50,965 bases of DNA from Candidatus Wolfebacteria bacterium (GTDB lineage Bacteria; Patescibacteriota; Minisyncoccia; UBA6257; UBA9933): the NCBI GenBank assembly GCA_016188075.1, contig JACPIO010000005.1, forward strand, positions 1-50,965, given 5' to 3'. Below, piece after piece: positions 1 through 50,965 of the stretch. Position 1 is the first letter of the stretch. The number at the start of each line of letters is the position of its first letter. The position numbers and the translations under genes were made by a program. The notes under the pieces are model-generated. The model made no database searches, was not told where the DNA came from, and saw nothing but the letters and a program-made list of their open reading frames with translations.

Positions 1-760
1 CTTTAATTTTTTCATCAATCCGAGCGTCCTCTGCCTCGTTGCGTTTAAAAAAATCTTCCCGGGCAATGGCAGCCGGAATAATTTTTACCTCCACCGACTC
101 CGGCCTCTCTTTAATCTTGAGGATATCGACATTTTTGACTTCGACAAATTTTTCCGGCACAACAATTCTTTCCGTTCCCTTAATGATTTCTTTCGTTTGA
201 GGGTCAACCGCCGCTACTAGAACCGAATTTTCGGCTCCAAAAATTCGTGAATTGCCCGTGAAGAATTCCGTTCCAAAAGCCGTGCCGCGAACCGTTGCCA
301 CCGCATTAGCGGTTTTCACTTCCCATAAAGAGTCGGGGGTGACAAGAGTGATAATTTTAGACCAAACTCGGCCCACCACCAGTGAAATTTTTACCGTTAA
401 TTTCTCGCTTTGAGCGTTAAATGTGCCTTCGCTCAAAACAAATTTCGTGCCGGGCTCGAAACGCGCCGCCGAACCGTCGGGAAAATGGATATTAGCCCGG
501 CCATTTTTCGCCGCTTCTATTTTGACGCCGGAAGAAAGTTCGTCGCCGGTTTTAAGTTCGCGGATTTTCGAATCATCATCTGGTTTTATTTCAAAAACCG
601 AAGGCGAAACAATTTCAATCCAGGGCTTGGAAACCGCTGGAGCGGTTTTTGGTAACGGCTGATTGCCGGGTGAATCAAAAGTCGGTTTACCGAAAAAGTA
701 AAAAGCGCCAGCCGCGATAACCGCTGTCCCTAAAATGCTTAATAGAATTGTGGTTTTCAT
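1..760 (-). CDS. FecR-domain-like protein with N-terminal signal/TM segment (C-terminus beyond window)
   Basis: Minus-strand frame open from ATG at 760 (MKTTILLSILGTAVIAAGAFYFFGKP...) to the window edge; contains a FecR-like stretch (FPDGSAARFEPGTKFVLSEG...ANAVATVRGTAFGTEF). Overlaps the upstream gene stop by 4 nt (ATGA). Confidence 0.75.
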   Translation of the reverse strand, partial: MKTTILLSILGTAVIAAGAFYFFGKPTFDSPGNQPLPKTAPAVSKPWIEIVSPSVFEIKPDDDSKIRELKTGDELSSGVKIEAAKNGRANIHFPDGSAARFEPGTKFVLSEGTFNAQSEKLTVKISLVVGRVWSKIITLVTPDSLWEVKTANAVATVRGTAFGTEFFTGNSRIFGAENSVLVAAVDPQTKEIIKGTERIVVPEKFVEVKNVDILKIKERPESVEVKIIPAAIAREDFFKRNEAEDARIDEKIK

Positions 761-1101
761 CTAATTATCGTTCCGGGTGGAACGGGTTTTTCCGGAATTA
801 AAAGTATGGGTTCGTTGCCATCGCAATTTACCGCGAGGAGCATTCCTTGGCTTTCGAGCCCCACTATGGTTCGCGGCTCTAAATTGGCGACAATGACGAT
901 TTCTTTATCAATTAAATTTTCCGGCTCGTAAAATTGAGCGATGCCGGCGATGATTTGATGGGGCACACTCTCTCCCGCTTCGTTTTTATCGCCGCAATCA
1001 ACTTTCAATTTCAAAAGTTTTTCGGAATTTTCAACCCGTTCGGCGAAAATAATTTTAGCGACCCGCAGATCTAACTTTTTGAAATCTTCAAAGCTTATCA
1101 T
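757..1101 (-). CDS. tRNA-binding (OB-fold) domain protein, MetG C-terminal/Trbp111-like
   Basis: MISFEDFKKLDLRVAKI...HQIIAGIAQFYEPENLIDKEIVIVANLEPRTIVGLESQGMLLA is characteristic of the MetRS C-terminal tRNA-binding domain. Confidence 0.85.
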   Translation of the reverse strand: MISFEDFKKLDLRVAKIIFAERVENSEKLLKLKVDCGDKNEAGESVPHQIIAGIAQFYEPENLIDKEIVIVANLEPRTIVGLESQGMLLAVNCDGNEPILLIPEKPVPPGTIIR

Positions 1102-1138
1102 GATTTTAAAAAAAAATTACAATATTCTCACGAATGTT

Positions 1139-2296
1139 TCATGCTCCCTGATTCATGAGTCTCCCCTCCATCAATCTCCTTTCCGCGGCTCCGACTTTCA
1201 TCCTCTGAATAATACGGCTAAAAAATTGAATTGTCGAATCGTAGGTCGGGCGATCAACCGGATAAGGCGTGGCGTCTTTACCGCCGTGGGCAAACGAATA
1301 GCGGGCCGGATCAACATAGGAAGGCTTGGCGCCGTAGATAATTTCCGAGACTAAACTTAAGGCGCGCATTGTTTTGGGGCCCACGCCCGGAAAAGCCAAA
1401 AGATTTTCATAATTTTTCGGCTTGGCTTCAGATACTTTATACAAAATTTTGTCTAAATACTTGCTTTTAGTAAAATCTTCGGCGACGACCGGATGAGTGT
1501 GAAATTCCTTATTTTCCAAATTGATAAAAGCTAATTGCTGCTGCCCGACTTTTATTTTAATAGATTGAGATAAATCTGAACTGTGGCGACGCAGAATTTT
1601 AATGTCATTCATCAGCGACCCGTAACCAGCTTGAACAAGTTCAGTGGAAATTTGACGCGTTTCATCGCTTTCATTCGCGGTTAAATTCAAGGTTAGCGTT
1701 TTTATCGGACTTATAATCGCGGTGTGAGGTTCTGAAACCAAATCAGTCGCTTTTTCCGAATGCCAGTGATAACGGCGAGCTTGGCCTTTTAGGGCATTCA
1801 TTCCCTGCTGAACTACGGCCCAAGCGCCGCTTTTGGAAAAGAAAAAAGCATGATGATAAATCTGGAAGCCGTCTTGAATCAAGGCGCTGTCCACTTTGGC
1901 GGTCATTCGGGAATTATAGACGAGATTTCGACCGCCTCTCTCTGGCAAAGCCAAAAAATCCGCGCCGCGTTCGATTTCTTCCGGAGCTTTGCGCGAAGTC
2001 TTGCCTTTTCCGCCAGCAATGAAAATACCGAATTCTCTTTGTTGGCCGCGAATGGCTTCTTTCAAGGCCGCGGTTAAAATCGTCGTAAGCCCGCTCGCGT
2101 TCCAATCAAAGGCCAAAACTGTTCCCAAAGACTGAAACCAGCCCGGATCCGCAATGCGTTTTATAAATTCATCCGGGCCGTATTCCTCGTTCATTACATG
2201 CATCATCTGCCGGCCAAGCCGAACCATTCTCTCAAAAAGCCATTTAGGACATTTACCGTAATCAAGACCGAAAGTAGCGATGCCTCTGTTTATCAT
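1139..2296 (-). CDS. DUF763 domain-containing protein
   Basis: 385 aa; RGIATFGLDYGKCPKWLFERMVRLGRQM...FPGVGPKTMRALSLVSEIIYGAKPSYVDPARYSFAHGGKDATPYPVDR, typical of DUF763. Confidence 0.8.
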   Translation of the reverse strand: MINRGIATFGLDYGKCPKWLFERMVRLGRQMMHVMNEEYGPDEFIKRIADPGWFQSLGTVLAFDWNASGLTTILTAALKEAIRGQQREFGIFIAGGKGKTSRKAPEEIERGADFLALPERGGRNLVYNSRMTAKVDSALIQDGFQIYHHAFFFSKSGAWAVVQQGMNALKGQARRYHWHSEKATDLVSEPHTAIISPIKTLTLNLTANESDETRQISTELVQAGYGSLMNDIKILRRHSSDLSQSIKIKVGQQQLAFINLENKEFHTHPVVAEDFTKSKYLDKILYKVSEAKPKNYENLLAFPGVGPKTMRALSLVSEIIYGAKPSYVDPARYSFAHGGKDATPYPVDRPTYDSTIQFFSRIIQRMKVGAAERRLMEGRLMNQGA

Positions 2297-2368
2297 AGGA
2301 ATTAGTAGATAGTAGTTAGGAGTTAGTTTTATAAGGATTATTTTAGCATAAAATTAAGTAGTTTAAAA

Positions 2369-2885
2369 AAGTTGACAAAGCGGAGCAGGTGTGATAGATT
2401 TACAAAATCGCCTTTACGTATCGCGGCGATAGAAAGGAGGGCCAATGGCGCGATCGCCGCCCTCGCTCTAGAACCTTGTTTTTTTCAGGACCCCCCAAAC
2501 CAAAAAACTTGGGACCCTCGCATGGTACCTCTAGTGGGGTGCCACTCCGCCAAGAGCAACCGAGGGCTAAGCCAGAGCGCCGCCCTAGCTCTATGACAGC
2601 GGGTCCCAGTAGGCGTCCCCGGGACGACCTACGGCGCAGTTAACAAGGGGTCGCTGCGCTGAGTCAGTCGGCATGGGCATATGTCTTTTAAATGCGGGAA
2701 GTTGAGCGCGCTGAGTAGAGAGGTAAGTGAGCAAATCTACCCTACGGAAAGTAAACGAGGTAGGTGGATTACTTGCCGCTGAAAAGCACGCGAGCCGCTA
2801 CTATGGCCCAGCCTAGAAAGGCTCTACTTTCTCGGGGGTTGTACGGCCCTTGGGTGTCTTCGGATACCCAAGGGCTTTTTATTTC
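2369..2885 (+). ncRNA. Large structured ncRNA candidate (about 475 nt) with its own promoter and terminator; family not recognised
   Basis: Promoter TTGACA-17 nt-TAGATT at about 2370-2400; many local helices (e.g. TAGGcGTCCccggGACgaCCTA, GCGCAG..CTGCGC, ATCTACCCTAC..GTAGGTGGAT); ends in CCCTTGGGTgtcttcggATACCCAAGGG + T-tract at about 2855-2884. No convincing long ORF. Confidence 0.6.
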
Positions 2886-3439
2886 AAGACGATAAATTTT
2901 GTTTCACTTACCTGCTCTTCTAATTTTTGCACAATGGGATTATTTAATTTCTCTTTTAAAATTTTTAGGACTGCTTCGTGGTACTCGAAATATTTTTCCG
3001 GTGAGGGGCATTCAAAACTTTTCCATAAATCATCGCCGTAAGTTTCGTAAGCATCTTTTAGCGACATCAAGTTGTGAATTTTATCAGCAACACAGACCAT
3101 TAAACTTTCAAAGCTTGCGGATTTTAAATTCTCCCGATATTTTACTTTCCGTTCTTCCCAAGCTTTAATATTTTTATCTTCGGTGACACCCAAAACGATT
3201 TCTTTTATTTTTGCACCAAAGTCTTTTTCAAGATTGTCGGGGGTATAAGGAGTATCTTCGATAGTATCATGGAGAATGCCGCTGACTATAATATTTTCAT
3301 CGTCAATATAATCCAAAAGAATTATCGCAATCGAGAAAAGATGAGAAATATACGGCGTCCCATCGCGCTTTCTTTCTTGATTTCGATGTAAAAAACTCGC
3401 CTTTTTAATTGCTTTTTCAATCTGGGGGGTTAATGCCAC
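2879..3439 (-). CDS. HD-domain protein, (p)ppGpp hydrolase (SpoT/MESH1)-like
   Basis: HRNQERKRDGTPYISHLFSIAIIL...SGILHDTIEDTPYTPDNLEKDFG...VCVADKIHNL: HD and ED motifs of RelA/SpoT hydrolase domains. Confidence 0.8.
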   Translation of the reverse strand: MALTPQIEKAIKKASFLHRNQERKRDGTPYISHLFSIAIILLDYIDDENIIVSGILHDTIEDTPYTPDNLEKDFGAKIKEIVLGVTEDKNIKAWEERKVKYRENLKSASFESLMVCVADKIHNLMSLKDAYETYGDDLWKSFECPSPEKYFEYHEAVLKILKEKLNNPIVQKLEEQVSETKFIVLK

Positions 3440-3451
3440 GCTGGTAATACT

Positions 3452-3602
3452 CCGCCCGTGCGCCGTGCGGCAGCTCTCGGAGCCCTGACGGGCTTGGTCC
3501 GAGCACTCAATACATTGAGTGCTCGGCCGTCAGGGCGAGAGCGCAGGCGGTCGTCCCGCTTGCGGCGGGACGAACCGCCGGTGCCGTCAGGCGCATGGGC
3601 GG
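3452..3602. repeat. Nested-palindrome element, family B copy 1
   Basis: Outer stem CCGCCCGTGCGCC/GGCGCATGGGCGG; inner GCCCTGACGG/CCGTCAGGGC containing GAGCACTCAATACATTGAGTGCTC; third hairpin GGCGGTcGTCCCGC..GCGGGACgaACCGCC. Confidence 0.8.
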
Positions 3603-3625
3603 AATGTTTTACACAATTTATTAAA

Positions 3626-4696
3626 CTATGGTTGTAAAGTGCTCGTGCTATTGCCGTTTATGGAAATTACCACTTCTCTTACTCCGGGGAACTGCTTTAA
3701 TGTTTCTTTAATTTGCGCTCGAATCCAAGCTATCCGGCACGAGCCGCTGGTGTCGCGGGCCAAACTATCATCGAAATCAGCCTTAGCCACTCCATTATCA
3801 ATAATCAAAGATTTAACCCCTACTCCCTGATTTATATTCGTAAAATAACCTTGATTTTTTTCTTCGTCAGTCGGACCCTTTAATAATTCTTCGAGCGCCA
3901 GCCTACCAACCAAAAGCGTCTTTGGTATGGTTCGGGTAACCGAAAAAACTCTTTCGCAGGAAACCGACGAACCCATTTTGGTATTACCAAAATAAACATT
4001 CACCCAAACATTATTTTTCGAATCATATTTTAACGGAATTATAACTCCGTCGCCAATCTCTAAAGTGATGTCGGATCCTTTTTCGACGAGCGACGAGTCA
4101 AAAGAAATTTTCTTCGTGAAATCAATATACCAGTTTGATTCCGAAGCAGACTGTTCAGTGCCCGAAGTATTCACAATAATTCCGTTTTCATAAATTTTCT
4201 TATCTCCGGCAATAATCCTCGCGTTCGTAGTCGGCGGCGTCGAACCATTAAAAACCCTAACTTTACCGCTGATCTCAAAAATTTCGCTAACGGATTCATT
4301 GGCTTTAGGAGAAATTACAATGATCTTGGGGGCTTTAATTACTTTAATCTCCCGAACCAAAACATCGCTGTTGTCTTTTACCTCGCCTTTGGCTTCAATT
4401 TCGAAACCACGTTCCAAAAAATTCAAATCAGTTTGATGGCCGGTTTCGTCGAATAATTTCGTCTCCGGCGTCAAAGCCAAACTTATTTCTTCGCCATTTT
4501 CCTTTTTCAACAAAATCACCTTGGCGCCCAAAGCTATGTCTAAAATCTCGCCCTTGACATTGATTTCTTTAGTGTCCGAAGAAGAAGAAACTCTCGGATC
4601 TAAAATATACTGCCAAAGCGGACTTTGAAGATAAATATAAATTAAACTGCCGGCCAAAATAATGCCCATGCTTACCAACAAAAATGTTTTTCCCAT
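3626..4696 (-). CDS. Membrane-anchored protein with Gmad2 Ig-like and GerMN-like domains
   Basis: N-terminal TM; C-terminal RLALEELLKGPTDEEKNQGYFTNINQGVGVKSLIIDNGVAKADFDDSL...QFPGVREVVISING is GerMN-like; middle ISPKANESVSEIFEISGKVRVFNG is Gmad2-like. Confidence 0.8.
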   Translation of the reverse strand: MGKTFLLVSMGIILAGSLIYIYLQSPLWQYILDPRVSSSSDTKEINVKGEILDIALGAKVILLKKENGEEISLALTPETKLFDETGHQTDLNFLERGFEIEAKGEVKDNSDVLVREIKVIKAPKIIVISPKANESVSEIFEISGKVRVFNGSTPPTTNARIIAGDKKIYENGIIVNTSGTEQSASESNWYIDFTKKISFDSSLVEKGSDITLEIGDGVIIPLKYDSKNNVWVNVYFGNTKMGSSVSCERVFSVTRTIPKTLLVGRLALEELLKGPTDEEKNQGYFTNINQGVGVKSLIIDNGVAKADFDDSLARDTSGSCRIAWIRAQIKETLKQFPGVREVVISINGNSTSTLQP

Positions 4697-4714
4697 TGTA
4701 TTTAATTATACCTT

Positions 4715-4755
4715 AAAAAGCGGCCCCATTCATAATGAGACCGCTTTTCTTTTCC
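4715..4755 (-). terminator. Rho-independent terminator for the DUF378 gene
   Basis: AAAAGCGGTCTCATTATGAATGGGGCCGCTTTTT read on the minus strand. Confidence 0.7.
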
Positions 4756-4773
4756 GCAAGCGAAAAACCGATC

Positions 4774-4995
4774 CTACATCATCGGCTTTGGCTCGCACGT
4801 TTTACAGTTCTTTTTGTGCATCACGATTTCAACCACGGCCGACAAACCAACGAGAATGTATACAACCGTGGCAACCGTTCCAGTCATTCCCCCGGGAAGA
4901 TATGAACCAAGCTCCGAGCCAGCCAGTCCGTACCAAAGCCAGTTCAAACCTCCGACCACAAGCAGTATCCACGTTACTATATGCAGACCTTTCAT
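4774..4995 (-). CDS. DUF378 family membrane protein
   Basis: MKGLHIVTWILLVVGGLNWLWYGLAGSELGSYLPGGMTGTVATVVYILVGLSAVVEI, typical DUF378; the ORF track gives a longer N-terminus. Confidence 0.8.
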   Translation of the reverse strand: MKGLHIVTWILLVVGGLNWLWYGLAGSELGSYLPGGMTGTVATVVYILVGLSAVVEIVMHKKNCKTCEPKPMM

Positions 4996-5114
4996 GAAAT
5001 ATTTGCGTTTTAGATGGGCGACCTTTAAATTTGAATACTTCAACTAAACTATTATTTAGTATAAAGGATTAAAATCTAAAATAAAGTAAGTTTTCAACAG
5101 GGGTTACTTCAAAA

Positions 5115-5155
5115 AAGAAAGCGCCCGGATGGGGTTCGAACCTCATTTCGGGCGC
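5115..5155 (-). terminator. Terminator hairpin for the small membrane-peptide operon
   Basis: GCGCCCGaaATGAGGTTCGAACCCCATCCGGGCGC followed by TTTCTTTTTT on the minus strand. Confidence 0.7.
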
Positions 5156-5184
5156 ATGATCAGAGCCGAAACCGATCTCGCGGC

Positions 5185-5289
5185 CTAACGGCCGCCCAAC
5201 CACGACCACAAGAGACCAATGACCACGATGACCAGAGCTATCGAAAAAGCAATTGGGGTGGCGATTTGCGACCAATCACGTCCTGACAT
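5185..5289 (-). CDS. 34 aa single-pass membrane peptide
   Basis: ATG preceded by GAAAGGAGGGAATT; MSGRDWSQIATPIAFSIALVIVVIGLLWSWLGGR*; 12 nt downstream of the 47 aa ORF stop. Confidence 0.65.
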   Translation of the reverse strand: MSGRDWSQIATPIAFSIALVIVVIGLLWSWLGGR

Positions 5290-5301
5290 AATTCCCTCCT
5301 T

Positions 5302-5445
5302 TCACCGCTTCACGACAGTGGCGATGCTGCTGATGACTTCATACAATGTGGTTCCGGAAAGGAACCACGTAAACAATGAGGCCAGTAAAACCATAGCAAC
5401 CACTGGAGCCATTGCGAGCACCGGTCCCGGCAAATCCTCGTCCAT
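5302..5445 (-). CDS. 47 aa membrane peptide
   Basis: ATG preceded by GGAAGGAGGGATTGGAC; MDEDLPGPVLAMAPVVAMVLLASLFTWFLSGTTLYEVISSIATVVKR*. Confidence 0.65.
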   Translation of the reverse strand: MDEDLPGPVLAMAPVVAMVLLASLFTWFLSGTTLYEVISSIATVVKR

Positions 5446-5522
5446 GTCCAATCCTCCCTTCCCGTGCTTCCCCGAGAAGCAGGGCCACATCGTTCCCGTA
5501 AAACGTCAAAGAGCATCTGTAT

Positions 5523-5551
5523 ATTATACCTGAAATCTTCTTGGATTGCAA
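5523..5551 (-). promoter_or_regulatory. Sigma70-type promoter of the small membrane-peptide operon
   Basis: Minus strand TTGCAA-17 nt-TATAAT. Confidence 0.65.
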
Positions 5552-5556
5552 CTCTA

Positions 5557-6717
5557 TCAAACTTTCCCCTTTCTTATCCCTTCCCGGATTTGCGCGACAA
5601 AGTTGTTAAAGAAAAAAAGATTGTGGATGGTCAAAAGTTTCATTCCGGTCATTTCCTTGGCGCGAATAAGATGAGAAATGTAATTGCGGCGGTAATTTAA
5701 GCAAGTTGGGCAAGCGCACTTGGGGTCAAGCGGATCCCGATCTTTAAGGTGAACGGATTTATTCAAATCGAGACGGCCCGCGGAGGTAAAAGCGCTTCCA
5801 TGGCGAGCATAGTGCGTGGGGATTGTGCAGTCGAAGGTGTCGATCCCCCATTTTATAATATTCAAGATATCTTCAGGATGGCCAATGCCTAAAAGGTGCC
5901 GAGGTTTATTTTCGTCTAAATGCGGAAGTGTCCAATTTAAAATTTTTTTCATATTCCCTTTTTCGCCCAAATCGCCGCCAATGCCAAAACCATCGAAGCC
6001 CAAAGAATTTATAAACCGAGCGGACTCGATTCTTAAATCTTCGAAGTGCGACCCCTGAATGATGCCAAATAATGACTGATGACTATTGACTAATGACTTG
6101 TGACTAAAAGTTTTCAGGCATTCAACAGCCCAGCGGTGGGTGCGCTTCAAAGCTTTCATAGCGTATTCTCTTGACGGAAAAGGCGGGGTGCACTCATCAA
6201 AGGCAAAAATAATATCACCGCCTAAGGATTGCTGAATCCGGATTGATTCTTGGGGGCCGAGGAAAATTTTTTGGCCATCGACCGGTGAATTAAAGTAAAC
6301 GCCATCTTCTCTTATTTTCACGGATTTGGGCTTGGAATGGGAACCCACCGTATCTCCAGTATTTTTACTCGGAAGAAATTTCATAACTTTACCGACGCCT
6401 AAATCGCGCCCAAATCCCAAACTAAACACTTGGAATCCGCCGGAGTCAGTCATCAAAGGCCGGGGCCAGTTCATAAATTTATGAAGACCTCCGGATTTCT
6501 TAATCAAATCTTCGCCGGGCTTTAAGTGAAGATGAAAGGTGTTCGTAATTAAAAGCTGGCTCTTGGTTTCTAAAACTTCTTTGGTGTCCAAAGTTTTTAT
6601 AACGGCTTGAGTCGCCACCGGCACAAAAGCCGGGGTTTCGATTTCACCGTGAGAAGTTTTGAGGATTCCGAGCCGAGCCCGACTTTTCTTCGATTTTTTG
6701 ATAATCTCAAATTCCAT
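5557..6717 (-). CDS. tgt: tRNA-guanine transglycosylase
   Basis: KTLDTKEVLETKSQLLITNTFHLHLKPGEDLIKKSGGLHKFMNWPRPLMTDSGGFQVFSL...GIGGDLGEKGN...HLLGIGHPEDIL and the Zn site CACPTC. Confidence 0.95.
   Translation of the reverse strand: MEFEIIKKSKKSRARLGILKTSHGEIETPAFVPVATQAVIKTLDTKEVLETKSQLLITNTFHLHLKPGEDLIKKSGGLHKFMNWPRPLMTDSGGFQVFSLGFGRDLGVGKVMKFLPSKNTGDTVGSHSKPKSVKIREDGVYFNSPVDGQKIFLGPQESIRIQQSLGGDIIFAFDECTPPFPSREYAMKALKRTHRWAVECLKTFSHKSLVNSHQSLFGIIQGSHFEDLRIESARFINSLGFDGFGIGGDLGEKGNMKKILNWTLPHLDENKPRHLLGIGHPEDILNIIKWGIDTFDCTIPTHYARHGSAFTSAGRLDLNKSVHLKDRDPLDPKCACPTCLNYRRNYISHLIRAKEMTGMKLLTIHNLFFFNNFVAQIREGIRKGKV
6071..6107. repeat. Heptamer tandem repeat inside tgt
   Basis: TGACTGA TGACTAT TGACTAA TGACTTG TGACTAA. 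Confidence 0.75.
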
Positions 6718-6726
6718 TTTAATATT

Positions 6727-6745
6727 TACGACATCGTAAGTCGTA
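6727..6745. repeat. REP-like palindrome copy
   Basis: TACGACATCGTAAGTCGTA, between tgt and the RAYT gene. Confidence 0.8.
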
Positions 6746-6768
6746 AGATCAAATCGTAAGATAAAAAA

Positions 6769-7443
6769 TCACTCTAAAGTAACCTCGCTAATATCATTCA
6801 ACGATAAATCGCGTAGCCACTCCTTAATAGATTGGCTATATTCATTTGCATCACCAAAAAATTTCGTTAATAGATTTTTATTGATAATTGAAGGGAAATT
6901 TTTCTGGCCAGCATAATCCAAGTGACTCGACCAACGATAACTATCTAAAAACTTTATAGTCTTTCTATGGTTTTTCAACTCTCTTTTGCGCCACTCCGGA
7001 TATTTCAGATCTAGAGGATTAAGATGAATATAGTATGGTAAATGGATGAAATGAGATTCTCTTCTTACTAAAATTGACTTATATCTACTCTCGAACAGCG
7101 GTCCTTTTCTTTGATATTTTCCATTAAAGTATTTGGCGTAACCCATGTTAACTTTTTTCATAAATTTCGATACGCCATTTTCAACCCTCGGGGTCAAAAG
7201 TAGATGGTAATGAGTAGGCATTAAACAAAAGCAATGAATATCCACTAGGAGTTTTCTAGGCCTTCTTTCAATCTTACGACTTGCGATGTCGTTAGATTGG
7301 TTAAAACGATAAAAGGTTGTATTGACCCGTTCTTGATCATTAAATTCAAACAGATCGTGTACAAAACGAAAATGATCTTGATTATCAACAAAAATTTTCT
7401 TCTGATCTACTCCTCTACTTAAAACATGGAACAATTCGTTCAT
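6769..7443 (-). mobile_element. REP-associated tyrosine transposase (RAYT), Y1/IS200-type
   Basis: MNELFHVLSRGVDQKKIFVD...VDIHCFCLMPTHYHLLLTP...KKVNMGYAKYFNGKYQRKGPLFESRYKSILV...YIHLNPL: Y1_Tnp HxH and catalytic region. The ORF track start is 9 nt upstream. Confidence 0.9.
7275..7294. repeat. REP-like palindrome (inverted orientation) within the RAYT ORF
   Basis: TACGACTTGCGATGTCGTTA, the reverse complement of the REP unit. Confidence 0.75.
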
Positions 7444-7465
7444 AAATATCATTTTATATGAAATT

Positions 7466-7485
7466 TACGACATCGCAAGTCGTTA
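7466..7485. repeat. REP-like palindrome upstream of the RAYT gene
   Basis: TACGACATCGCAAGTCGTTA. Confidence 0.8.
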
Positions 7486-7723
7486 ATTTTATTCAAGGTT
7501 GATAAATGGATAAAATACGTGTAGAGTTTTAGAATAAGCTGAAAACAGGCTTACAAATAGCTCTTTGAAAAGAATTCAGCAGGCGCATTCAGCTCACTTC
7601 GTGCGCGGACTCACGCGGACTTAACGCTGAACTACACGGAAGCGATTTGAATACGCTTGCTGACGTGGCGTCACTTTAACCTAAAAAGACCTGGCCGCGA
7701 GCCGGGCAGAAGGAAGGGAGCAC

Positions 7724-7858
7724 ATGGGAAGACTCAAGAAAGATACTGTTCTCGCGATCGTTCTCACGGCGGCGATAGTAACCCCCTTGGCGTCGCTGTT
7801 TTTCGCGACGCTCTGGCGAGATATCTCGGAATTCCTCATTTGGCTCGGGCTCGACTGA
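7724..7858 (+). CDS. 44 aa membrane peptide
   Basis: ATG preceded by GAAGGAAGGGAGCAC; MGRLKKDTVLAIVLTAAIVTPLASLFFATLWRDISEFLIWLGLD*; followed by hairpin CCCACTTCTAAgTTTCAAT..ATTGAAATTTAGAAGTGGG. Confidence 0.6.
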   Translation: MGRLKKDTVLAIVLTAAIVTPLASLFFATLWRDISEFLIWLGLD

Positions 7859-8080
7859 AACGAAGTAATGCCACTCGGGAGAGCGGACACAGTGCGATGC
7901 ACTGCGTCCCCTCTCCCCCACTTCTAAGTTTCAATGGAACGAAATTGAAATTTAGAAGTGGGATTTACTTAAGCAAAAATCGTCCGGCAGAAATCCGGCG
8001 TTTTTGGATTTCTTACTGAACTATTACTAGCGATACGATCAATCGTATCGCTCCGATTAGCTGAAGCGGTAAGTTATACT

Positions 8081-8100
8081 TACGACATCGTAAGTCGTTA
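8081..8100. repeat. REP-like palindrome downstream of uvrA
   Basis: TACGACATCGTAAGTCGTTA. Confidence 0.8.
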
Positions 8101-8110
8101 ATTGTAATAT

Positions 8111-10690
8111 TTATTTTAAAATCTTCCTCAAATATTCTCCGGTATAGCTGCCGCGGCGGCTCACCTCCTCCGGCGTGCCAAAAGCCACCACTTCTCCGCC
8201 CTTCTCTCCTCCTTCCGGGCCCAAATCGATCACCCAGTCAGCGGTTTTTATGACATCCAAATTATGTTCAATTACAAGCACGGTATTGCCTCGATTAACC
8301 AAACGATTCAAAACATCCAAAAGTTTTTGAACATCGGCAAAATGCAAACCAGTGGTCGGTTCATCAAGAAGGTATAGGGTTTTTCTCGTATCGCGTTTTC
8401 CAAGTTCAGCGGACAACTTTATTCTTTGCGCTTCGCCGCCGGACAAAGTGGTGGCTGATTGTCCTATTTCCAAATAACCCAAGCCGACTTCTTCCAAAAC
8501 GTTCAACCGGTCATGAAGATGCGGGATGTCTTTAAAAAACTTCACGGCCTCCTCGATCGTCATCCGAAGAATCTGGTAAATATTTTTTCCTTTATATTCC
8601 ACCTCTAAAGTTTCCCGGTCAAAACGTTTACCCTTGCAAATGTCGCACTCAACATAAACAGTGGGCAGAAAATGCATTTCAATGGCGATCACGCCGTGGC
8701 CTTCGCAGTTTTCGCATCGGCCGCCCCGAACGTTAAAACTGAATCGTCCCGGCTTATAGCCGCGCACCCGCGCGTTTTCCGTTGAAGAAAAAAGTTCGCG
8801 GATAAAAGTCCAAGCGCCGACATAAGTAGCTGGATTGGATCGCGGCGTCCGACCGATCGGCGACTGATCAATGTTAATTAAACGATTTATGTATTCCAAT
8901 CCTAAAATAGTTTTATGACTACCGGGTTTGTAAGTCGCGGCATTATATTTATTAGCCAGAGTTTTATAAATGACGTCATAAACCAAACTGCTTTTGCCCG
9001 AGCCGGAAACGCCGGTTATTGCCGTGAGTCGCCGCAGAGGAATATCCACGTCAATATCTTTAAGATTATTGGCGCTGGCGCCCTTAATTTTTAAAAAATC
9101 ATGATCTTTTTTAATCTTGCGCCTTTCTTTGGGAATTTCGATAAACTGATGGCCGCGAAGATAATCCAAAGTCAGAGAACCTTTCTTTTTATCGTTGATG
9201 ATTTCGGGAATTGAACCGGCGGCGACAATTTTCCCTCCGTGGATGCCGGCGCCCGGACCGAAATCAACCAAATAATCCGAGGAACGGATGGTTTCTTCGT
9301 CGTGTTCAACAACAATTATGGTGTTGCCCAAATCTCTTAAATCATGAAGGGTTTTGATAAGCTTCGCGTTGTCGCGCTGATGAAGTCCGATGGTCGGCTC
9401 ATCTAAAATATAAAGCGTGCCCACGAGTCGCGATCCGATTTGGGAAGCTAAACGTATTCTCTGCGATTCGCCGCCGGATAAAGTGCCGGCTTTGCGGTCA
9501 AGCGTTAAGTAATCGAGCCCGACATCAATCATAAATTTCAGCCGATTTTTAATTTCCCGAAGCGGTCCCTCGGCAATATCCCGAAATTTTTCATTTTTTA
9601 ATTTTACGACATCCGATGTCGTTACATTGAATTTTTCAAGGTTGTCAAAAAAAATATACGCGTCATCGATCGACATACCCGTGACAGCCGCGATGTTTTT
9701 ACCGACCATCAAAACATTTAAGCTTTCCTCGCGAAGACGCTTGCCTAAACAAGCTGGACAAATTTTGTCTGACCCGCGCTTCGCCGAATGCTCCGGCGAG
9801 GCGAGCCAGATCTCTTCGATACCCAAGCCGTGGCACTCCGGACAGGCGCCGTATGGACTGTTAAAAGAAAAAAGCCGGGGTTCGATTTCCGGAAAAGAAA
9901 ATCCGTCTCTGGGGCAAGTGAATTTTGCCGAGAGGGAAACTTCCTTGTCGGTGATAATGGTTAAAACATTGTTGCCGTATTTCAAAGCTGATTCCACTGC
10001 CTCTGCCAAGCGCAAGCGGTTATCTTTATCGTTGAAATCCATTTGAGTCGGCAGCCGATCAATCACAAGCTCGATTGTATGTATTTTATACCGCGAAAGC
10101 TCAATGCGATTCCGCAAAGAATAATATCTTCCGTCAACTCTTACTTCGCTAAAACCCGCGTTTAAAAAATCGTAAAGCATTTGATAATATTCGCCTTTTC
10201 GGCCGCGGACCGCCGGCGCCAAAATCACCAGATTTTTTTGCTCTTGATTCTCTTTGGAAATCTGACTAACAATGTCAACGATTTCTTCCATGGTGCGCGC
10301 TTTAATTTCCTCGCCGCATTTGGGACAAAATGGAATGCCCACGCGCGCGAATAAAACCCGCAAATAATCGTAAATTTCCGTGATGGTGGCTACGGTGGAA
10401 CGCGGATTATGAGACCGGCTTTTTTGATCAATAGAGATGGCTGGCGAAAGGCCTTCGATTTCATCCACATCCGGTTTATCGAGCCGCCCCAAAAACTGGC
10501 GCGCGTAGGCGGACAAAGATTCAATATACCGGCGCTGGCCTTCGGCAAAAATCGTGTCAAACGCCAAAGACGATTTTCCCGAACCGGAAAGTCCGGTAAA
10601 AACAATCATCTTATCGCGCGGAAGCTCGAGCGAGATATTTTTCAGGTTATGTTCGCGGGCGCCTTTTATAATTATCTTGTCGTGAGGCAT
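8111..10690 (-). CDS. uvrA: Excinuclease ABC subunit A
   Basis: [68 protein letters not shown]...[38 protein letters not shown]. The track start (10741) adds 17 unlikely residues. Confidence 0.95.
9605..9624. repeat. REP-like palindrome within the uvrA coding sequence
   Basis: TACGACATCCGATGTCGTTA, translated in frame as NVTTSDVV. Confidence 0.75.
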
Positions 10691-10774
10691 AAAAAATGGA
10701 AATTGCCCCCGGTTTCGCTTCCTATGGGGGTAACAAGACAAATATAAATCAAAGCGTTAAAAAGTCAATAAAAT

Positions 10775-10953
10775 AAAAAACGCCCGAAGAGGGGCATCCC
10801 AAATCATACTAAAAAGGCTTTACTCGGTTTGGAGTTGCGTTCCGCAATTTTGTAAATCAATCGCCCTCGGCTTAAATCCACAGATTCGAAGCATGCCGGG
10901 CTAGATAATTTTAAACATTGGTTTGATCGGAACCACTCTCAAGAGTAAAGCCA
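10775..10953 (-). ncRNA. Structured ncRNA candidate (about 180 nt, three-arm layout)
   Basis: Perfect 10-bp closing stem GGCTTTACTC (10943-10952, minus strand)/GAGTAAAGCC (10816-10825); internal helices TTGCGgaaCGCAA, GCCCGGC..GCCgaGGGC, TGGTT..AACCA; GCCCctcttcGGGC + TTTTTT; upstream TTGACT-16-CACAAT. Confidence 0.6.
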
Positions 10954-11067
10954 TTATCCATTGTGGCTTACACGTAGTAAAAGTCAATAGCAAAAAGTGT
11001 AAAAATAGTGGAAAAGAGAAGCAATAACTGTTGAAAACTCCACTCTACAAATTATTTTCGAAAAACC

Positions 11068-13203
11068 TTACTTCACGACACTCTTCTTTTTTATAGTCAT
11101 TGTCAGTGTCTTAACTTCATCCCGAAGAATCGCCGCCAGCTCAAAATCCAGTTGCTTGGCGGCCTCTCTCATCTCCCTCTCTTTTTCTTTAATTAATTTT
11201 TCAAGCGCGGTTTTGGATTTGGGAACGGGCTTCATTTCCAGATTAAGAATATCTTCCGTGGGCAGAATGTCGGTTATGGCTTTAACGATGGTTTTGGGCG
11301 TAATGTGATGTTTTTTATTGTATTCGAGTTGAAGCTTGCGCCGGCGGTCGGTTTCTTCGACCGCGCGTTTAATGGAACCAGTGATATAATCCGCGTAAAT
11401 CAGAACCTCGCCCGCAATATTCCGCGCCGCCCGGCCAATGGTCTGAATCAAAGACGTCTCGCTTCTTAAAAATCCTTCTTTGTCCGCGTCTAAAATAGCG
11501 ACTAGGGAAACTTCGGGCAAATCCAATCCTTCGCGCAAAAGATTCACTCCAACCAAAACATCGAACTTCCCTTTTCGCAAATTGGTTAAAATCCGGATCC
11601 GATCCAGAGTTTTTACATCGCTGTGAAGATAATTCACTTTTACCTTCTTCTCCTCTAAGTAGGAGCTTAAATCCTCCGCCATCCGTTTTGTAAGAGTTGT
11701 TACCAACACTCTCTCTTTTTTCTTTACTCTACTGTCTATCCTTTTAATTAAATCATCAACTTGACCGCGGGCCGGCTGAATCGTAATTTGAGGATCCACC
11801 AAGCCGGTGGGTCGAATGATTTGCTCGACGATTTGGTTACTGATTTTCCGTTCGTATTGGGCTGGCGTGGCTGACGTATAAATTACTTGGCCCACTCGCT
11901 CTTTAAATTCCGGAAATTTTAAAGGGCGGTTGTCCGCCGCCGAAGGCAAGCGGAAACCGTATTCAATTAGCGTTTTTTTACGCGAAGCATCGCCCTCGTA
12001 CATACCGGCAAGTTGAGGAACAGTCATATGGGATTCATCAATTATCGTCAAGAAGTCAGGGACTTCTTGACGCGCTGACTGACGCGGACTTAACGCGGAC
12101 CCACGCGGAATTTTATTTTGGCCGATTAGTTCCCCGTCCCTTTCCGCATCCATTCTGCGTTTCGTCCGCGTAAGTCCGCGTTTTGTTGGAAAGTAATCCA
12201 ACAAAGTAGCAGGCGGTTCGCCGGTTTGCCGACCGGACAAGTGCCTTGAATAATTTTCAATACCGTGGCAATAGCCGATTTCTCGCATCATCGCAAGGTC
12301 GAAATTAGTGCGGCGCTCGAGCCGTTCGGCTTCAAGAAATTTTTTATTGTCTTCAAAATATTTCAACCGCTCTTTGAGTTCATCCTGAATCGCCCCAATG
12401 GCTCGCTCCCTTTCCGAAAACGGAGTGATAAAATGCTTTGCCGGCGCAATGTAAATTTCGGGAAGCACTGGGGTTTTCTCGGGAATAAATCCTTGAACCG
12501 GGTCAATTTCGTAGATTTTTTCGATGATTTTATTTTTACTTGGCGCCGACGCGTCATCTTTAAGCTCGAAATTATAAATCACTTCCCTATCTGGCGGCAT
12601 AATTTCCCAATTGTCGCCCCGCAGCCGAAAAGTGCCGCGCTTCAGATTCGCATTGGTGCGGGTAAATTGAAGTTCAATCAGCTTTTTTACAAATTCCTGG
12701 CGGTTCAACCGGTCCCCGATTTTAAAATGAAAAATATTTTCCGCGTAAACCTCCGGCGCGCCCAAGCCGTAAATGCAGGAAACCGAAGCCACGACAATCA
12801 CGTCGCGCCGGGTTAATAAGGCAGTTGTGGCCGCGTGCCGCAATTTATCGATTTCATCGTTGATTAATGCTTCTTTATCAATATAGGTATCGCTACTCGG
12901 CAGATACGCTTCGGGCTGATAATAGTCGTAATAGGAAACAAAATAATTTACGGAATTATTCGGAAAAAGCTCGCGAAATTCATTGCAAAGCTGGGCCGCC
13001 AAGGTTTTATTGTGGGCAATCACCAAAGTGGGCTTTTGAATTTCAGCGATAACATTGGCAATCGTAAATGTTTTTCCAGAGCCGGTCACGCCCAAAAGAG
13101 TCTGGTGTTCGCAGCCGTTTTCTAAGCCGCTCACTAATTGCTTAATGGCGCGCGGTTGATCGCCGCTCGGTTTATGTTTTGAAACAAGTTGAAATTTTTT
13201 CAT
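11068..13203 (-). CDS. uvrB: Excinuclease ABC subunit B, with an unusual insert
   Basis: KHKPSGDQPRAIKQLVSGLENGCEHQTLLGVTGSGKTFTIANVI...YYQPEAYLPSSDTYIDKEALINDEID...IGRAARN; C-terminal UVR motif. Confidence 0.95.
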   Translation of the reverse strand: MKKFQLVSKHKPSGDQPRAIKQLVSGLENGCEHQTLLGVTGSGKTFTIANVIAEIQKPTLVIAHNKTLAAQLCNEFRELFPNNSVNYFVSYYDYYQPEAYLPSSDTYIDKEALINDEIDKLRHAATTALLTRRDVIVVASVSCIYGLGAPEVYAENIFHFKIGDRLNRQEFVKKLIELQFTRTNANLKRGTFRLRGDNWEIMPPDREVIYNFELKDDASAPSKNKIIEKIYEIDPVQGFIPEKTPVLPEIYIAPAKHFITPFSERERAIGAIQDELKERLKYFEDNKKFLEAERLERRTNFDLAMMREIGYCHGIENYSRHLSGRQTGEPPATLLDYFPTKRGLTRTKRRMDAERDGELIGQNKIPRGSALSPRQSARQEVPDFLTIIDESHMTVPQLAGMYEGDASRKKTLIEYGFRLPSAADNRPLKFPEFKERVGQVIYTSATPAQYERKISNQIVEQIIRPTGLVDPQITIQPARGQVDDLIKRIDSRVKKKERVLVTTLTKRMAEDLSSYLEEKKVKVNYLHSDVKTLDRIRILTNLRKGKFDVLVGVNLLREGLDLPEVSLVAILDADKEGFLRSETSLIQTIGRAARNIAGEVLIYADYITGSIKRAVEETDRRRKLQLEYNKKHHITPKTIVKAITDILPTEDILNLEMKPVPKSKTALEKLIKEKEREMREAAKQLDFELAAILRDEVKTLTMTIKKKSVVK
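12058..12186. repeat. Inverted-repeat insert carried in frame in uvrB
   Basis: Inverted copies of AACGCGGACTTA(A)CGCGGAC at the two ends; translation TKRGLTRTKRRMDAERDGELIGQNKIPRGSALSPRQSARQEV lies between the usually adjacent LLDYFP and PDFLTIIDESH. Confidence 0.75.
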
Positions 13204-13366
13204 AGATCCTCGATCCTCGATTTTATTTCAGACTATTTGAAATTCATTCTCCATCCTAAAACCAAAATCTCCCGGTCTTTGAGACTAAGGGGCGCGTAAG
13301 ACTTATTCTATTTTTTACTTATAGGCAAGTCAAATTTCTCTATAAATACTATCTCTTAAAAAAAGC

Positions 13367-13384
13367 GCTATGCTATAGCATAGC
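13367..13384. repeat. 18-bp perfect palindrome
   Basis: GCTATGCTATAGCATAGC. Confidence 0.8.
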
Positions 13385-13429
13385 AGTGCAAATTAATCGC
13401 CCGCGTCCAAATAGCTGAATTGTGGAGCT

Positions 13430-14092
13430 TTATTTTCCCCTTTTCCCGTCAATCACAATCAAGGCGTGGAAATCCTGATACAAGCGCCAATCGCGGGGCA
13501 GATTTTTTTCGAATAGCTCTCTAATTTCTTCATAATTCATCCTCTTCTTCTTGTGTCTACTATCACATGGGATAGTAGCTTCTATGCCCTTGGTGATTAG
13601 TAGGCGCCGAGTATACTCATCAACAACAAAAACCGGCTTTTCTAAGGCATAGAGCAAAATCGAATCTGCGGTTTCCGGACCCACGCCTTTCAAATCGCAA
13701 AGCGCCAAACGCAAAGAGCTCGCGGCTATTTTAGAAAGCTTTTTCACTCCCCCGCTTTGGAGGACGAATTTCGCTAATCCAACAAGATATTTGGTTTTTT
13801 GTTTGTAAAATCCGGAGGATTTAATAAGTAACGCCAATTCATTTTTGTTTTTAAATTTACAAATTCCTTTAAGCGAATCAGCTTTCGCGGATTTTAGTTT
13901 CGCCATCGCGATTTGGACATTCCGCCAATTAGTGCGCTGGGTTAAGATGGATTCGATTATAATCTGTTCCTTTTCTTTTCCGGTCTTCGGCCGCTTAGAC
14001 CACAACGACCACTGACCAGTCGGCTTGCCGTATTTCTTTTTTAGAAATTTATATAAAGATAAAATTTTATTGGAGTTTCTACGCGGTTTCAT
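13430..14092 (-). CDS. Endonuclease III-like HhH-GPD DNA glycosylase/lyase
   Basis: ESILTQRTNWRNVQIAM...LCDLKGVGPETADSILLYALEKPVFVVDEYTRRLL: HhH-GPD motif with catalytic Asp; no C-terminal FeS cysteines seen. Confidence 0.85.
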   Translation of the reverse strand: MKPRRNSNKILSLYKFLKKKYGKPTGQWSLWSKRPKTGKEKEQIIIESILTQRTNWRNVQIAMAKLKSAKADSLKGICKFKNKNELALLIKSSGFYKQKTKYLVGLAKFVLQSGGVKKLSKIAASSLRLALCDLKGVGPETADSILLYALEKPVFVVDEYTRRLLITKGIEATIPCDSRHKKKRMNYEEIRELFEKNLPRDWRLYQDFHALIVIDGKRGK

Positions 14093-14139
14093 AATCTAAA
14101 GTTTTTTATTCGGAGATTTGTTGATTTACCGAAAAAAGC

Positions 14140-14182
14140 CAGCCCGTCCAAGCGAATGCGTCAATCTCGCTTGGACGGGCTT
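14140..14182 (-). terminator. Terminator of the zinc-ribbon cassette
   Basis: GCCCGTCCAAGCGA..TCGCTTGGACGGGC hairpin. Confidence 0.7.
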
Positions 14183-14435
14183 AATTCGGCGGAGTCGGGT
14201 CATCGCCATTCTCGTGATAAAAGAAAGAAAGTTGTCCCCAAAAACCTAAGCGGAAAAATATGCGAACCTCTTTCGTGATCCGTCTCGAACATTTAACGGA
14301 ACACGCATAAAGCCCGATCTTGACCTTCCAATTCTTACGAGAAACAGGAAACCACTTTTCGCAACCTGCGCAACGGCGTTCGTCGCGGCCGTTTGCGCGC
14401 CGTAATTGCGGGAAAAACCGTAGCTCATATTTCAT
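14181..14435 (-). CDS. Small Cys-pair (zinc-ribbon-like) protein
   Basis: ATG preceded by GAAAGGAGGGGCGGTT; MKYELRFFPQLRRANGRDERRCAGCEKWFPVSRKNWKVKIGLYACSVKCSRR... Confidence 0.6.
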   Translation of the reverse strand: MKYELRFFPQLRRANGRDERRCAGCEKWFPVSRKNWKVKIGLYACSVKCSRRITKEVRIFFRLGFWGQLSFFYHENGDDPTPPN

Positions 14436-14679
14436 AACCGCCCCTCCTTTCGCGATACACCTTAATCGTGTAAGTTTGCGGCGTTTCTGCTGCCGATTGC
14501 TCACCATCATAGATGATCATTAAACCGTTTGGATTCAGACCGCCCTCGTAATGCTTCTTGCAACGAGGGCACCAAAACCAGCGAGCCGACACTCCTCCCT
14601 CTTCTGTAGAAAAGGCAAATTCAAGAAAAGCACCGCAGTAGCTCCTAGGGCAGAGGTATTTCATCGTTGTATCGCTCAT
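14425..14679 (-). CDS. Small zinc-ribbon-like protein
   Basis: MSDTTMKYLCPRSYCGAFLEF...WFWCPRCKKHYEGG; upstream GAGGGTAAGGC. Confidence 0.6.
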   Translation of the reverse strand: MSDTTMKYLCPRSYCGAFLEFAFSTEEGGVSARWFWCPRCKKHYEGGLNPNGLMIIYDGEQSAAETPQTYTIKVYRERRGGYEI

Positions 14680-14814
14680 GCCTTACCCTCCGTTTTGCGG
14701 GGAATTACTTCCCCTTGATTATGAATGAACAACAAAAAGGCCGTTGCCTTTGACAAAAGTATTATTAATTTTTCGATAAAAAGCAAATACTTGGCACCAC
14801 AAACCATCGCGAAA

Positions 14815-15075
14815 CTAAATCGCCCCTTCTTTTTGCAAAATCATTTTTTTCCACTTTTTGCCGCGATTGGATTCGCCGACTTGGCCGTCGGAGCGGATTA
14901 CGCGATAGCACGGAATTTTCTTGTAGTCGTGATTCTTGCTTAGAATATTTCCGACCGCGCGGTAAGCTTTCGGACTGCCGGCTAATTTCGCCACTTGCTT
15001 GTAAGTCAAAACTTTCCCTTTGGGAATTTTTGCCACCACTTCTAATACTTTTTCCTTAAAGGAGCGGGTTTTCAT
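14815..15075 (-). CDS. MGMT/alkyltransferase DNA-binding domain protein
   Basis: MKTRSFKEKVLEVVAKIPKGKVLTYKQVAKLAGSPKAYRAVGNILSKNHDYKKIPCYRVIRSDG; the track ORF has an extra N-terminus. Confidence 0.85.
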   Translation of the reverse strand: MKTRSFKEKVLEVVAKIPKGKVLTYKQVAKLAGSPKAYRAVGNILSKNHDYKKIPCYRVIRSDGQVGESNRGKKWKKMILQKEGAI

Positions 15076-15171
15076 AAGATTATTGTGCATGACTACAATG
15101 CTACGTTTAAACGTAGCGCCTCGTTTCAATCTATTGAGAAATCGGAAATATTAAGAAATCGGACGTTGCGG

Positions 15172-15315
15172 GAAAAACAAAACGGGCTCATCACCCGTCT
15201 TGCTTTAAGGAGCCAGCCTTTAATGATTTCAGTTCCGTCTTCTAAACTGGAGCAGGACTTGTCTCCAGACGCGCGTTTGAACCCCAATCACCCAAGGCTA
15301 TGTCCTCTCCTCACT
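15172..15315 (-). ncRNA. Structured ncRNA candidate (about 144 nt, rod-like)
   Basis: Promoter TTGACT-16-TATACT (15322-15349); long-range pairing AGCCTTggGTGATT/AATCATTaaAGGCT and GGAG/CTCC; hairpin CTGGAG..CTCCAG; terminator ACGGGTgatgaGCCCGT + TTTGTTTTT. Confidence 0.55.
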
Positions 15316-15381
15316 ATGTAAAGTATAAAAAATAAAATACCGGAGTCAAGCCTCTTCTGTTTACAAAGTGTGGATATCGCG

Positions 15382-15600
15382 CTAATCCATCATTTGGTCC
15401 TTTTTTTTCAAATAAACCATCACCAAAACCGCGAAAATCAAGACTGGAAGTAATGCCAAAGAAGTGATGGCAACCGGCCGCGTGGTAACGCTGACCACCT
15501 GCCCCAGCATAGAAACGTTGACCACAATCGCGTAGCCGCTCATCAAAACAGAATATCCGGCCAAAACCTTGATAATTTTTTCGTATTTGCTTTTTTTCAT
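15382..15600 (-). CDS. Hypothetical small membrane protein (two TM)
   Basis: 72 aa with two hydrophobic segments. Confidence 0.5.
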   Translation of the reverse strand: MKKSKYEKIIKVLAGYSVLMSGYAIVVNVSMLGQVVSVTTRPVAITSLALLPVLIFAVLVMVYLKKKDQMMD

Positions 15601-15657
15601 CTCGTCCTATAGGCCCGCGGGCGACCTTTCTTGTATTTATTATAGATTATCATTTTT

Positions 15658-16278
15658 CTACTTTAAAATCAAAATCTTGATTTCATAATTATACTCCGCG
15701 GTCTCTCCCAAGGCAATTTTAAATTTAATCGGATATTCTCCTTCTTTTTGCCAAACGTGAGAAATCGTCGTGTTTTTCCCGGATTCCAAGGATCCGGCGC
15801 TTGCGCCGCCCTCTCCCCAATCAATTTCGTAATTCAGTTTTTGGGCATCGTTTGCGACTGACGGATTTTTAATGAGAAAAGACAAAGGCGACCCTACCTT
15901 CCCCAAGTAACGAAAGTATTCAATAATTTCGTTCGGTAAAGGTCTATCTCCAACCCCCAAAACATTCTGGGCCGCTTCGCCGGTTTTCTCCAATCCCCCT
16001 TCGATCGCTTCGTAAGTTTTTTCTTTGGCGGCCTGACTTGCTTCGGACGCCCCTTTCTCGACGAAAGATTTACCCTGCTCCACAACGGCAGATAATTTTT
16101 CTTTTACTCCTCGACTCAAATCTGAAATTTTCTCCAAGAAAGAGGACGGGTGCGTTATTGACTCGCGGTCAAAATCCAAAAATCTCAATGTCGCGCTTCT
16201 TTCTTTTCCCCAAAACAAATACCCCAAGCCGAGAAGCGCGAAAGCCGCCGCGGAAAATATTATAAGTTTTTTACTCAT
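15658..16278 (-). CDS. Hypothetical membrane-anchored protein with PKD-like C-terminus
   Basis: N-terminal TM; LNYEIDWGEGG...ISHVWQKEGEYPIKFKI is PKD-like. Confidence 0.6.
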   Translation of the reverse strand: MSKKLIIFSAAAFALLGLGYLFWGKERSATLRFLDFDRESITHPSSFLEKISDLSRGVKEKLSAVVEQGKSFVEKGASEASQAAKEKTYEAIEGGLEKTGEAAQNVLGVGDRPLPNEIIEYFRYLGKVGSPLSFLIKNPSVANDAQKLNYEIDWGEGGASAGSLESGKNTTISHVWQKEGEYPIKFKIALGETAEYNYEIKILILK

Positions 16279-16317
16279 TTATTATTTGTAAGAAATTACA
16301 GCGTTGTTTATATTTTC

Positions 16318-16480
16318 GAGCAGGCAATTCGTCCGAAAACACGCTATCAATTTCCCCAGCGAGGAAATTGCGCTCGCTCTCGGCCTCGCTCTCCCTCGCT
16401 ACGCCAAGTCTGACTTGGCTACGCTCGGGAACCATGCCCGCTCGGCCTGCGAGACGGTTTTCTCAACAAATTGCCTGCTC
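16318..16480. repeat. Nested-palindrome element, family A copy 1
   Basis: Terminal arms GAGCAGGCAATT/AATTGCCTGCTC; core CAATTTCCCCAGCGAGGAAATTG...GGAACCATGCCCGCTCGGCCTGCGAGAC. Confidence 0.85.
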
Positions 16481-16575
16481 GGATTATACCAATTATACCA
16501 AATTTATTCGCCTACAAGAACTCAGCTACCGTTGTTGCGATTAAAAAACCCTAATGGTAAAATATTATAAATGGG

Positions 16576-17790
16576 ATGCCTAAAACAAAAATCGAGGAAG
16601 AATTAGAAAAAGGAGCGGAACTTTCGATTATCGGCTTAGTGGACAGCTTGATTGAACACGCTTATACGGCCCGGGCTTCCGACATTCACATTGATCCGGA
16701 AGAAAAACGAGTCCGGGTTCGACTTCGGATTGACGGCGTTCTTCACGACAGTTTTATTTTTCCCAACGAGGTTCATTCGGAAATTATCACCCGCATCAAA
16801 GTTTTATCCGGTCTTCGAACCGACGAACACCAAGCGGCCCAAGACGGTCGTTTTCGAATACCTCTTAAAAAAATCGGGCCGGTGGATGTCCGAGTCTCGA
16901 TCGCGCCTACCTACTATGGTGAAAACGCCGTCATGCGGTTACTCGCCGAAAGAGGGGAAAAAATTACTTTCAACTCCTTGGGCTTTAATCCCAGAGACCG
17001 ATTAAAAATCGAGCAGGCCATCAAAAAACCTTACGGCATGGTTCTCGCGACCGGTCCCACCGGCTCGGGGAAAACCACCTCGCTTTACACTTTAATAAAA
17101 ATTTTAAAAACGCCGGAGGTTTCCATCATCACTATTGAAGACCCCATTGAATATTCCATCGAAGGCGTTGACCAGATTCAGGTCAATCCGCGGACCGGTT
17201 TAACTTTCGCGAGCGGACTTCGTTCCATTCTAAGACAAGATCCTAATATTATTATGGTCGGAGAAATCCGGGACGAGGAAACCGCCCGCATCGCGGTTAA
17301 TGCCTCTTTAACCGGCCACCTTCTTCTCTCCACTCTGCATACGAACGACGCGCCCACGACTCTGCCCCGGCTTTTAGATATGAAGATTGAACCTTTTCTC
17401 ATCGCCTCCACGGTGAATATCGCCATTGGTCAAAGATTAGTGAGAAAAATTTGCTCAACCTGCAAGACTAAAAAAGCCGTGACTATGGATGAACTAAAAA
17501 GTTTAAGCGAAGTTCTGCCGCCGGAAACCCTAGCCGAATACAAAGAATTTTATAAAGGCGCCGGCTGCGGCGAGTGCAATCAAAGCGGCTACAAAGGACG
17601 AATCGGCATCTATGAAGTTTTGGAGATGGACGATGCTGTCCGGGCCGCCGTCCTAAGAAAAGCCGACGCCAGCGAAATCCGCGAGATCGCCGTCAAAAAC
17701 GGGATGACCACAATGATCAAGGACGGCTTAGAGAAAGTAATGGCTGGCGTTACCACGATTGAGGAGATATTAAGAGTAATTCACGAGTAA
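16576..17790 (+). CDS. pilB: Type IV pilus assembly ATPase
   Basis: ASDIHIDPEEKRVRVRLRIDGVL...ATGPTGSGKTTSLYTL...ITIEDPIEYSIEGVDQIQVN...RSILRQDPNIIMVGEIRDEETA; Zn site CSTC/CGEC. Confidence 0.9.
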   Translation: MPKTKIEEELEKGAELSIIGLVDSLIEHAYTARASDIHIDPEEKRVRVRLRIDGVLHDSFIFPNEVHSEIITRIKVLSGLRTDEHQAAQDGRFRIPLKKIGPVDVRVSIAPTYYGENAVMRLLAERGEKITFNSLGFNPRDRLKIEQAIKKPYGMVLATGPTGSGKTTSLYTLIKILKTPEVSIITIEDPIEYSIEGVDQIQVNPRTGLTFASGLRSILRQDPNIIMVGEIRDEETARIAVNASLTGHLLLSTLHTNDAPTTLPRLLDMKIEPFLIASTVNIAIGQRLVRKICSTCKTKKAVTMDELKSLSEVLPPETLAEYKEFYKGAGCGECNQSGYKGRIGIYEVLEMDDAVRAAVLRKADASEIREIAVKNGMTTMIKDGLEKVMAGVTTIEEILRVIHE

Positions 17791-17796
17791 TCTATG

Positions 17797-17945
17797 CCCA
17801 GTAGTGAACCCGCGATTGGATTTCGCTCAATTTATTTTAATATGCCGCGATAAGTTATAAACTAATAAGAAATTACAATAAATTTAAAAATTAAACTCTG
17901 CTCGCGAAATCAAAAATAAATTATTATCGCGGGTCTACTACTGGG
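17797..17945. repeat. MITE-like element between pilB and pilC
   Basis: Terminal inverted repeats CCCAGTAGTGAACCCGCGAT and ATCGCGGGTCTACTACTGGG (18/20 match), AT-rich interior. Confidence 0.65.
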
Positions 17946-17946
17946 T

Positions 17947-18999
17947 ATGAATCTTTTTTCTCGCGTTTCAATCCAAGAGCAAATCCTTTTTGTTAAGTAT
18001 TTAGCCGTGATGACTAAAGCTGGGATGCCCATTTTGGATTCTCTCCAGCTTATGAAAAAACAGCGCATTTCGAAAATGATGACTAAAATTCTTGATCAAA
18101 TGATTAGCGACGTCTCTAATGGCCAGTTTCTCTTCGTCAGTCTGGAGAGGTTCCGAAATGTTTTTGGCGATTTTATGCTGAACATTATCCGCGTCGGCGA
18201 GACCAGCGGCATTCTCCATGAAAATTTGAATTATCTGGCCGAAGAACTAAAGAAGAAACAGGAATTGGGGCGGAAAGTGAAGGGAGCGCTCACCTATCCC
18301 ATTATTATTCTCTTTACGGCGACCGCCATCGTCGGTCTCTTGACGCTTTATGTTTTTCCGAAAATCCTGCCGGTCTTAAAGAATCTCAAAACCAAACCGC
18401 CCCTCCCCACCCGAATTCTGATTTCGATCTCGGATTTTATGACGGCTTACGGCGTCTTTGTGTTTTTAGGCGTCATCGTTGGCGGCATCCTTCTCTGGTT
18501 TCTTGTTTCCAAAGTAAAACCGGTAAAATTTTTATTTCATCGCATCGTCCTTATCACGCCCCTGGCCGGGAGAATATCCCGAAATTACAACTTGACTGCT
18601 TTCGCAAGGACCCTCGGGCTTCTCCTTAAAAGCGACATCAAGGTCGTTGAAGCTCTTTCGATGACGGCCGAGACAATGACCAATTTAGTCTACCGAGAAG
18701 AAATGAAAAAAGTAGCCGCGAACGTAAGCCGCGGCGAAGAAATTTCCAGGCATCTCGAAAATAAAACTTATCTTTTTCCTCCCATGCTTTCTCAGATGAT
18801 CGCCATCGGCGAGAAGACCGGCAACTTAAGCGAATCGCTGCTCTACCTTGCCGAGCTTTACGAAGCCGAGCTCGACGACCTCACAAAAAATCTATCGAGC
18901 GTCCTCGAACCGGTCCTGATGATTATTTTGGGCGTTATTGTCGGATTCATCGCCCTTTCGATTATCACGCCCATCTACCAGATGACTCAAAGTCTCTAA
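17947..18999 (+). CDS. pilC: Type II secretion F family / PilC inner-membrane protein
   Basis: Two F-domain repeats, e.g. LAVMTKAGMPILDSLQLM and FARTLGLLLKSDIKVVEALSM; final LEPVLMIILGVIVGFIALSIITPIYQM. Confidence 0.9.
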   Translation: MNLFSRVSIQEQILFVKYLAVMTKAGMPILDSLQLMKKQRISKMMTKILDQMISDVSNGQFLFVSLERFRNVFGDFMLNIIRVGETSGILHENLNYLAEELKKKQELGRKVKGALTYPIIILFTATAIVGLLTLYVFPKILPVLKNLKTKPPLPTRILISISDFMTAYGVFVFLGVIVGGILLWFLVSKVKPVKFLFHRIVLITPLAGRISRNYNLTAFARTLGLLLKSDIKVVEALSMTAETMTNLVYREEMKKVAANVSRGEEISRHLENKTYLFPPMLSQMIAIGEKTGNLSESLLYLAELYEAELDDLTKNLSSVLEPVLMIILGVIVGFIALSIITPIYQMTQSL

Positions 19000-19001
19000 T
19001 T

Positions 19002-20768
19002 ATGAAAAATCAAACGATTGAAACAGGATTCAGTCTCATTGAGACGCTCGTCGCCATTACCATCTTTATTATCGTTACTGCGCCGATTTATTTTGCCTAT
19101 TCTCAAATTCTCGATATCATCCAGAGAAACCAAGCGCGCTCTTACGCCGTGGCCGTTATTCAAAACCAAATTGAAACAGTGAGAAATATGCCCTATGCGG
19201 CAGTGGGCATTCAGGGCGGCTATCCCATCGGTCAACTCTTAGCCAATCAGACTGTCAATTATGAAGGCTACTCTTTTTCTCTCCAAACCACGGTTAAGAA
19301 TATTGACGATCCTTTTGACGGCACAGTGACAAGCACCCCACAGGACACCGCGCCGGCTGATTATAAATTAGTGGAACTCGTGATTACCTGCTCCAGTTGT
19401 CCAAATTTCTCTCCGTTCACGGTGACGACCAACGTCGCCCCCAAAGCATTGGAGACAGCCACCAATAATGGCTCTTTATTCATCAATGTTTTTGACGCCG
19501 CGGGTCAGCCGGTATCTCTGGCCAATGTTCACGTTTTTAATCCTTCGACTACTCCTCCGCTCACCATTGATGATACTACTAACATCGGCGGTCTCCTCCA
19601 ATTGGTTGACATTCCAACCAGCAGTATTGCTTACGAAATTTCCGTTTCGAAATCCGGTTTTTCATCGGAGACAACTTATCCCTTGGGAGCGCCGGGGAAT
19701 CCTAATCCCGTAAAACCCCATGCCACAGTGGCCCAAGCACAGTTAACGCAAATAAGTTTTGTCATTGACCGAACCAGCACTCTGAATTTCAAAACTGCTG
19801 ACGCCTTCTGCCGCGCTCTACCCAATGTCGAATTTACCCAAACCGGCGCAAAATTAATCGGCACGAGCCCGGATATTTTTAAATACCAAAGCAGTTCGGC
19901 AACAGACGTAAATGGCCGGAAAACCGTGAGCAATATCGAATGGGATACCTATAATTTCGCGGTCTCAAGCACTGCTTATGATTTAAGCGGCACCTCCCCG
20001 GTTTTGCCCATAGTCCTTAATCCTTCAAGCACCTCCAATCTCGCATGGCTTCTTGCCCCCCGGAAACCTCGAACCCTGCTTGTTACGGTAAGGGACCAGA
20101 ACGGGAACCTCATTGACGATGCCAAAGTGGAATTATCCAAAACCGGTTTTAGCCAAGTCGCCTTTACCAAAAGAAGGCCTCTCGATCAAACTGATTGGTC
20201 TCAAAGCGGCTACGCAAGTCAAAGCGGCAATATCGAAGCAGAAGCAACGCCGGGCGAACTAAAACTTCTTGCGATAAACGGAAAATATCCGACCACGACC
20301 ATCGAGTGGCTCATCTCCAACACCTTTGATTTAGGAACGACAACCACTGCCCTCTACACTTTAGATTGGCAACCTCAAAGTCAACCCATGGAAACCGGCC
20401 CGGATAGTCTCAAATTCCAAATAGCTTCCAATAACGACCAGAGCAGTTGGAACTTTTTAGGACCAGACAACAGCACGAGCACTTTCTATACTGCCACCAC
20501 TACCCCCGTGAATCTCATCCACGCGAACAATCGCTATCTGCGCTATAAGGTTTATCTAAAAACCGATAATGAAAATTTTACCCCCCTGCTTCAGGATTTC
20601 TCCATTAACTTCTCTTCTCCTTGCATCCCCTCGGGCCAGGCCTTCCTTAATAATCTCTCGGCCGGCACCTACACCCTCACCATTCAAAAAGCCGGTTTTC
20701 AAACTTTTAGCAATTCCCTATCAATCGATAATGACTGGCAAAGTTATATTGCCACTCTCGAGCCATGA
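19002..20768 (+). CDS. Prepilin-like protein with carboxypeptidase-regulatory-like domains
   Basis: N-terminal ETGFSLIETLVAITIFIIVTAPIYF type III signal; later NGSLFINVFDAAGQPVSLANVHV and LLVTVRDQNGNLIDDAKVEL. Confidence 0.8.
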   Translation: MKNQTIETGFSLIETLVAITIFIIVTAPIYFAYSQILDIIQRNQARSYAVAVIQNQIETVRNMPYAAVGIQGGYPIGQLLANQTVNYEGYSFSLQTTVKNIDDPFDGTVTSTPQDTAPADYKLVELVITCSSCPNFSPFTVTTNVAPKALETATNNGSLFINVFDAAGQPVSLANVHVFNPSTTPPLTIDDTTNIGGLLQLVDIPTSSIAYEISVSKSGFSSETTYPLGAPGNPNPVKPHATVAQAQLTQISFVIDRTSTLNFKTADAFCRALPNVEFTQTGAKLIGTSPDIFKYQSSSATDVNGRKTVSNIEWDTYNFAVSSTAYDLSGTSPVLPIVLNPSSTSNLAWLLAPRKPRTLLVTVRDQNGNLIDDAKVELSKTGFSQVAFTKRRPLDQTDWSQSGYASQSGNIEAEATPGELKLLAINGKYPTTTIEWLISNTFDLGTTTTALYTLDWQPQSQPMETGPDSLKFQIASNNDQSSWNFLGPDNSTSTFYTATTTPVNLIHANNRYLRYKVYLKTDNENFTPLLQDFSINFSSPCIPSGQAFLNNLSAGTYTLTIQKAGFQTFSNSLSIDNDWQSYIATLEP

Positions 20769-22438
20769 AGAAATTTAATTTGTTCCTTTTTGTAATAATC
20801 GGTTTTGCCCTCATCATTTGGAGCGCGCCCTCACTCGCTTCTGCCGCTCCTCTTAAATATTTTGAATTTGCTCCGGACTCGAATTTAAACCTTAATATCG
20901 CCTCCGCTCCCACTCCTTATCAAATTTTCTATCCTCAAAATGATTTTCTAAGCGGTTTTGATCTCTGGCTTTCTAATAACGGCTCCGGAGGCACAGCCTC
21001 TTTTGGTTTAAGAGACGCCCAAGACGCGCTTCTTACGGCGAAAACCGTTTTTATTCCCTATCTTCCCGAAAAGTGGGGCGGTCAAATATTCCATATTGAT
21101 TTTGATAATCCGGTAGCAGTCTCGAGTTCCGCTCTCTATAAAATTAAAATGTTAAGCTCAATGCCCAATCTGCGAATTTATTACACTACTCGAATCCAGC
21201 TTTTAGAGCATAACGCCCTTTCTCTACCCGTTATCCTAAGCATTGTGGGGCCAGCCCGTTTAGGCGACATAGACCAATCCTTTTCCTTTAAATTCGCTCT
21301 TTACGAGGAAAACGATACTCTCCCGCCGATTATCGCGAACGTAACCTCGTCAATAATCTCTTCTCAAGCATTCCAATTACTCTTCAACACTAATGAACCA
21401 GTGGACTATCGCGTTACCTTAAATCCAGTTCAGGGAGGCGCGAGTCAAATCCAAGATTGGATGGGTAGTTATAATTTTTGCAATCTGGGTATTTTAAATT
21501 GCGGCGCAACCTTCTCGATTTTTCCCGGCGCTTCATACAACTACGAAATTCAGGCTAAAGACTACGCTCAAAATACGAGTTTAGTCGGCGGATCCTTGGG
21601 AACCTCGGCCAATCCGCCGCCGGATAATTCTCCGCCCCCAGAAACTTCATTAGTCAGTCCGCCGGTTATCTTCGGCGCTTATCTCGCGGCCTCGACTCCC
21701 CGCTCCGTAAAAATTACTTGGCAAACCGATAAAGCGGCTGACAGCAGTCTAAAAATAAGCCTTGATTCTCTGGGTAATCAGATTGTTGCTTCAGTCGTTG
21801 ATACCACCCCGGAATTAATCCATACCCTGGACACTCCGAATGTCCTTACTCCGGAAACCAATTATTTTGCTATTTTAAGTTCGGGCGCCTCTGGCGCCTC
21901 CGCGAACCAAATCTTAAGTTTTAAAACCACGGCCGAAGCGCAAGCAGGGGTAAGCGCGGTAAGCAGTCAAGGCATACCCAATTCTAATTCTAATAATGTC
22001 TCTCCTTTGGGATCTTCAGGAATCACTCCGGTAACAAGCGGTAATTCTCCGCTATCAGAAGCGAAAATTAGTCTTTCCGAAGACGACGCAGGAAAAGCAA
22101 TTCTAACCATAGAGTGGCAAGCTCCGAGTTACGGCGAACCGAAACAAGGTTATCGCATCCATATCTTCAACGAAAGGAACGAACTAACCAGAGAAGTGTC
22201 TATCCCAGCCGGCACTCATCGGATTAGAATCTCTGATTTAGAAGCGGGCCAGTATCGGGTATTAATTTACGCCAATCAGGGAGGTATCCTCGAACGGATC
22301 GCCGAAGAAGCGACGCTTACCATCCATGAAAAATCAGTTTCGTTTTTCCAAAGCTTTTCTTTTTATGTTCTCATCGGCGTCATTCTCATCCTCGCGGCTA
22401 TTATCGCCTTTTATGTTATCCGACTTAAGCAAGTATAA
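20765..22438 (+). CDS. Secreted/anchored protein with FnIII-like domains, pilus operon
   Basis: Signal peptide; VKITWQTDKAADSSLKI and LTIEWQAPSYGEPKQGYRIHIF; C-terminal TM; ATGA overlap with the preceding ORF. Confidence 0.7.
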   Translation: MKKFNLFLFVIIGFALIIWSAPSLASAAPLKYFEFAPDSNLNLNIASAPTPYQIFYPQNDFLSGFDLWLSNNGSGGTASFGLRDAQDALLTAKTVFIPYLPEKWGGQIFHIDFDNPVAVSSSALYKIKMLSSMPNLRIYYTTRIQLLEHNALSLPVILSIVGPARLGDIDQSFSFKFALYEENDTLPPIIANVTSSIISSQAFQLLFNTNEPVDYRVTLNPVQGGASQIQDWMGSYNFCNLGILNCGATFSIFPGASYNYEIQAKDYAQNTSLVGGSLGTSANPPPDNSPPPETSLVSPPVIFGAYLAASTPRSVKITWQTDKAADSSLKISLDSLGNQIVASVVDTTPELIHTLDTPNVLTPETNYFAILSSGASGASANQILSFKTTAEAQAGVSAVSSQGIPNSNSNNVSPLGSSGITPVTSGNSPLSEAKISLSEDDAGKAILTIEWQAPSYGEPKQGYRIHIFNERNELTREVSIPAGTHRIRISDLEAGQYRVLIYANQGGILERIAEEATLTIHEKSVSFFQSFSFYVLIGVILILAAIIAFYVIRLKQV

Positions 22439-22442
22439 ATTT

Positions 22443-23030
22443 ATGAAGGGATTCACTCTGGTGGAGCTGATGCTGGGTTTTTCAATCATTTTGGTTATTG
22501 TCGCGGCGGCCGGATTATTTTCCGGCAATGTCTTGAACTTAAATAACATCTTCAAGGGAACTTTGGAAACGCGGGAAGAAGCCGGGCAAACTCTCCAAGC
22601 CATGGTAACCGAAATCCGCTCTCTCGCGCCGTCCAATATCGGCGGTTATCCCATCGAGGCCGCGGCCAGCAGTTCTCTTGTTTTTTTTAGCGACATTGAT
22701 ACCGACGGACTATTCGAACGAGTAAGATATTTCGTGGATGGCAATAACCTAAAAAAAGGAACCGTCAAACCAACAGGCAGTCCTTTGACTTATAATCCGG
22801 GAAATGAAATTATTACCGAACAAATTCATAACCTGATTTTAACCGCCTCCTCAACGTTTTCCTACTACGACGCGAATTACACCGGCATCGAACCTCCACT
22901 CGTTTTTCCGGTCAATACTTCTCTCATCCGAACGATCGGCGTTCGGATTGCCGCCCAGAAACAAAATCAAGGCGCGCCTTCCTCTTTTACCATTCAAGTT
23001 ACTCCCCGAAATTTACGAAGTAATCTATGA
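22443..23030 (+). CDS. Prepilin-like protein
   Basis: MKGFTLVELMLGFSIILVIVAAAGLFSG; start chosen downstream of the track ORF start. Confidence 0.8.
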   Translation: MKGFTLVELMLGFSIILVIVAAAGLFSGNVLNLNNIFKGTLETREEAGQTLQAMVTEIRSLAPSNIGGYPIEAAASSSLVFFSDIDTDGLFERVRYFVDGNNLKKGTVKPTGSPLTYNPGNEIITEQIHNLILTASSTFSYYDANYTGIEPPLVFPVNTSLIRTIGVRIAAQKQNQGAPSSFTIQVTPRNLRSNL

Positions 23031-24505
23031 GAACAACTAACAACACAAAAAAGGGTCAGTTAACTCTTCAGCTTCTAATTTTTGGCGGAGTGGCTGTCAT
23101 TTTCTTGGCTGGTTTTTTGATTTGGCTGGATAGCGCTTCTAAATCAACAATTAGAAATCTGGATAAGGCGCAGGCCTTCGTCGTTGCCGAAGCCGGTATT
23201 GAGTATTATCGCTGGCACTTGGCCCACGCTCCTCAAGATTTTAGCGATGGCACCACCACTCCGGGTCCCTATATTCACGACTATACGGATAAAAATGGAA
23301 ATGTATTGGGACAATTCGTTTTAAATATTACGCCCCCGCCGGTTGGTTCGAGCGTAGTAACCATCGAATCAAAAGGGAAGTTGAGCTCCGACCCCACCGT
23401 AGAAAAAACCATTAAAGTAAGGATGGGTATTCCTTCTTTTGCTAAGTTCGCCGCCGTCTTAAATGAGAATGTTCGTTTCGGTCCAGGCACCGAGGTTTTC
23501 GGCGCCGTCCACTCGAACTCTGGGGTTCGCTTTGACGGTATAGCTCACAATCTGGTAACCAGCGGCCTTGCCTCCTATGATGACCCTGATCATAGTGACA
23601 CGAATCTTGAATTTGGAGTTCACACGCATGTTAACCCCCCGCCCGGCACCGGCACTACTTCATCCTTCCGACCATTGGAGGCGCCGCCCAATCCCGTGCC
23701 TGATCGACCAGACGTCTTTCTCGCTGGCCGTCAGTTTCCGGTGCCTACCGTGGACTTTGTCGGCATTACCCAAACTCTTGCTCAAATCAAAGCTGACGCC
23801 CAAGCCGGCGGTTTCTACGCTCCTTCTTCAACCGCGTTTGGTTACGACATTCAACTTAAAACCAATAATACCTTTGACCTCTACCGCGTAACCGGCCTTG
23901 TCCCCTCTCCTTCCTCTGATTGCGCTAAATCTCAAACGCAAGGCGGCGGGGATCAAAGCGGCTGGGGTACATGGAGCATCCAAGCCGAAACTTTTCTCGG
24001 CAACAATCCTATTCCGGCCAATGGTTTAATCTTCATCGAAGATGATGTTTGGGTTAAAGGTCAAATAAATGCGAGCCGCGTTACCATTGCTTCAGCTCGG
24101 TTCCCGGACAATTCCGCGACAAGAAGCAGTATCACTATAAACGACAATCTTCTCTATACCAATTACGACGGTCGTGACGCTATTAGTCTTCTTGCTCAAA
24201 AAAATATTAATATCGGCTGGGTCAGTCAGGATATTTTGCGGGTTGATGCCGCTTTGATGGCGCAAAATGGCCGCGTGGGCCGATATTACTACAATGGTTT
24301 TTGCGCTCCTTATCACGCAAGAAATACCATTACCACCTACGGTATGATTGCTTCCGCAAAAAGATACGGCTTTGCTTATGCTAATGGCACCGGCTATCAA
24401 ACGCGCAATCTTATTTACGATTCCAATCTTCTTTATGGTCCGCCGCCGAGTTTCCCTCTGACAACGGATTCCTATCAAACAATCTCTTGGGATGAAACCA
24501 AATGA
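23027..24505 (+). CDS. PilX-like pilus-associated protein
   Basis: GQLTLQLLIFGGVAVIFLAGFLIWLDSASKSTIRNLDKAQAFVVAEAGIEYYRWHLAHA; ATGA overlap. Confidence 0.75.
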   Translation: MRTTNNTKKGQLTLQLLIFGGVAVIFLAGFLIWLDSASKSTIRNLDKAQAFVVAEAGIEYYRWHLAHAPQDFSDGTTTPGPYIHDYTDKNGNVLGQFVLNITPPPVGSSVVTIESKGKLSSDPTVEKTIKVRMGIPSFAKFAAVLNENVRFGPGTEVFGAVHSNSGVRFDGIAHNLVTSGLASYDDPDHSDTNLEFGVHTHVNPPPGTGTTSSFRPLEAPPNPVPDRPDVFLAGRQFPVPTVDFVGITQTLAQIKADAQAGGFYAPSSTAFGYDIQLKTNNTFDLYRVTGLVPSPSSDCAKSQTQGGGDQSGWGTWSIQAETFLGNNPIPANGLIFIEDDVWVKGQINASRVTIASARFPDNSATRSSITINDNLLYTNYDGRDAISLLAQKNINIGWVSQDILRVDAALMAQNGRVGRYYYNGFCAPYHARNTITTYGMIASAKRYGFAYANGTGYQTRNLIYDSNLLYGPPPSFPLTTDSYQTISWDETK

Positions 24506-24957
24506 TGAAACCAAATAAAAATTTAAGCGAGGGCGGTATCACCCTCATTGAATTGCTTCTCACCGTAGCTATCGCCGCTATCCTCGGCGCCGCTATTCTT
24601 TATTTTTTAAATCCGGCGAGTCAGTACGCCGCAGCCAGAAACAACCAGCGCGTAACTCACATAAACACCTTGGCCGGCGCCGTGCGCTCAAGAATCACCG
24701 ACAACCACGGCGTCTTCGAAACTAATTGCGTAAGCGGCCCCCTGCCCGGAACCACAACCACGCTGGGCAGCGGCCCTGGCAATTACAATATTGAACCCTG
24801 CCTCATTCCTACTTATCTTTCGGTAATGCCCCTTGATCCATCAAACGGCACCTCGAGTTCTACCGGTTATTCGATTGTCTATACGAGTACCACGCGTCAG
24901 TTCGTTGTCGGCGCGCCCAATGCCGAATTGGGCCAGACGATTTCGGTTACGAGGTAG
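24502..24957 (+). CDS. Prepilin/pilin
   Basis: EGGITLIELLLTVAIAAILGAAILYFLNPASQYAAARNNQR; ATGA overlap. Confidence 0.85.
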   Translation: MMKPNKNLSEGGITLIELLLTVAIAAILGAAILYFLNPASQYAAARNNQRVTHINTLAGAVRSRITDNHGVFETNCVSGPLPGTTTTLGSGPGNYNIEPCLIPTYLSVMPLDPSNGTSSSTGYSIVYTSTTRQFVVGAPNAELGQTISVTR

Positions 24958-25068
24958 ATTTTTAACCCCTCTGTTCTTGTCTTTATACAACCCCTCTTAA
25001 ACCCCCTTCCACTTTTTGTCCGCGCCTCAAGGAACTCTTGCATAAATACAGTGACTGGCCTCCTTTCT

Positions 25069-25854
25069 TTATTTTTTCCGACAGATAAAAATCATCTGTT
25101 CGCTGCTTGGCTTATATGGTTTTAGGTTGAAATCGCCATAAACTTTTACCGGACGCAAACCAACTTCATCCAATAAGGACTGGATTTCCAGAAATGTAGA
25201 TTGATACGCGGAAACAGGATAATGCCATCGCTTAATAGAACCGTCCATTTTTAATATTTCCATAAAGTAATGTATTTGGAATATATGTTCTTCGGGAACT
25301 TGTACGGCAGAAGAAAGGCTCCAAGTTTCATTTTTTATTACTCGTGAAAAATGATGCCTTATGATGTATTCTTTAGATAGGTCATTGGGAGAAAAAAGAT
25401 CGAAAGCGAATAAGCCGTTTTTATCAAGATGCTTGACTATATTTCTTAGAGCTTCGTGTTGTCTTTTTCTTGTTTCTCTCGGTGTATAGTATGTTCCGTC
25501 TTTCTGGGCCAGATACGCCAAGCTGTCAAAAGACAGGAAAATGAAAGTGAATTGCTTATTTTTAAGAAGAGGAGAATAAAATTTGATTAAATCATCTTGA
25601 AAAATTTTTACCTTTTTGACCTTCAATGTTTCGATTTTCTTTTTTGCAATCTCCAGCATGGCAGTATTTATGTCAAAGCCCCAGATTTCTTTTCCTGATC
25701 GCGCGATAGGGGCAAGGATTCGTCCGGTTCCGCATCCACATTCCAAAATCGGCCCGTCAACTTTTTGAGCCAATTTGTAATAAAAATCCACGTCATCTTT
25801 TTTATTCTTATATTCTAAATCGTAAAAATTTGCGTAAAGTTGCTCTTTATTCAT
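25069..25854 (-). CDS. SAM-dependent methyltransferase (paralogue 1)
   Basis: GPILECGCGTGRILAPIARSGKEIWGFDINTAML; 261 aa, near-identical architecture to 31078-31863. Confidence 0.9.
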   Translation of the reverse strand: MNKEQLYANFYDLEYKNKKDDVDFYYKLAQKVDGPILECGCGTGRILAPIARSGKEIWGFDINTAMLEIAKKKIETLKVKKVKIFQDDLIKFYSPLLKNKQFTFIFLSFDSLAYLAQKDGTYYTPRETRKRQHEALRNIVKHLDKNGLFAFDLFSPNDLSKEYIIRHHFSRVIKNETWSLSSAVQVPEEHIFQIHYFMEILKMDGSIKRWHYPVSAYQSTFLEIQSLLDEVGLRPVKVYGDFNLKPYKPSSEQMIFICRKK

Positions 25855-25941
25855 AGTAATTTAATTATATCAATAAAACCTAAACAAACAATAATCATGG
25901 AAAAAATCATTATTAAGCTTTCAGATGTAATTAAAAAATTC

Positions 25942-26457
25942 TCACGATCTTTTTCTCAAAAACCAATAGACAATCAAAAGCGTTCCATAGTTTAAAGCGA
26001 TAAACCACGGGTGGGCCCAGGAAAAACCGTCGAGCTTAAAACCAGACAGCGGCCAAAGAAACGGAGTCGGAAAAAAACGATAGGAGTGAGTCGGGATATC
26101 AAAAAGAATATGAAGCAACCATCCACTCATCTCCCAAAAAGGACGCTTGAATATTATAAAGACAATCCCAAAAATCAGAAAGAAAACAACAAGGCTGTGA
26201 CTTAAATTGTACAAAGAAGAGGCCAGTCGGAAAATCCAGAGCGTGTTTTGCGAAGGCGGCTCGGACTCCTCGGGTCGCGGCAAATCAGCCGGCGTTAAAT
26301 TGCCCAAAATTAAATTAGTTATAACCCAAACAAAGGGAATGGCAAAGGCGAATAAATCCGGAAAAACTCCCCAGAAAAACGCCAACCAAAAATTCAATTT
26401 TAAATTAACGGCTTTAGCGCCTGCTCCGGCCCAAAGCCCGTGCGAAAAAATATCCAT
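25942..26457 (-). CDS. Membrane-bound metal-dependent hydrolase-like (YdjM-type) protein
   Basis: MDIFSHGLWAGAGAKAVNLKLNFWLAFFWGVFPDLFAF...LLHILFDIPTH. Confidence 0.65.
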   Translation of the reverse strand: MDIFSHGLWAGAGAKAVNLKLNFWLAFFWGVFPDLFAFAIPFVWVITNLILGNLTPADLPRPEESEPPSQNTLWIFRLASSLYNLSHSLVVFFLIFGIVFIIFKRPFWEMSGWLLHILFDIPTHSYRFFPTPFLWPLSGFKLDGFSWAHPWFIALNYGTLLIVYWFLRKRS

Positions 26458-26466
26458 AATGTAAAA

Positions 26467-26515
26467 TTATACCATCTAATAATTACCACTTACCAATTAC
26501 TATAATTACTAATGT
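26467..26515. repeat. Heptamer tandem repeat
   Basis: TTACCAC TTACCAA TTACTAT AATTACTAATG. Confidence 0.6.
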
Positions 26516-26518
26516 ACC

Positions 26519-26560
26519 TGTGGATAACTGATTTGACTCCAAGGCAACCTATCTTATAAT
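26519..26560 (+). promoter_or_regulatory. Promoter with DnaA-box-like TGTGGATAACT upstream of the -35
   Basis: TGTGGATAA (26519-26527), TTGACT (26533-26538), 16 nt, TATAAT (26555-26560); ATG at 26567. Confidence 0.75.
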
Positions 26561-26566
26561 AAAGCT

Positions 26567-27013
26567 ATGGATACTTCAAAAAATAAATTAATCTCTGTTT
26601 TTGCCGTTGGTTTCGTGGTCGGGGCAATCATCTTTTTCTTCGCGGGCTCCCAATATGCCAAACCCAAGCCCATCGCGAACCCGTTCGCAGGCGTTCAAAA
26701 AGCCGTTACCGGAAAAGTCGTTGCTATCCAAAATGGCGTTTTAACCGTGGAGGTAAGCGCTTTAGCTTTAGGTGTTCAAACTACCAATTACACGGTTCAG
26801 ACTAATCAAAGTACTGTTTTTGAAAAAGTTACCTTACCTAAAGCTCTAGCCGAAGGCAAAGCCAATCCCTTTGAAACCAAACCTACGGCGTCAGCTCCAG
26901 CCAAACTTTCCGATATTTTAGTCGGCGATACGGTCACGGCTTCGAGCGAGGAAAATTTTTCCGGCAAAACCGAATTTACCGCCCTGAAAATCGAACTTAG
27001 AATTTACGAGTAA
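26567..27013 (+). CDS. Small membrane-anchored protein with NPF motifs
   Basis: MDTSKNKLISVFAVGFVVGAIIFFFAGSQYAKPKPIANPFAGVQKAVTGKVVAI...KANPFETKP. Confidence 0.7.
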   Translation: MDTSKNKLISVFAVGFVVGAIIFFFAGSQYAKPKPIANPFAGVQKAVTGKVVAIQNGVLTVEVSALALGVQTTNYTVQTNQSTVFEKVTLPKALAEGKANPFETKPTASAPAKLSDILVGDTVTASSEENFSGKTEFTALKIELRIYE

Positions 27014-27031
27014 AAATCTATAAAATTTCCG

Positions 27032-29770
27032 ATGATGAGAAAAAAGATATTTCTCCGGTTTTTTTTAGGAACCGTATTCGCGGCGCTTTTCTTTATGAGC
27101 TGGGCTGGACAAGCAGAAGCCAAAGAGCTCTCGGCCACCATAAACCTGCCGGGAGTGGGCGAGGCGACAGTATACCCCAATGGCCAGTATACCTATACTG
27201 ACGTGAATGGAAACAAAGGCGGCGGCCAAGCCAGCTTGTCTGATCTTGCCAATTTTGTCGCCAGTCTTGCCGGGGCAGAGGTTAAAATCAACGCCACATA
27301 CGATAACGGATCAACCGGCTCCCTGGGGACTACGATGCAAGCAGGGGCGGCCGAACAAAACCTTGCTCAAATGAATACTCAAGGGGCAATTGTAGGCAAC
27401 GCCCGAAACGCTGATGAATTAGTGGACCAAGCTCGGAGGTGTAATTGCATAACTGGCGGTGAAGGTGTCTCTGACGGCACCACTGTCTCTGCCAGTGGTC
27501 AAGGCAACTCAGGCGGAGTCAATTTTACTCTTTCGGTTCAAGGCGTAAGTCAAGCCGCTCTACCAGAAATCACTCCGTCAACTCCCCAACAGAGGCCCGG
27601 CGGACCGACAATTACGAATTTTCAAGCAACTCCAAATTCAGTAGGAGCCAACGGATCAGTAGCTTTAACATGGGCGAGCAACGGAGAATCTGCCAATATA
27701 TCATTCACCTCAACCGGCGGAGTGGGAATCCGTTACGCTAGCGCTCCCGGACTTCCCGGAGTGCATTATAATAATCAGCCGACTTCAGGCAGTATCACCG
27801 TTACCTTAACCAACTCCCTTAACTCCGCCGGCGCTGTTACTTTTATTTTAGAAGTTTTGAAAGCTGGCCAAACCGCCCGATCAACGCAAATCGTTTCGGT
27901 CGGCTCCGGCGCCATTCCGGTTTCGTATGTGATTACGGCCAGCGCGCCGACACCTACTCCTCCTTCGCCGTCACCACAGCCCTTAGGCATGGCAGATGTT
28001 TGGCTCATTGGCCACGCTTCGAGTTTTAACAACGGGGAAAGATTTGGCACTCAACCTAACTGCAATCCTCCAGGTTACACGGACTACCACCTTAAAACCT
28101 CGGGTTTTGGCGGTTGGGATTTGGCGGGCGACCGAAGAGATGATTTCGGAGGGTGTATTAAAAATCAGACCGACAACAATAATGATGGCATAGCCGATCA
28201 AGACGGCGTTGTGGACATAACAGCTACGCTCGGCGGAGCGTGCCCGGATGGTTTTACCCCTCACCCGCTAAGAGAAAGTTTACGCGATCCACTGATAACG
28301 TGCGTGCGTTATGGCAGGGTCGGAGTTTTAAGTGAACACTGGATTCAACTTGTTGGTGGAGCAAAAAGATATACAGATAGTTGCGAGCCGGGTTTTACCA
28401 GGAAACCTATAGGTACTCAAAATGATGGCGATGGCAATCAAATACCTATTGCGGTATGCGTTTATTACCCAACTCCGCCAACTCCGCCTCCTCCGCCGCC
28501 GCAAATTTCCTGCGGCTCGAGCGGAGTGCGAGTGGCTTCAGTCGGCTGCGGAGCAACGCCGGTAAGTTGGCAAGATACAAATAGTCAATGCTCGATTTAT
28601 AACTACAGCATCCAAAACCCAGCATCTCTAAATTCAGGCAGTTATAACGTCGCTGATGGAACTCAAATTTTAATAAATAGATTAGAAAGTCAAGGAGGGA
28701 GAATTTCCTTTAGCAGAATAGGTAATGCTTGCGGCCCTCGGGCTCCAGACGCCCACGTAATTTTACGAACGGCTGAGGAAAACACCGGGGCAATAATAAG
28801 CAGAGCAAGAGCTTATCAAGGAAATCCGCCTGCCGCTTCAGATAGAACGGCGTGGAATAATATAGTAACCAACAATGACGGCTATTATGACTTTAATGGT
28901 CCCGTTAGCCAAACCACTCCAGTCGATAGACTCGGTTTTGTAGCTGATAACTATCTCCCGAGCGAAACTAAAAGTTTTACCATCAGCTCCGGCCAAACTT
29001 ATGACACAACCTTCTACCTAAGAAAACTCACTTATCGTTTAGATGTCAATAAAACTGGCCCTGGCACCGTAACGAGCGATCCCGCTGGTATCAGCTTAAA
29101 CTGCGAAACCGCTTGCAACACGTCTCGCGACTACGAACAAGGAACTAATGTAACTCTGCGGCGATCGGCGCTTAGCCAAGGAATAACTTTTCATTGGGAA
29201 GGAGCCTGCAGTGGAGGAGCGGAAACCTGCACTCTTTTGATGGATGCCCAAAAGACCGTAACTGCTGTTTTTGAAACACCGCGGGTTCAAACCAGGTCAA
29301 CCAACTTCACTCTTAGAGTCAGGAAAACCGGCACTGGCATCGGCGCTGTTCAGAGTTCCAACATAGGCGGCATAAACTGCGATTCAGATTGTCGGCCGCC
29401 GAATGGTGTGTCAATCGATTATCCGCAAGGCACCAGAGTGCGTTTGACAGCTACTCCAGGCACTGCCTCAAACTTTGCCAGCTGGAGCGGAGATTGTAGC
29501 GGCGGCACTTGCGAATTAGAGATGGGCAGCAATAAAACCGTAACAGCGACTTTTAATAGGCCCACGAGTGATTCCGGCGGTCCGAGCGTCCCAGGCTGTA
29601 CCGGACCCAGATGTTCAGAGAATAGAGGAGAATCGCCGCCTCCGCCTCCTTCGGGCGGATCTCCGCTTGAAGCGCCGGGTGGCGGCGGAACAGCGCCCGA
29701 AGCTCCGGCAGGATTTATTCCATCGCCTTCTTTCGATATTAGAGAAATAGCTCCCAGATTTTTCCGATAA
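27032..29770 (+). CDS. Giant secreted protein with InlB B-repeat-like domains
   Basis: Signal peptide; GPGTVTSDPAGISLNCETACNTSRDYEQGTNVTLRRSA...HWEGACSGGAETCTLLMDAQKTVTAVFE and a second copy GIGAVQSSNIGGINCDSDCRPPNGVSIDYPQGTRVRLTATPG. Confidence 0.8.
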   Translation: MMRKKIFLRFFLGTVFAALFFMSWAGQAEAKELSATINLPGVGEATVYPNGQYTYTDVNGNKGGGQASLSDLANFVASLAGAEVKINATYDNGSTGSLGTTMQAGAAEQNLAQMNTQGAIVGNARNADELVDQARRCNCITGGEGVSDGTTVSASGQGNSGGVNFTLSVQGVSQAALPEITPSTPQQRPGGPTITNFQATPNSVGANGSVALTWASNGESANISFTSTGGVGIRYASAPGLPGVHYNNQPTSGSITVTLTNSLNSAGAVTFILEVLKAGQTARSTQIVSVGSGAIPVSYVITASAPTPTPPSPSPQPLGMADVWLIGHASSFNNGERFGTQPNCNPPGYTDYHLKTSGFGGWDLAGDRRDDFGGCIKNQTDNNNDGIADQDGVVDITATLGGACPDGFTPHPLRESLRDPLITCVRYGRVGVLSEHWIQLVGGAKRYTDSCEPGFTRKPIGTQNDGDGNQIPIAVCVYYPTPPTPPPPPPQISCGSSGVRVASVGCGATPVSWQDTNSQCSIYNYSIQNPASLNSGSYNVADGTQILINRLESQGGRISFSRIGNACGPRAPDAHVILRTAEENTGAIISRARAYQGNPPAASDRTAWNNIVTNNDGYYDFNGPVSQTTPVDRLGFVADNYLPSETKSFTISSGQTYDTTFYLRKLTYRLDVNKTGPGTVTSDPAGISLNCETACNTSRDYEQGTNVTLRRSALSQGITFHWEGACSGGAETCTLLMDAQKTVTAVFETPRVQTRSTNFTLRVRKTGTGIGAVQSSNIGGINCDSDCRPPNGVSIDYPQGTRVRLTATPGTASNFASWSGDCSGGTCELEMGSNKTVTATFNRPTSDSGGPSVPGCTGPRCSENRGESPPPPPSGGSPLEAPGGGGTAPEAPAGFIPSPSFDIREIAPRFFR

Positions 29771-29806
29771 TCTATATTCCCCTACTCCCTACTCCAAAAA
29801 TGGGAA

Positions 29807-29852
29807 AGGGCCGAATCGCATGAGAGATGAAACATCTCGCGATTCGGCCCTT
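29807..29852 (-). terminator. Terminator hairpin for the 29861-30577 gene
   Basis: AAGGGCCGAATCGC..GCGATTCGGCCCTT. Confidence 0.65.
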
Positions 29853-29860
29853 GTTGACGA

Positions 29861-30577
29861 CTATTCTGGTTCCAACTCCCAAGTGCAGATGGCATTGGGA
29901 GGGCACGGCTCCCCGAGGCGGCGCATTACTTGCTTGATAACCAAATTCCGGAATCGGGCGTCGCGGGAAAGCTGGATAATTGCATCCGCGACTGCCCAAA
30001 CCCGATCAAAATCTCCCATTCGGTAGTTAGTTGGGTGGACCCCGGCCTGCTGTCGAAGCCAAGGGTGCCACCCGTCGATGGTCGGGTAAACGGGAATCGT
30101 CAGGGAACTCACATAGTGCTCGAGTTCCCCGTAGGCAACCCGGCCGATACCATGTTCCGGCGGGTTGTTTCGGATAAACTCCCCGGCGAAAACTACCGCC
30201 AAGTTCACAACGATGGCTCCGTTTTCGTACATATACTGATACGGGGCTAGTTGCGGCAAGTATCGCTGGATACATTGCCGGTCACAAAAAACAACTTTGA
30301 CCGGTGTCGCGGGATACTCTGACGTGCCCACGTCTGTTGGAGCGCCGTGCTCCTGCGCGACCCCCATCAGCGCTGGCCAAATCCGGGCCAGCCGCTCGAT
30401 GGTGTCGGCGTTGACCGACGCTGTTTGGGCACGAGACCCGCCAGGCATCCAGACGCAGACCGTCTGGTTCGCCGAGCAATCTCCGGGTTCCCGGAGAAGG
30501 TCAGCGATGGTCGCCGCCTCTACTACTCCGCCAGCCAGAAGGCTGGCGAATACTGCCGCGAACACCAGCGTCTTCAT
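29861..30577 (-). CDS. Secreted hypothetical protein
   Basis: MKTLVFAAVFASLLAGGVVEA signal; 238 aa; upstream GCAGAAAGGACAGCC. Confidence 0.7.
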   Translation of the reverse strand: MKTLVFAAVFASLLAGGVVEAATIADLLREPGDCSANQTVCVWMPGGSRAQTASVNADTIERLARIWPALMGVAQEHGAPTDVGTSEYPATPVKVVFCDRQCIQRYLPQLAPYQYMYENGAIVVNLAVVFAGEFIRNNPPEHGIGRVAYGELEHYVSSLTIPVYPTIDGWHPWLRQQAGVHPTNYRMGDFDRVWAVADAIIQLSRDARFRNLVIKQVMRRLGEPCPPNAICTWELEPE

Positions 30578-30784
30578 GGCTGTCCTTTCTGCTCGGCTCC
30601 GCGAGGAGTCGAGCTCTTTGCCCGTGCGGGCGTTTGGAGTTTAAGTTTTCAATTCTGCGATTCTCTCCGTAGCCGTCGTCAGACCACGAAGAGTAGATTA
30701 TCAAAGGACGTCGTGAATCTTCTTCTCTCTCAAAAATTCACGACACCCTTCGAAATAATTATCAGTTATTGATTATTATTTTTT

Positions 30785-30822
30785 TTATTACCAATTACTA
30801 CTTACTAATTGCCAATTACCGC
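30785..30822. repeat. Heptamer tandem repeat
   Basis: TTACCAA TTACTAC TTACTAA TTGCCAA TTACCG. Confidence 0.65.
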
Positions 30823-30871
30823 TCTACCGTAAAGCGGACTTCTCTATTTATACTTTAACCTTCCGCGCCGA

Positions 30872-31014
30872 AAAATCAAGAGGTAAAAAATGTAGATTTC
30901 AAGCCCTTTCCCTCAAATCTGTCGCAAAATAATGCGCTCGCCATGCGCCAATTTTGCCTTATCTCTACCTAATGATAACGAATCAATCCCCAATTAAGTT
31001 TCAGGCTGCTGGAT
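30872..31014. repeat. Dispersed intergenic repeat copy (pair with 33897-34016)
   Basis: Shares AGAGGT(T)AA..TAGATTTCAAGCCCTT, TCGCAAAAT, ATAACGAA(T/C)CAATCCCC(A/G)ATTAAGTTT with the second copy. Confidence 0.7.
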
Positions 31015-31077
31015 TTAAAAAATCTTCAAAAAAAGATTGTTGTTTATTTAAACTTTTGCTGATAGAATGACATCGTT

Positions 31078-31863
31078 ATGAATAAAACGCAACTCTACGC
31101 AAAATTTTACGATTTAGAATATGTGAATAAAAAAGATGACGTGGATTTTTATTACAAATTGGCTCAAAAAGTTGACGGGCCAATTTTGGAATGTGGATGC
31201 GGGACTGGACGGATTCTTGCTCCTATCGCGCGATCGGGGAAAGCAATCTGGGGATTTGATATTAATACTGCCATGCTGGATATTACGAAAAAGAGGATTA
31301 AGACGCTGAAAATTAAAAAGGTCAAGATTTTTGAAGACGATTTAACCAACTTTTCTTCACCTTTGCTTAAAAATAAACAATTTGATTTCATCTTCCTGTC
31401 TTTTGACAGCTTAGCATATCTTGCCCAAAAAGACGGAACGTTCTATTCACCGCAAGAAACGCAACACAGACAATATCTAGCATTAAAAAATATCGCTAAG
31501 CGACTCGATGCAAACGGTATATTCGCCTTTGATCTTTTTGCTCCTAATGATTTATCAAAAGAATATACCATAAGACACCATTTCTCACGAATAATAAAAA
31601 ATGAAACGTGGAGTCTTTTTTCTGCCATACAGATTCCCACCAAGCATATTTTTCAGATTCATTATTTTATGGAAGTTTCAAAAAATAACGGCGTTGTTCA
31701 AAAATGGCATTACCCTGTTTCTGCGTATCAAGCTACCTTCCCAGAAATAAAGTCTTTGTTGGGCAAAGTTGGTCTGCATCCAGTAAAAATTTATGGAGAC
31801 TTCAGTCTGAAACCGTACAAACCAAGCAGTGAACAGATGATTTTTATTTGTCGAAAAAAATAA
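31078..31863 (+). CDS. SAM-dependent methyltransferase (paralogue 2)
   Basis: GPILECGCGTGRILAPIARSGKAIWGFDINTAML; 261 aa. Confidence 0.9.
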   Translation: MNKTQLYAKFYDLEYVNKKDDVDFYYKLAQKVDGPILECGCGTGRILAPIARSGKAIWGFDINTAMLDITKKRIKTLKIKKVKIFEDDLTNFSSPLLKNKQFDFIFLSFDSLAYLAQKDGTFYSPQETQHRQYLALKNIAKRLDANGIFAFDLFAPNDLSKEYTIRHHFSRIIKNETWSLFSAIQIPTKHIFQIHYFMEVSKNNGVVQKWHYPVSAYQATFPEIKSLLGKVGLHPVKIYGDFSLKPYKPSSEQMIFICRKK

Positions 31864-31865
31864 AG

Positions 31866-31896
31866 TAAGGAGGCTATTCACCGTTAGCCTCCTTGT
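31866..31896 (+). terminator. Terminator-like hairpin after methyltransferase 2
   Basis: AAGGAGGCTAttcaccgtTAGCCTCCTT. Confidence 0.6.
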
Positions 31897-32019
31897 AAAC
31901 AAAGATCGAGTTTTCGCCGAAGCGGCGAGCTATCCAAGAATCTTCCAGCCATTTGCGTAACTCAGGAGGACAGAAGGCAAGCGCTTTCTGTCCTCCTTTT
32001 CTTTTGATAAAATTAACAT

Positions 32020-32847
32020 ATGCAATCCAATTTGGTAAAAATTAAATTCCATTTTCCCAACCTATCGCGGAAAATAAGAAATAAGCGAGAAGTTGTTGAT
32101 TTGTTGATGGAAGCAATGCAAAGAAATGGAGATATCAAGTACGCGGGATATCTTAAGGAGAAAGATTTACATAAAGATTTGCTACGGCATATAGGCAGCG
32201 GGGATATTACGCTATACAGCTCGCTTTCAGTGAAACAAAAGAAAGCTATTGAAAAAACTATCTATGGGACGATAAAAAAATGCCACAAGACTCTGCCGCA
32301 TCCCGATTTGCCGATTTTTGCGTTTGTGTATCCGTGGTTTCCAAAAACGAATGACCGCGCTCTGTTCGGAGGGATTATGGCTCTTGCGGCATATTACACC
32401 ATACATCTTTTTGTTGATTTAAGCGCCTACACTCAAAAATCTCTTAAACAGACAATTGCCCATGAATGGAATCATCTTGTATTTTACCGGCATCATCCCG
32501 CACGTCAATACACACTTTGCGATCATATAATAATGGAAGGTTTTGCCGAAGCTTTCAGAGAAGAAATGATGGGCGGTAAGCCGGCTCCTTGGGCATTGGC
32601 TTTAACCAAAAAAGAAGCAAAAAAACAATTAGGATTACTTAAAAAGAGGCTTAATACAAAAGGTGTAAAAATATATAGGGAAGTGTTTTTTGGAAACAAA
32701 AAGTATAAACGATGGACCGGATATTCCATCGGGTATTGGTTGATAAAGGAATTCAGGAAGAGACACCCGAAGCTTTCATGGGAAGAAATTATTAAGACAA
32801 AACCAGAAAATATTTTATTAGAAGCTGTTATAAAAAGAAGGGCGTAA
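32020..32847 (+). CDS. DUF2268-like putative Zn-dependent protease
   Basis: QTIAHEWNHLVFYRHHP (HExxH) ... HIIMEGFAEAFREEM ... YKRWTGYSIGYWLIKEF. Confidence 0.75.
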   Translation: MQSNLVKIKFHFPNLSRKIRNKREVVDLLMEAMQRNGDIKYAGYLKEKDLHKDLLRHIGSGDITLYSSLSVKQKKAIEKTIYGTIKKCHKTLPHPDLPIFAFVYPWFPKTNDRALFGGIMALAAYYTIHLFVDLSAYTQKSLKQTIAHEWNHLVFYRHHPARQYTLCDHIIMEGFAEAFREEMMGGKPAPWALALTKKEAKKQLGLLKKRLNTKGVKIYREVFFGNKKYKRWTGYSIGYWLIKEFRKRHPKLSWEEIIKTKPENILLEAVIKRRA

Positions 32848-32892
32848 CGGTTGTTTTCGCTACGCCCCAGACGAGAAGCGTGAAGCAGTGAC

Positions 32893-33021
32893 TTACTTGC
32901 CCTTGCCGCACTTGCCGTTACCACCACCACCCGAGCTGCACTGCTCCTGGAAGCGAACCATCCCTGGCACGGGCTTCGGTTCGGTCGTGATCTTCCAAGA
33001 GAACTTCTTGGGGTTCTTCAT
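32893..33021 (-). CDS. 42 aa peptide with Gly/Cys-rich tail
   Basis: ATG preceded by GGAAGGAGGTGAGAAG; MKNPKKFSWKITTEPKPVPGMVRFQEQCSSGGGGNGKCGKGK*; downstream hairpin GGGCGTAgcgaaaacaaccgtTACGCCC + TTCTTTTT on the minus strand. Confidence 0.65.
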   Translation of the reverse strand: MKNPKKFSWKITTEPKPVPGMVRFQEQCSSGGGGNGKCGKGK

Positions 33022-33394
33022 CTTCTCACCTCCTTCCGTTTTTGTTTTCAGGCAGGGCAAACTGCTTCTTCGCCTCCCTTCCGCCCTTTCCTGATTTTCA
33101 AACAGATCAAAACCTGTTGCTATTTTTTAGAGTAGGCTGTTTTTAAAAAAATCAAGAGGTTAAAAGGTAGATTAAGCTCTTCCTCTGCGTAACGATCGTA
33201 CTTCATTTGACTGAAGCAACCAAAGTTTTCGAATCAAACCACTCCCCCATTACCTGTTCTCCTCTATATAAACTCATTTCGTTTAATATAACAACGCGCG
33301 TAAATTCCGTATTTTTTTCGAAAATAAATTTCGGCCAAGCGGCCGTTCACTATCGAAAAACACCACCCATCGTTAAACTGAACTGATTTTTCCT

Positions 33395-33640
33395 TCACTT
33401 CGGGTGTTTTATTATGGTTACAATTTCGTACAAATCTCCTTTAATTCTGAAATAAAATCTGTAATCTCTGCTAATGCGCGCCTGCCAAATATCATAATTT
33501 TCATCATATTTCTTGGTATGAAGCGATGGATGCTTAAAATTACACAATAATAAAGTAAACTGCTTGTCAGCAATTTTATTTAAATTTTTTGGCAATCCCC
33601 GATAGTCGCGGAGGGCCCGAGCCGAAAAATTTAATCTCAT
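33395..33640 (-). CDS. RelE/ParE-type toxin
   Basis: MRLNFSARALRDYRGLPKNLNKIADKQFTLLL...YDIWQARISRDYRFYFRIKGDLYEIVTIIKH. Confidence 0.8.
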   Translation of the reverse strand: MRLNFSARALRDYRGLPKNLNKIADKQFTLLLCNFKHPSLHTKKYDENYDIWQARISRDYRFYFRIKGDLYEIVTIIKHPK

Positions 33641-33651
33641 CTATTGAGAAA

Positions 33652-33861
33652 TCAATCCTCGAGTGACTTTTTTAATTCTTTGACGTTTTTAAAGGGGCCG
33701 AAGACGCGACCGGACTCGATGTCCCGCAGACCCTCGGCGATCGCTCCGTCAATCGCGTTTTGCGCGCGGTTCGATATTGCGACCTTACCCACCCTAAAAG
33801 ACGCAATCGGTATTTTGAGAATAAGATATTTTGATGTTTTTTCCACGGTAACCTGAGGCAT
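33652..33861 (-). CDS. Putative antitoxin partner
   Basis: 69 aa ORF 11 nt upstream of the toxin start. Confidence 0.7.
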   Translation of the reverse strand: MPQVTVEKTSKYLILKIPIASFRVGKVAISNRAQNAIDGAIAEGLRDIESGRVFGPFKNVKELKKSLED

Positions 33862-33896
33862 GTTACTTATTACCTTACTACAAATTACATCAAAAA

Positions 33897-34016
33897 GTCA
33901 ACAAGAGGTTAATAGTATAGATTTCAAGCCCTTCCCCCCAACAAATTCTTGAATTTATCGCAAAATATATTTCCCGATACAATATATAACGAACCAATCC
34001 CCGATTAAGTTTAAAC
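33897..34016. repeat. Dispersed intergenic repeat copy (pair with 30872-31014)
   Basis: See partner feature; lies upstream of the TA pair. Confidence 0.7.
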
Positions 34017-34094
34017 AGTTTGAAAAATAAGGACATCGCAAGTCTAAAGATTCCACCGGTGGATTATCGCCTAAAATAATGCTAAACTTAAATA

Positions 34095-35375
34095 ATGAAG
34101 CGGATTGTCATTTTAGGAGGGGGGTTTGGAGGCGTAAACGCCTATCTCGAATTAACTAAACTTTTTCGATCTTCCAAAAAAAAGGCGGAGATCACCCTTG
34201 TTGACGAAAAGGATTATTTTGACTTTCTTCCTCTAATCCACGAAGTGGCCACGGGCAGTTTAGCGTCCAGCGGCGTCATTCGGCCTTTCCGCCAAATCAT
34301 AAAAGAGCACGACGGACGCTTTTTGCAAGGCAAAGTTTTAGAAGTCAATCTTGACAAACAAATTGTTTCGATTGACCAATACCCTCTGGAAATTAACGAA
34401 CCGCCGAAAGTCGTCTCTTTGGCTTATGACTTTTTAATCTTGGGGCTGGGGTCGGAGACCGAATATTATGATATTCCGGGAGCCGCTGAATACTCCTTTA
34501 CCTTAAAAACCCTCACGGACGCGCGAAAAATAAAATATCTCTTAGTGGACAGATTTGAACAGGCCGAGGCCGCGCCGGAAGAGGAAAAGAAAAAATTACT
34601 TTGCTTTGTCATAGTGGGCGGCGGCCCGACCGGCGTGGAGCTCGCTGGCGAGATAGCCGATCTTATAAACGACGAACTTTATCGGGCATTTCCCAATCTT
34701 CGAGGCATATCCCAAGTTCAGCTTATTCAACGAGCCAAAACCTTAGTCCCTCACGAAGAAGAGTGGTTTCAAAAACAAACTTTGAAAATCCTAAAGAAAA
34801 AAATGAAAGTAAAAGTACTCTTGGATCAACGAGTTCTCGAAATCACGGCCGACGGCGTTCAAATCAAGGGTAATTTTATCCCCTGCCGCAATGTTTTCTG
34901 GACAGCCGGAGTAAAAGCGAAAAACCTTAAAATTAAATCCAAAAAGCCGCTGGAGTATGAAGAAAAAACGCGCCGGATAAAAGTGCAAAATACTTTAAAC
35001 AGCTCTTCTTATCCTAATTTATTTATGGTCGGCGACCAAGCTTGGATTTGCGACAAAGAAAATCATCAGCCCTATCCGATGCGCGCCCAGTTCGCCATGA
35101 GGGAGGGCCGGCGAGCCGCCCGAAATATCTGGCGGATGATTGATAATAAACCGCTCCAAGAATTCCACTGGCAAGACAAAGGCTTTCTTTTATCTTTAGG
35201 CAAGGGCGTTGCTTTGGCGCGCGTTTTGGGGTTTCGTCTCCAAGGCCCTCTGGCTTGGCTCATCTACCGGCTAGCTTATCTTATAAATATCATCGGATTC
35301 AGGGCAAAGCTCACAACCGGGATGGAATGGCTCATAAATTTATTCCTAGCGCGCGACATCTGGAAGCCGAAATAG
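34095..35375 (+). CDS. NAD(P)/FAD-dependent oxidoreductase, NDH-2-like
   Basis: KRIVILGGGFGGVNAYLEL...DEKDYFDFLPLIHEVATG...VIVGGGPTGVELAGEIADL...NLFMVGDQAW. Confidence 0.85.
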   Translation: MKRIVILGGGFGGVNAYLELTKLFRSSKKKAEITLVDEKDYFDFLPLIHEVATGSLASSGVIRPFRQIIKEHDGRFLQGKVLEVNLDKQIVSIDQYPLEINEPPKVVSLAYDFLILGLGSETEYYDIPGAAEYSFTLKTLTDARKIKYLLVDRFEQAEAAPEEEKKKLLCFVIVGGGPTGVELAGEIADLINDELYRAFPNLRGISQVQLIQRAKTLVPHEEEWFQKQTLKILKKKMKVKVLLDQRVLEITADGVQIKGNFIPCRNVFWTAGVKAKNLKIKSKKPLEYEEKTRRIKVQNTLNSSSYPNLFMVGDQAWICDKENHQPYPMRAQFAMREGRRAARNIWRMIDNKPLQEFHWQDKGFLLSLGKGVALARVLGFRLQGPLAWLIYRLAYLINIIGFRAKLTTGMEWLINLFLARDIWKPK

Positions 35376-35386
35376 ATTATTGCTTA

Positions 35387-37264
35387 TTAAGAGGAACGAA
35401 TTCGAAAAAGCTTGCTCGAATTTATGAGCGGCAGAAAATCAGTCAGAAAATTATAAGCGGCCGCGCCCGTGGGCCCAATAATTCCGCCAAAAACCAAAAA
35501 TAAGCCGACAACGTTCGTTAATCCCCAAATCCAAAGATCTTGCTTTAAAACTTTCATCGTGTAACGGCTTAATTTTGCCGCTTCGGGAATATCGGTCAAG
35601 CGGTCCTTCATTAAAACAATATCCGCCGACTCGATAGCCGCGTCAGCGCCAATCGCGCCCATCGCGATGCCAATGTCGGCCAAAGACAAGGCCGCCGCGT
35701 CATTCACGCCGTCCCCCACCATCACCACCTTGTAATTCGGGCTCAAAATTGACTTTAAATAGTCCAACTTTTCTTGCGGCAGAAGATTAGCTCTAAACTC
35801 CTCGATATGAACTTCTTCTGCTGTGGCTCGAGCCACTTCTTGATTGTCGCCGGTAAGCATAATGACGCGGCGAATTCCGAGCTCCCTCAACTCGTCCACT
35901 ACTTTCGAGGCTTTGGGTCGAATCGAATCCTTCATGGAGACAAATCCGACCAATCTTCCTTTTTCCGCTAAAAATAGCACATTCCGGCCTAAAGATTTTT
36001 GTTCTTCAATCAGTTTTATATCGGAAGGAGAAATTGGAACGCCGTTTGCCTCCAGCATTTTAAAATTTCCGGCCATAATCGGCAAACCCGATTTTACAGC
36101 TTTGATTCCGTATCCGGGCACTTCCATTATTTCGCTTAAAGCGGACAATTGGAGATCGGCGCCGTTTTCTTTGGCAAAGTGATGAATGGCCTGGGCCAGT
36201 GGATGATTGGAAACGCTTTCTAATGTCCCGAGCGCGGAGAGAAATTCTTTCTTATCGTATCCGGAAAAAACATGATAATTTTCGACCTGGAACTTGCCGG
36301 TGGTAATGGTGCCGGTCTTATCAGTAACAATAATTTCGGCTTGACTTAACCCCTCGAGAAACCTGCCTCCTTTTATAATTATTCCCCGGCGAGCCGCCTG
36401 GCCAATAGCCGCGGTCAAGCCCAAGGGAATTCCCACTGCCAAATCATCGGCGCAAACGACCAGCAAAACCGAAAGAACAAGAGGTAAATTTTTCGTTGTA
36501 AGGTAAAGCAAGAGGCTCGCGCCTAAAGCTAAAATAATATACCAATTGGCGAATCGTTCAGCCATCGAAGAAATAGGGGCTTTGGCAACCGAGGCTTTTT
36601 CGACCAAATCTATGATTCTTGAAAAAGTCGTATCCGCTCCGACGCGTTCGGCTCGAACCAAAATCAAACCGCCCAGATTCAGGGTTGAACTCCAGACTTT
36701 CTCGCCCTTCTCCCGCGTGACAGGTTCGGACTCGCCGGTAAGAGTGGATTCGTCGATGCTGGCTGTTCCGGATTCAACCACGCCGTCCGCCGGAATCCGA
36801 TCCCCTGCCTCGACCTCGATCAAATCTCCCCTCCTAAGATCCTCCATTCTAACTTGCTTAATTTCCTCTCCGACTCTCACGTGAATTTTCTGCGGATGGA
36901 GCTTCAAAAGACTTTTTATAGCCTGTCTTGCTCGACCGTCGGTCCAAAGGGAAAAAACTCTGGCGGAAGCAATCATTAAATTAATAAAAAGAGCCGATTG
37001 CCATTCTTGGCTTAAGATAGAAGCTAAAAGAGCGATGCTGGCCAAAAGATCTATAGTCAGCTGTTTTTTAACTAAAGCGGAGAGCGCGCTTAAAAGAACC
37101 GGAATAAGGCCAATAAGCGAAGCGCTAATCAGTGCCGCCGTAAAGAGCGGGTAACGAGACACCTTGTCGTAAAAACTCAAAAGCAAAATAAAAACAGAGG
37201 AGCCGATCAAAGCAACATCGAACCAGAAATAAAATTTTTGCGAGCGGTCTAAGTGGCGTCCCAT
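35387..37264 (-). CDS. Heavy-metal-type P-type ATPase (P1B-like)
   Basis: DKTGTITTGKF, MLTGDNQEVA, VGDGVNDAAALSLADIGIAMG; start MGRHLDRSQKFYFWF chosen because the track N-terminus translates palindromic repeats. Confidence 0.85.
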   Translation of the reverse strand: MGRHLDRSQKFYFWFDVALIGSSVFILLLSFYDKVSRYPLFTAALISASLIGLIPVLLSALSALVKKQLTIDLLASIALLASILSQEWQSALFINLMIASARVFSLWTDGRARQAIKSLLKLHPQKIHVRVGEEIKQVRMEDLRRGDLIEVEAGDRIPADGVVESGTASIDESTLTGESEPVTREKGEKVWSSTLNLGGLILVRAERVGADTTFSRIIDLVEKASVAKAPISSMAERFANWYIILALGASLLLYLTTKNLPLVLSVLLVVCADDLAVGIPLGLTAAIGQAARRGIIIKGGRFLEGLSQAEIIVTDKTGTITTGKFQVENYHVFSGYDKKEFLSALGTLESVSNHPLAQAIHHFAKENGADLQLSALSEIMEVPGYGIKAVKSGLPIMAGNFKMLEANGVPISPSDIKLIEEQKSLGRNVLFLAEKGRLVGFVSMKDSIRPKASKVVDELRELGIRRVIMLTGDNQEVARATAEEVHIEEFRANLLPQEKLDYLKSILSPNYKVVMVGDGVNDAAALSLADIGIAMGAIGADAAIESADIVLMKDRLTDIPEAAKLSRYTMKVLKQDLWIWGLTNVVGLFLVFGGIIGPTGAAAYNFLTDFLPLINSSKLFRIRSS

Positions 37265-37318
37265 TGTTGAAAAAAAATTACATATGTAAGAATTCCTATC
37301 GTTGTTTACATTGTATCC

Positions 37319-37464
37319 AGCCAGCGGTTTTATTCTCGAAAAGACGCGGTCAATTTCCCCAGCGAGGAAATTGCCGCTTGGCTCTCGGCCTTGCTCTCCT
37401 CGCTTCGCTCGGAACCATGCCCGCTCGGCCTCCGAGACACTTTTCTCAAACAAAGCCGCTGGCT
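37319..37464. repeat. Nested-palindrome element, family A copy 2
   Basis: Terminal arms AGCCAGCGGTTT/AAAGCCGCTGGCT; core CAATTTCCCCAGCGAGGAAATTG...GGAACCATGCCCGCTCGGCCTCCGAGAC shared with 16318-16480. Confidence 0.85.
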
Positions 37465-37482
37465 TATATCCTTGTGTCAAAA

Positions 37483-37628
37483 GAGCGGATGCCTGTCGTG
37501 CGGAATGTCTCGGACTCAGCCCCAGCTTGGTCCCCGAATGAAATGAGGGGTGGGGCTGAGGAGAGCCAAGGCCGCCGCTTGCCGCTGGAGCAAGCGGACG
37601 GCCGGTTCCGTCAGACAGGCATCCGCTC
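37483..37628. repeat. Nested-palindrome element, family B copy 2
   Basis: Terminal arms GAGCGGATGCCTGTC/GACAGGCATCCGCTC; inner CTCAGCCCCA/TGGGGCTGAG; shared unpaired CGTGCGG, AGCTTGGTCC, CCGGTTCCGTCAG. Confidence 0.8.
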
Positions 37629-37736
37629 CTTCTATGTGTAAACAAGGCTCGAGTTCCTTCCCCATTTATTATAACATTTCTAAACAAATCCCCCACCCTT
37701 CGAGGTGGGGGATTTGTGGATTTGCGGCTGGTCTTT

Positions 37737-37830
37737 ATTTTAGCCCACAACACCTCAAAGCTTGCCTCGTAGCGAAGCAAAGCTCTGCTACGGGGCTTGC
37801 TTTGAGATTATCAAAATAAAAGGCTAAAAT
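37737..37830. repeat. Nested-palindrome element, family C
   Basis: ATTTTAGCC/GGCTAAAAT outer arms; CTCAAAGC/GCTTTGAG inner arms; followed by CCTGAGCGAGCGAAGCGAGTCGAAGG. Confidence 0.65.
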
Positions 37831-37904
37831 ATCCTGAGCGAGCGAAGCGAGTCGAAGGATTACCTTCGCATATCTCGTAGCTTGCTGCGAGGTAGCTTAT
37901 CGCT

Positions 37905-40900
37905 TTACCGCCTAAAGAAGTTGTTGACCATGGGTATCAGACGGCTGAACAAGGTGTTCACTTCGGCAAAGTAGTGCGCAAGAGGCGCGGCAGTGCTTGT
38001 GGTGCTACTAGATGGAAACTGACAAGTTGAACCGTTCCAAGTTCCGCCGGACCCTGCGCAGGCAGTTGCCGGATCAGTAGTGGTGCCGCCGCCGGAAGTC
38101 GAACTCACGCAACTTGTACCGTTCCAGTATTGATCAGACGGGCAAGTAGTAGTAGAAGTGGACTGGCAATATCCGGCGCCGCCTGATGGCGGAACATACC
38201 AGTACTGGCCCGAGGGACAAGTTGTGGTAGTACTTGATCTGCAGGTTTGCGTGGCTGAATCCCACCACTGGTCAGACGGACAAGAGGTAGTGGTTGAGCT
38301 AACACACGATGTGCCGTTCCAGTACTGGCCAGAGGGACAAGTAGTAGTAGAAGTGGACTGGCAATATCCGGCGCCGCCTGATGGAGGAACATACCAGTAC
38401 TGACCCGAGGGACAGGTCTGCGAGCCGCCAGTTGAACCACTGCAAGAGTATGTGGCACCACCGCCCGAGGGCTGACAGGTGTTCGGATCGGAATCAGACA
38501 TACAGTAGCCACCGCCCATAGAGTGGTACCCGGTAGGACACGATGAGGTGGTCGTTGAAGACACGCACGAACTCCCGCTCCAGTACTGACCGCTGGGACA
38601 ACTAGTGGTTGAGCCTGATCCATGCGCCTGACAGACGCTATTCGTATAATTAGTTTCGCTGGAAGCGCTCGAGTATTCGGCGCACCTCGAGGTGTCGTTG
38701 TTCAACATACAATACCCGGCCATCTCATGAGCAAAGCTCGGACATTGACTGCCGGATGTGGTGCTTGGCCGGCAGGATTGAGTGGCCGGATCCCACCACT
38801 GGCCCGAACCACAGGAACTAGTGGAGGTACAACGACTAGTGGCTCCATCCCACCACTGGCCAGACGGACAGGTCGTACCCGTGCCTCCGCTTGAACAGCT
38901 ATAAAGATAATTCGTCGCGCAATCTTTAACCGCGGTTGTCCCTGGAAGAACGTAGGAGGTCATGGCGCTATTAAACCAGGCATTGCCCATATTATGGCAA
39001 CCTGATCCCAAAAGCGATATAAGTTCGTTGGTGCAAGAACCGTAAGTAGTGCTTCCTGTTCCTGACGATCGAACACCATAACACTCCGAGGTGTTATATT
39101 CCGGATTAGCCGAATCAGTGCAGTTTGATTTCGGCTGACAGCTGCTTGTAGATGATTTCCAGTATTGGGTTGTCCAATCGCATTGACCGCTCCCGCCGCC
39201 GCCCGGATAAGTAGAATCACTCGCCGGACAATTGGTCGCGGTATAATTGCCGCCATTAGTGAGATAGCTCGGGTAGTTGTAATCGCATCTTCTTTCGTTA
39301 TTTAGCTGGCAATACCTTCGCCCAGTCGAATCCCAGCGGCTGTAGGAAAATCCGGGACAAGAATTGGCATCACCCGGATAACCGGAACCGCCCGTCCCTG
39401 TACCGGGAGAAGAGCAGCTCGGAGTTGTTACAGTATCGCCATATTTGGCTGACTTAGTCATTGGTCCGTCGCAGTAGGTCCGGTTGCCCGACGAATCGTT
39501 ATACATATAGTGGCAGCCGGAACCCAAAAGATTTATCAAGGAGCTGTCGCAGGTTTGACTGCCTCCGCCCGGGTAAGTGCCTGTTCCCGAAGCAGTGCAG
39601 TTGGCTCCGTCAAAATACTGACCAGACGCGCAGGCCCCTGCTCTTTGACATTTATCGGCATTAGGCATACCGAAATCAACGCTATTGGAATTGCCGGCAT
39701 CCGGCGTCCAAACATTGGAGCTTGACGGAACATTAACGCAAGCTTGCTTCAATGATTCGATTCGAGCGGTATCAGCATCGGCGCGAATCCAAGAACGAAG
39801 CCCTAAAGAATTCCAAGTTTGTTCTCTCTGGCCAGTTGGCGTTTGGCCACCGGGATAACCCGGACCGCTGCAACCCGAGGTAGCCGAAGTATCGCCCCGT
39901 TTGGCGGATTTACTCATTGGTCCGTCGCAATAGATAGAATTCCCGGACGAATCCGTAAACATTTGATGACACCCGGATCCAAGAACCGCTATCAAACTTT
40001 GATCGCAAGATGAAGACGGAGGATAAGGAGTCGGCGTCGGATAGGGATAGTTATAATTGCTGCAGCCCGCTATTCGGTCGGTCGCGCACTCCTTCACGGT
40101 TCGCGTTCCCACCAAAACATATCTGGTCATCGAGCTGTCAAAACGAGCATTGGGACTTTCGAACATCGAATGGCAACCGGGTATTAAACTCTCCAACTCC
40201 CGACAAGCATCGTCGCCGGGGTAAGGATAAGGACCGGGAGACGGCGGCTGGGTACCTTCCGGAACGCAATTATAATAAGTTCCGCATTCCGGCGAAGACC
40301 AACTGACAATTTTCCGCTGGCCAGCCGGACAGGTATCAACTGTTGGCAGAGCCGGACAGACTGTTGGCCGCGGCTGCGGATAGTAAACAGTTTGCGGCAC
40401 AGAACAAATTTGTTTGGCTTTCAGGAAATCTCCGGACTGAAGAGCCGCGAAACATTCCGGACTCGGACCAACCGGCCCGGGACCGGGATAGTAGGAATCA
40501 GGATAGTATCCGGGACCAGGCTGGGTAAACCCGGGATATTGTCCGGGCGGAATTCCGCCCTGGCCCGGCGGCTGAAATCCGGGATAAGGACCTTGTCCCG
40601 GAAACGAATAGGGAACTCCCTCGCTTCTTTGCTTAACAGTTTGCGGAGTGACAAAAATCGCCGGTTGTTCCAATCTCTGATTATATTGCTCAAAACGGCT
40701 GACTGCTTCCTGGCCGGTGAAAACTCCCTGCTTGGCGCCGAAAGAAATACATTCCGGACCGTGCGCCGGATCCGAACAATACTTAAAACATTCTTCAGGC
40801 GAACGGCAACCGCCCGGACCGCCCGCCACCTGAAACACTTGTTCAAACTCTCTGGCTTTAGAGGAAAACCTTTCCCCTTCTTCAATATGACCTTTTATTT

Positions 40901-42167
40901 CGGCAACAATTCTTCTGGCTTCAAACGACTGACCGGCAATGGCCTCTAACCGCGGCAAAGCTCTCCTTGAACCCTCTAAACACTTTTGACCGATTTCCTG
41001 ATTGAATCTGCCTTCTTCGCAACGAAACGGATCAAAGCCGATCTCGGCTCTCATTATTTCGTCAATTTGACGCATTACTCTAAAATCACCCCTCTCGGCT
41101 TCGGGTATAAATCGTTCGCAGGCATCCGGATTATTGCGGCAATCGTCAAAATTAACCGGTTCTCGGGCCACTGACTCCAAAAGAGTGAGGCCGCGTTCTA
41201 CCTCGACTTGAGAAACAAAACCATTTTTGACGGCGAAGTTACCGCAGGCTTTAGCCAATCCCAAATCCCGATTTTGAAAAGCGGTGTCGCAAGTCCCCCT
41301 GATAGCGTCTCGACCGGTAATGGTTCGGCCGTCCGGAGTCGTAAAAGTAAAGCTTTCAACAGCCTTTTTATAGCGGTTTTCCACTTTAACTACTTCTTGG
41401 CGCGCTTCAGATAAAGTTCTTGCTCCATCCTCGCCAAAGAAACGTTTGGCGATTTCGTCGCAGACCGCTGGCGAGCCCGGACGAAGACAGATAACGCCGA
41501 TCTCGTCAGGCGTCTTGCCTACTTCGCTGTATTCGCCCCGATCCAGAGCTTTTTGGAAATCAGAAACACCGCCAGCTCTTTCCACTCCTTTCAATCTGTC
41601 TTCGGAAACATAAACTTTTACCGCGTCTTTTCGTCCGGATAATTTTTGAGCGGCGTTAAGACAGCTCTCCAGTTGTTCGCGCGTTAAAGATGAAGCCGGC
41701 TGAGTGCAGATATTAATGTTCACGCCGGCGCTCTTCACTTCGCTCGCAATGGTCTCGGCGGCTCTCACGGCTTGACTGGTGACGCCGAACTGCCGAGCCA
41801 GACCGGGTTTATTCTTTAAAAGCTCGCTGGCTAACTTGATAACTTCCTCTTCAAAATTCTCGTCGCCCGCCTGCTCTAATCGAGAGATAACTTCCTTCTT
41901 AAAAGATTGAGCTAATTCTTTTTTGACGGGATCTTTGTCGTAGACTTTATATTTCTCCGCGATCTCCAGTCCTTTCTCAAAATTCTGATCAAACGCGGCG
42001 GCGCATTGAGCCCTTGAAACGCAGCCAAGCTCCTGCGCCATCATCGTAAGTTCCGGCGGGATATCGCTCGCCGCGGTCTGCGCGGAGACTGATTGAATCC
42101 AAATCAATCCCACGAACAAAATGCCAAAAACAAAAAAATTTTTACAACAAGAAGATTGTCCCTTCAT
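37905..42167 (-). CDS. Giant secreted Cys-rich repeat protein (1420 aa)
   Basis: Signal peptide; CPSGQYWNGTSCVSS-type repeats at the C-terminus; internal 195-nt-spaced near-identical repeats at 38143-38219 and 38338-38414. Confidence 0.85.
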   Translation of the reverse strand: MKGQSSCCKNFFVFGILFVGLIWIQSVSAQTAASDIPPELTMMAQELGCVSRAQCAAAFDQNFEKGLEIAEKYKVYDKDPVKKELAQSFKKEVISRLEQAGDENFEEEVIKLASELLKNKPGLARQFGVTSQAVRAAETIASEVKSAGVNINICTQPASSLTREQLESCLNAAQKLSGRKDAVKVYVSEDRLKGVERAGGVSDFQKALDRGEYSEVGKTPDEIGVICLRPGSPAVCDEIAKRFFGEDGARTLSEARQEVVKVENRYKKAVESFTFTTPDGRTITGRDAIRGTCDTAFQNRDLGLAKACGNFAVKNGFVSQVEVERGLTLLESVAREPVNFDDCRNNPDACERFIPEAERGDFRVMRQIDEIMRAEIGFDPFRCEEGRFNQEIGQKCLEGSRRALPRLEAIAGQSFEARRIVAEIKGHIEEGERFSSKAREFEQVFQVAGGPGGCRSPEECFKYCSDPAHGPECISFGAKQGVFTGQEAVSRFEQYNQRLEQPAIFVTPQTVKQRSEGVPYSFPGQGPYPGFQPPGQGGIPPGQYPGFTQPGPGYYPDSYYPGPGPVGPSPECFAALQSGDFLKAKQICSVPQTVYYPQPRPTVCPALPTVDTCPAGQRKIVSWSSPECGTYYNCVPEGTQPPSPGPYPYPGDDACRELESLIPGCHSMFESPNARFDSSMTRYVLVGTRTVKECATDRIAGCSNYNYPYPTPTPYPPSSSCDQSLIAVLGSGCHQMFTDSSGNSIYCDGPMSKSAKRGDTSATSGCSGPGYPGGQTPTGQREQTWNSLGLRSWIRADADTARIESLKQACVNVPSSSNVWTPDAGNSNSVDFGMPNADKCQRAGACASGQYFDGANCTASGTGTYPGGGSQTCDSSLINLLGSGCHYMYNDSSGNRTYCDGPMTKSAKYGDTVTTPSCSSPGTGTGGSGYPGDANSCPGFSYSRWDSTGRRYCQLNNERRCDYNYPSYLTNGGNYTATNCPASDSTYPGGGGSGQCDWTTQYWKSSTSSCQPKSNCTDSANPEYNTSECYGVRSSGTGSTTYGSCTNELISLLGSGCHNMGNAWFNSAMTSYVLPGTTAVKDCATNYLYSCSSGGTGTTCPSGQWWDGATSRCTSTSSCGSGQWWDPATQSCRPSTTSGSQCPSFAHEMAGYCMLNNDTSRCAEYSSASSETNYTNSVCQAHGSGSTTSCPSGQYWSGSSCVSSTTTSSCPTGYHSMGGGYCMSDSDPNTCQPSGGGATYSCSGSTGGSQTCPSGQYWYVPPSGGAGYCQSTSTTTCPSGQYWNGTSCVSSTTTSCPSDQWWDSATQTCRSSTTTTCPSGQYWYVPPSGGAGYCQSTSTTTCPSDQYWNGTSCVSSTSGGGTTTDPATACAGSGGTWNGSTCQFPSSSTTSTAAPLAHYFAEVNTLFSRLIPMVNNFFRR

Positions 42168-42174
42168 ATTTTAA

Positions 42175-42456
42175 TTATTCCGCAAAAGGATTAAGAGCTT
42201 TTTGGGCGTCCGAGAAAGGATTCGCTTTCACGCCTTCCAGGGGATTGGCCACCTGGAAAGGATTGGCGGCTTTCGCCGCTTCTTCCGCCGCTTTTTTCCC
42301 GACCTCTTCTTGAGTGGTTTTGGCGTCAGCCAGAGCTTGATCGTAACCGGTCTGGTAACTGATTTTAACCTTTAAAGTTCCGTACCAGTAACCCACTCCC
42401 AGCCCAACCACCAAAAGCAAAACTCCGACTAAAAAAAACTTTGTACTAACTCCCAT
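42175..42456 (-). CDS. Small membrane-anchored protein with NPF motifs
   Basis: MGVSTKFFLVGVLLLVVGLGVGYWYG...AANPFQVANPLEGVKANPFSDAQKALNPFAE. Confidence 0.7.
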   Translation of the reverse strand: MGVSTKFFLVGVLLLVVGLGVGYWYGTLKVKISYQTGYDQALADAKTTQEEVGKKAAEEAAKAANPFQVANPLEGVKANPFSDAQKALNPFAE

Positions 42457-42525
42457 ATTATTTTATAAAATTACTAAAGAGTTTTATATCTTCGACCTTA
42501 TTTAAAGTTAATTGCTATTTCATTA

Positions 42526-42570
42526 ATTATACAAGTTCGAGCGAGGTTGAAACAAGAGGAGTTATCCACA
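42526..42570 (-). promoter_or_regulatory. Promoter with DnaA-box-like TGTGGATAACT
   Basis: TGTGGATAA (42562-42570, minus), TTGTTT (42550-42555), 18 nt, TATAAT (42526-42531). Confidence 0.65.
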
Positions 42571-42590
42571 GGCGGAAATTTCACCCCTGC

Positions 42591-45239
42591 TTAATTTTTC
42601 AGCAACCTTTTCCGATAAAAGACCTTTCTTAACTCTTCAACAACCAAAATAGAAGAGGCGACAGGCACTATAATCAACCATTCATTCAGAGTAAGCGGGG
42701 TTGTCCGCAAAAATCTCTGCATCAGCGGGTTATAGACCGCGAAAATCTGGAGGAAAACGATGAAAAGCGTCGCCATAACCAAAAACTTGTTGGAAAATGG
42801 ATTGAGCTCAAAGATTGATTTTGATTCGTGCCGGCAGTTCCAGGCGTTAAACCACTGAAAAACGGCGAGCGTCGTCAAAGATAAAGTCAAAGCCCGGGGA
42901 AGATCAAAGCTGAAATACCTTTGAAAAATAAAAATGGTGCCGATCATCATCGGCAGCGCCATCAAAAGCATCCTTTGGAGCGTCAACCGATCAATGAGAT
43001 ATTTTTTCGGCCGTTCAAAGTCGCTGTTTAACAAACCCTCTTCTTTCGGCTCCATGGCGAGCGCCACAGTCAAAAAGCCGTCCGTCACGAAATTCAACCA
43101 GATAATTTGAACCGGCAGGACGGGCAACGGATAACCCAAAAACATCGCCGCGGCAATCGTCAAAACCTCTCCCAGGCTCGTGGAAAAAAGATAAAGAATT
43201 ACTTTTTTAATGGTCTTATAGATGCTCCGACCTTCTTCCACGGCGAAAACGATGCTTCCAAAATTATCGTCGAGCATCACAATGTCCGCCGCCTCTTTGG
43301 CAACCTCGGTTCCGATTTTCCCCATCGCCACTCCCAGGTCAGCCGCGACGAGCGACGGCGCGTCATTCACGCCGTCCCCGGTCATCGCCACAATTTCGCC
43401 GCGCTCTTTATAAGCCTTAATAATTCGCAATTTATGTTCGGGCGTTACGCGCGCGAAAACCGAAACCCGACCGATTTTTCGGGAAAGTTCCGCGTCGGTC
43501 AATTTGTCCACTTCCGGGCCGGTAAGAATTAAATCTCCTTTTTTATAAATGCCGGCTTCTCGGGCAATGGCCTCGGCCGTTATTTTGTGATCTCCGGTTA
43601 CGACCGTAAGCCGAATGCCGGCCGCGGTGGTTTTCTCGACCGCTTCTTTTACTTCGGGCCGCAGAGTATCTTTCATTCCCAGAAACCCGGCAAAAATCAG
43701 AGAACCGATATTTTTCGGATCAAACACTTCGGGAATGTCGTTTCTGTAAGCCAAAGCCACTACTCGAAGTCCGACCTCCGACATCCGGGAAAAAACCGAT
43801 TCCAGCCGACCTCTTTCCTCTCGAGACAAAAGGGAAAGTTCGAGAATAATCTCCGGAGCTCCGGCCAAAACCAATAATCTCTCGCTCAAGGAACCGCGAA
43901 TGCTCGCGTGATATTTTAAGCGATAGTCAAAGGGAATTTCGGCAACCGACGGCAATTCCCCGTCCAATGCTTCCTTGTGAAAACCCAGCTTTTGACTAAA
44001 CGCGAGCATCGCCGCCTCGGTGGGATCGCCCAAAACCCTCCATTCCTTAAGTTCTTCGGAAAACATTATCCGCGCGTTCGACGAGAGGGCGGCCAATTTC
44101 CCCAAGAGGAGCAATTCGGGATGATTGACCGCGTCAACGGCTTTTTTAGCGAGCCATACTTCGCCTCGGGGTTCATATCCGTTGCCGGCAATTTCAAAAA
44201 TTTTTCCGTCCGCGTAGACCTCCCGAGTCACTAATTCATTTTTAGTCAGGGTTCCGGTTTTATCCACGGCAATGAGACGCGCTTGCCCCAACGCTTCCAC
44301 GGCCTGAAGTTTTTTGATTAAAGCGTTCTGTTTCGACATCCTCCAGACTCCGGTTGCGAGAACCAGCGTTATTACAATAGGAAGACCCTCGGGAATAATG
44401 GAAACCGAAAGGGCAACCGCGGTCAAAAACATTGTTTTTAGGGATTTATCCAAAATTATTCCCCAAAACAAAAGCACGGAGCTCACGGATAAAACCGCCG
44501 CCATAATCAGCCGGGAAAGAGAACGAATATTCGCCCGCAGAGGAATCTCCGTATCAATCCTCGCGACCTCTTTGGCGATTTTGCCCAGCGCCGTCTCGTA
44601 TCCGGTCGCGGTCACAATCGCCCGGCCGTTGCCGGAGACAATGGGCGTGCCTTTAAAAACCATGTTCCGCTGATCAGGGATGGGCAGTTCGGATTTGGGA
44701 AGAATCTCGGAGAATTTGCTGACCGGGCCTGATTCTCCGGTAAAAGAAGACTCGTCAACTTTTAAACTGCGGGCGACCAGGACTCGCGCGTCCGCCGAAA
44801 CCTTTTCGCCTTCTTGAAGAATGACGATGTCGCCCGGAACGACCGCGGCGTCCGGAATAATCGTTTCTTTTCCGTTCCGCAGAACCACCGCCTTGGTTTC
44901 GGCGAATTTCCTTAGGGCGATCAAAGTGTTTTGCGCCCGGCCTTCTTGGACGGTGCCGACGACGGCGTTAAAAAAAAGCACCGCGAGGATAACGGAGCCG
45001 TCAATAATTTCTCCGACCGCGAAAACAACCGCGCTCGCGGCGACAAGAATGTAAATCAAAGGGCTTTGAAATTGACCGAGAAAGATTGCGGCGAGACTGG
45101 CGGCTTTCGCTTCCGGCAATTTATTGGGGCCGTATTTTTTGAACCGGAGACTCGCCTCCTCCTCGGTTAATCCGCGCTCGGAAGAGTGAAGAGATTGAAT
45201 AACCTCAAAAGACGATTTTGTCCACCATTGATTTTCCAC
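42591..45239 (-). CDS. Cation-transporting P-type ATPase (P2-type, SERCA/PMA-like)
   Basis: DKTGTLTKNELV, VVTGDHKITAEAIA, MTGDGVNDAPSLVAADLGVAMG, SIIPEGLPIVITL. Confidence 0.9.
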   Translation of the reverse strand: MENQWWTKSSFEVIQSLHSSERGLTEEEASLRFKKYGPNKLPEAKAASLAAIFLGQFQSPLIYILVAASAVVFAVGEIIDGSVILAVLFFNAVVGTVQEGRAQNTLIALRKFAETKAVVLRNGKETIIPDAAVVPGDIVILQEGEKVSADARVLVARSLKVDESSFTGESGPVSKFSEILPKSELPIPDQRNMVFKGTPIVSGNGRAIVTATGYETALGKIAKEVARIDTEIPLRANIRSLSRLIMAAVLSVSSVLLFWGIILDKSLKTMFLTAVALSVSIIPEGLPIVITLVLATGVWRMSKQNALIKKLQAVEALGQARLIAVDKTGTLTKNELVTREVYADGKIFEIAGNGYEPRGEVWLAKKAVDAVNHPELLLLGKLAALSSNARIMFSEELKEWRVLGDPTEAAMLAFSQKLGFHKEALDGELPSVAEIPFDYRLKYHASIRGSLSERLLVLAGAPEIILELSLLSREERGRLESVFSRMSEVGLRVVALAYRNDIPEVFDPKNIGSLIFAGFLGMKDTLRPEVKEAVEKTTAAGIRLTVVTGDHKITAEAIAREAGIYKKGDLILTGPEVDKLTDAELSRKIGRVSVFARVTPEHKLRIIKAYKERGEIVAMTGDGVNDAPSLVAADLGVAMGKIGTEVAKEAADIVMLDDNFGSIVFAVEEGRSIYKTIKKVILYLFSTSLGEVLTIAAAMFLGYPLPVLPVQIIWLNFVTDGFLTVALAMEPKEEGLLNSDFERPKKYLIDRLTLQRMLLMALPMMIGTIFIFQRYFSFDLPRALTLSLTTLAVFQWFNAWNCRHESKSIFELNPFSNKFLVMATLFIVFLQIFAVYNPLMQRFLRTTPLTLNEWLIIVPVASSILVVEELRKVFYRKRLLKN

Positions 45240-45250
45240 AAGCTATAACT

Positions 45251-46762
45251 CTAATTTTCACGCTTCGCGCGGATGACGCTTTCGAAAAGCGCCGAATACT
45301 CTTTGGCGGAACGATCCCACGAAAAATCTTTCTCCATAGCGCGCTTTTCCAGATTAAGCCAAGCCGAACGGTATTGCCAACTAACAAAGGCCCGGGTCAT
45401 CGCGATAAGCAGGGCGTTTGGTTCAAAATCGTCAAAAAGGAAACCGGTGCCTTTACTCTCCTCGGGAACATAATCTTCAATCGTATCAGCCAGACCGCCC
45501 GTGCGCCGCGCCACCGGAACGGCCCCAAACCGCATCGCCTCCATTTGCGTGAGCCCCGAGGGTTCAAATTTTGACGGGACTAAAACGACATCCGAGCCGG
45601 CGTAAATCTGATGCGGAAGCACTTCGTCAAATTGCAGGTGCAATCTTACCTGCGAAGAAAACTTTTTTTCGAATTCCTGAAACATATTCATAATTTCCGC
45701 GTCCCCCGTACCGACGACGATAAGTTCGGCGCCGGTCGTTTTTAAAAACTCCCCCAGTATCGGCAAAAGCAGAGCAAATCCCTTTTGCCGAACCAGGCGC
45801 GAAACGATTCCCATCATAAAAATATTTTCCCCTTGGGGAAGTCCAAACCGCTGCTGGAGCGCGAGTTTATTCCGAACTCTGGACGCGATTGTTTTCATAG
45901 TGTAATTTTTCGCGAGACAACCATCCGTTGCCGGATCATTCGTATCATAATCAATGCCATTCAGAACGCCGTAGAGTTTTCCTCTCTTTTCGCGAAGCAG
46001 CGCGTCCAATCCTTCGCCAAATTCTTCCGTGGTTATTTCCTTCGCGTAGGCCGGAGAAACCGTGTTCACGATATCCGCGTACATAATTCCTCGGCGCATG
46101 GCGTTCACAAAAGGCATCCGCTCCCCGAAAAAGTCCGGAATCGAACCGTATCCGTCGTCATGTTCGGTCTCCTCTAAAAATTGAGAGGGCCTTATCGTCC
46201 CTTGAGAGGAAAGATTATGAATGGAAAATAAGGTGGCGATGGATTCTAACCCCGCGCAATCTCGGTAATCGGTCTTAAGAAAATTGGGCAAATATCCGGT
46301 CATCCAGTCGGTCGCGACAACTACCTCCGGCATCCATTCGCGCGAAACATTTAGGAATTCGAGGCAACCGCGCGAAAGAAGCGCGAATCTTATCCGATCA
46401 TCCCCGTAACCGTAAACATTGGCGCGAAGCTCGTAATATTCCTGATTTTCGAGAAAATAAGTGGTGACCGGACTGGACGGCTCATTCGTGGAATTAAACT
46501 TACGAACGTTGCAAATCAACCGCTTGCCTTCGTTATTCGGCGCCGTAGGAATCTCTAAGCCTTGAAAGACATAAGGAAAACGAGACGGGTTTTCAATCGT
46601 GCCGTAAAGCGGGAGCATGACGCGGACCTCGTGGCCTAAGGCGGCCAGAGCGCGAGGCAGCGCGAACATCACTTCGCCCAATCCCCCCACTTTTACAAAC
46701 GGCGCTTCTTCCGTGGTAACGAAAAGAATTTTAAATTTGGGTTTACGCGTGAAGAGCTTCAT
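45251..46762 (-). CDS. glgA: Glycogen/starch synthase-like glycosyltransferase (GT5)
   Basis: FKILFVTTEEAPFVKVGGLGEVMFALPRALAALGHEVRVMLP...SIHNLSSQG...GVLNGIDYDTNDP...PSKFEPSGLTQMEAMRFGAVPVARRTGGLADTI. Confidence 0.85.
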   Translation of the reverse strand: MKLFTRKPKFKILFVTTEEAPFVKVGGLGEVMFALPRALAALGHEVRVMLPLYGTIENPSRFPYVFQGLEIPTAPNNEGKRLICNVRKFNSTNEPSSPVTTYFLENQEYYELRANVYGYGDDRIRFALLSRGCLEFLNVSREWMPEVVVATDWMTGYLPNFLKTDYRDCAGLESIATLFSIHNLSSQGTIRPSQFLEETEHDDGYGSIPDFFGERMPFVNAMRRGIMYADIVNTVSPAYAKEITTEEFGEGLDALLREKRGKLYGVLNGIDYDTNDPATDGCLAKNYTMKTIASRVRNKLALQQRFGLPQGENIFMMGIVSRLVRQKGFALLLPILGEFLKTTGAELIVVGTGDAEIMNMFQEFEKKFSSQVRLHLQFDEVLPHQIYAGSDVVLVPSKFEPSGLTQMEAMRFGAVPVARRTGGLADTIEDYVPEESKGTGFLFDDFEPNALLIAMTRAFVSWQYRSAWLNLEKRAMEKDFSWDRSAKEYSALFESVIRAKREN

Positions 46763-46828
46763 AGATCATATTTTACCATAATAGCCCGGTTTTTACTCAA
46801 TACGCCACCCGGGTGGCGCATTCGTAGA

Positions 46829-47398
46829 TTAGTTCAATATCCAAATCGAATAGTTCAGATATGAGGCAAAGCTGACCCAAAGAATATAGGGTAAAAGCAA
46901 ATACGCGGAAGCTTTTGAAATCCGATAAAAATTTATGATTGTGAATAAAATCGCAACCCACAGCGCTAAAATTTCAAAAAAAGCCAGGTCCGGTGATTTC
47001 AAACCGAAAAATATAAGAGACCACAAAATATTTAAAAATAGCTGAATGCCGAAAATAGCGATTGCGTTTTCCTTTTGCCAAGAACCAATCCAAAGACGTT
47101 CCGATAAATAATTCCAAGCTTTCCGCTTTCCTTCGCAAATGTGATTTTTAACTTTCCAATCATTTTTCCAAACGAGGTATAACGCGATACCCATGAGCGC
47201 GTAAAGCGTCGTCCATACGGGACCAAATACCCAGCTCGGAGGGTTTAAAGCCGGCTTTATGAGCCCGGCGTACCAAGATTGCCCTGAGCCCGCCGAATGG
47301 GTGGGAATCGCGGAAACGGTAAAAACCGAACCGATTATACCGGCGAGCTCGGAAACGGCAATGGCGATAACGAATTTAAAAGCGTTGTTTAGCTTCAT
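46829..47398 (-). CDS. tspO: TspO/MBR family protein
   Basis: WYAGLIKPALNPPSWVFGPVWTTLYALMGIALYLVWK...QLFLNILWSLIFFGLKSPDLAFFEI...LPYILWVSFASYLNYSIWILN. Confidence 0.85.
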   Translation of the reverse strand: MKLNNAFKFVIAIAVSELAGIIGSVFTVSAIPTHSAGSGQSWYAGLIKPALNPPSWVFGPVWTTLYALMGIALYLVWKNDWKVKNHICEGKRKAWNYLSERLWIGSWQKENAIAIFGIQLFLNILWSLIFFGLKSPDLAFFEILALWVAILFTIINFYRISKASAYLLLPYILWVSFASYLNYSIWILN

Positions 47399-47510
47399 AA
47401 ACTAAAACTAATTCATCCCATAAACTAATTCATCCCATAGCGGTTGGTTCAAACCAACCGCTACGGAGGCGAACGATTTACTACTCTCAATAATTCTAAA
47501 TAATTCTAAT

Positions 47511-47637
47511 CCCTGCCCCGTAGCTCCGCCAACTTGCCCCGTAGGGAATTTGCCTGTCCCGCTGGAAGCTTGCTTTCCTGCGGGATTCTCCTTCGGGAAA
47601 GTAGATGGTATCGGAGCCGCTCTTTTTCTTCGTCCAT
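47511..47637. repeat. Direct repeat flanking the NYN gene, copy 1
   Basis: CCCTGCCCCGTAGCTCCGCCAAC...GATGGTATCGGAGCCGCTCTTTTTCTTCGTCCAT. Confidence 0.75.
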
Positions 47638-47682
47638 GAAACTATTTATAAAATCCTTGCTTTTAGTTAGTGTGGATAACTA

Positions 47683-47792
47683 TTGACTTCTACCGGGCGC
47701 TTGCTATACTAATAATGTCTTTCGGTTCTAACCATAGAACCGTTAGGGTTATACATCCCAGGGCCACCCTCTTAATTGAGGGTGGCTTTCAT
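47683..47792 (+). ncRNA. Small RNA candidate (about 75 nt) with promoter and terminator
   Basis: TTGACT-16-TATACT; CGGTTCTAaccaTAGAACCG hairpin; AGCCACCCTCttaattGAGGGTGGCT + TTT; TGTGGATAA just upstream at 47671-47679. Confidence 0.6.
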
Positions 47793-47798
47793 TTATGC

Positions 47799-48377
47799 TT
47801 ATTTTTCGCGGTATTTTAAATCTTTGCCCCAAAACTCATGTATATCTTTCAAGTCAAAATAACCATCCCCACCGGTTTTCAGCTCGTGAGAAATATTGTC
47901 TTTTGACGAAAAAATATAAACCTTTTTGCCAGCGTTTTTCAAATAATTAACTAGCGCCAGAAAATCGGCGTCGCCACTAAAAAAGATCGCTATGCTATAT
48001 TTATGGATGTTATGCATTGCGTCAATGGTTATCTCCACATCCATATTTCCTTTTTCTATGACAGATTCTCCATTCTCACCAATAACAGAGATTCTTTTTA
48101 GTTCTTTCTTCCTTACGGTAAAACTAAGTCCTTTTTTAAGATATGTTAAAAACTTATGTTTGCCATCCAAGTCATAATCCCTTGTTCCAGCTTTTGGATA
48201 GGCGTCATAATAAAAAATCTCAACCTTGTCCGCGTTAAAGCTCTTCCTGAAATAATCTTTAAGAGTTTTGTATTCAATAAACTTTTTTACCGACTTGACT
48301 GCGTTCCAAACATTTGAAGCGTCAATAAACACATAGACCGCGTTCACTGCTTGATTTTCAGAATTAAGGGAAAACAT
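47799..48377 (-). CDS. NYN domain (LabA/DUF88-like) protein
   Basis: VYVFIDASNVWNAVKSV...MDVEITIDAMHNIHKYSIAIFFSGDADFLALVNYLKNAGKKVYIFS. Confidence 0.85.
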   Translation of the reverse strand: MFSLNSENQAVNAVYVFIDASNVWNAVKSVKKFIEYKTLKDYFRKSFNADKVEIFYYDAYPKAGTRDYDLDGKHKFLTYLKKGLSFTVRKKELKRISVIGENGESVIEKGNMDVEITIDAMHNIHKYSIAIFFSGDADFLALVNYLKNAGKKVYIFSSKDNISHELKTGGDGYFDLKDIHEFWGKDLKYREK

Positions 48378-48462
48378 AGTTATATTGTATCAATTAAATT
48401 ATTTTCCACAATTTTAATCTCCTCCGGGGTGAGGGCGTCGAACTATAAACGAGCTGGTCGAT

Positions 48463-48523
48463 CCTTGCCCCGTAGCTCCGCCAACGGCGGATGGTATCGA
48501 GGCCGCTCTTTTTCTTCGTCCAT
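48463..48523. repeat. Direct repeat flanking the NYN gene, copy 2
   Basis: CCTTGCCCCGTAGCTCCGCCAAC...GATGGTATCGAGGCCGCTCTTTTTCTTCGTCCAT. Confidence 0.75.
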
Positions 48524-48611
48524 AGCTTCACTTTTTCAATACGCCACCCGCGTGGCGTATTGGATAGAAAGAAGCTAATAACATTCCAACATTCTTGAGA
48601 ATGTTGGAATG

Positions 48612-48950
48612 TTATTTGAGGCGGTAGGCGACGAAGTGGCCGGCAATACCCACTTGCTCTATTTTTCCTTCTTTTTCTAATTCGTCCAAATAGCGCACGG
48701 CCGTGCGGCTGGATACCCCGAGCGTTTTGCGGATTTCGGAGTTTGAAAGCTCGCTCCTGCCCGCAAACAAGGCAAGCGTCTTTTGCTTGCGGGTCTCTTT
48801 TTGCGAAGCCGTCTCAACAGCCGAGCGACAGATACCGACAAATTCTTCTTTCGTATTCGTGCCGTGTTTTCCCGCCTCCCGCCAGGCGATAATAATCGCG
48901 GCCATAATTATCGCCGCGGTAATGATTATGGAAATTAAAACCGGGGTCAT
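48612..48950 (-). CDS. TM-anchored winged-helix (HTH) protein
   Basis: N-terminal TM; ALFAGRSELSNSEIRKTLGVSSRTAVRYLDELEKEGKIEQVG. Confidence 0.75.
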   Translation of the reverse strand: MTPVLISIIITAAIIMAAIIIAWREAGKHGTNTKEEFVGICRSAVETASQKETRKQKTLALFAGRSELSNSEIRKTLGVSSRTAVRYLDELEKEGKIEQVGIAGHFVAYRLK

Positions 48951-48983
48951 AAATTAACTAAGAATTTTCTCTCTAATTTATGG

Positions 48984-50117
48984 TTAATTTTTCAGAAAAA
49001 TATCAACATAGTTTCTATAAATGTAAGTACGATCATATGCGCCTTTTTCTTCCTTTGTCTCAAGAATCCCAAGTTTAATGAAACGGTCAATAACCCCCTG
49101 TGCCCCGGCACGGGTAAATTTGGTCCAATCCATAACTTTATGCGTATTAACAATTGGAATACCAAATAAATGAGATAGCACCAAAATGCCACTTTCCGAT
49201 TCTCGTTTGGCAAGCGCTTGAATTTTCGCCATATCATCATCGCGCAATTTTCTAATTTTTCTGGAAATTTCAATTGACTCACCTGCAGTTTCAATCACTC
49301 CGTCAAGGAAGAAATTTATCCAGCTTTCCGTTTTACCATTGTGATAATCGTTCAGTTTTTGATAGTAGACTTTTTGATGTTTTTTGAAGTAAGAAGATAA
49401 AAACAATACCGGTCTTTCCAGTAATTTTCTATGACACAATAAAAGCATAATCAAAAGCCGTCCCGTTCTGCCATTTCCATCCAAAAATGGATGTATAGTT
49501 TCAAATTGGCCATGCATAATACCAATATGAATAAGCGGGAGAACTTTTTTCTCTTCATATAAAAACTTTTCAAAATCATCTAATGCTAGTTTCATTTCAT
49601 TAACTGGCGGCGGCACAAAATGCGCATCGCTTGGTTTTGTGCCTCCGATCCAGTTTTGGCTCTTGCGGAATTCTCCCGGATCAGAAAAATGACTTGAGCG
49701 CGCGCCCGTCATCAATTGCGAATGTATCTCTCGGATAAGCCGGAGAGACAGCGGAAAGCTATTCAGTCTCGTTGTCCCATAATTTAACGCTTTTATGTAA
49801 TACAGAATGTCGTCTGCGTCCGTTTCTTTTGTGGCAACGCCTGACTCCATTTCAAGCGCGTCAATGATGGTTGCCCGCGTTCCCTCAATCTGGGCGGAAG
49901 AAGTCGCATCTTTTGCCACGAACATTCGTAAAAAAAAGTCAACATCCGGCAAGGTATGTGTGATGCCGTCTAATTTTCCAACCAAACGATCAGCCTCCGC
50001 GGTTTTTAAAAGAATATCCTGCGGAACATCAAAGAGCCCTTTGGGTGGAAAGGGATTAGGAACAAAGGCGGTAAAACCTTCTTTTTGCTTTATTTTTTTG
50101 CCTATTTCTGTATTCAT
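48984..50117 (-). CDS. Fic family protein
   Basis: HGQFETIHPFLDGNGRTGRLLIMLLL (HPFxxGNGRxxR) plus N-terminal Fic_N-like region. Confidence 0.9.
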   Translation of the reverse strand: MNTEIGKKIKQKEGFTAFVPNPFPPKGLFDVPQDILLKTAEADRLVGKLDGITHTLPDVDFFLRMFVAKDATSSAQIEGTRATIIDALEMESGVATKETDADDILYYIKALNYGTTRLNSFPLSLRLIREIHSQLMTGARSSHFSDPGEFRKSQNWIGGTKPSDAHFVPPPVNEMKLALDDFEKFLYEEKKVLPLIHIGIMHGQFETIHPFLDGNGRTGRLLIMLLLCHRKLLERPVLFLSSYFKKHQKVYYQKLNDYHNGKTESWINFFLDGVIETAGESIEISRKIRKLRDDDMAKIQALAKRESESGILVLSHLFGIPIVNTHKVMDWTKFTRAGAQGVIDRFIKLGILETKEEKGAYDRTYIYRNYVDIFLKN

Positions 50118-50283
50118 AAACTTAGTATCTATTGCCTATACAGATATATACTATCTTACGCTTTAGTATATATCACGTCAAGCAATGCATAGTATCTTTC
50201 TAGGCGCCCAAGCGCCACAACCGCCGCGGCCAGAATAATAATTACTAAAATTAAAATTGAGGGCATTATTTTCTTGAAATCAT

Positions 50284-50965
50284 TTAATAACTCACTGCTC
50301 CGGCAGGCACAAAATCTCTATACAGCGAAAACGCTTGCTGGTATATCAAATCCAAAACTTTTTCGCTTTCCTCCACTTTATATCCTTTTCGCAACAACAA
50401 CAATTTCACATTCGCGCGGATTCTCGCCTTGATTATATCATTATTCATCCAATCAATCGCCAAATCTCTCTTGATGATTTTTACAAGCTCGCGTACCAGT
50501 TCCTTCAATTCTCCATTTCCGTTGATTGCTTTGCGTCCGACGGATATCGCATCATAAAACGCCATTTCTTCCTCTGACAAGCCAATGCCTTCGCCCTGCT
50601 TCTCAACCTTTCTAATTTCCCTTGCTAACTCAATAAGTTTCTCAATAACTTTCGTGGAATTGATGATGTTGTTTTCGTATTTTTCAATTATATCTTCCAA
50701 CATATCAAGAAGCGATTTGTAACGAACCAGATTTTTCCTCATCCTCACTCGGAGTTCATCATTCAAGAGCTTCCGAAGAACATCCACGGAAAGATTCCTG
50801 TATTTCATATTTTTTACTTCTTCCAAAAATTTTTCGTCAAATATGGAAATATCCGGCCTTCCTTTGCCTTTCATATCAAAAATATCAATGATACCCTCGG
50901 CTGATATTGCTTTTGAGACAAGTTCCCGAACAGCGGATTCAACATCAAAACCAATGCCTTCGGGC
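50284..50965 (-). CDS. Type I restriction HsdR C-terminal (DUF3387-like) region, 5' end beyond window
   Basis: Open to the window edge (PEGIGFDVESAVRELVSKAISAEGIIDIFDMKGKGRPDISIFDEKFLEEVKNMKYRNLSVDVLRKLL...). Confidence 0.7.
   Translation of the reverse strand, partial: PEGIGFDVESAVRELVSKAISAEGIIDIFDMKGKGRPDISIFDEKFLEEVKNMKYRNLSVDVLRKLLNDELRVRMRKNLVRYKSLLDMLEDIIEKYENNIINSTKVIEKLIELAREIRKVEKQGEGIGLSEEEMAFYDAISVGRKAINGNGELKELVRELVKIIKRDLAIDWMNNDIIKARIRANVKLLLLRKGYKVEESEKVLDLIYQQAFSLYRDFVPAGAVSY

Follow-up and report, generated by a model that had tools for sequence, protein, structure and literature searches.

A candidate gene for a large structured noncoding RNA on an accessory block next to a SpoT-like hydrolase gene in a Candidatus Wolfebacteria genome

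What is encoded by about 440 nt of foldable, GC-rich sequence without a credible ORF that lies between a DUF763 gene and an HD_4 gene in a Candidatus Wolfebacteria bacterium? Bacteria have few known large structured RNAs, and an RNA gene of 480 nt would deserve an explanation in a genome of 0.68 Mb, where there is little room for non-essential DNA. We addressed this question in the window, that is, the whole stretch of 50,965 nucleotides analysed here, which forms the start of contig C10 in a genome of 676 kb (26 contigs, 96% complete); genomes are small across the whole order. The explanation that we favor, and consider probable without holding it strongly, is a lineage-restricted, stand-alone gene for a large structured noncoding RNA, carried on an accessory block. 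The finding is sound but comes from one sequence, and with a single genome behind it the RNA is for now a candidate. The locus is organized as follows:

757-1101, minus strand: gene for a tRNA_bind protein
1139-2296, minus strand: DUF763 gene
2378-3602, no strand assigned: accessory block, found here but missing from the corresponding site in the nearest relative compared (alignment with locus L046)
2402-2882, plus strand: candidate large structured noncoding RNA of ~480 nt, with ends inferred from the promoter and the terminator
2879-3439, minus strand: gene for an HD_4 protein of 186 aa with a SpoT-like hydrolase domain and no synthetase domain (Pfam HD_4, E 1.5e-17)
3451-3603, no strand assigned: large GC-rich palindromic element (MFE -122.4 kcal/mol for 3446-3606)
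3626-4696, minus strand: gene for a Germane/GerMN protein

The candidate RNA gene is divergent from DUF763 and convergent with HD_4. Within and around it, we delineated the following elements, all on the plus strand:

2372-2400: sigma-70-type promoter, TTGACA-17-TAGATT with TG before the -10 element (consensus scan)
2432-2470: SD-like AAAGGAGG followed by the 8-codon ORF MARSPPSL (sequence inspection; translation putative)
2452-2593: direct repeat, copies at 2452-2470 and 2575-2593, 89% identical (repeat search)
2510-2660: predicted middle domain, with helix 2510-2517/2601-2608 around two hairpins, then two further hairpins (pairing probabilities; z = -2.8)
2670-2813: predicted 3' domain, a long irregular arm (2722-2730/2769-2777 and 2735-2741/2759-2765) with a purine-rich loop (pairing probabilities)
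2845-2882: intrinsic terminator with a 14-bp stem, UUCG loop and U-rich tail (consensus scan)

Transcription would run rightwards from the promoter, which matches the consensus at 10 of 12 positions, and would end at the terminator, giving a predicted transcript of about 475-480 nt. The terminator hairpin (2845-2876, 14 pairs closed by the UUCG loop) is followed by the tail TTTTTATTT and is strand-specific, with a U-run only on the RNA's side. Across 1.8 kb, the consensus scan returned three promoter-like sites against 2.3 expected by chance, so that the promoter by itself carries little weight. Judged by sequence, then, the stretch has a promoter and a terminator of its own, as a stand-alone noncoding RNA gene would. 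The sequence-only reading of this DNA had described the same promoter, a strong terminator and a size of about 475 nt, all of which hold, together with an SD-like AAAGGAGG near the 5' end opening an 8-codon ORF, both of which are present, with the ATG near 2445 by inspection. This putative ORF and its SD-like sequence sit in a hairpin (2437-2442/2459-2464) with pairing probabilities of 0.97-1.00. The longer ORFs of the region, of 74 and 55 aa, matched no NCBIfam family.

The GC content of the RNA body is 0.55-0.58 in 250-base windows versus 0.46 for the whole window, and the dense GC-rich helices noted earlier are borne out by folding. For 2404-2882, we obtained an MFE of -196.6 kcal/mol (z = -3.8); none of 100 dinucleotide shuffles was as good, and an independent run on the full stretch gave z = -3.4. 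Coding controls ranged from +0.2 to -1.2; the genome's own tmRNA (z = -4.0) and RNase P RNA (z = -6.4) both scored more strongly than the candidate RNA. The minus strand reached -2.7 with the terminator included, and without the terminator the values were -2.3 for the plus strand and -1.6 for the minus strand. By domain, z was -0.7 for the 5' part, -2.8 for the middle (2505-2660) and -1.1 for the 3' part (2661-2840). The terminator supplies part of the folding signal and the middle domain most of the remainder; the predicted 3' domain is weakly supported because its z is only -1.1. The candidate RNA is likely structured, with the caveat that energy is no proof by itself and that "structured" here refers to the folding energy of one sequence, since the searches found no homologues for covariation.

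Known RNA families do not account for the candidate. Rfam 15 at gathering thresholds yielded no match in the whole window, and a permissive scan (E up to 10) of 2250-3000 returned three unrelated chance matches with E values of 3-8, two of which were the terminator hairpin only; a search proposed as a possible refutation of the sequence-only reading thus brought no high-scoring hit. ARAGORN detected neither a tRNA nor a tmRNA in the window. The hallmark motifs of RNase P, tmRNA and SRP RNA, previously reported as lacking, are indeed missing from the candidate RNA, as is the T-box core motif. Although the candidate is in the size class of tmRNA and has the layout of a stable RNA gene, tmRNA can be ruled out: there is no RF00023 match and no tRNA-like 5' or 3' end, and the genuine copy lies on another contig (G000:C26:65047-65395, 135 bits with RF00023). 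Class A RNase P RNA (RF00010) resembles the candidate in size class and helical density, and it is likewise excluded, since no model matches, the GAGGAAAGUCC and ACAGAA cores are absent, and the genome's own RNase P RNA is on a further contig (G000:C11:30162-30537), with its AGGAAAGUCCGG and ACAGAA cores aligned. That genuine copy scores 64.5 bits against an Rfam cut-off of 100, and several genomes of the same family have none above threshold. With these two RNAs placed elsewhere, the description of the stretch as an unassigned large structured RNA stands.

The covariance models for OLE, ROOL, GOLLD, raiA and the other large RNAs in Rfam gave no match either. The candidate resembles OLE, ROOL and GOLLD (PMC12286853) in being large, GC-rich, multi-helical, stand-alone and noncoding, at a roughly comparable size, and in having a biochemical role that is unknown; it differs in that those families show conservation and covariation in a large number of genomes, whereas the candidate is a single sequence with no known relative. 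A homo-oligomeric complex would be the mark of an ornate RNA of the OLE/ROOL/GOLLD type. A limited literature search found nothing on structured RNAs in the lineages considered here.

Extending the search to other genomes, in which the genus is represented by the source genome only, we detected no homologue of the candidate RNA by blastn in 40 relatives, 244 genomes of the order or 384 genomes sampled from the class. In the order and the class, blastn also gave short matches of 17-28 bases (E 0.001-0.1); these showed no extension in context and were rejected as chance, and the one longer nhmmer alignment (L040) lies inside a 598-aa reading frame and was discarded. Two single-sequence covariance models, built on 2670-2813 and 2510-2660, recovered only the source genome among the 244 order genomes; such models have limited reach and these were run with the stricter filters, by which distant structural relatives could be missed. 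DUF763 synteny revealed no RNA copy at 29 loci of relatives or at additional loci from the same family. Phage and plasmid records held nothing related, nor did four exact core patterns in IMG/VR or one in GTDB genomes, where the matches in Parabacteroides and Cyclobacteriaceae extend over 18 bases only and were rejected. Within the limits of these genomes and records, the candidate RNA is an orphan as far as sequence comparison goes. The homologues in sister genomes from which covariation was to be drawn did not materialize with either blastn or covariance models. If transcribed, the candidate would represent a new RNA family, probably a young one.

The comparison with the nearest relative by DUF763 protein (G006, 78% identical) adds an observation that is new here. 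This sister genus keeps the order tRNA_bind, DUF763 and Germane, with only ~160 bp between DUF763 and Germane in place of a block of about 1.2 kb that consists here of the RNA, the convergent HD_4 gene and the palindrome. In the alignment, homology with the sister locus runs up to the promoter TTGACA (~2378) and restarts at ~3602. The block was either gained in the source lineage or lost in the sister, and the RNA gene would be part of it, together with the SpoT-like hydrolase gene and the palindrome; as the sister lacks this block, the gain or loss of the RNA would be open to study. Although it lacks the RNA, the sister locus carries TTGACA-16-GATAAT (L046 1635-1662, 11 of 12 consensus positions), as far from the DUF763 start as the promoter is here; chance alone would be expected to give one promoter-like match in that stretch. 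Because this sequence occupies the same place, the promoter may be either older than the block or kept for another reason.

The hydrolase neighbor has features of its own. The HD_4 protein matches the hydrolase part of TIGR00691 spoT_relA below the cut-off and contains, by inspection, the HDxxED motif as HDTIED; given a stand-alone SpoT-like hydrolase domain with this motif, it is probably an alarmone hydrolase. Its sole match in relatives from the same family is the full-length RelA/SpoT protein, and proteins of similar size with up to 52% identity are patchily distributed elsewhere in the phylum. HD_4 was not found in viral contigs, and no PADLOC defense model matched it. Long gaps beside some HD_4 homologues were considered as RNA copies and rejected, as they have neither sequence likeness nor raised GC.

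How, then, should the stretch be explained? For an RNA gene speak the promoter and terminator framing a GC-rich noncoding stretch, and folding that beats dinucleotide shuffles; against it stand searches that turned up no homologue and hence no sign of selection, a promoter match close to chance expectation, and the modest z without the terminator, partly mirrored on the minus strand. The latter points feed the main rival, which we regard as somewhat unlikely, namely that the stretch is non-functional, GC-rich foldable accessory or decayed DNA with chance promoter-like and terminator-like sites. Conservation was found nowhere in the searches, the far end of the block holds a GC-rich palindrome, promoter-like matches occur near chance frequency and the minus strand folds almost equally well, all of which suits this rival; it fits less well with a promoter, a body and a strand-specific terminator in the right order and spacing around a stretch without an ORF, and with z values of -3.4 to -3.8 when the terminator is included. 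A functional alternative, which strikes us as unlikely, takes the RNA and the HD_4 hydrolase as one unit in which the RNA would control the hydrolase mRNA or bind its product. Their joint presence on a block that the sister lacks, the position of the HD_4 stop codon within the RNA's terminator tail, by which the 3' ends overlap, and the patchiness of small HD_4 genes, as expected of accessory genes, are consistent with such a unit, but the overlap amounts to only a few bases, and 18 small-HD_4 loci (30-52% identity) have no recognizable RNA copy alongside. A further reading, in which a new family of large structured RNA, limited to one narrow lineage with very small genomes, shares a small accessory element with the SpoT-like alarmone hydrolase gene and works together with the hydrolase, we rate as distinctly improbable.

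Two further possibilities tie the stretch to familiar RNA roles. Were the stretch a leader or attenuator, competing helices and the 8-codon ORF, whose SD lies in a hairpin, would sense translation and choose between two folds. The hairpin enclosing the SD and start codon is strong, and the 19-nt repeat copies, 123 nt apart, allow competing, mutually exclusive helices in the 5' half; the alternative pairing, which affects the hairpin containing the MARSPPSL ORF, is 3.6 kcal/mol less favorable in 2402-2660, and the prefix ending at 2600 has it as its MFE structure. A two-fold switch in the 5' half is thus a possibility on computed energies, but no plus-strand gene follows the terminator, the next gene being convergent, and a classical attenuator is disfavored for that reason; neither a T-box motif nor an Rfam riboswitch family is present, and we consider a leader very unlikely. 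A very divergent universal RNA is more improbable still, to the point of being scarcely credible. With tmRNA and RNase P RNA accounted for, SRP RNA is the only open candidate: across the source genome and 20 relatives, RF00169 had no match in 13 genomes and RF01854 none in 21, whereas control genomes match both. The candidate RNA, however, matches neither model and lacks the Ffh-binding apical motif (GGAAG..AGCAG), and relatives without an SRP match have no copy of the candidate either. In the order as a whole, SRP RNA is either very divergent or missing. We return to a stand-alone RNA gene; as no plus-strand gene lies downstream for regulation in cis, its product would most likely work in trans as an RNA, either by itself or together with a protein.

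The palindrome at the far end of the block, between the HD_4 and Germane genes, is a multi-armed element of 155 nt that occurs as a single copy in the window. Further along, at 6769-7452, the window encodes a Y1 transposase-like protein of the IS200 type; it may be a REP-associated transposase and might be relevant to the GC-rich palindromes.

Follow-up and report, generated by a model that had tools for sequence, protein, structure and literature searches.

A widespread family of small folded DNA elements with conserved loops and freely varying, paired stems in Parcubacteria

The window analyzed here, a stretch of 50,965 nucleotides on contig JACPIO010000005.1 of a Candidatus Wolfebacteria bacterium, carries four copies of a palindromic element (Table 1). 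Two of these, copies 1 and 2, had been noticed in a preliminary description as a conserved core framed by unrelated arms, and both lie exactly where that description placed them. The core segments CAATTTCCCCAGCGAGGAAATTG, CTCTCGGCC and GGAACCATGCCCGCTCGGCCTSCGAGAC are indeed common to the two copies, the flank GTAAGAA..CGTTGTTTAYA is shared beside them, and the outer arms are unrelated between the copies, each pair being self-complementary (GAGCAGGCAATT/AATTGCCTGCTC versus AGCCAGCGGTTTT/AAAGCCGCTGGCT). Both copies fold far better than shuffled sequences (z of -5.1 and -4.0). The hairpin motif occurs five times in the 676-kb genome, three times in the forward and twice in the reverse direction, compared with zero occurrences of the reversed control, and one of the five shows a compensated change, CAAATTCC/GGAATTTG; given these counts and this change, the likeness between copies 1 and 2 is not attributable to chance. 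The covariance model search, a check proposed in the preliminary description, detects the four copies in the window and has matches in 91 of the 286 genomes of the class. According to the model, the palindrome directly downstream of copy 2 belongs to the same family but lies on the opposite strand, and copy 4 is located 38 nt past the stop codon of a minus-strand gene (3626-4696). The extra hairpin that copy 1 carries in its P3b loop recurs in another copy in the same genome (L004).

Two refinements of the original picture concern the flanks and the arms. The flank, GTAAGAA..CGTTGTTTACA, is a 26-bp terminal inverted repeat, and its partner for copy 2 lies beyond copy 3, outside the interval first described; for copy 1, a search for a clear right partner of the terminal inverted repeat found none. 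The two arm types represent two small subfamilies in this genome, one with GCAGGCAATT (L001, L003, L005 and L014) and the other with AGCCAGCGG (L002 and L004).

Table 1. Copies of the element in the window, their parts and the surrounding terminal repeats
Feature	Position	Strand	Core and evidence
Copy 4, core	3466-3587	-	covariance model match, E 3e-10
Left terminal inverted repeat, MITE-like shell of copy 1 (TGTAAGAAATTACAGCGTTGTTTATA)	16287-16312	+	
Copy 1, whole	16318-16480	+	core 16335-16463; covariance model match, E 7e-27
Copy 1, left arm GAGCAGGCAATT	16318-16329	+	
Copy 1, P2 hairpin	16348-16370	+	
Copy 1, extra small hairpin GCCAAGTCTGACTTGGC, nested in P3b loop	16403-16419	.	
Copy 1, right arm AATTGCCTGCTC	16469-16480	+	
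Left terminal inverted repeat, shell around copies 2 and 3 (TGTAAGAATTCCTATCGTTGTTTACA)	37285-37310	+	
Copy 2, whole	37319-37464	+	core 37338-37446; covariance model match, E 7e-30
Copy 2, left arm AGCCAGCGGTTTT	37319-37331	+	
Copy 2, P2 hairpin	37351-37373	+	
Copy 2, right arm AAAGCCGCTGGCT	37452-37464	+	
Copy 3, inverted neighbor of copy 2	37480-37631	-	core 37499-37611; repeat pair I6 and covariance model match, E 5e-11
Copy 3, arms	37480-37505 / 37606-37631	-	
Right terminal inverted repeat, shell around copies 2 and 3 (TGTAAACAAGGCTCGAGTTCC..)	37637-37661	-	

The unit of the family is a three-way-junction core of ~110 nt enclosed in self-complementary arms, with a total size of about 150-200 bp, and several loci per genome carry copies. 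The unpaired nucleotides (ACG, CCAGCGA, TCG, TCGCTC, ACCATGCCCGCT and CTCC) are conserved, and this conservation extends to contigs assigned to other phyla. In the alignment, 26 of the 47 unpaired columns are conserved at 80% or more, compared with only 8 of the 62 paired columns, the stems varying freely while remaining Watson-Crick paired. The palindromes that had been set apart as ‘family B' are not a separate family but members of this one, as is evident from L025, a hybrid copy, and from the covariance model. Adjacent inverted pairs such as that in the window (37338+/37499-) are found at four further loci (L058, L077, L084 and L164), and dispersed copies of one genome can have their arms in common (G027, and the WOR-3 and JAUWWY contigs). 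Identity with a known structured RNA was rejected because no Rfam family matches the element at the gathering score or at an E-value of 0.1, and carriage by phages was rejected because the A-type pattern has no match in the viral contigs searched. These are widespread, small, non-coding, folded DNA elements of Parcubacteria, and the repeat family has apparently not been described before.

The variation in the stems is strongly concerted. In a plain MAFFT alignment of 37 sequences, not fitted to the structure, two-sided changes occur in 27 of the 32 pairs, and pairing is kept in 89.4% of the cells, compared with 73.0% in shuffles, none of which (0 of 500) reaches the observed level; when the partners are slid, only 37-53% of the cells pair. 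In an alignment of 88 sequences fitted to the model, all 31 pairs change on both sides, with 889 two-sided cells. The arms pair with their own partners at a mean score of 12.2, compared with 5.2 for the arms of other copies, and the own partner is the best match in 38 of 49 cases; among the remaining cases, several are siblings from one subfamily. Thus, the part of the preliminary description that saw pairing kept with a free stem sequence stands, but selection on folding, to which it attributed this pattern, is not the sole possible cause. Because the arms can hold an inverted native gene end, the covariation could arise without selection at each step, through hairpin-templated copying, that is, template-switch mutation, a documented source of perfect stems (PMC8794818).

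The folding had been proposed to involve either RNA or a cruciform or single-stranded DNA, and the RNA side of this proposal has to be revised. The stem cells include 4315 Watson-Crick, 74 G.T and 116 A.C combinations, the latter number falling to about 70 once three badly registered pairs are left out, whereas the tRNAs of the same loci show 18 G.T against 4 A.C. Since G.T is no more common than A.C, unlike the case of these tRNAs, the stem pairing is, apparently, maintained at the DNA rather than at the RNA level. Taken as a whole, the original interpretation is partly supported.

The positions of the copies relative to genes bear on the same question. The copies are mostly located directly behind a stop codon and in one orientation, with 59 of them within 45 nt past a same-strand stop codon and only 5 in the mirror-image arrangement (p = 9e-13), a sense-orientation bias that is not predicted for a pure DNA parasite and favors a role in RNA or transcription. 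Such a bias, along with the strong fold and the covariation, would be expected of a structured 3' UTR RNA that is transcribed with the upstream gene, acts in the sense orientation (by protecting the mRNA 3' end or controlling translation or termination) and spreads secondarily by insertion. We nevertheless consider this explanation rather unlikely, in view of the lack of excess of G.U over A.C, the absence of both a T-run after the stem and an Rfam family, and the in-gene copies, which occur in both orientations (15 same, 12 opposite). An intrinsic terminator was rejected because no T-run directly follows the stem; TTTT is present within 12 nt of the stem in 14% of the after-stop copies, compared with 8% of the others. 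The in-frame copies leave the ORFs open throughout the element in ligA, folD, nifS, tsaD, mnmA and parB, and the ligA and folD homologs lack the element; a self-splicing intron was rejected in view of this open frame and of the occurrence of in-gene copies in either orientation.

Location after the gene in one orientation, folded single-strand logic, retention of unpaired bases and freedom of the stem sequence are all shared with the attC sites of integrons, in which structure rather than sequence is conserved (PMC2727003). The elements could, then, be envisaged as attC-like sites, with a folded strand after each gene recognized by its shape by a tyrosine recombinase. However, the copies are dispersed over contigs instead of forming cassette arrays, some reside inside housekeeping genes, the conserved bases belong to a three-way junction, and an integron integrase was found in none of the 286 genomes (E of 1e-60 or over the cut-off), a weak argument given that the control genomes were silent too. 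An origin of this kind appears highly unlikely.

In this genome, the copies are enclosed in a MITE-like shell, whose 26-bp terminal repeats were located by a mismatch pattern (a profile search with a 33-nt repeat gave no matches) and surround copies also in G079, G057 and other genomes. The terminal repeats, the 7-bp direct duplications at L003, L057 and L181 (perfect in one copy of this genome) and the lack of coding capacity are reminiscent of MITEs of DDE insertion sequences, and in one genome (G010) the same repeat adjoins a broken transposase fragment weakly similar to IS481 (E = 8e-4). It is nonetheless improbable that the elements are just ordinary MITEs derived from an IS481-like insertion sequence, with the palindrome as a fold-back interior carried by the terminal repeats: the core is widespread without the repeats, which are absent from most copies elsewhere, including all in-gene copies examined; conservation is higher in the core than in the repeats, and two copies in G079 have an identical core but different repeats; no IS481 transposase was found in a search of this genome; and there is no reason for a MITE to vary its inner stems and yet keep them paired.

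A location near gene ends, a frequent arrangement as neighboring inverted pairs and the capacity to form single-strand stem-loops are also typical of the palindromes of REP, BIME and REPIN sequences, and this genome encodes four Y1 genes, so that a REP-type element moved by a Y1 (RAYT) transposase had to be considered. REPs are palindromes of 20-40 bp with a GT(A/G)G head (PMC2817692), whereas the family described here spans 110-200 bp, has a far larger, three-way-junction fold and shows no GTAG/GTGG head in the alignments. Mobilization by RAYT/Y1 was rejected for lack of co-occurrence, Y1 genes being present in 56 of the 91 carriers and 126 of the 195 non-carriers (Fisher p = 0.69), with 35 of the 91 carriers having no Y1 match; moreover, the RAYT in the window itself is flanked by a different repeat. 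A REP-type origin is accordingly very improbable.

Comparison of sister species shows that the whole palindrome, including both arms, can be present in one and absent from the other (L067/L118, L244/L267 and L172/L272). Deletion remnants are found at the L171 and L217 sites, and some of the differences between sister species may be losses, not gains. The orthologous copies L070 and L073 share their loops and have arms changed on both sides. In L257, the right arm repeats the last codons of the host gene in inverted form, and 13 of 57 after-stop copies have the stop codon within a paired arm, compared with 3.7% for mismatched arms; arm sequence can thus arise from the flank, with L257 as the main, polarized case. 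The arms are not, in general, an inverted target duplication made at insertion because the sister sites L118, L267 and L272 show neither arm and because several copies in the same genome can have arms in common.

On balance, we lean toward the view that the family consists of non-autonomous mobile palindromic DNA and renews its stems through hairpin-templated copying. A putative trans-acting recombinase would recognize the folded single strand or cruciform via the loop nucleotides, so that the sequence of the stems would not matter. The stems would be renewed by hairpin-templated synthesis, with one arm copied onto the other through template switching, which might also pull flanking sequence into an arm and so leave each older copy with private self-complementary arms, recently amplified copies of one genome presumably still sharing theirs. 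The insertions that survive would be mainly those past stop codons and those in protein loops that tolerate them. Against this view stand the Y1 transposases that do not co-occur with the copies, the search of this genome that found no IS481 transposase, and the sense-orientation bias past stop codons. A more specific version is possible but tentative, namely, a new type of mobile site in which a three-way-junction DNA fold would be read only via its unpaired loops, the stems, devoid of sequence information, would be re-templated again and again from the other arm or the flanking gene, yielding private arms, and the putative recombinase would favor gene 3' ends in one orientation.

Among the known systems, the Rickettsia palindromic elements, mobile palindromes of ~150 bp that comprise several families (PMC10969869), likewise occupy intergenic sites and, in frame, the interior of unrelated genes. 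The present family is set apart by description, that is, by its different hosts, conserved three-way-junction core, free compensated stems, copy-specific arms and polarity after stop codons, and a partial test of Rickettsia records with the A-type pattern alone gave no match. The multi-base compensated changes, the stem extension and the tolerance of palindromes in protein genes recall template-switch hairpins (PMC8794818) and coding palindromes (PMC6649704), except that, in the present case, a mobile family that is dispersed and keeps its loops would undergo the process time after time.

The family provides a natural experiment on the evolution of perfect palindromes, with dozens of insertions in related genomes that have loops in common and differ in their stems, which opens the disputed contribution of template switching to the origin and upkeep of stems to direct testing. 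It also calls for caution, in that a strong covariation signal, which commonly passes for proof that an RNA is functional, may originate at the DNA level. For the streamlined genomes of Parcubacteria, the finding adds a widespread repeat family that interrupts or lengthens housekeeping proteins, among them DNA ligase, FolD, NifS and TsaD.

The two copies of the nested palindrome belong to a family that is traceable through many relatives as a unit gained and lost whole, with conserved loops, stems free in sequence and a polar position. Core, flanks and arms of both copies are present in the window as the preliminary description had it, and the folds are much better than those of shuffled sequences (z -5.1 and -4.0 for copies 1 and 2). 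The covariance model detects four copies in the window, including the one at 3466-3587, and assigns the palindrome immediately to the right of copy 2 to the same family on the opposite strand (see the table). Across the 676-kb genome the hairpin motif has five occurrences, some in each orientation, and one of them carries a compensated pair of changes; similarity searches add further copies. The supposedly unrelated arms of copies 1 and 2 do differ, but in this genome they represent two main types, each common to several copies, that is, two subfamilies sharing arms.

Features of the window
Feature	Positions	Strand	Remarks
Copy 1	16318-16480	+	
Copy 2	37319-37464	+	
Copy 3	37480-37631	-	
Copy 4, core	3466-3587	-	
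Partner of the terminal inverted repeat of copy 2	37637-37661		
Palindromic repeat TTACGACATCGTAAGTCGT	6722-6767, 7461-7506, 8076-8121, 34024-34069		
Y1 transposase, RAYT-type	6769-7452	-	flanked by TTACGACATCGTAAGTCGT
Methyltransferase-domain gene	25069-25854	-	261 aa; within an 831-nt inverted repeat, 81% alike
Methyltransferase-domain gene	31078-31863	+	261 aa; other half of the same repeat
Open reading frame	37905-42167	-	1420 aa; internal repeats (CCACTGGTCAGACGGACAAG and longer), no Pfam match
Duplicated stretch	46797-48561		GATGGTATCG.AGCCGCTCTTTTTCTTCGTCCAT and CGCCACCCGSGTGGCG, two copies ~0.9-1.7 kb apart

When 37 cores are aligned with plain MAFFT, a three-way junction drawn by hand pairs 89.4% of the cells, with two-sided changes in 27 of 32 pairs and a covariation score of 0.41, compared with 73.0%, 16.3 pairs and 0.14, respectively, for shuffled alignments, none of 500 reaching the real values; once the partners are slid, pairing drops to 37-53%. 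The covariation proposed from two copies thus extends over many. In 88 further matches, all 31 pairs show two-sided changes (889 cells), in an alignment (A3) that, like A4, was fitted to the covariance model and hence is biased toward it. Conservation at >=80% is found in 26 of 47 unpaired columns vs 8 of 62 paired ones, the unpaired consensus being ACG, CCAGCGA, TCG, TCGCTC, ACCATGCCCGCT and CTCC, and an internal loop, GCTCGG/CCTCGC, is present farther out in many copies. Outside the core, the arms are indeed self-complementary yet unrelated between copies: the cognate partner is the best one in 38 of 49 cases (score 12.2 vs 5.2). No Rfam family matches the element.

Matches to the 382-bp composite occur in 25 of 61 genomes, a count that includes the genome of the window. 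Among 85,462 species, the fixed core pattern turns up in 32 contigs, most of them from Parcubacteria (Wolfe-, Jorgensen-, Lipton-, Azam- and Terrybacteria); the outliers, labelled WOR-3, Deltaproteobacteria and Actinomycetota, are metagenome-assembled, so that misbinning is possible. The suggested covariance-model search, seeded on 37 copies, detects members in 91 of the 286 genomes scanned from the class, with up to 13 matches per genome, given draft genomes and rough E-values. Neighbouring inverted pairs recur (the window and loci L058, L077, L084 and L164). The viral contigs searched gave no match to the A-type pattern, and the open-access literature yielded no description of palindromic elements in Patescibacteria or Parcubacteria matching this family.

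When every core is read in a single direction, 59 copies start within 45 nt past the stop codon that ends an ORF on their own strand (ORFs called mechanically) vs five in the mirror-image position (p 9e-13); some sites pooled under two names (L095 = L157, L090 = L156) slightly inflate the counts. An intrinsic terminator can be dismissed because no T-run follows the stem. Reading frames hold 27 more copies, split 15 to 12 between the two orientations. Their host genes, as named by eye from sequence features, include ligA, folD, nifS (two different sites), tsaD, mnmA and parB; insertion-free homologues of ligA and folD back insertion there. Two copies with differing arms, L067 (genome G019) and L198 (G229), occupy the same kind of place, just upstream of trpS, in genomes from two different families; insertion there is either recurrent or very old.

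At the site of L067, the intergenic sequence of the sister genome G013 consists of just ATTTT, with neither arm, and the sister-species sites of L244 and L172 likewise lack element and arms, so the arms are usually gained and lost together with the element. Elements also decay by deletion, because relatives retain only fragments at the L171 and L217 sites: a left arm with inner shell, a right tip, or fused outer arms with the core missing. One gene end carries two very different members in sister species, L264 (G260) and L172 (G281), with a half-copy remaining next to one member, as though gene ends collected the remains of nested insertions. The orthologues L070 and L073 have loops in common and arms changed on both sides (CGTCGGCTT/AAGCCGACG vs ATCGGTCTT/AAGACCGAT). 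L241 and L268, at the same gene end, likewise share loops, and their P1, P3a and P3b stems differ, each paired, which may instead reflect a second insertion. At L257, the native gene end is AAGTCGTAG (AAGGCGTAA in the sister genome G245, which lacks the copy), and the right arm, CTACGATTT, is its inverted copy with one mismatch; of the 57 after-stop copies, 13 have the stop codon within the paired arm, vs 3.7% for mismatched arms. We read both observations as hairpin-templated copying, which would correct and extend the palindrome of a mobile element and was previously described for RNA genes (PMC8794818).

A fold acting as RNA would be expected to tolerate G.U but not A.C. The pair cells of 160 copies comprise 4315 Watson-Crick, 74 G.T and 116 A.C pairs (~68 and ~70 without three clearly out-of-register pairs), vs 18 G.T and 4 A.C in tRNA acceptor and T stems of the same loci (Fisher p 1.6e-4; 0.005 for the trimmed counts). 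Of the proposed folding as RNA or as cruciform or single-stranded DNA, these counts favour DNA: the pairing appears to be kept at that level, an evolutionary argument rather than a measurement.

The flank TGTAAGAAnnnnnnnnCGTTGTTTACA of copies 1 and 2 is a 26-bp terminal inverted repeat. Direct 7-bp duplications bound such repeats at L003 (AATATAA, the window's genome), L057 (AATTAAA, another family) and L181 (AATATAA, G079), and in G010 this repeat lies in front of a broken transposase fragment (weak IS481 model match, E 8e-4). The palindrome thus has a MITE-like shell around it in the window's genome, although a search there for an IS481 transposase found none. MITE features belong to this outer shell only, and only in some copies. 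In G010, these 26-bp terminal repeats also enclose just a short segment that carries the start of a transposase but lacks the nested palindrome (L053, G010:C46:4037-4160), an empty version of the shell.

The Y1 transposase in the table, one of four in this genome, forms with TTACGACATCGTAAGTCGT a distinct REP-like system; another short repeat, AAACTACGAATTCATCCGAATCTAC, has dozens of copies in G013 and G019, of one genus (L066-L073). The family itself resembles RPEs as in-frame palindromes, REPs in placement near gene ends and in inverted pairs, and attC sites in logic (shape read, sequence free, placed after a gene). It falls outside the REP/RAYT definition, having neither head motif nor Y1 association (Y1 genes in 56 of 91 carriers vs 126 of 195 non-carriers). 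An integron integrase search of 286 genomes gave no matches, with control genomes silent too. Orientation after stop codons, the least explained feature, lies outside the mechanism that we propose: a putative recombinase would recognise the folded strand, template switching would renew the stems, and insertions would persist mainly where harmless.
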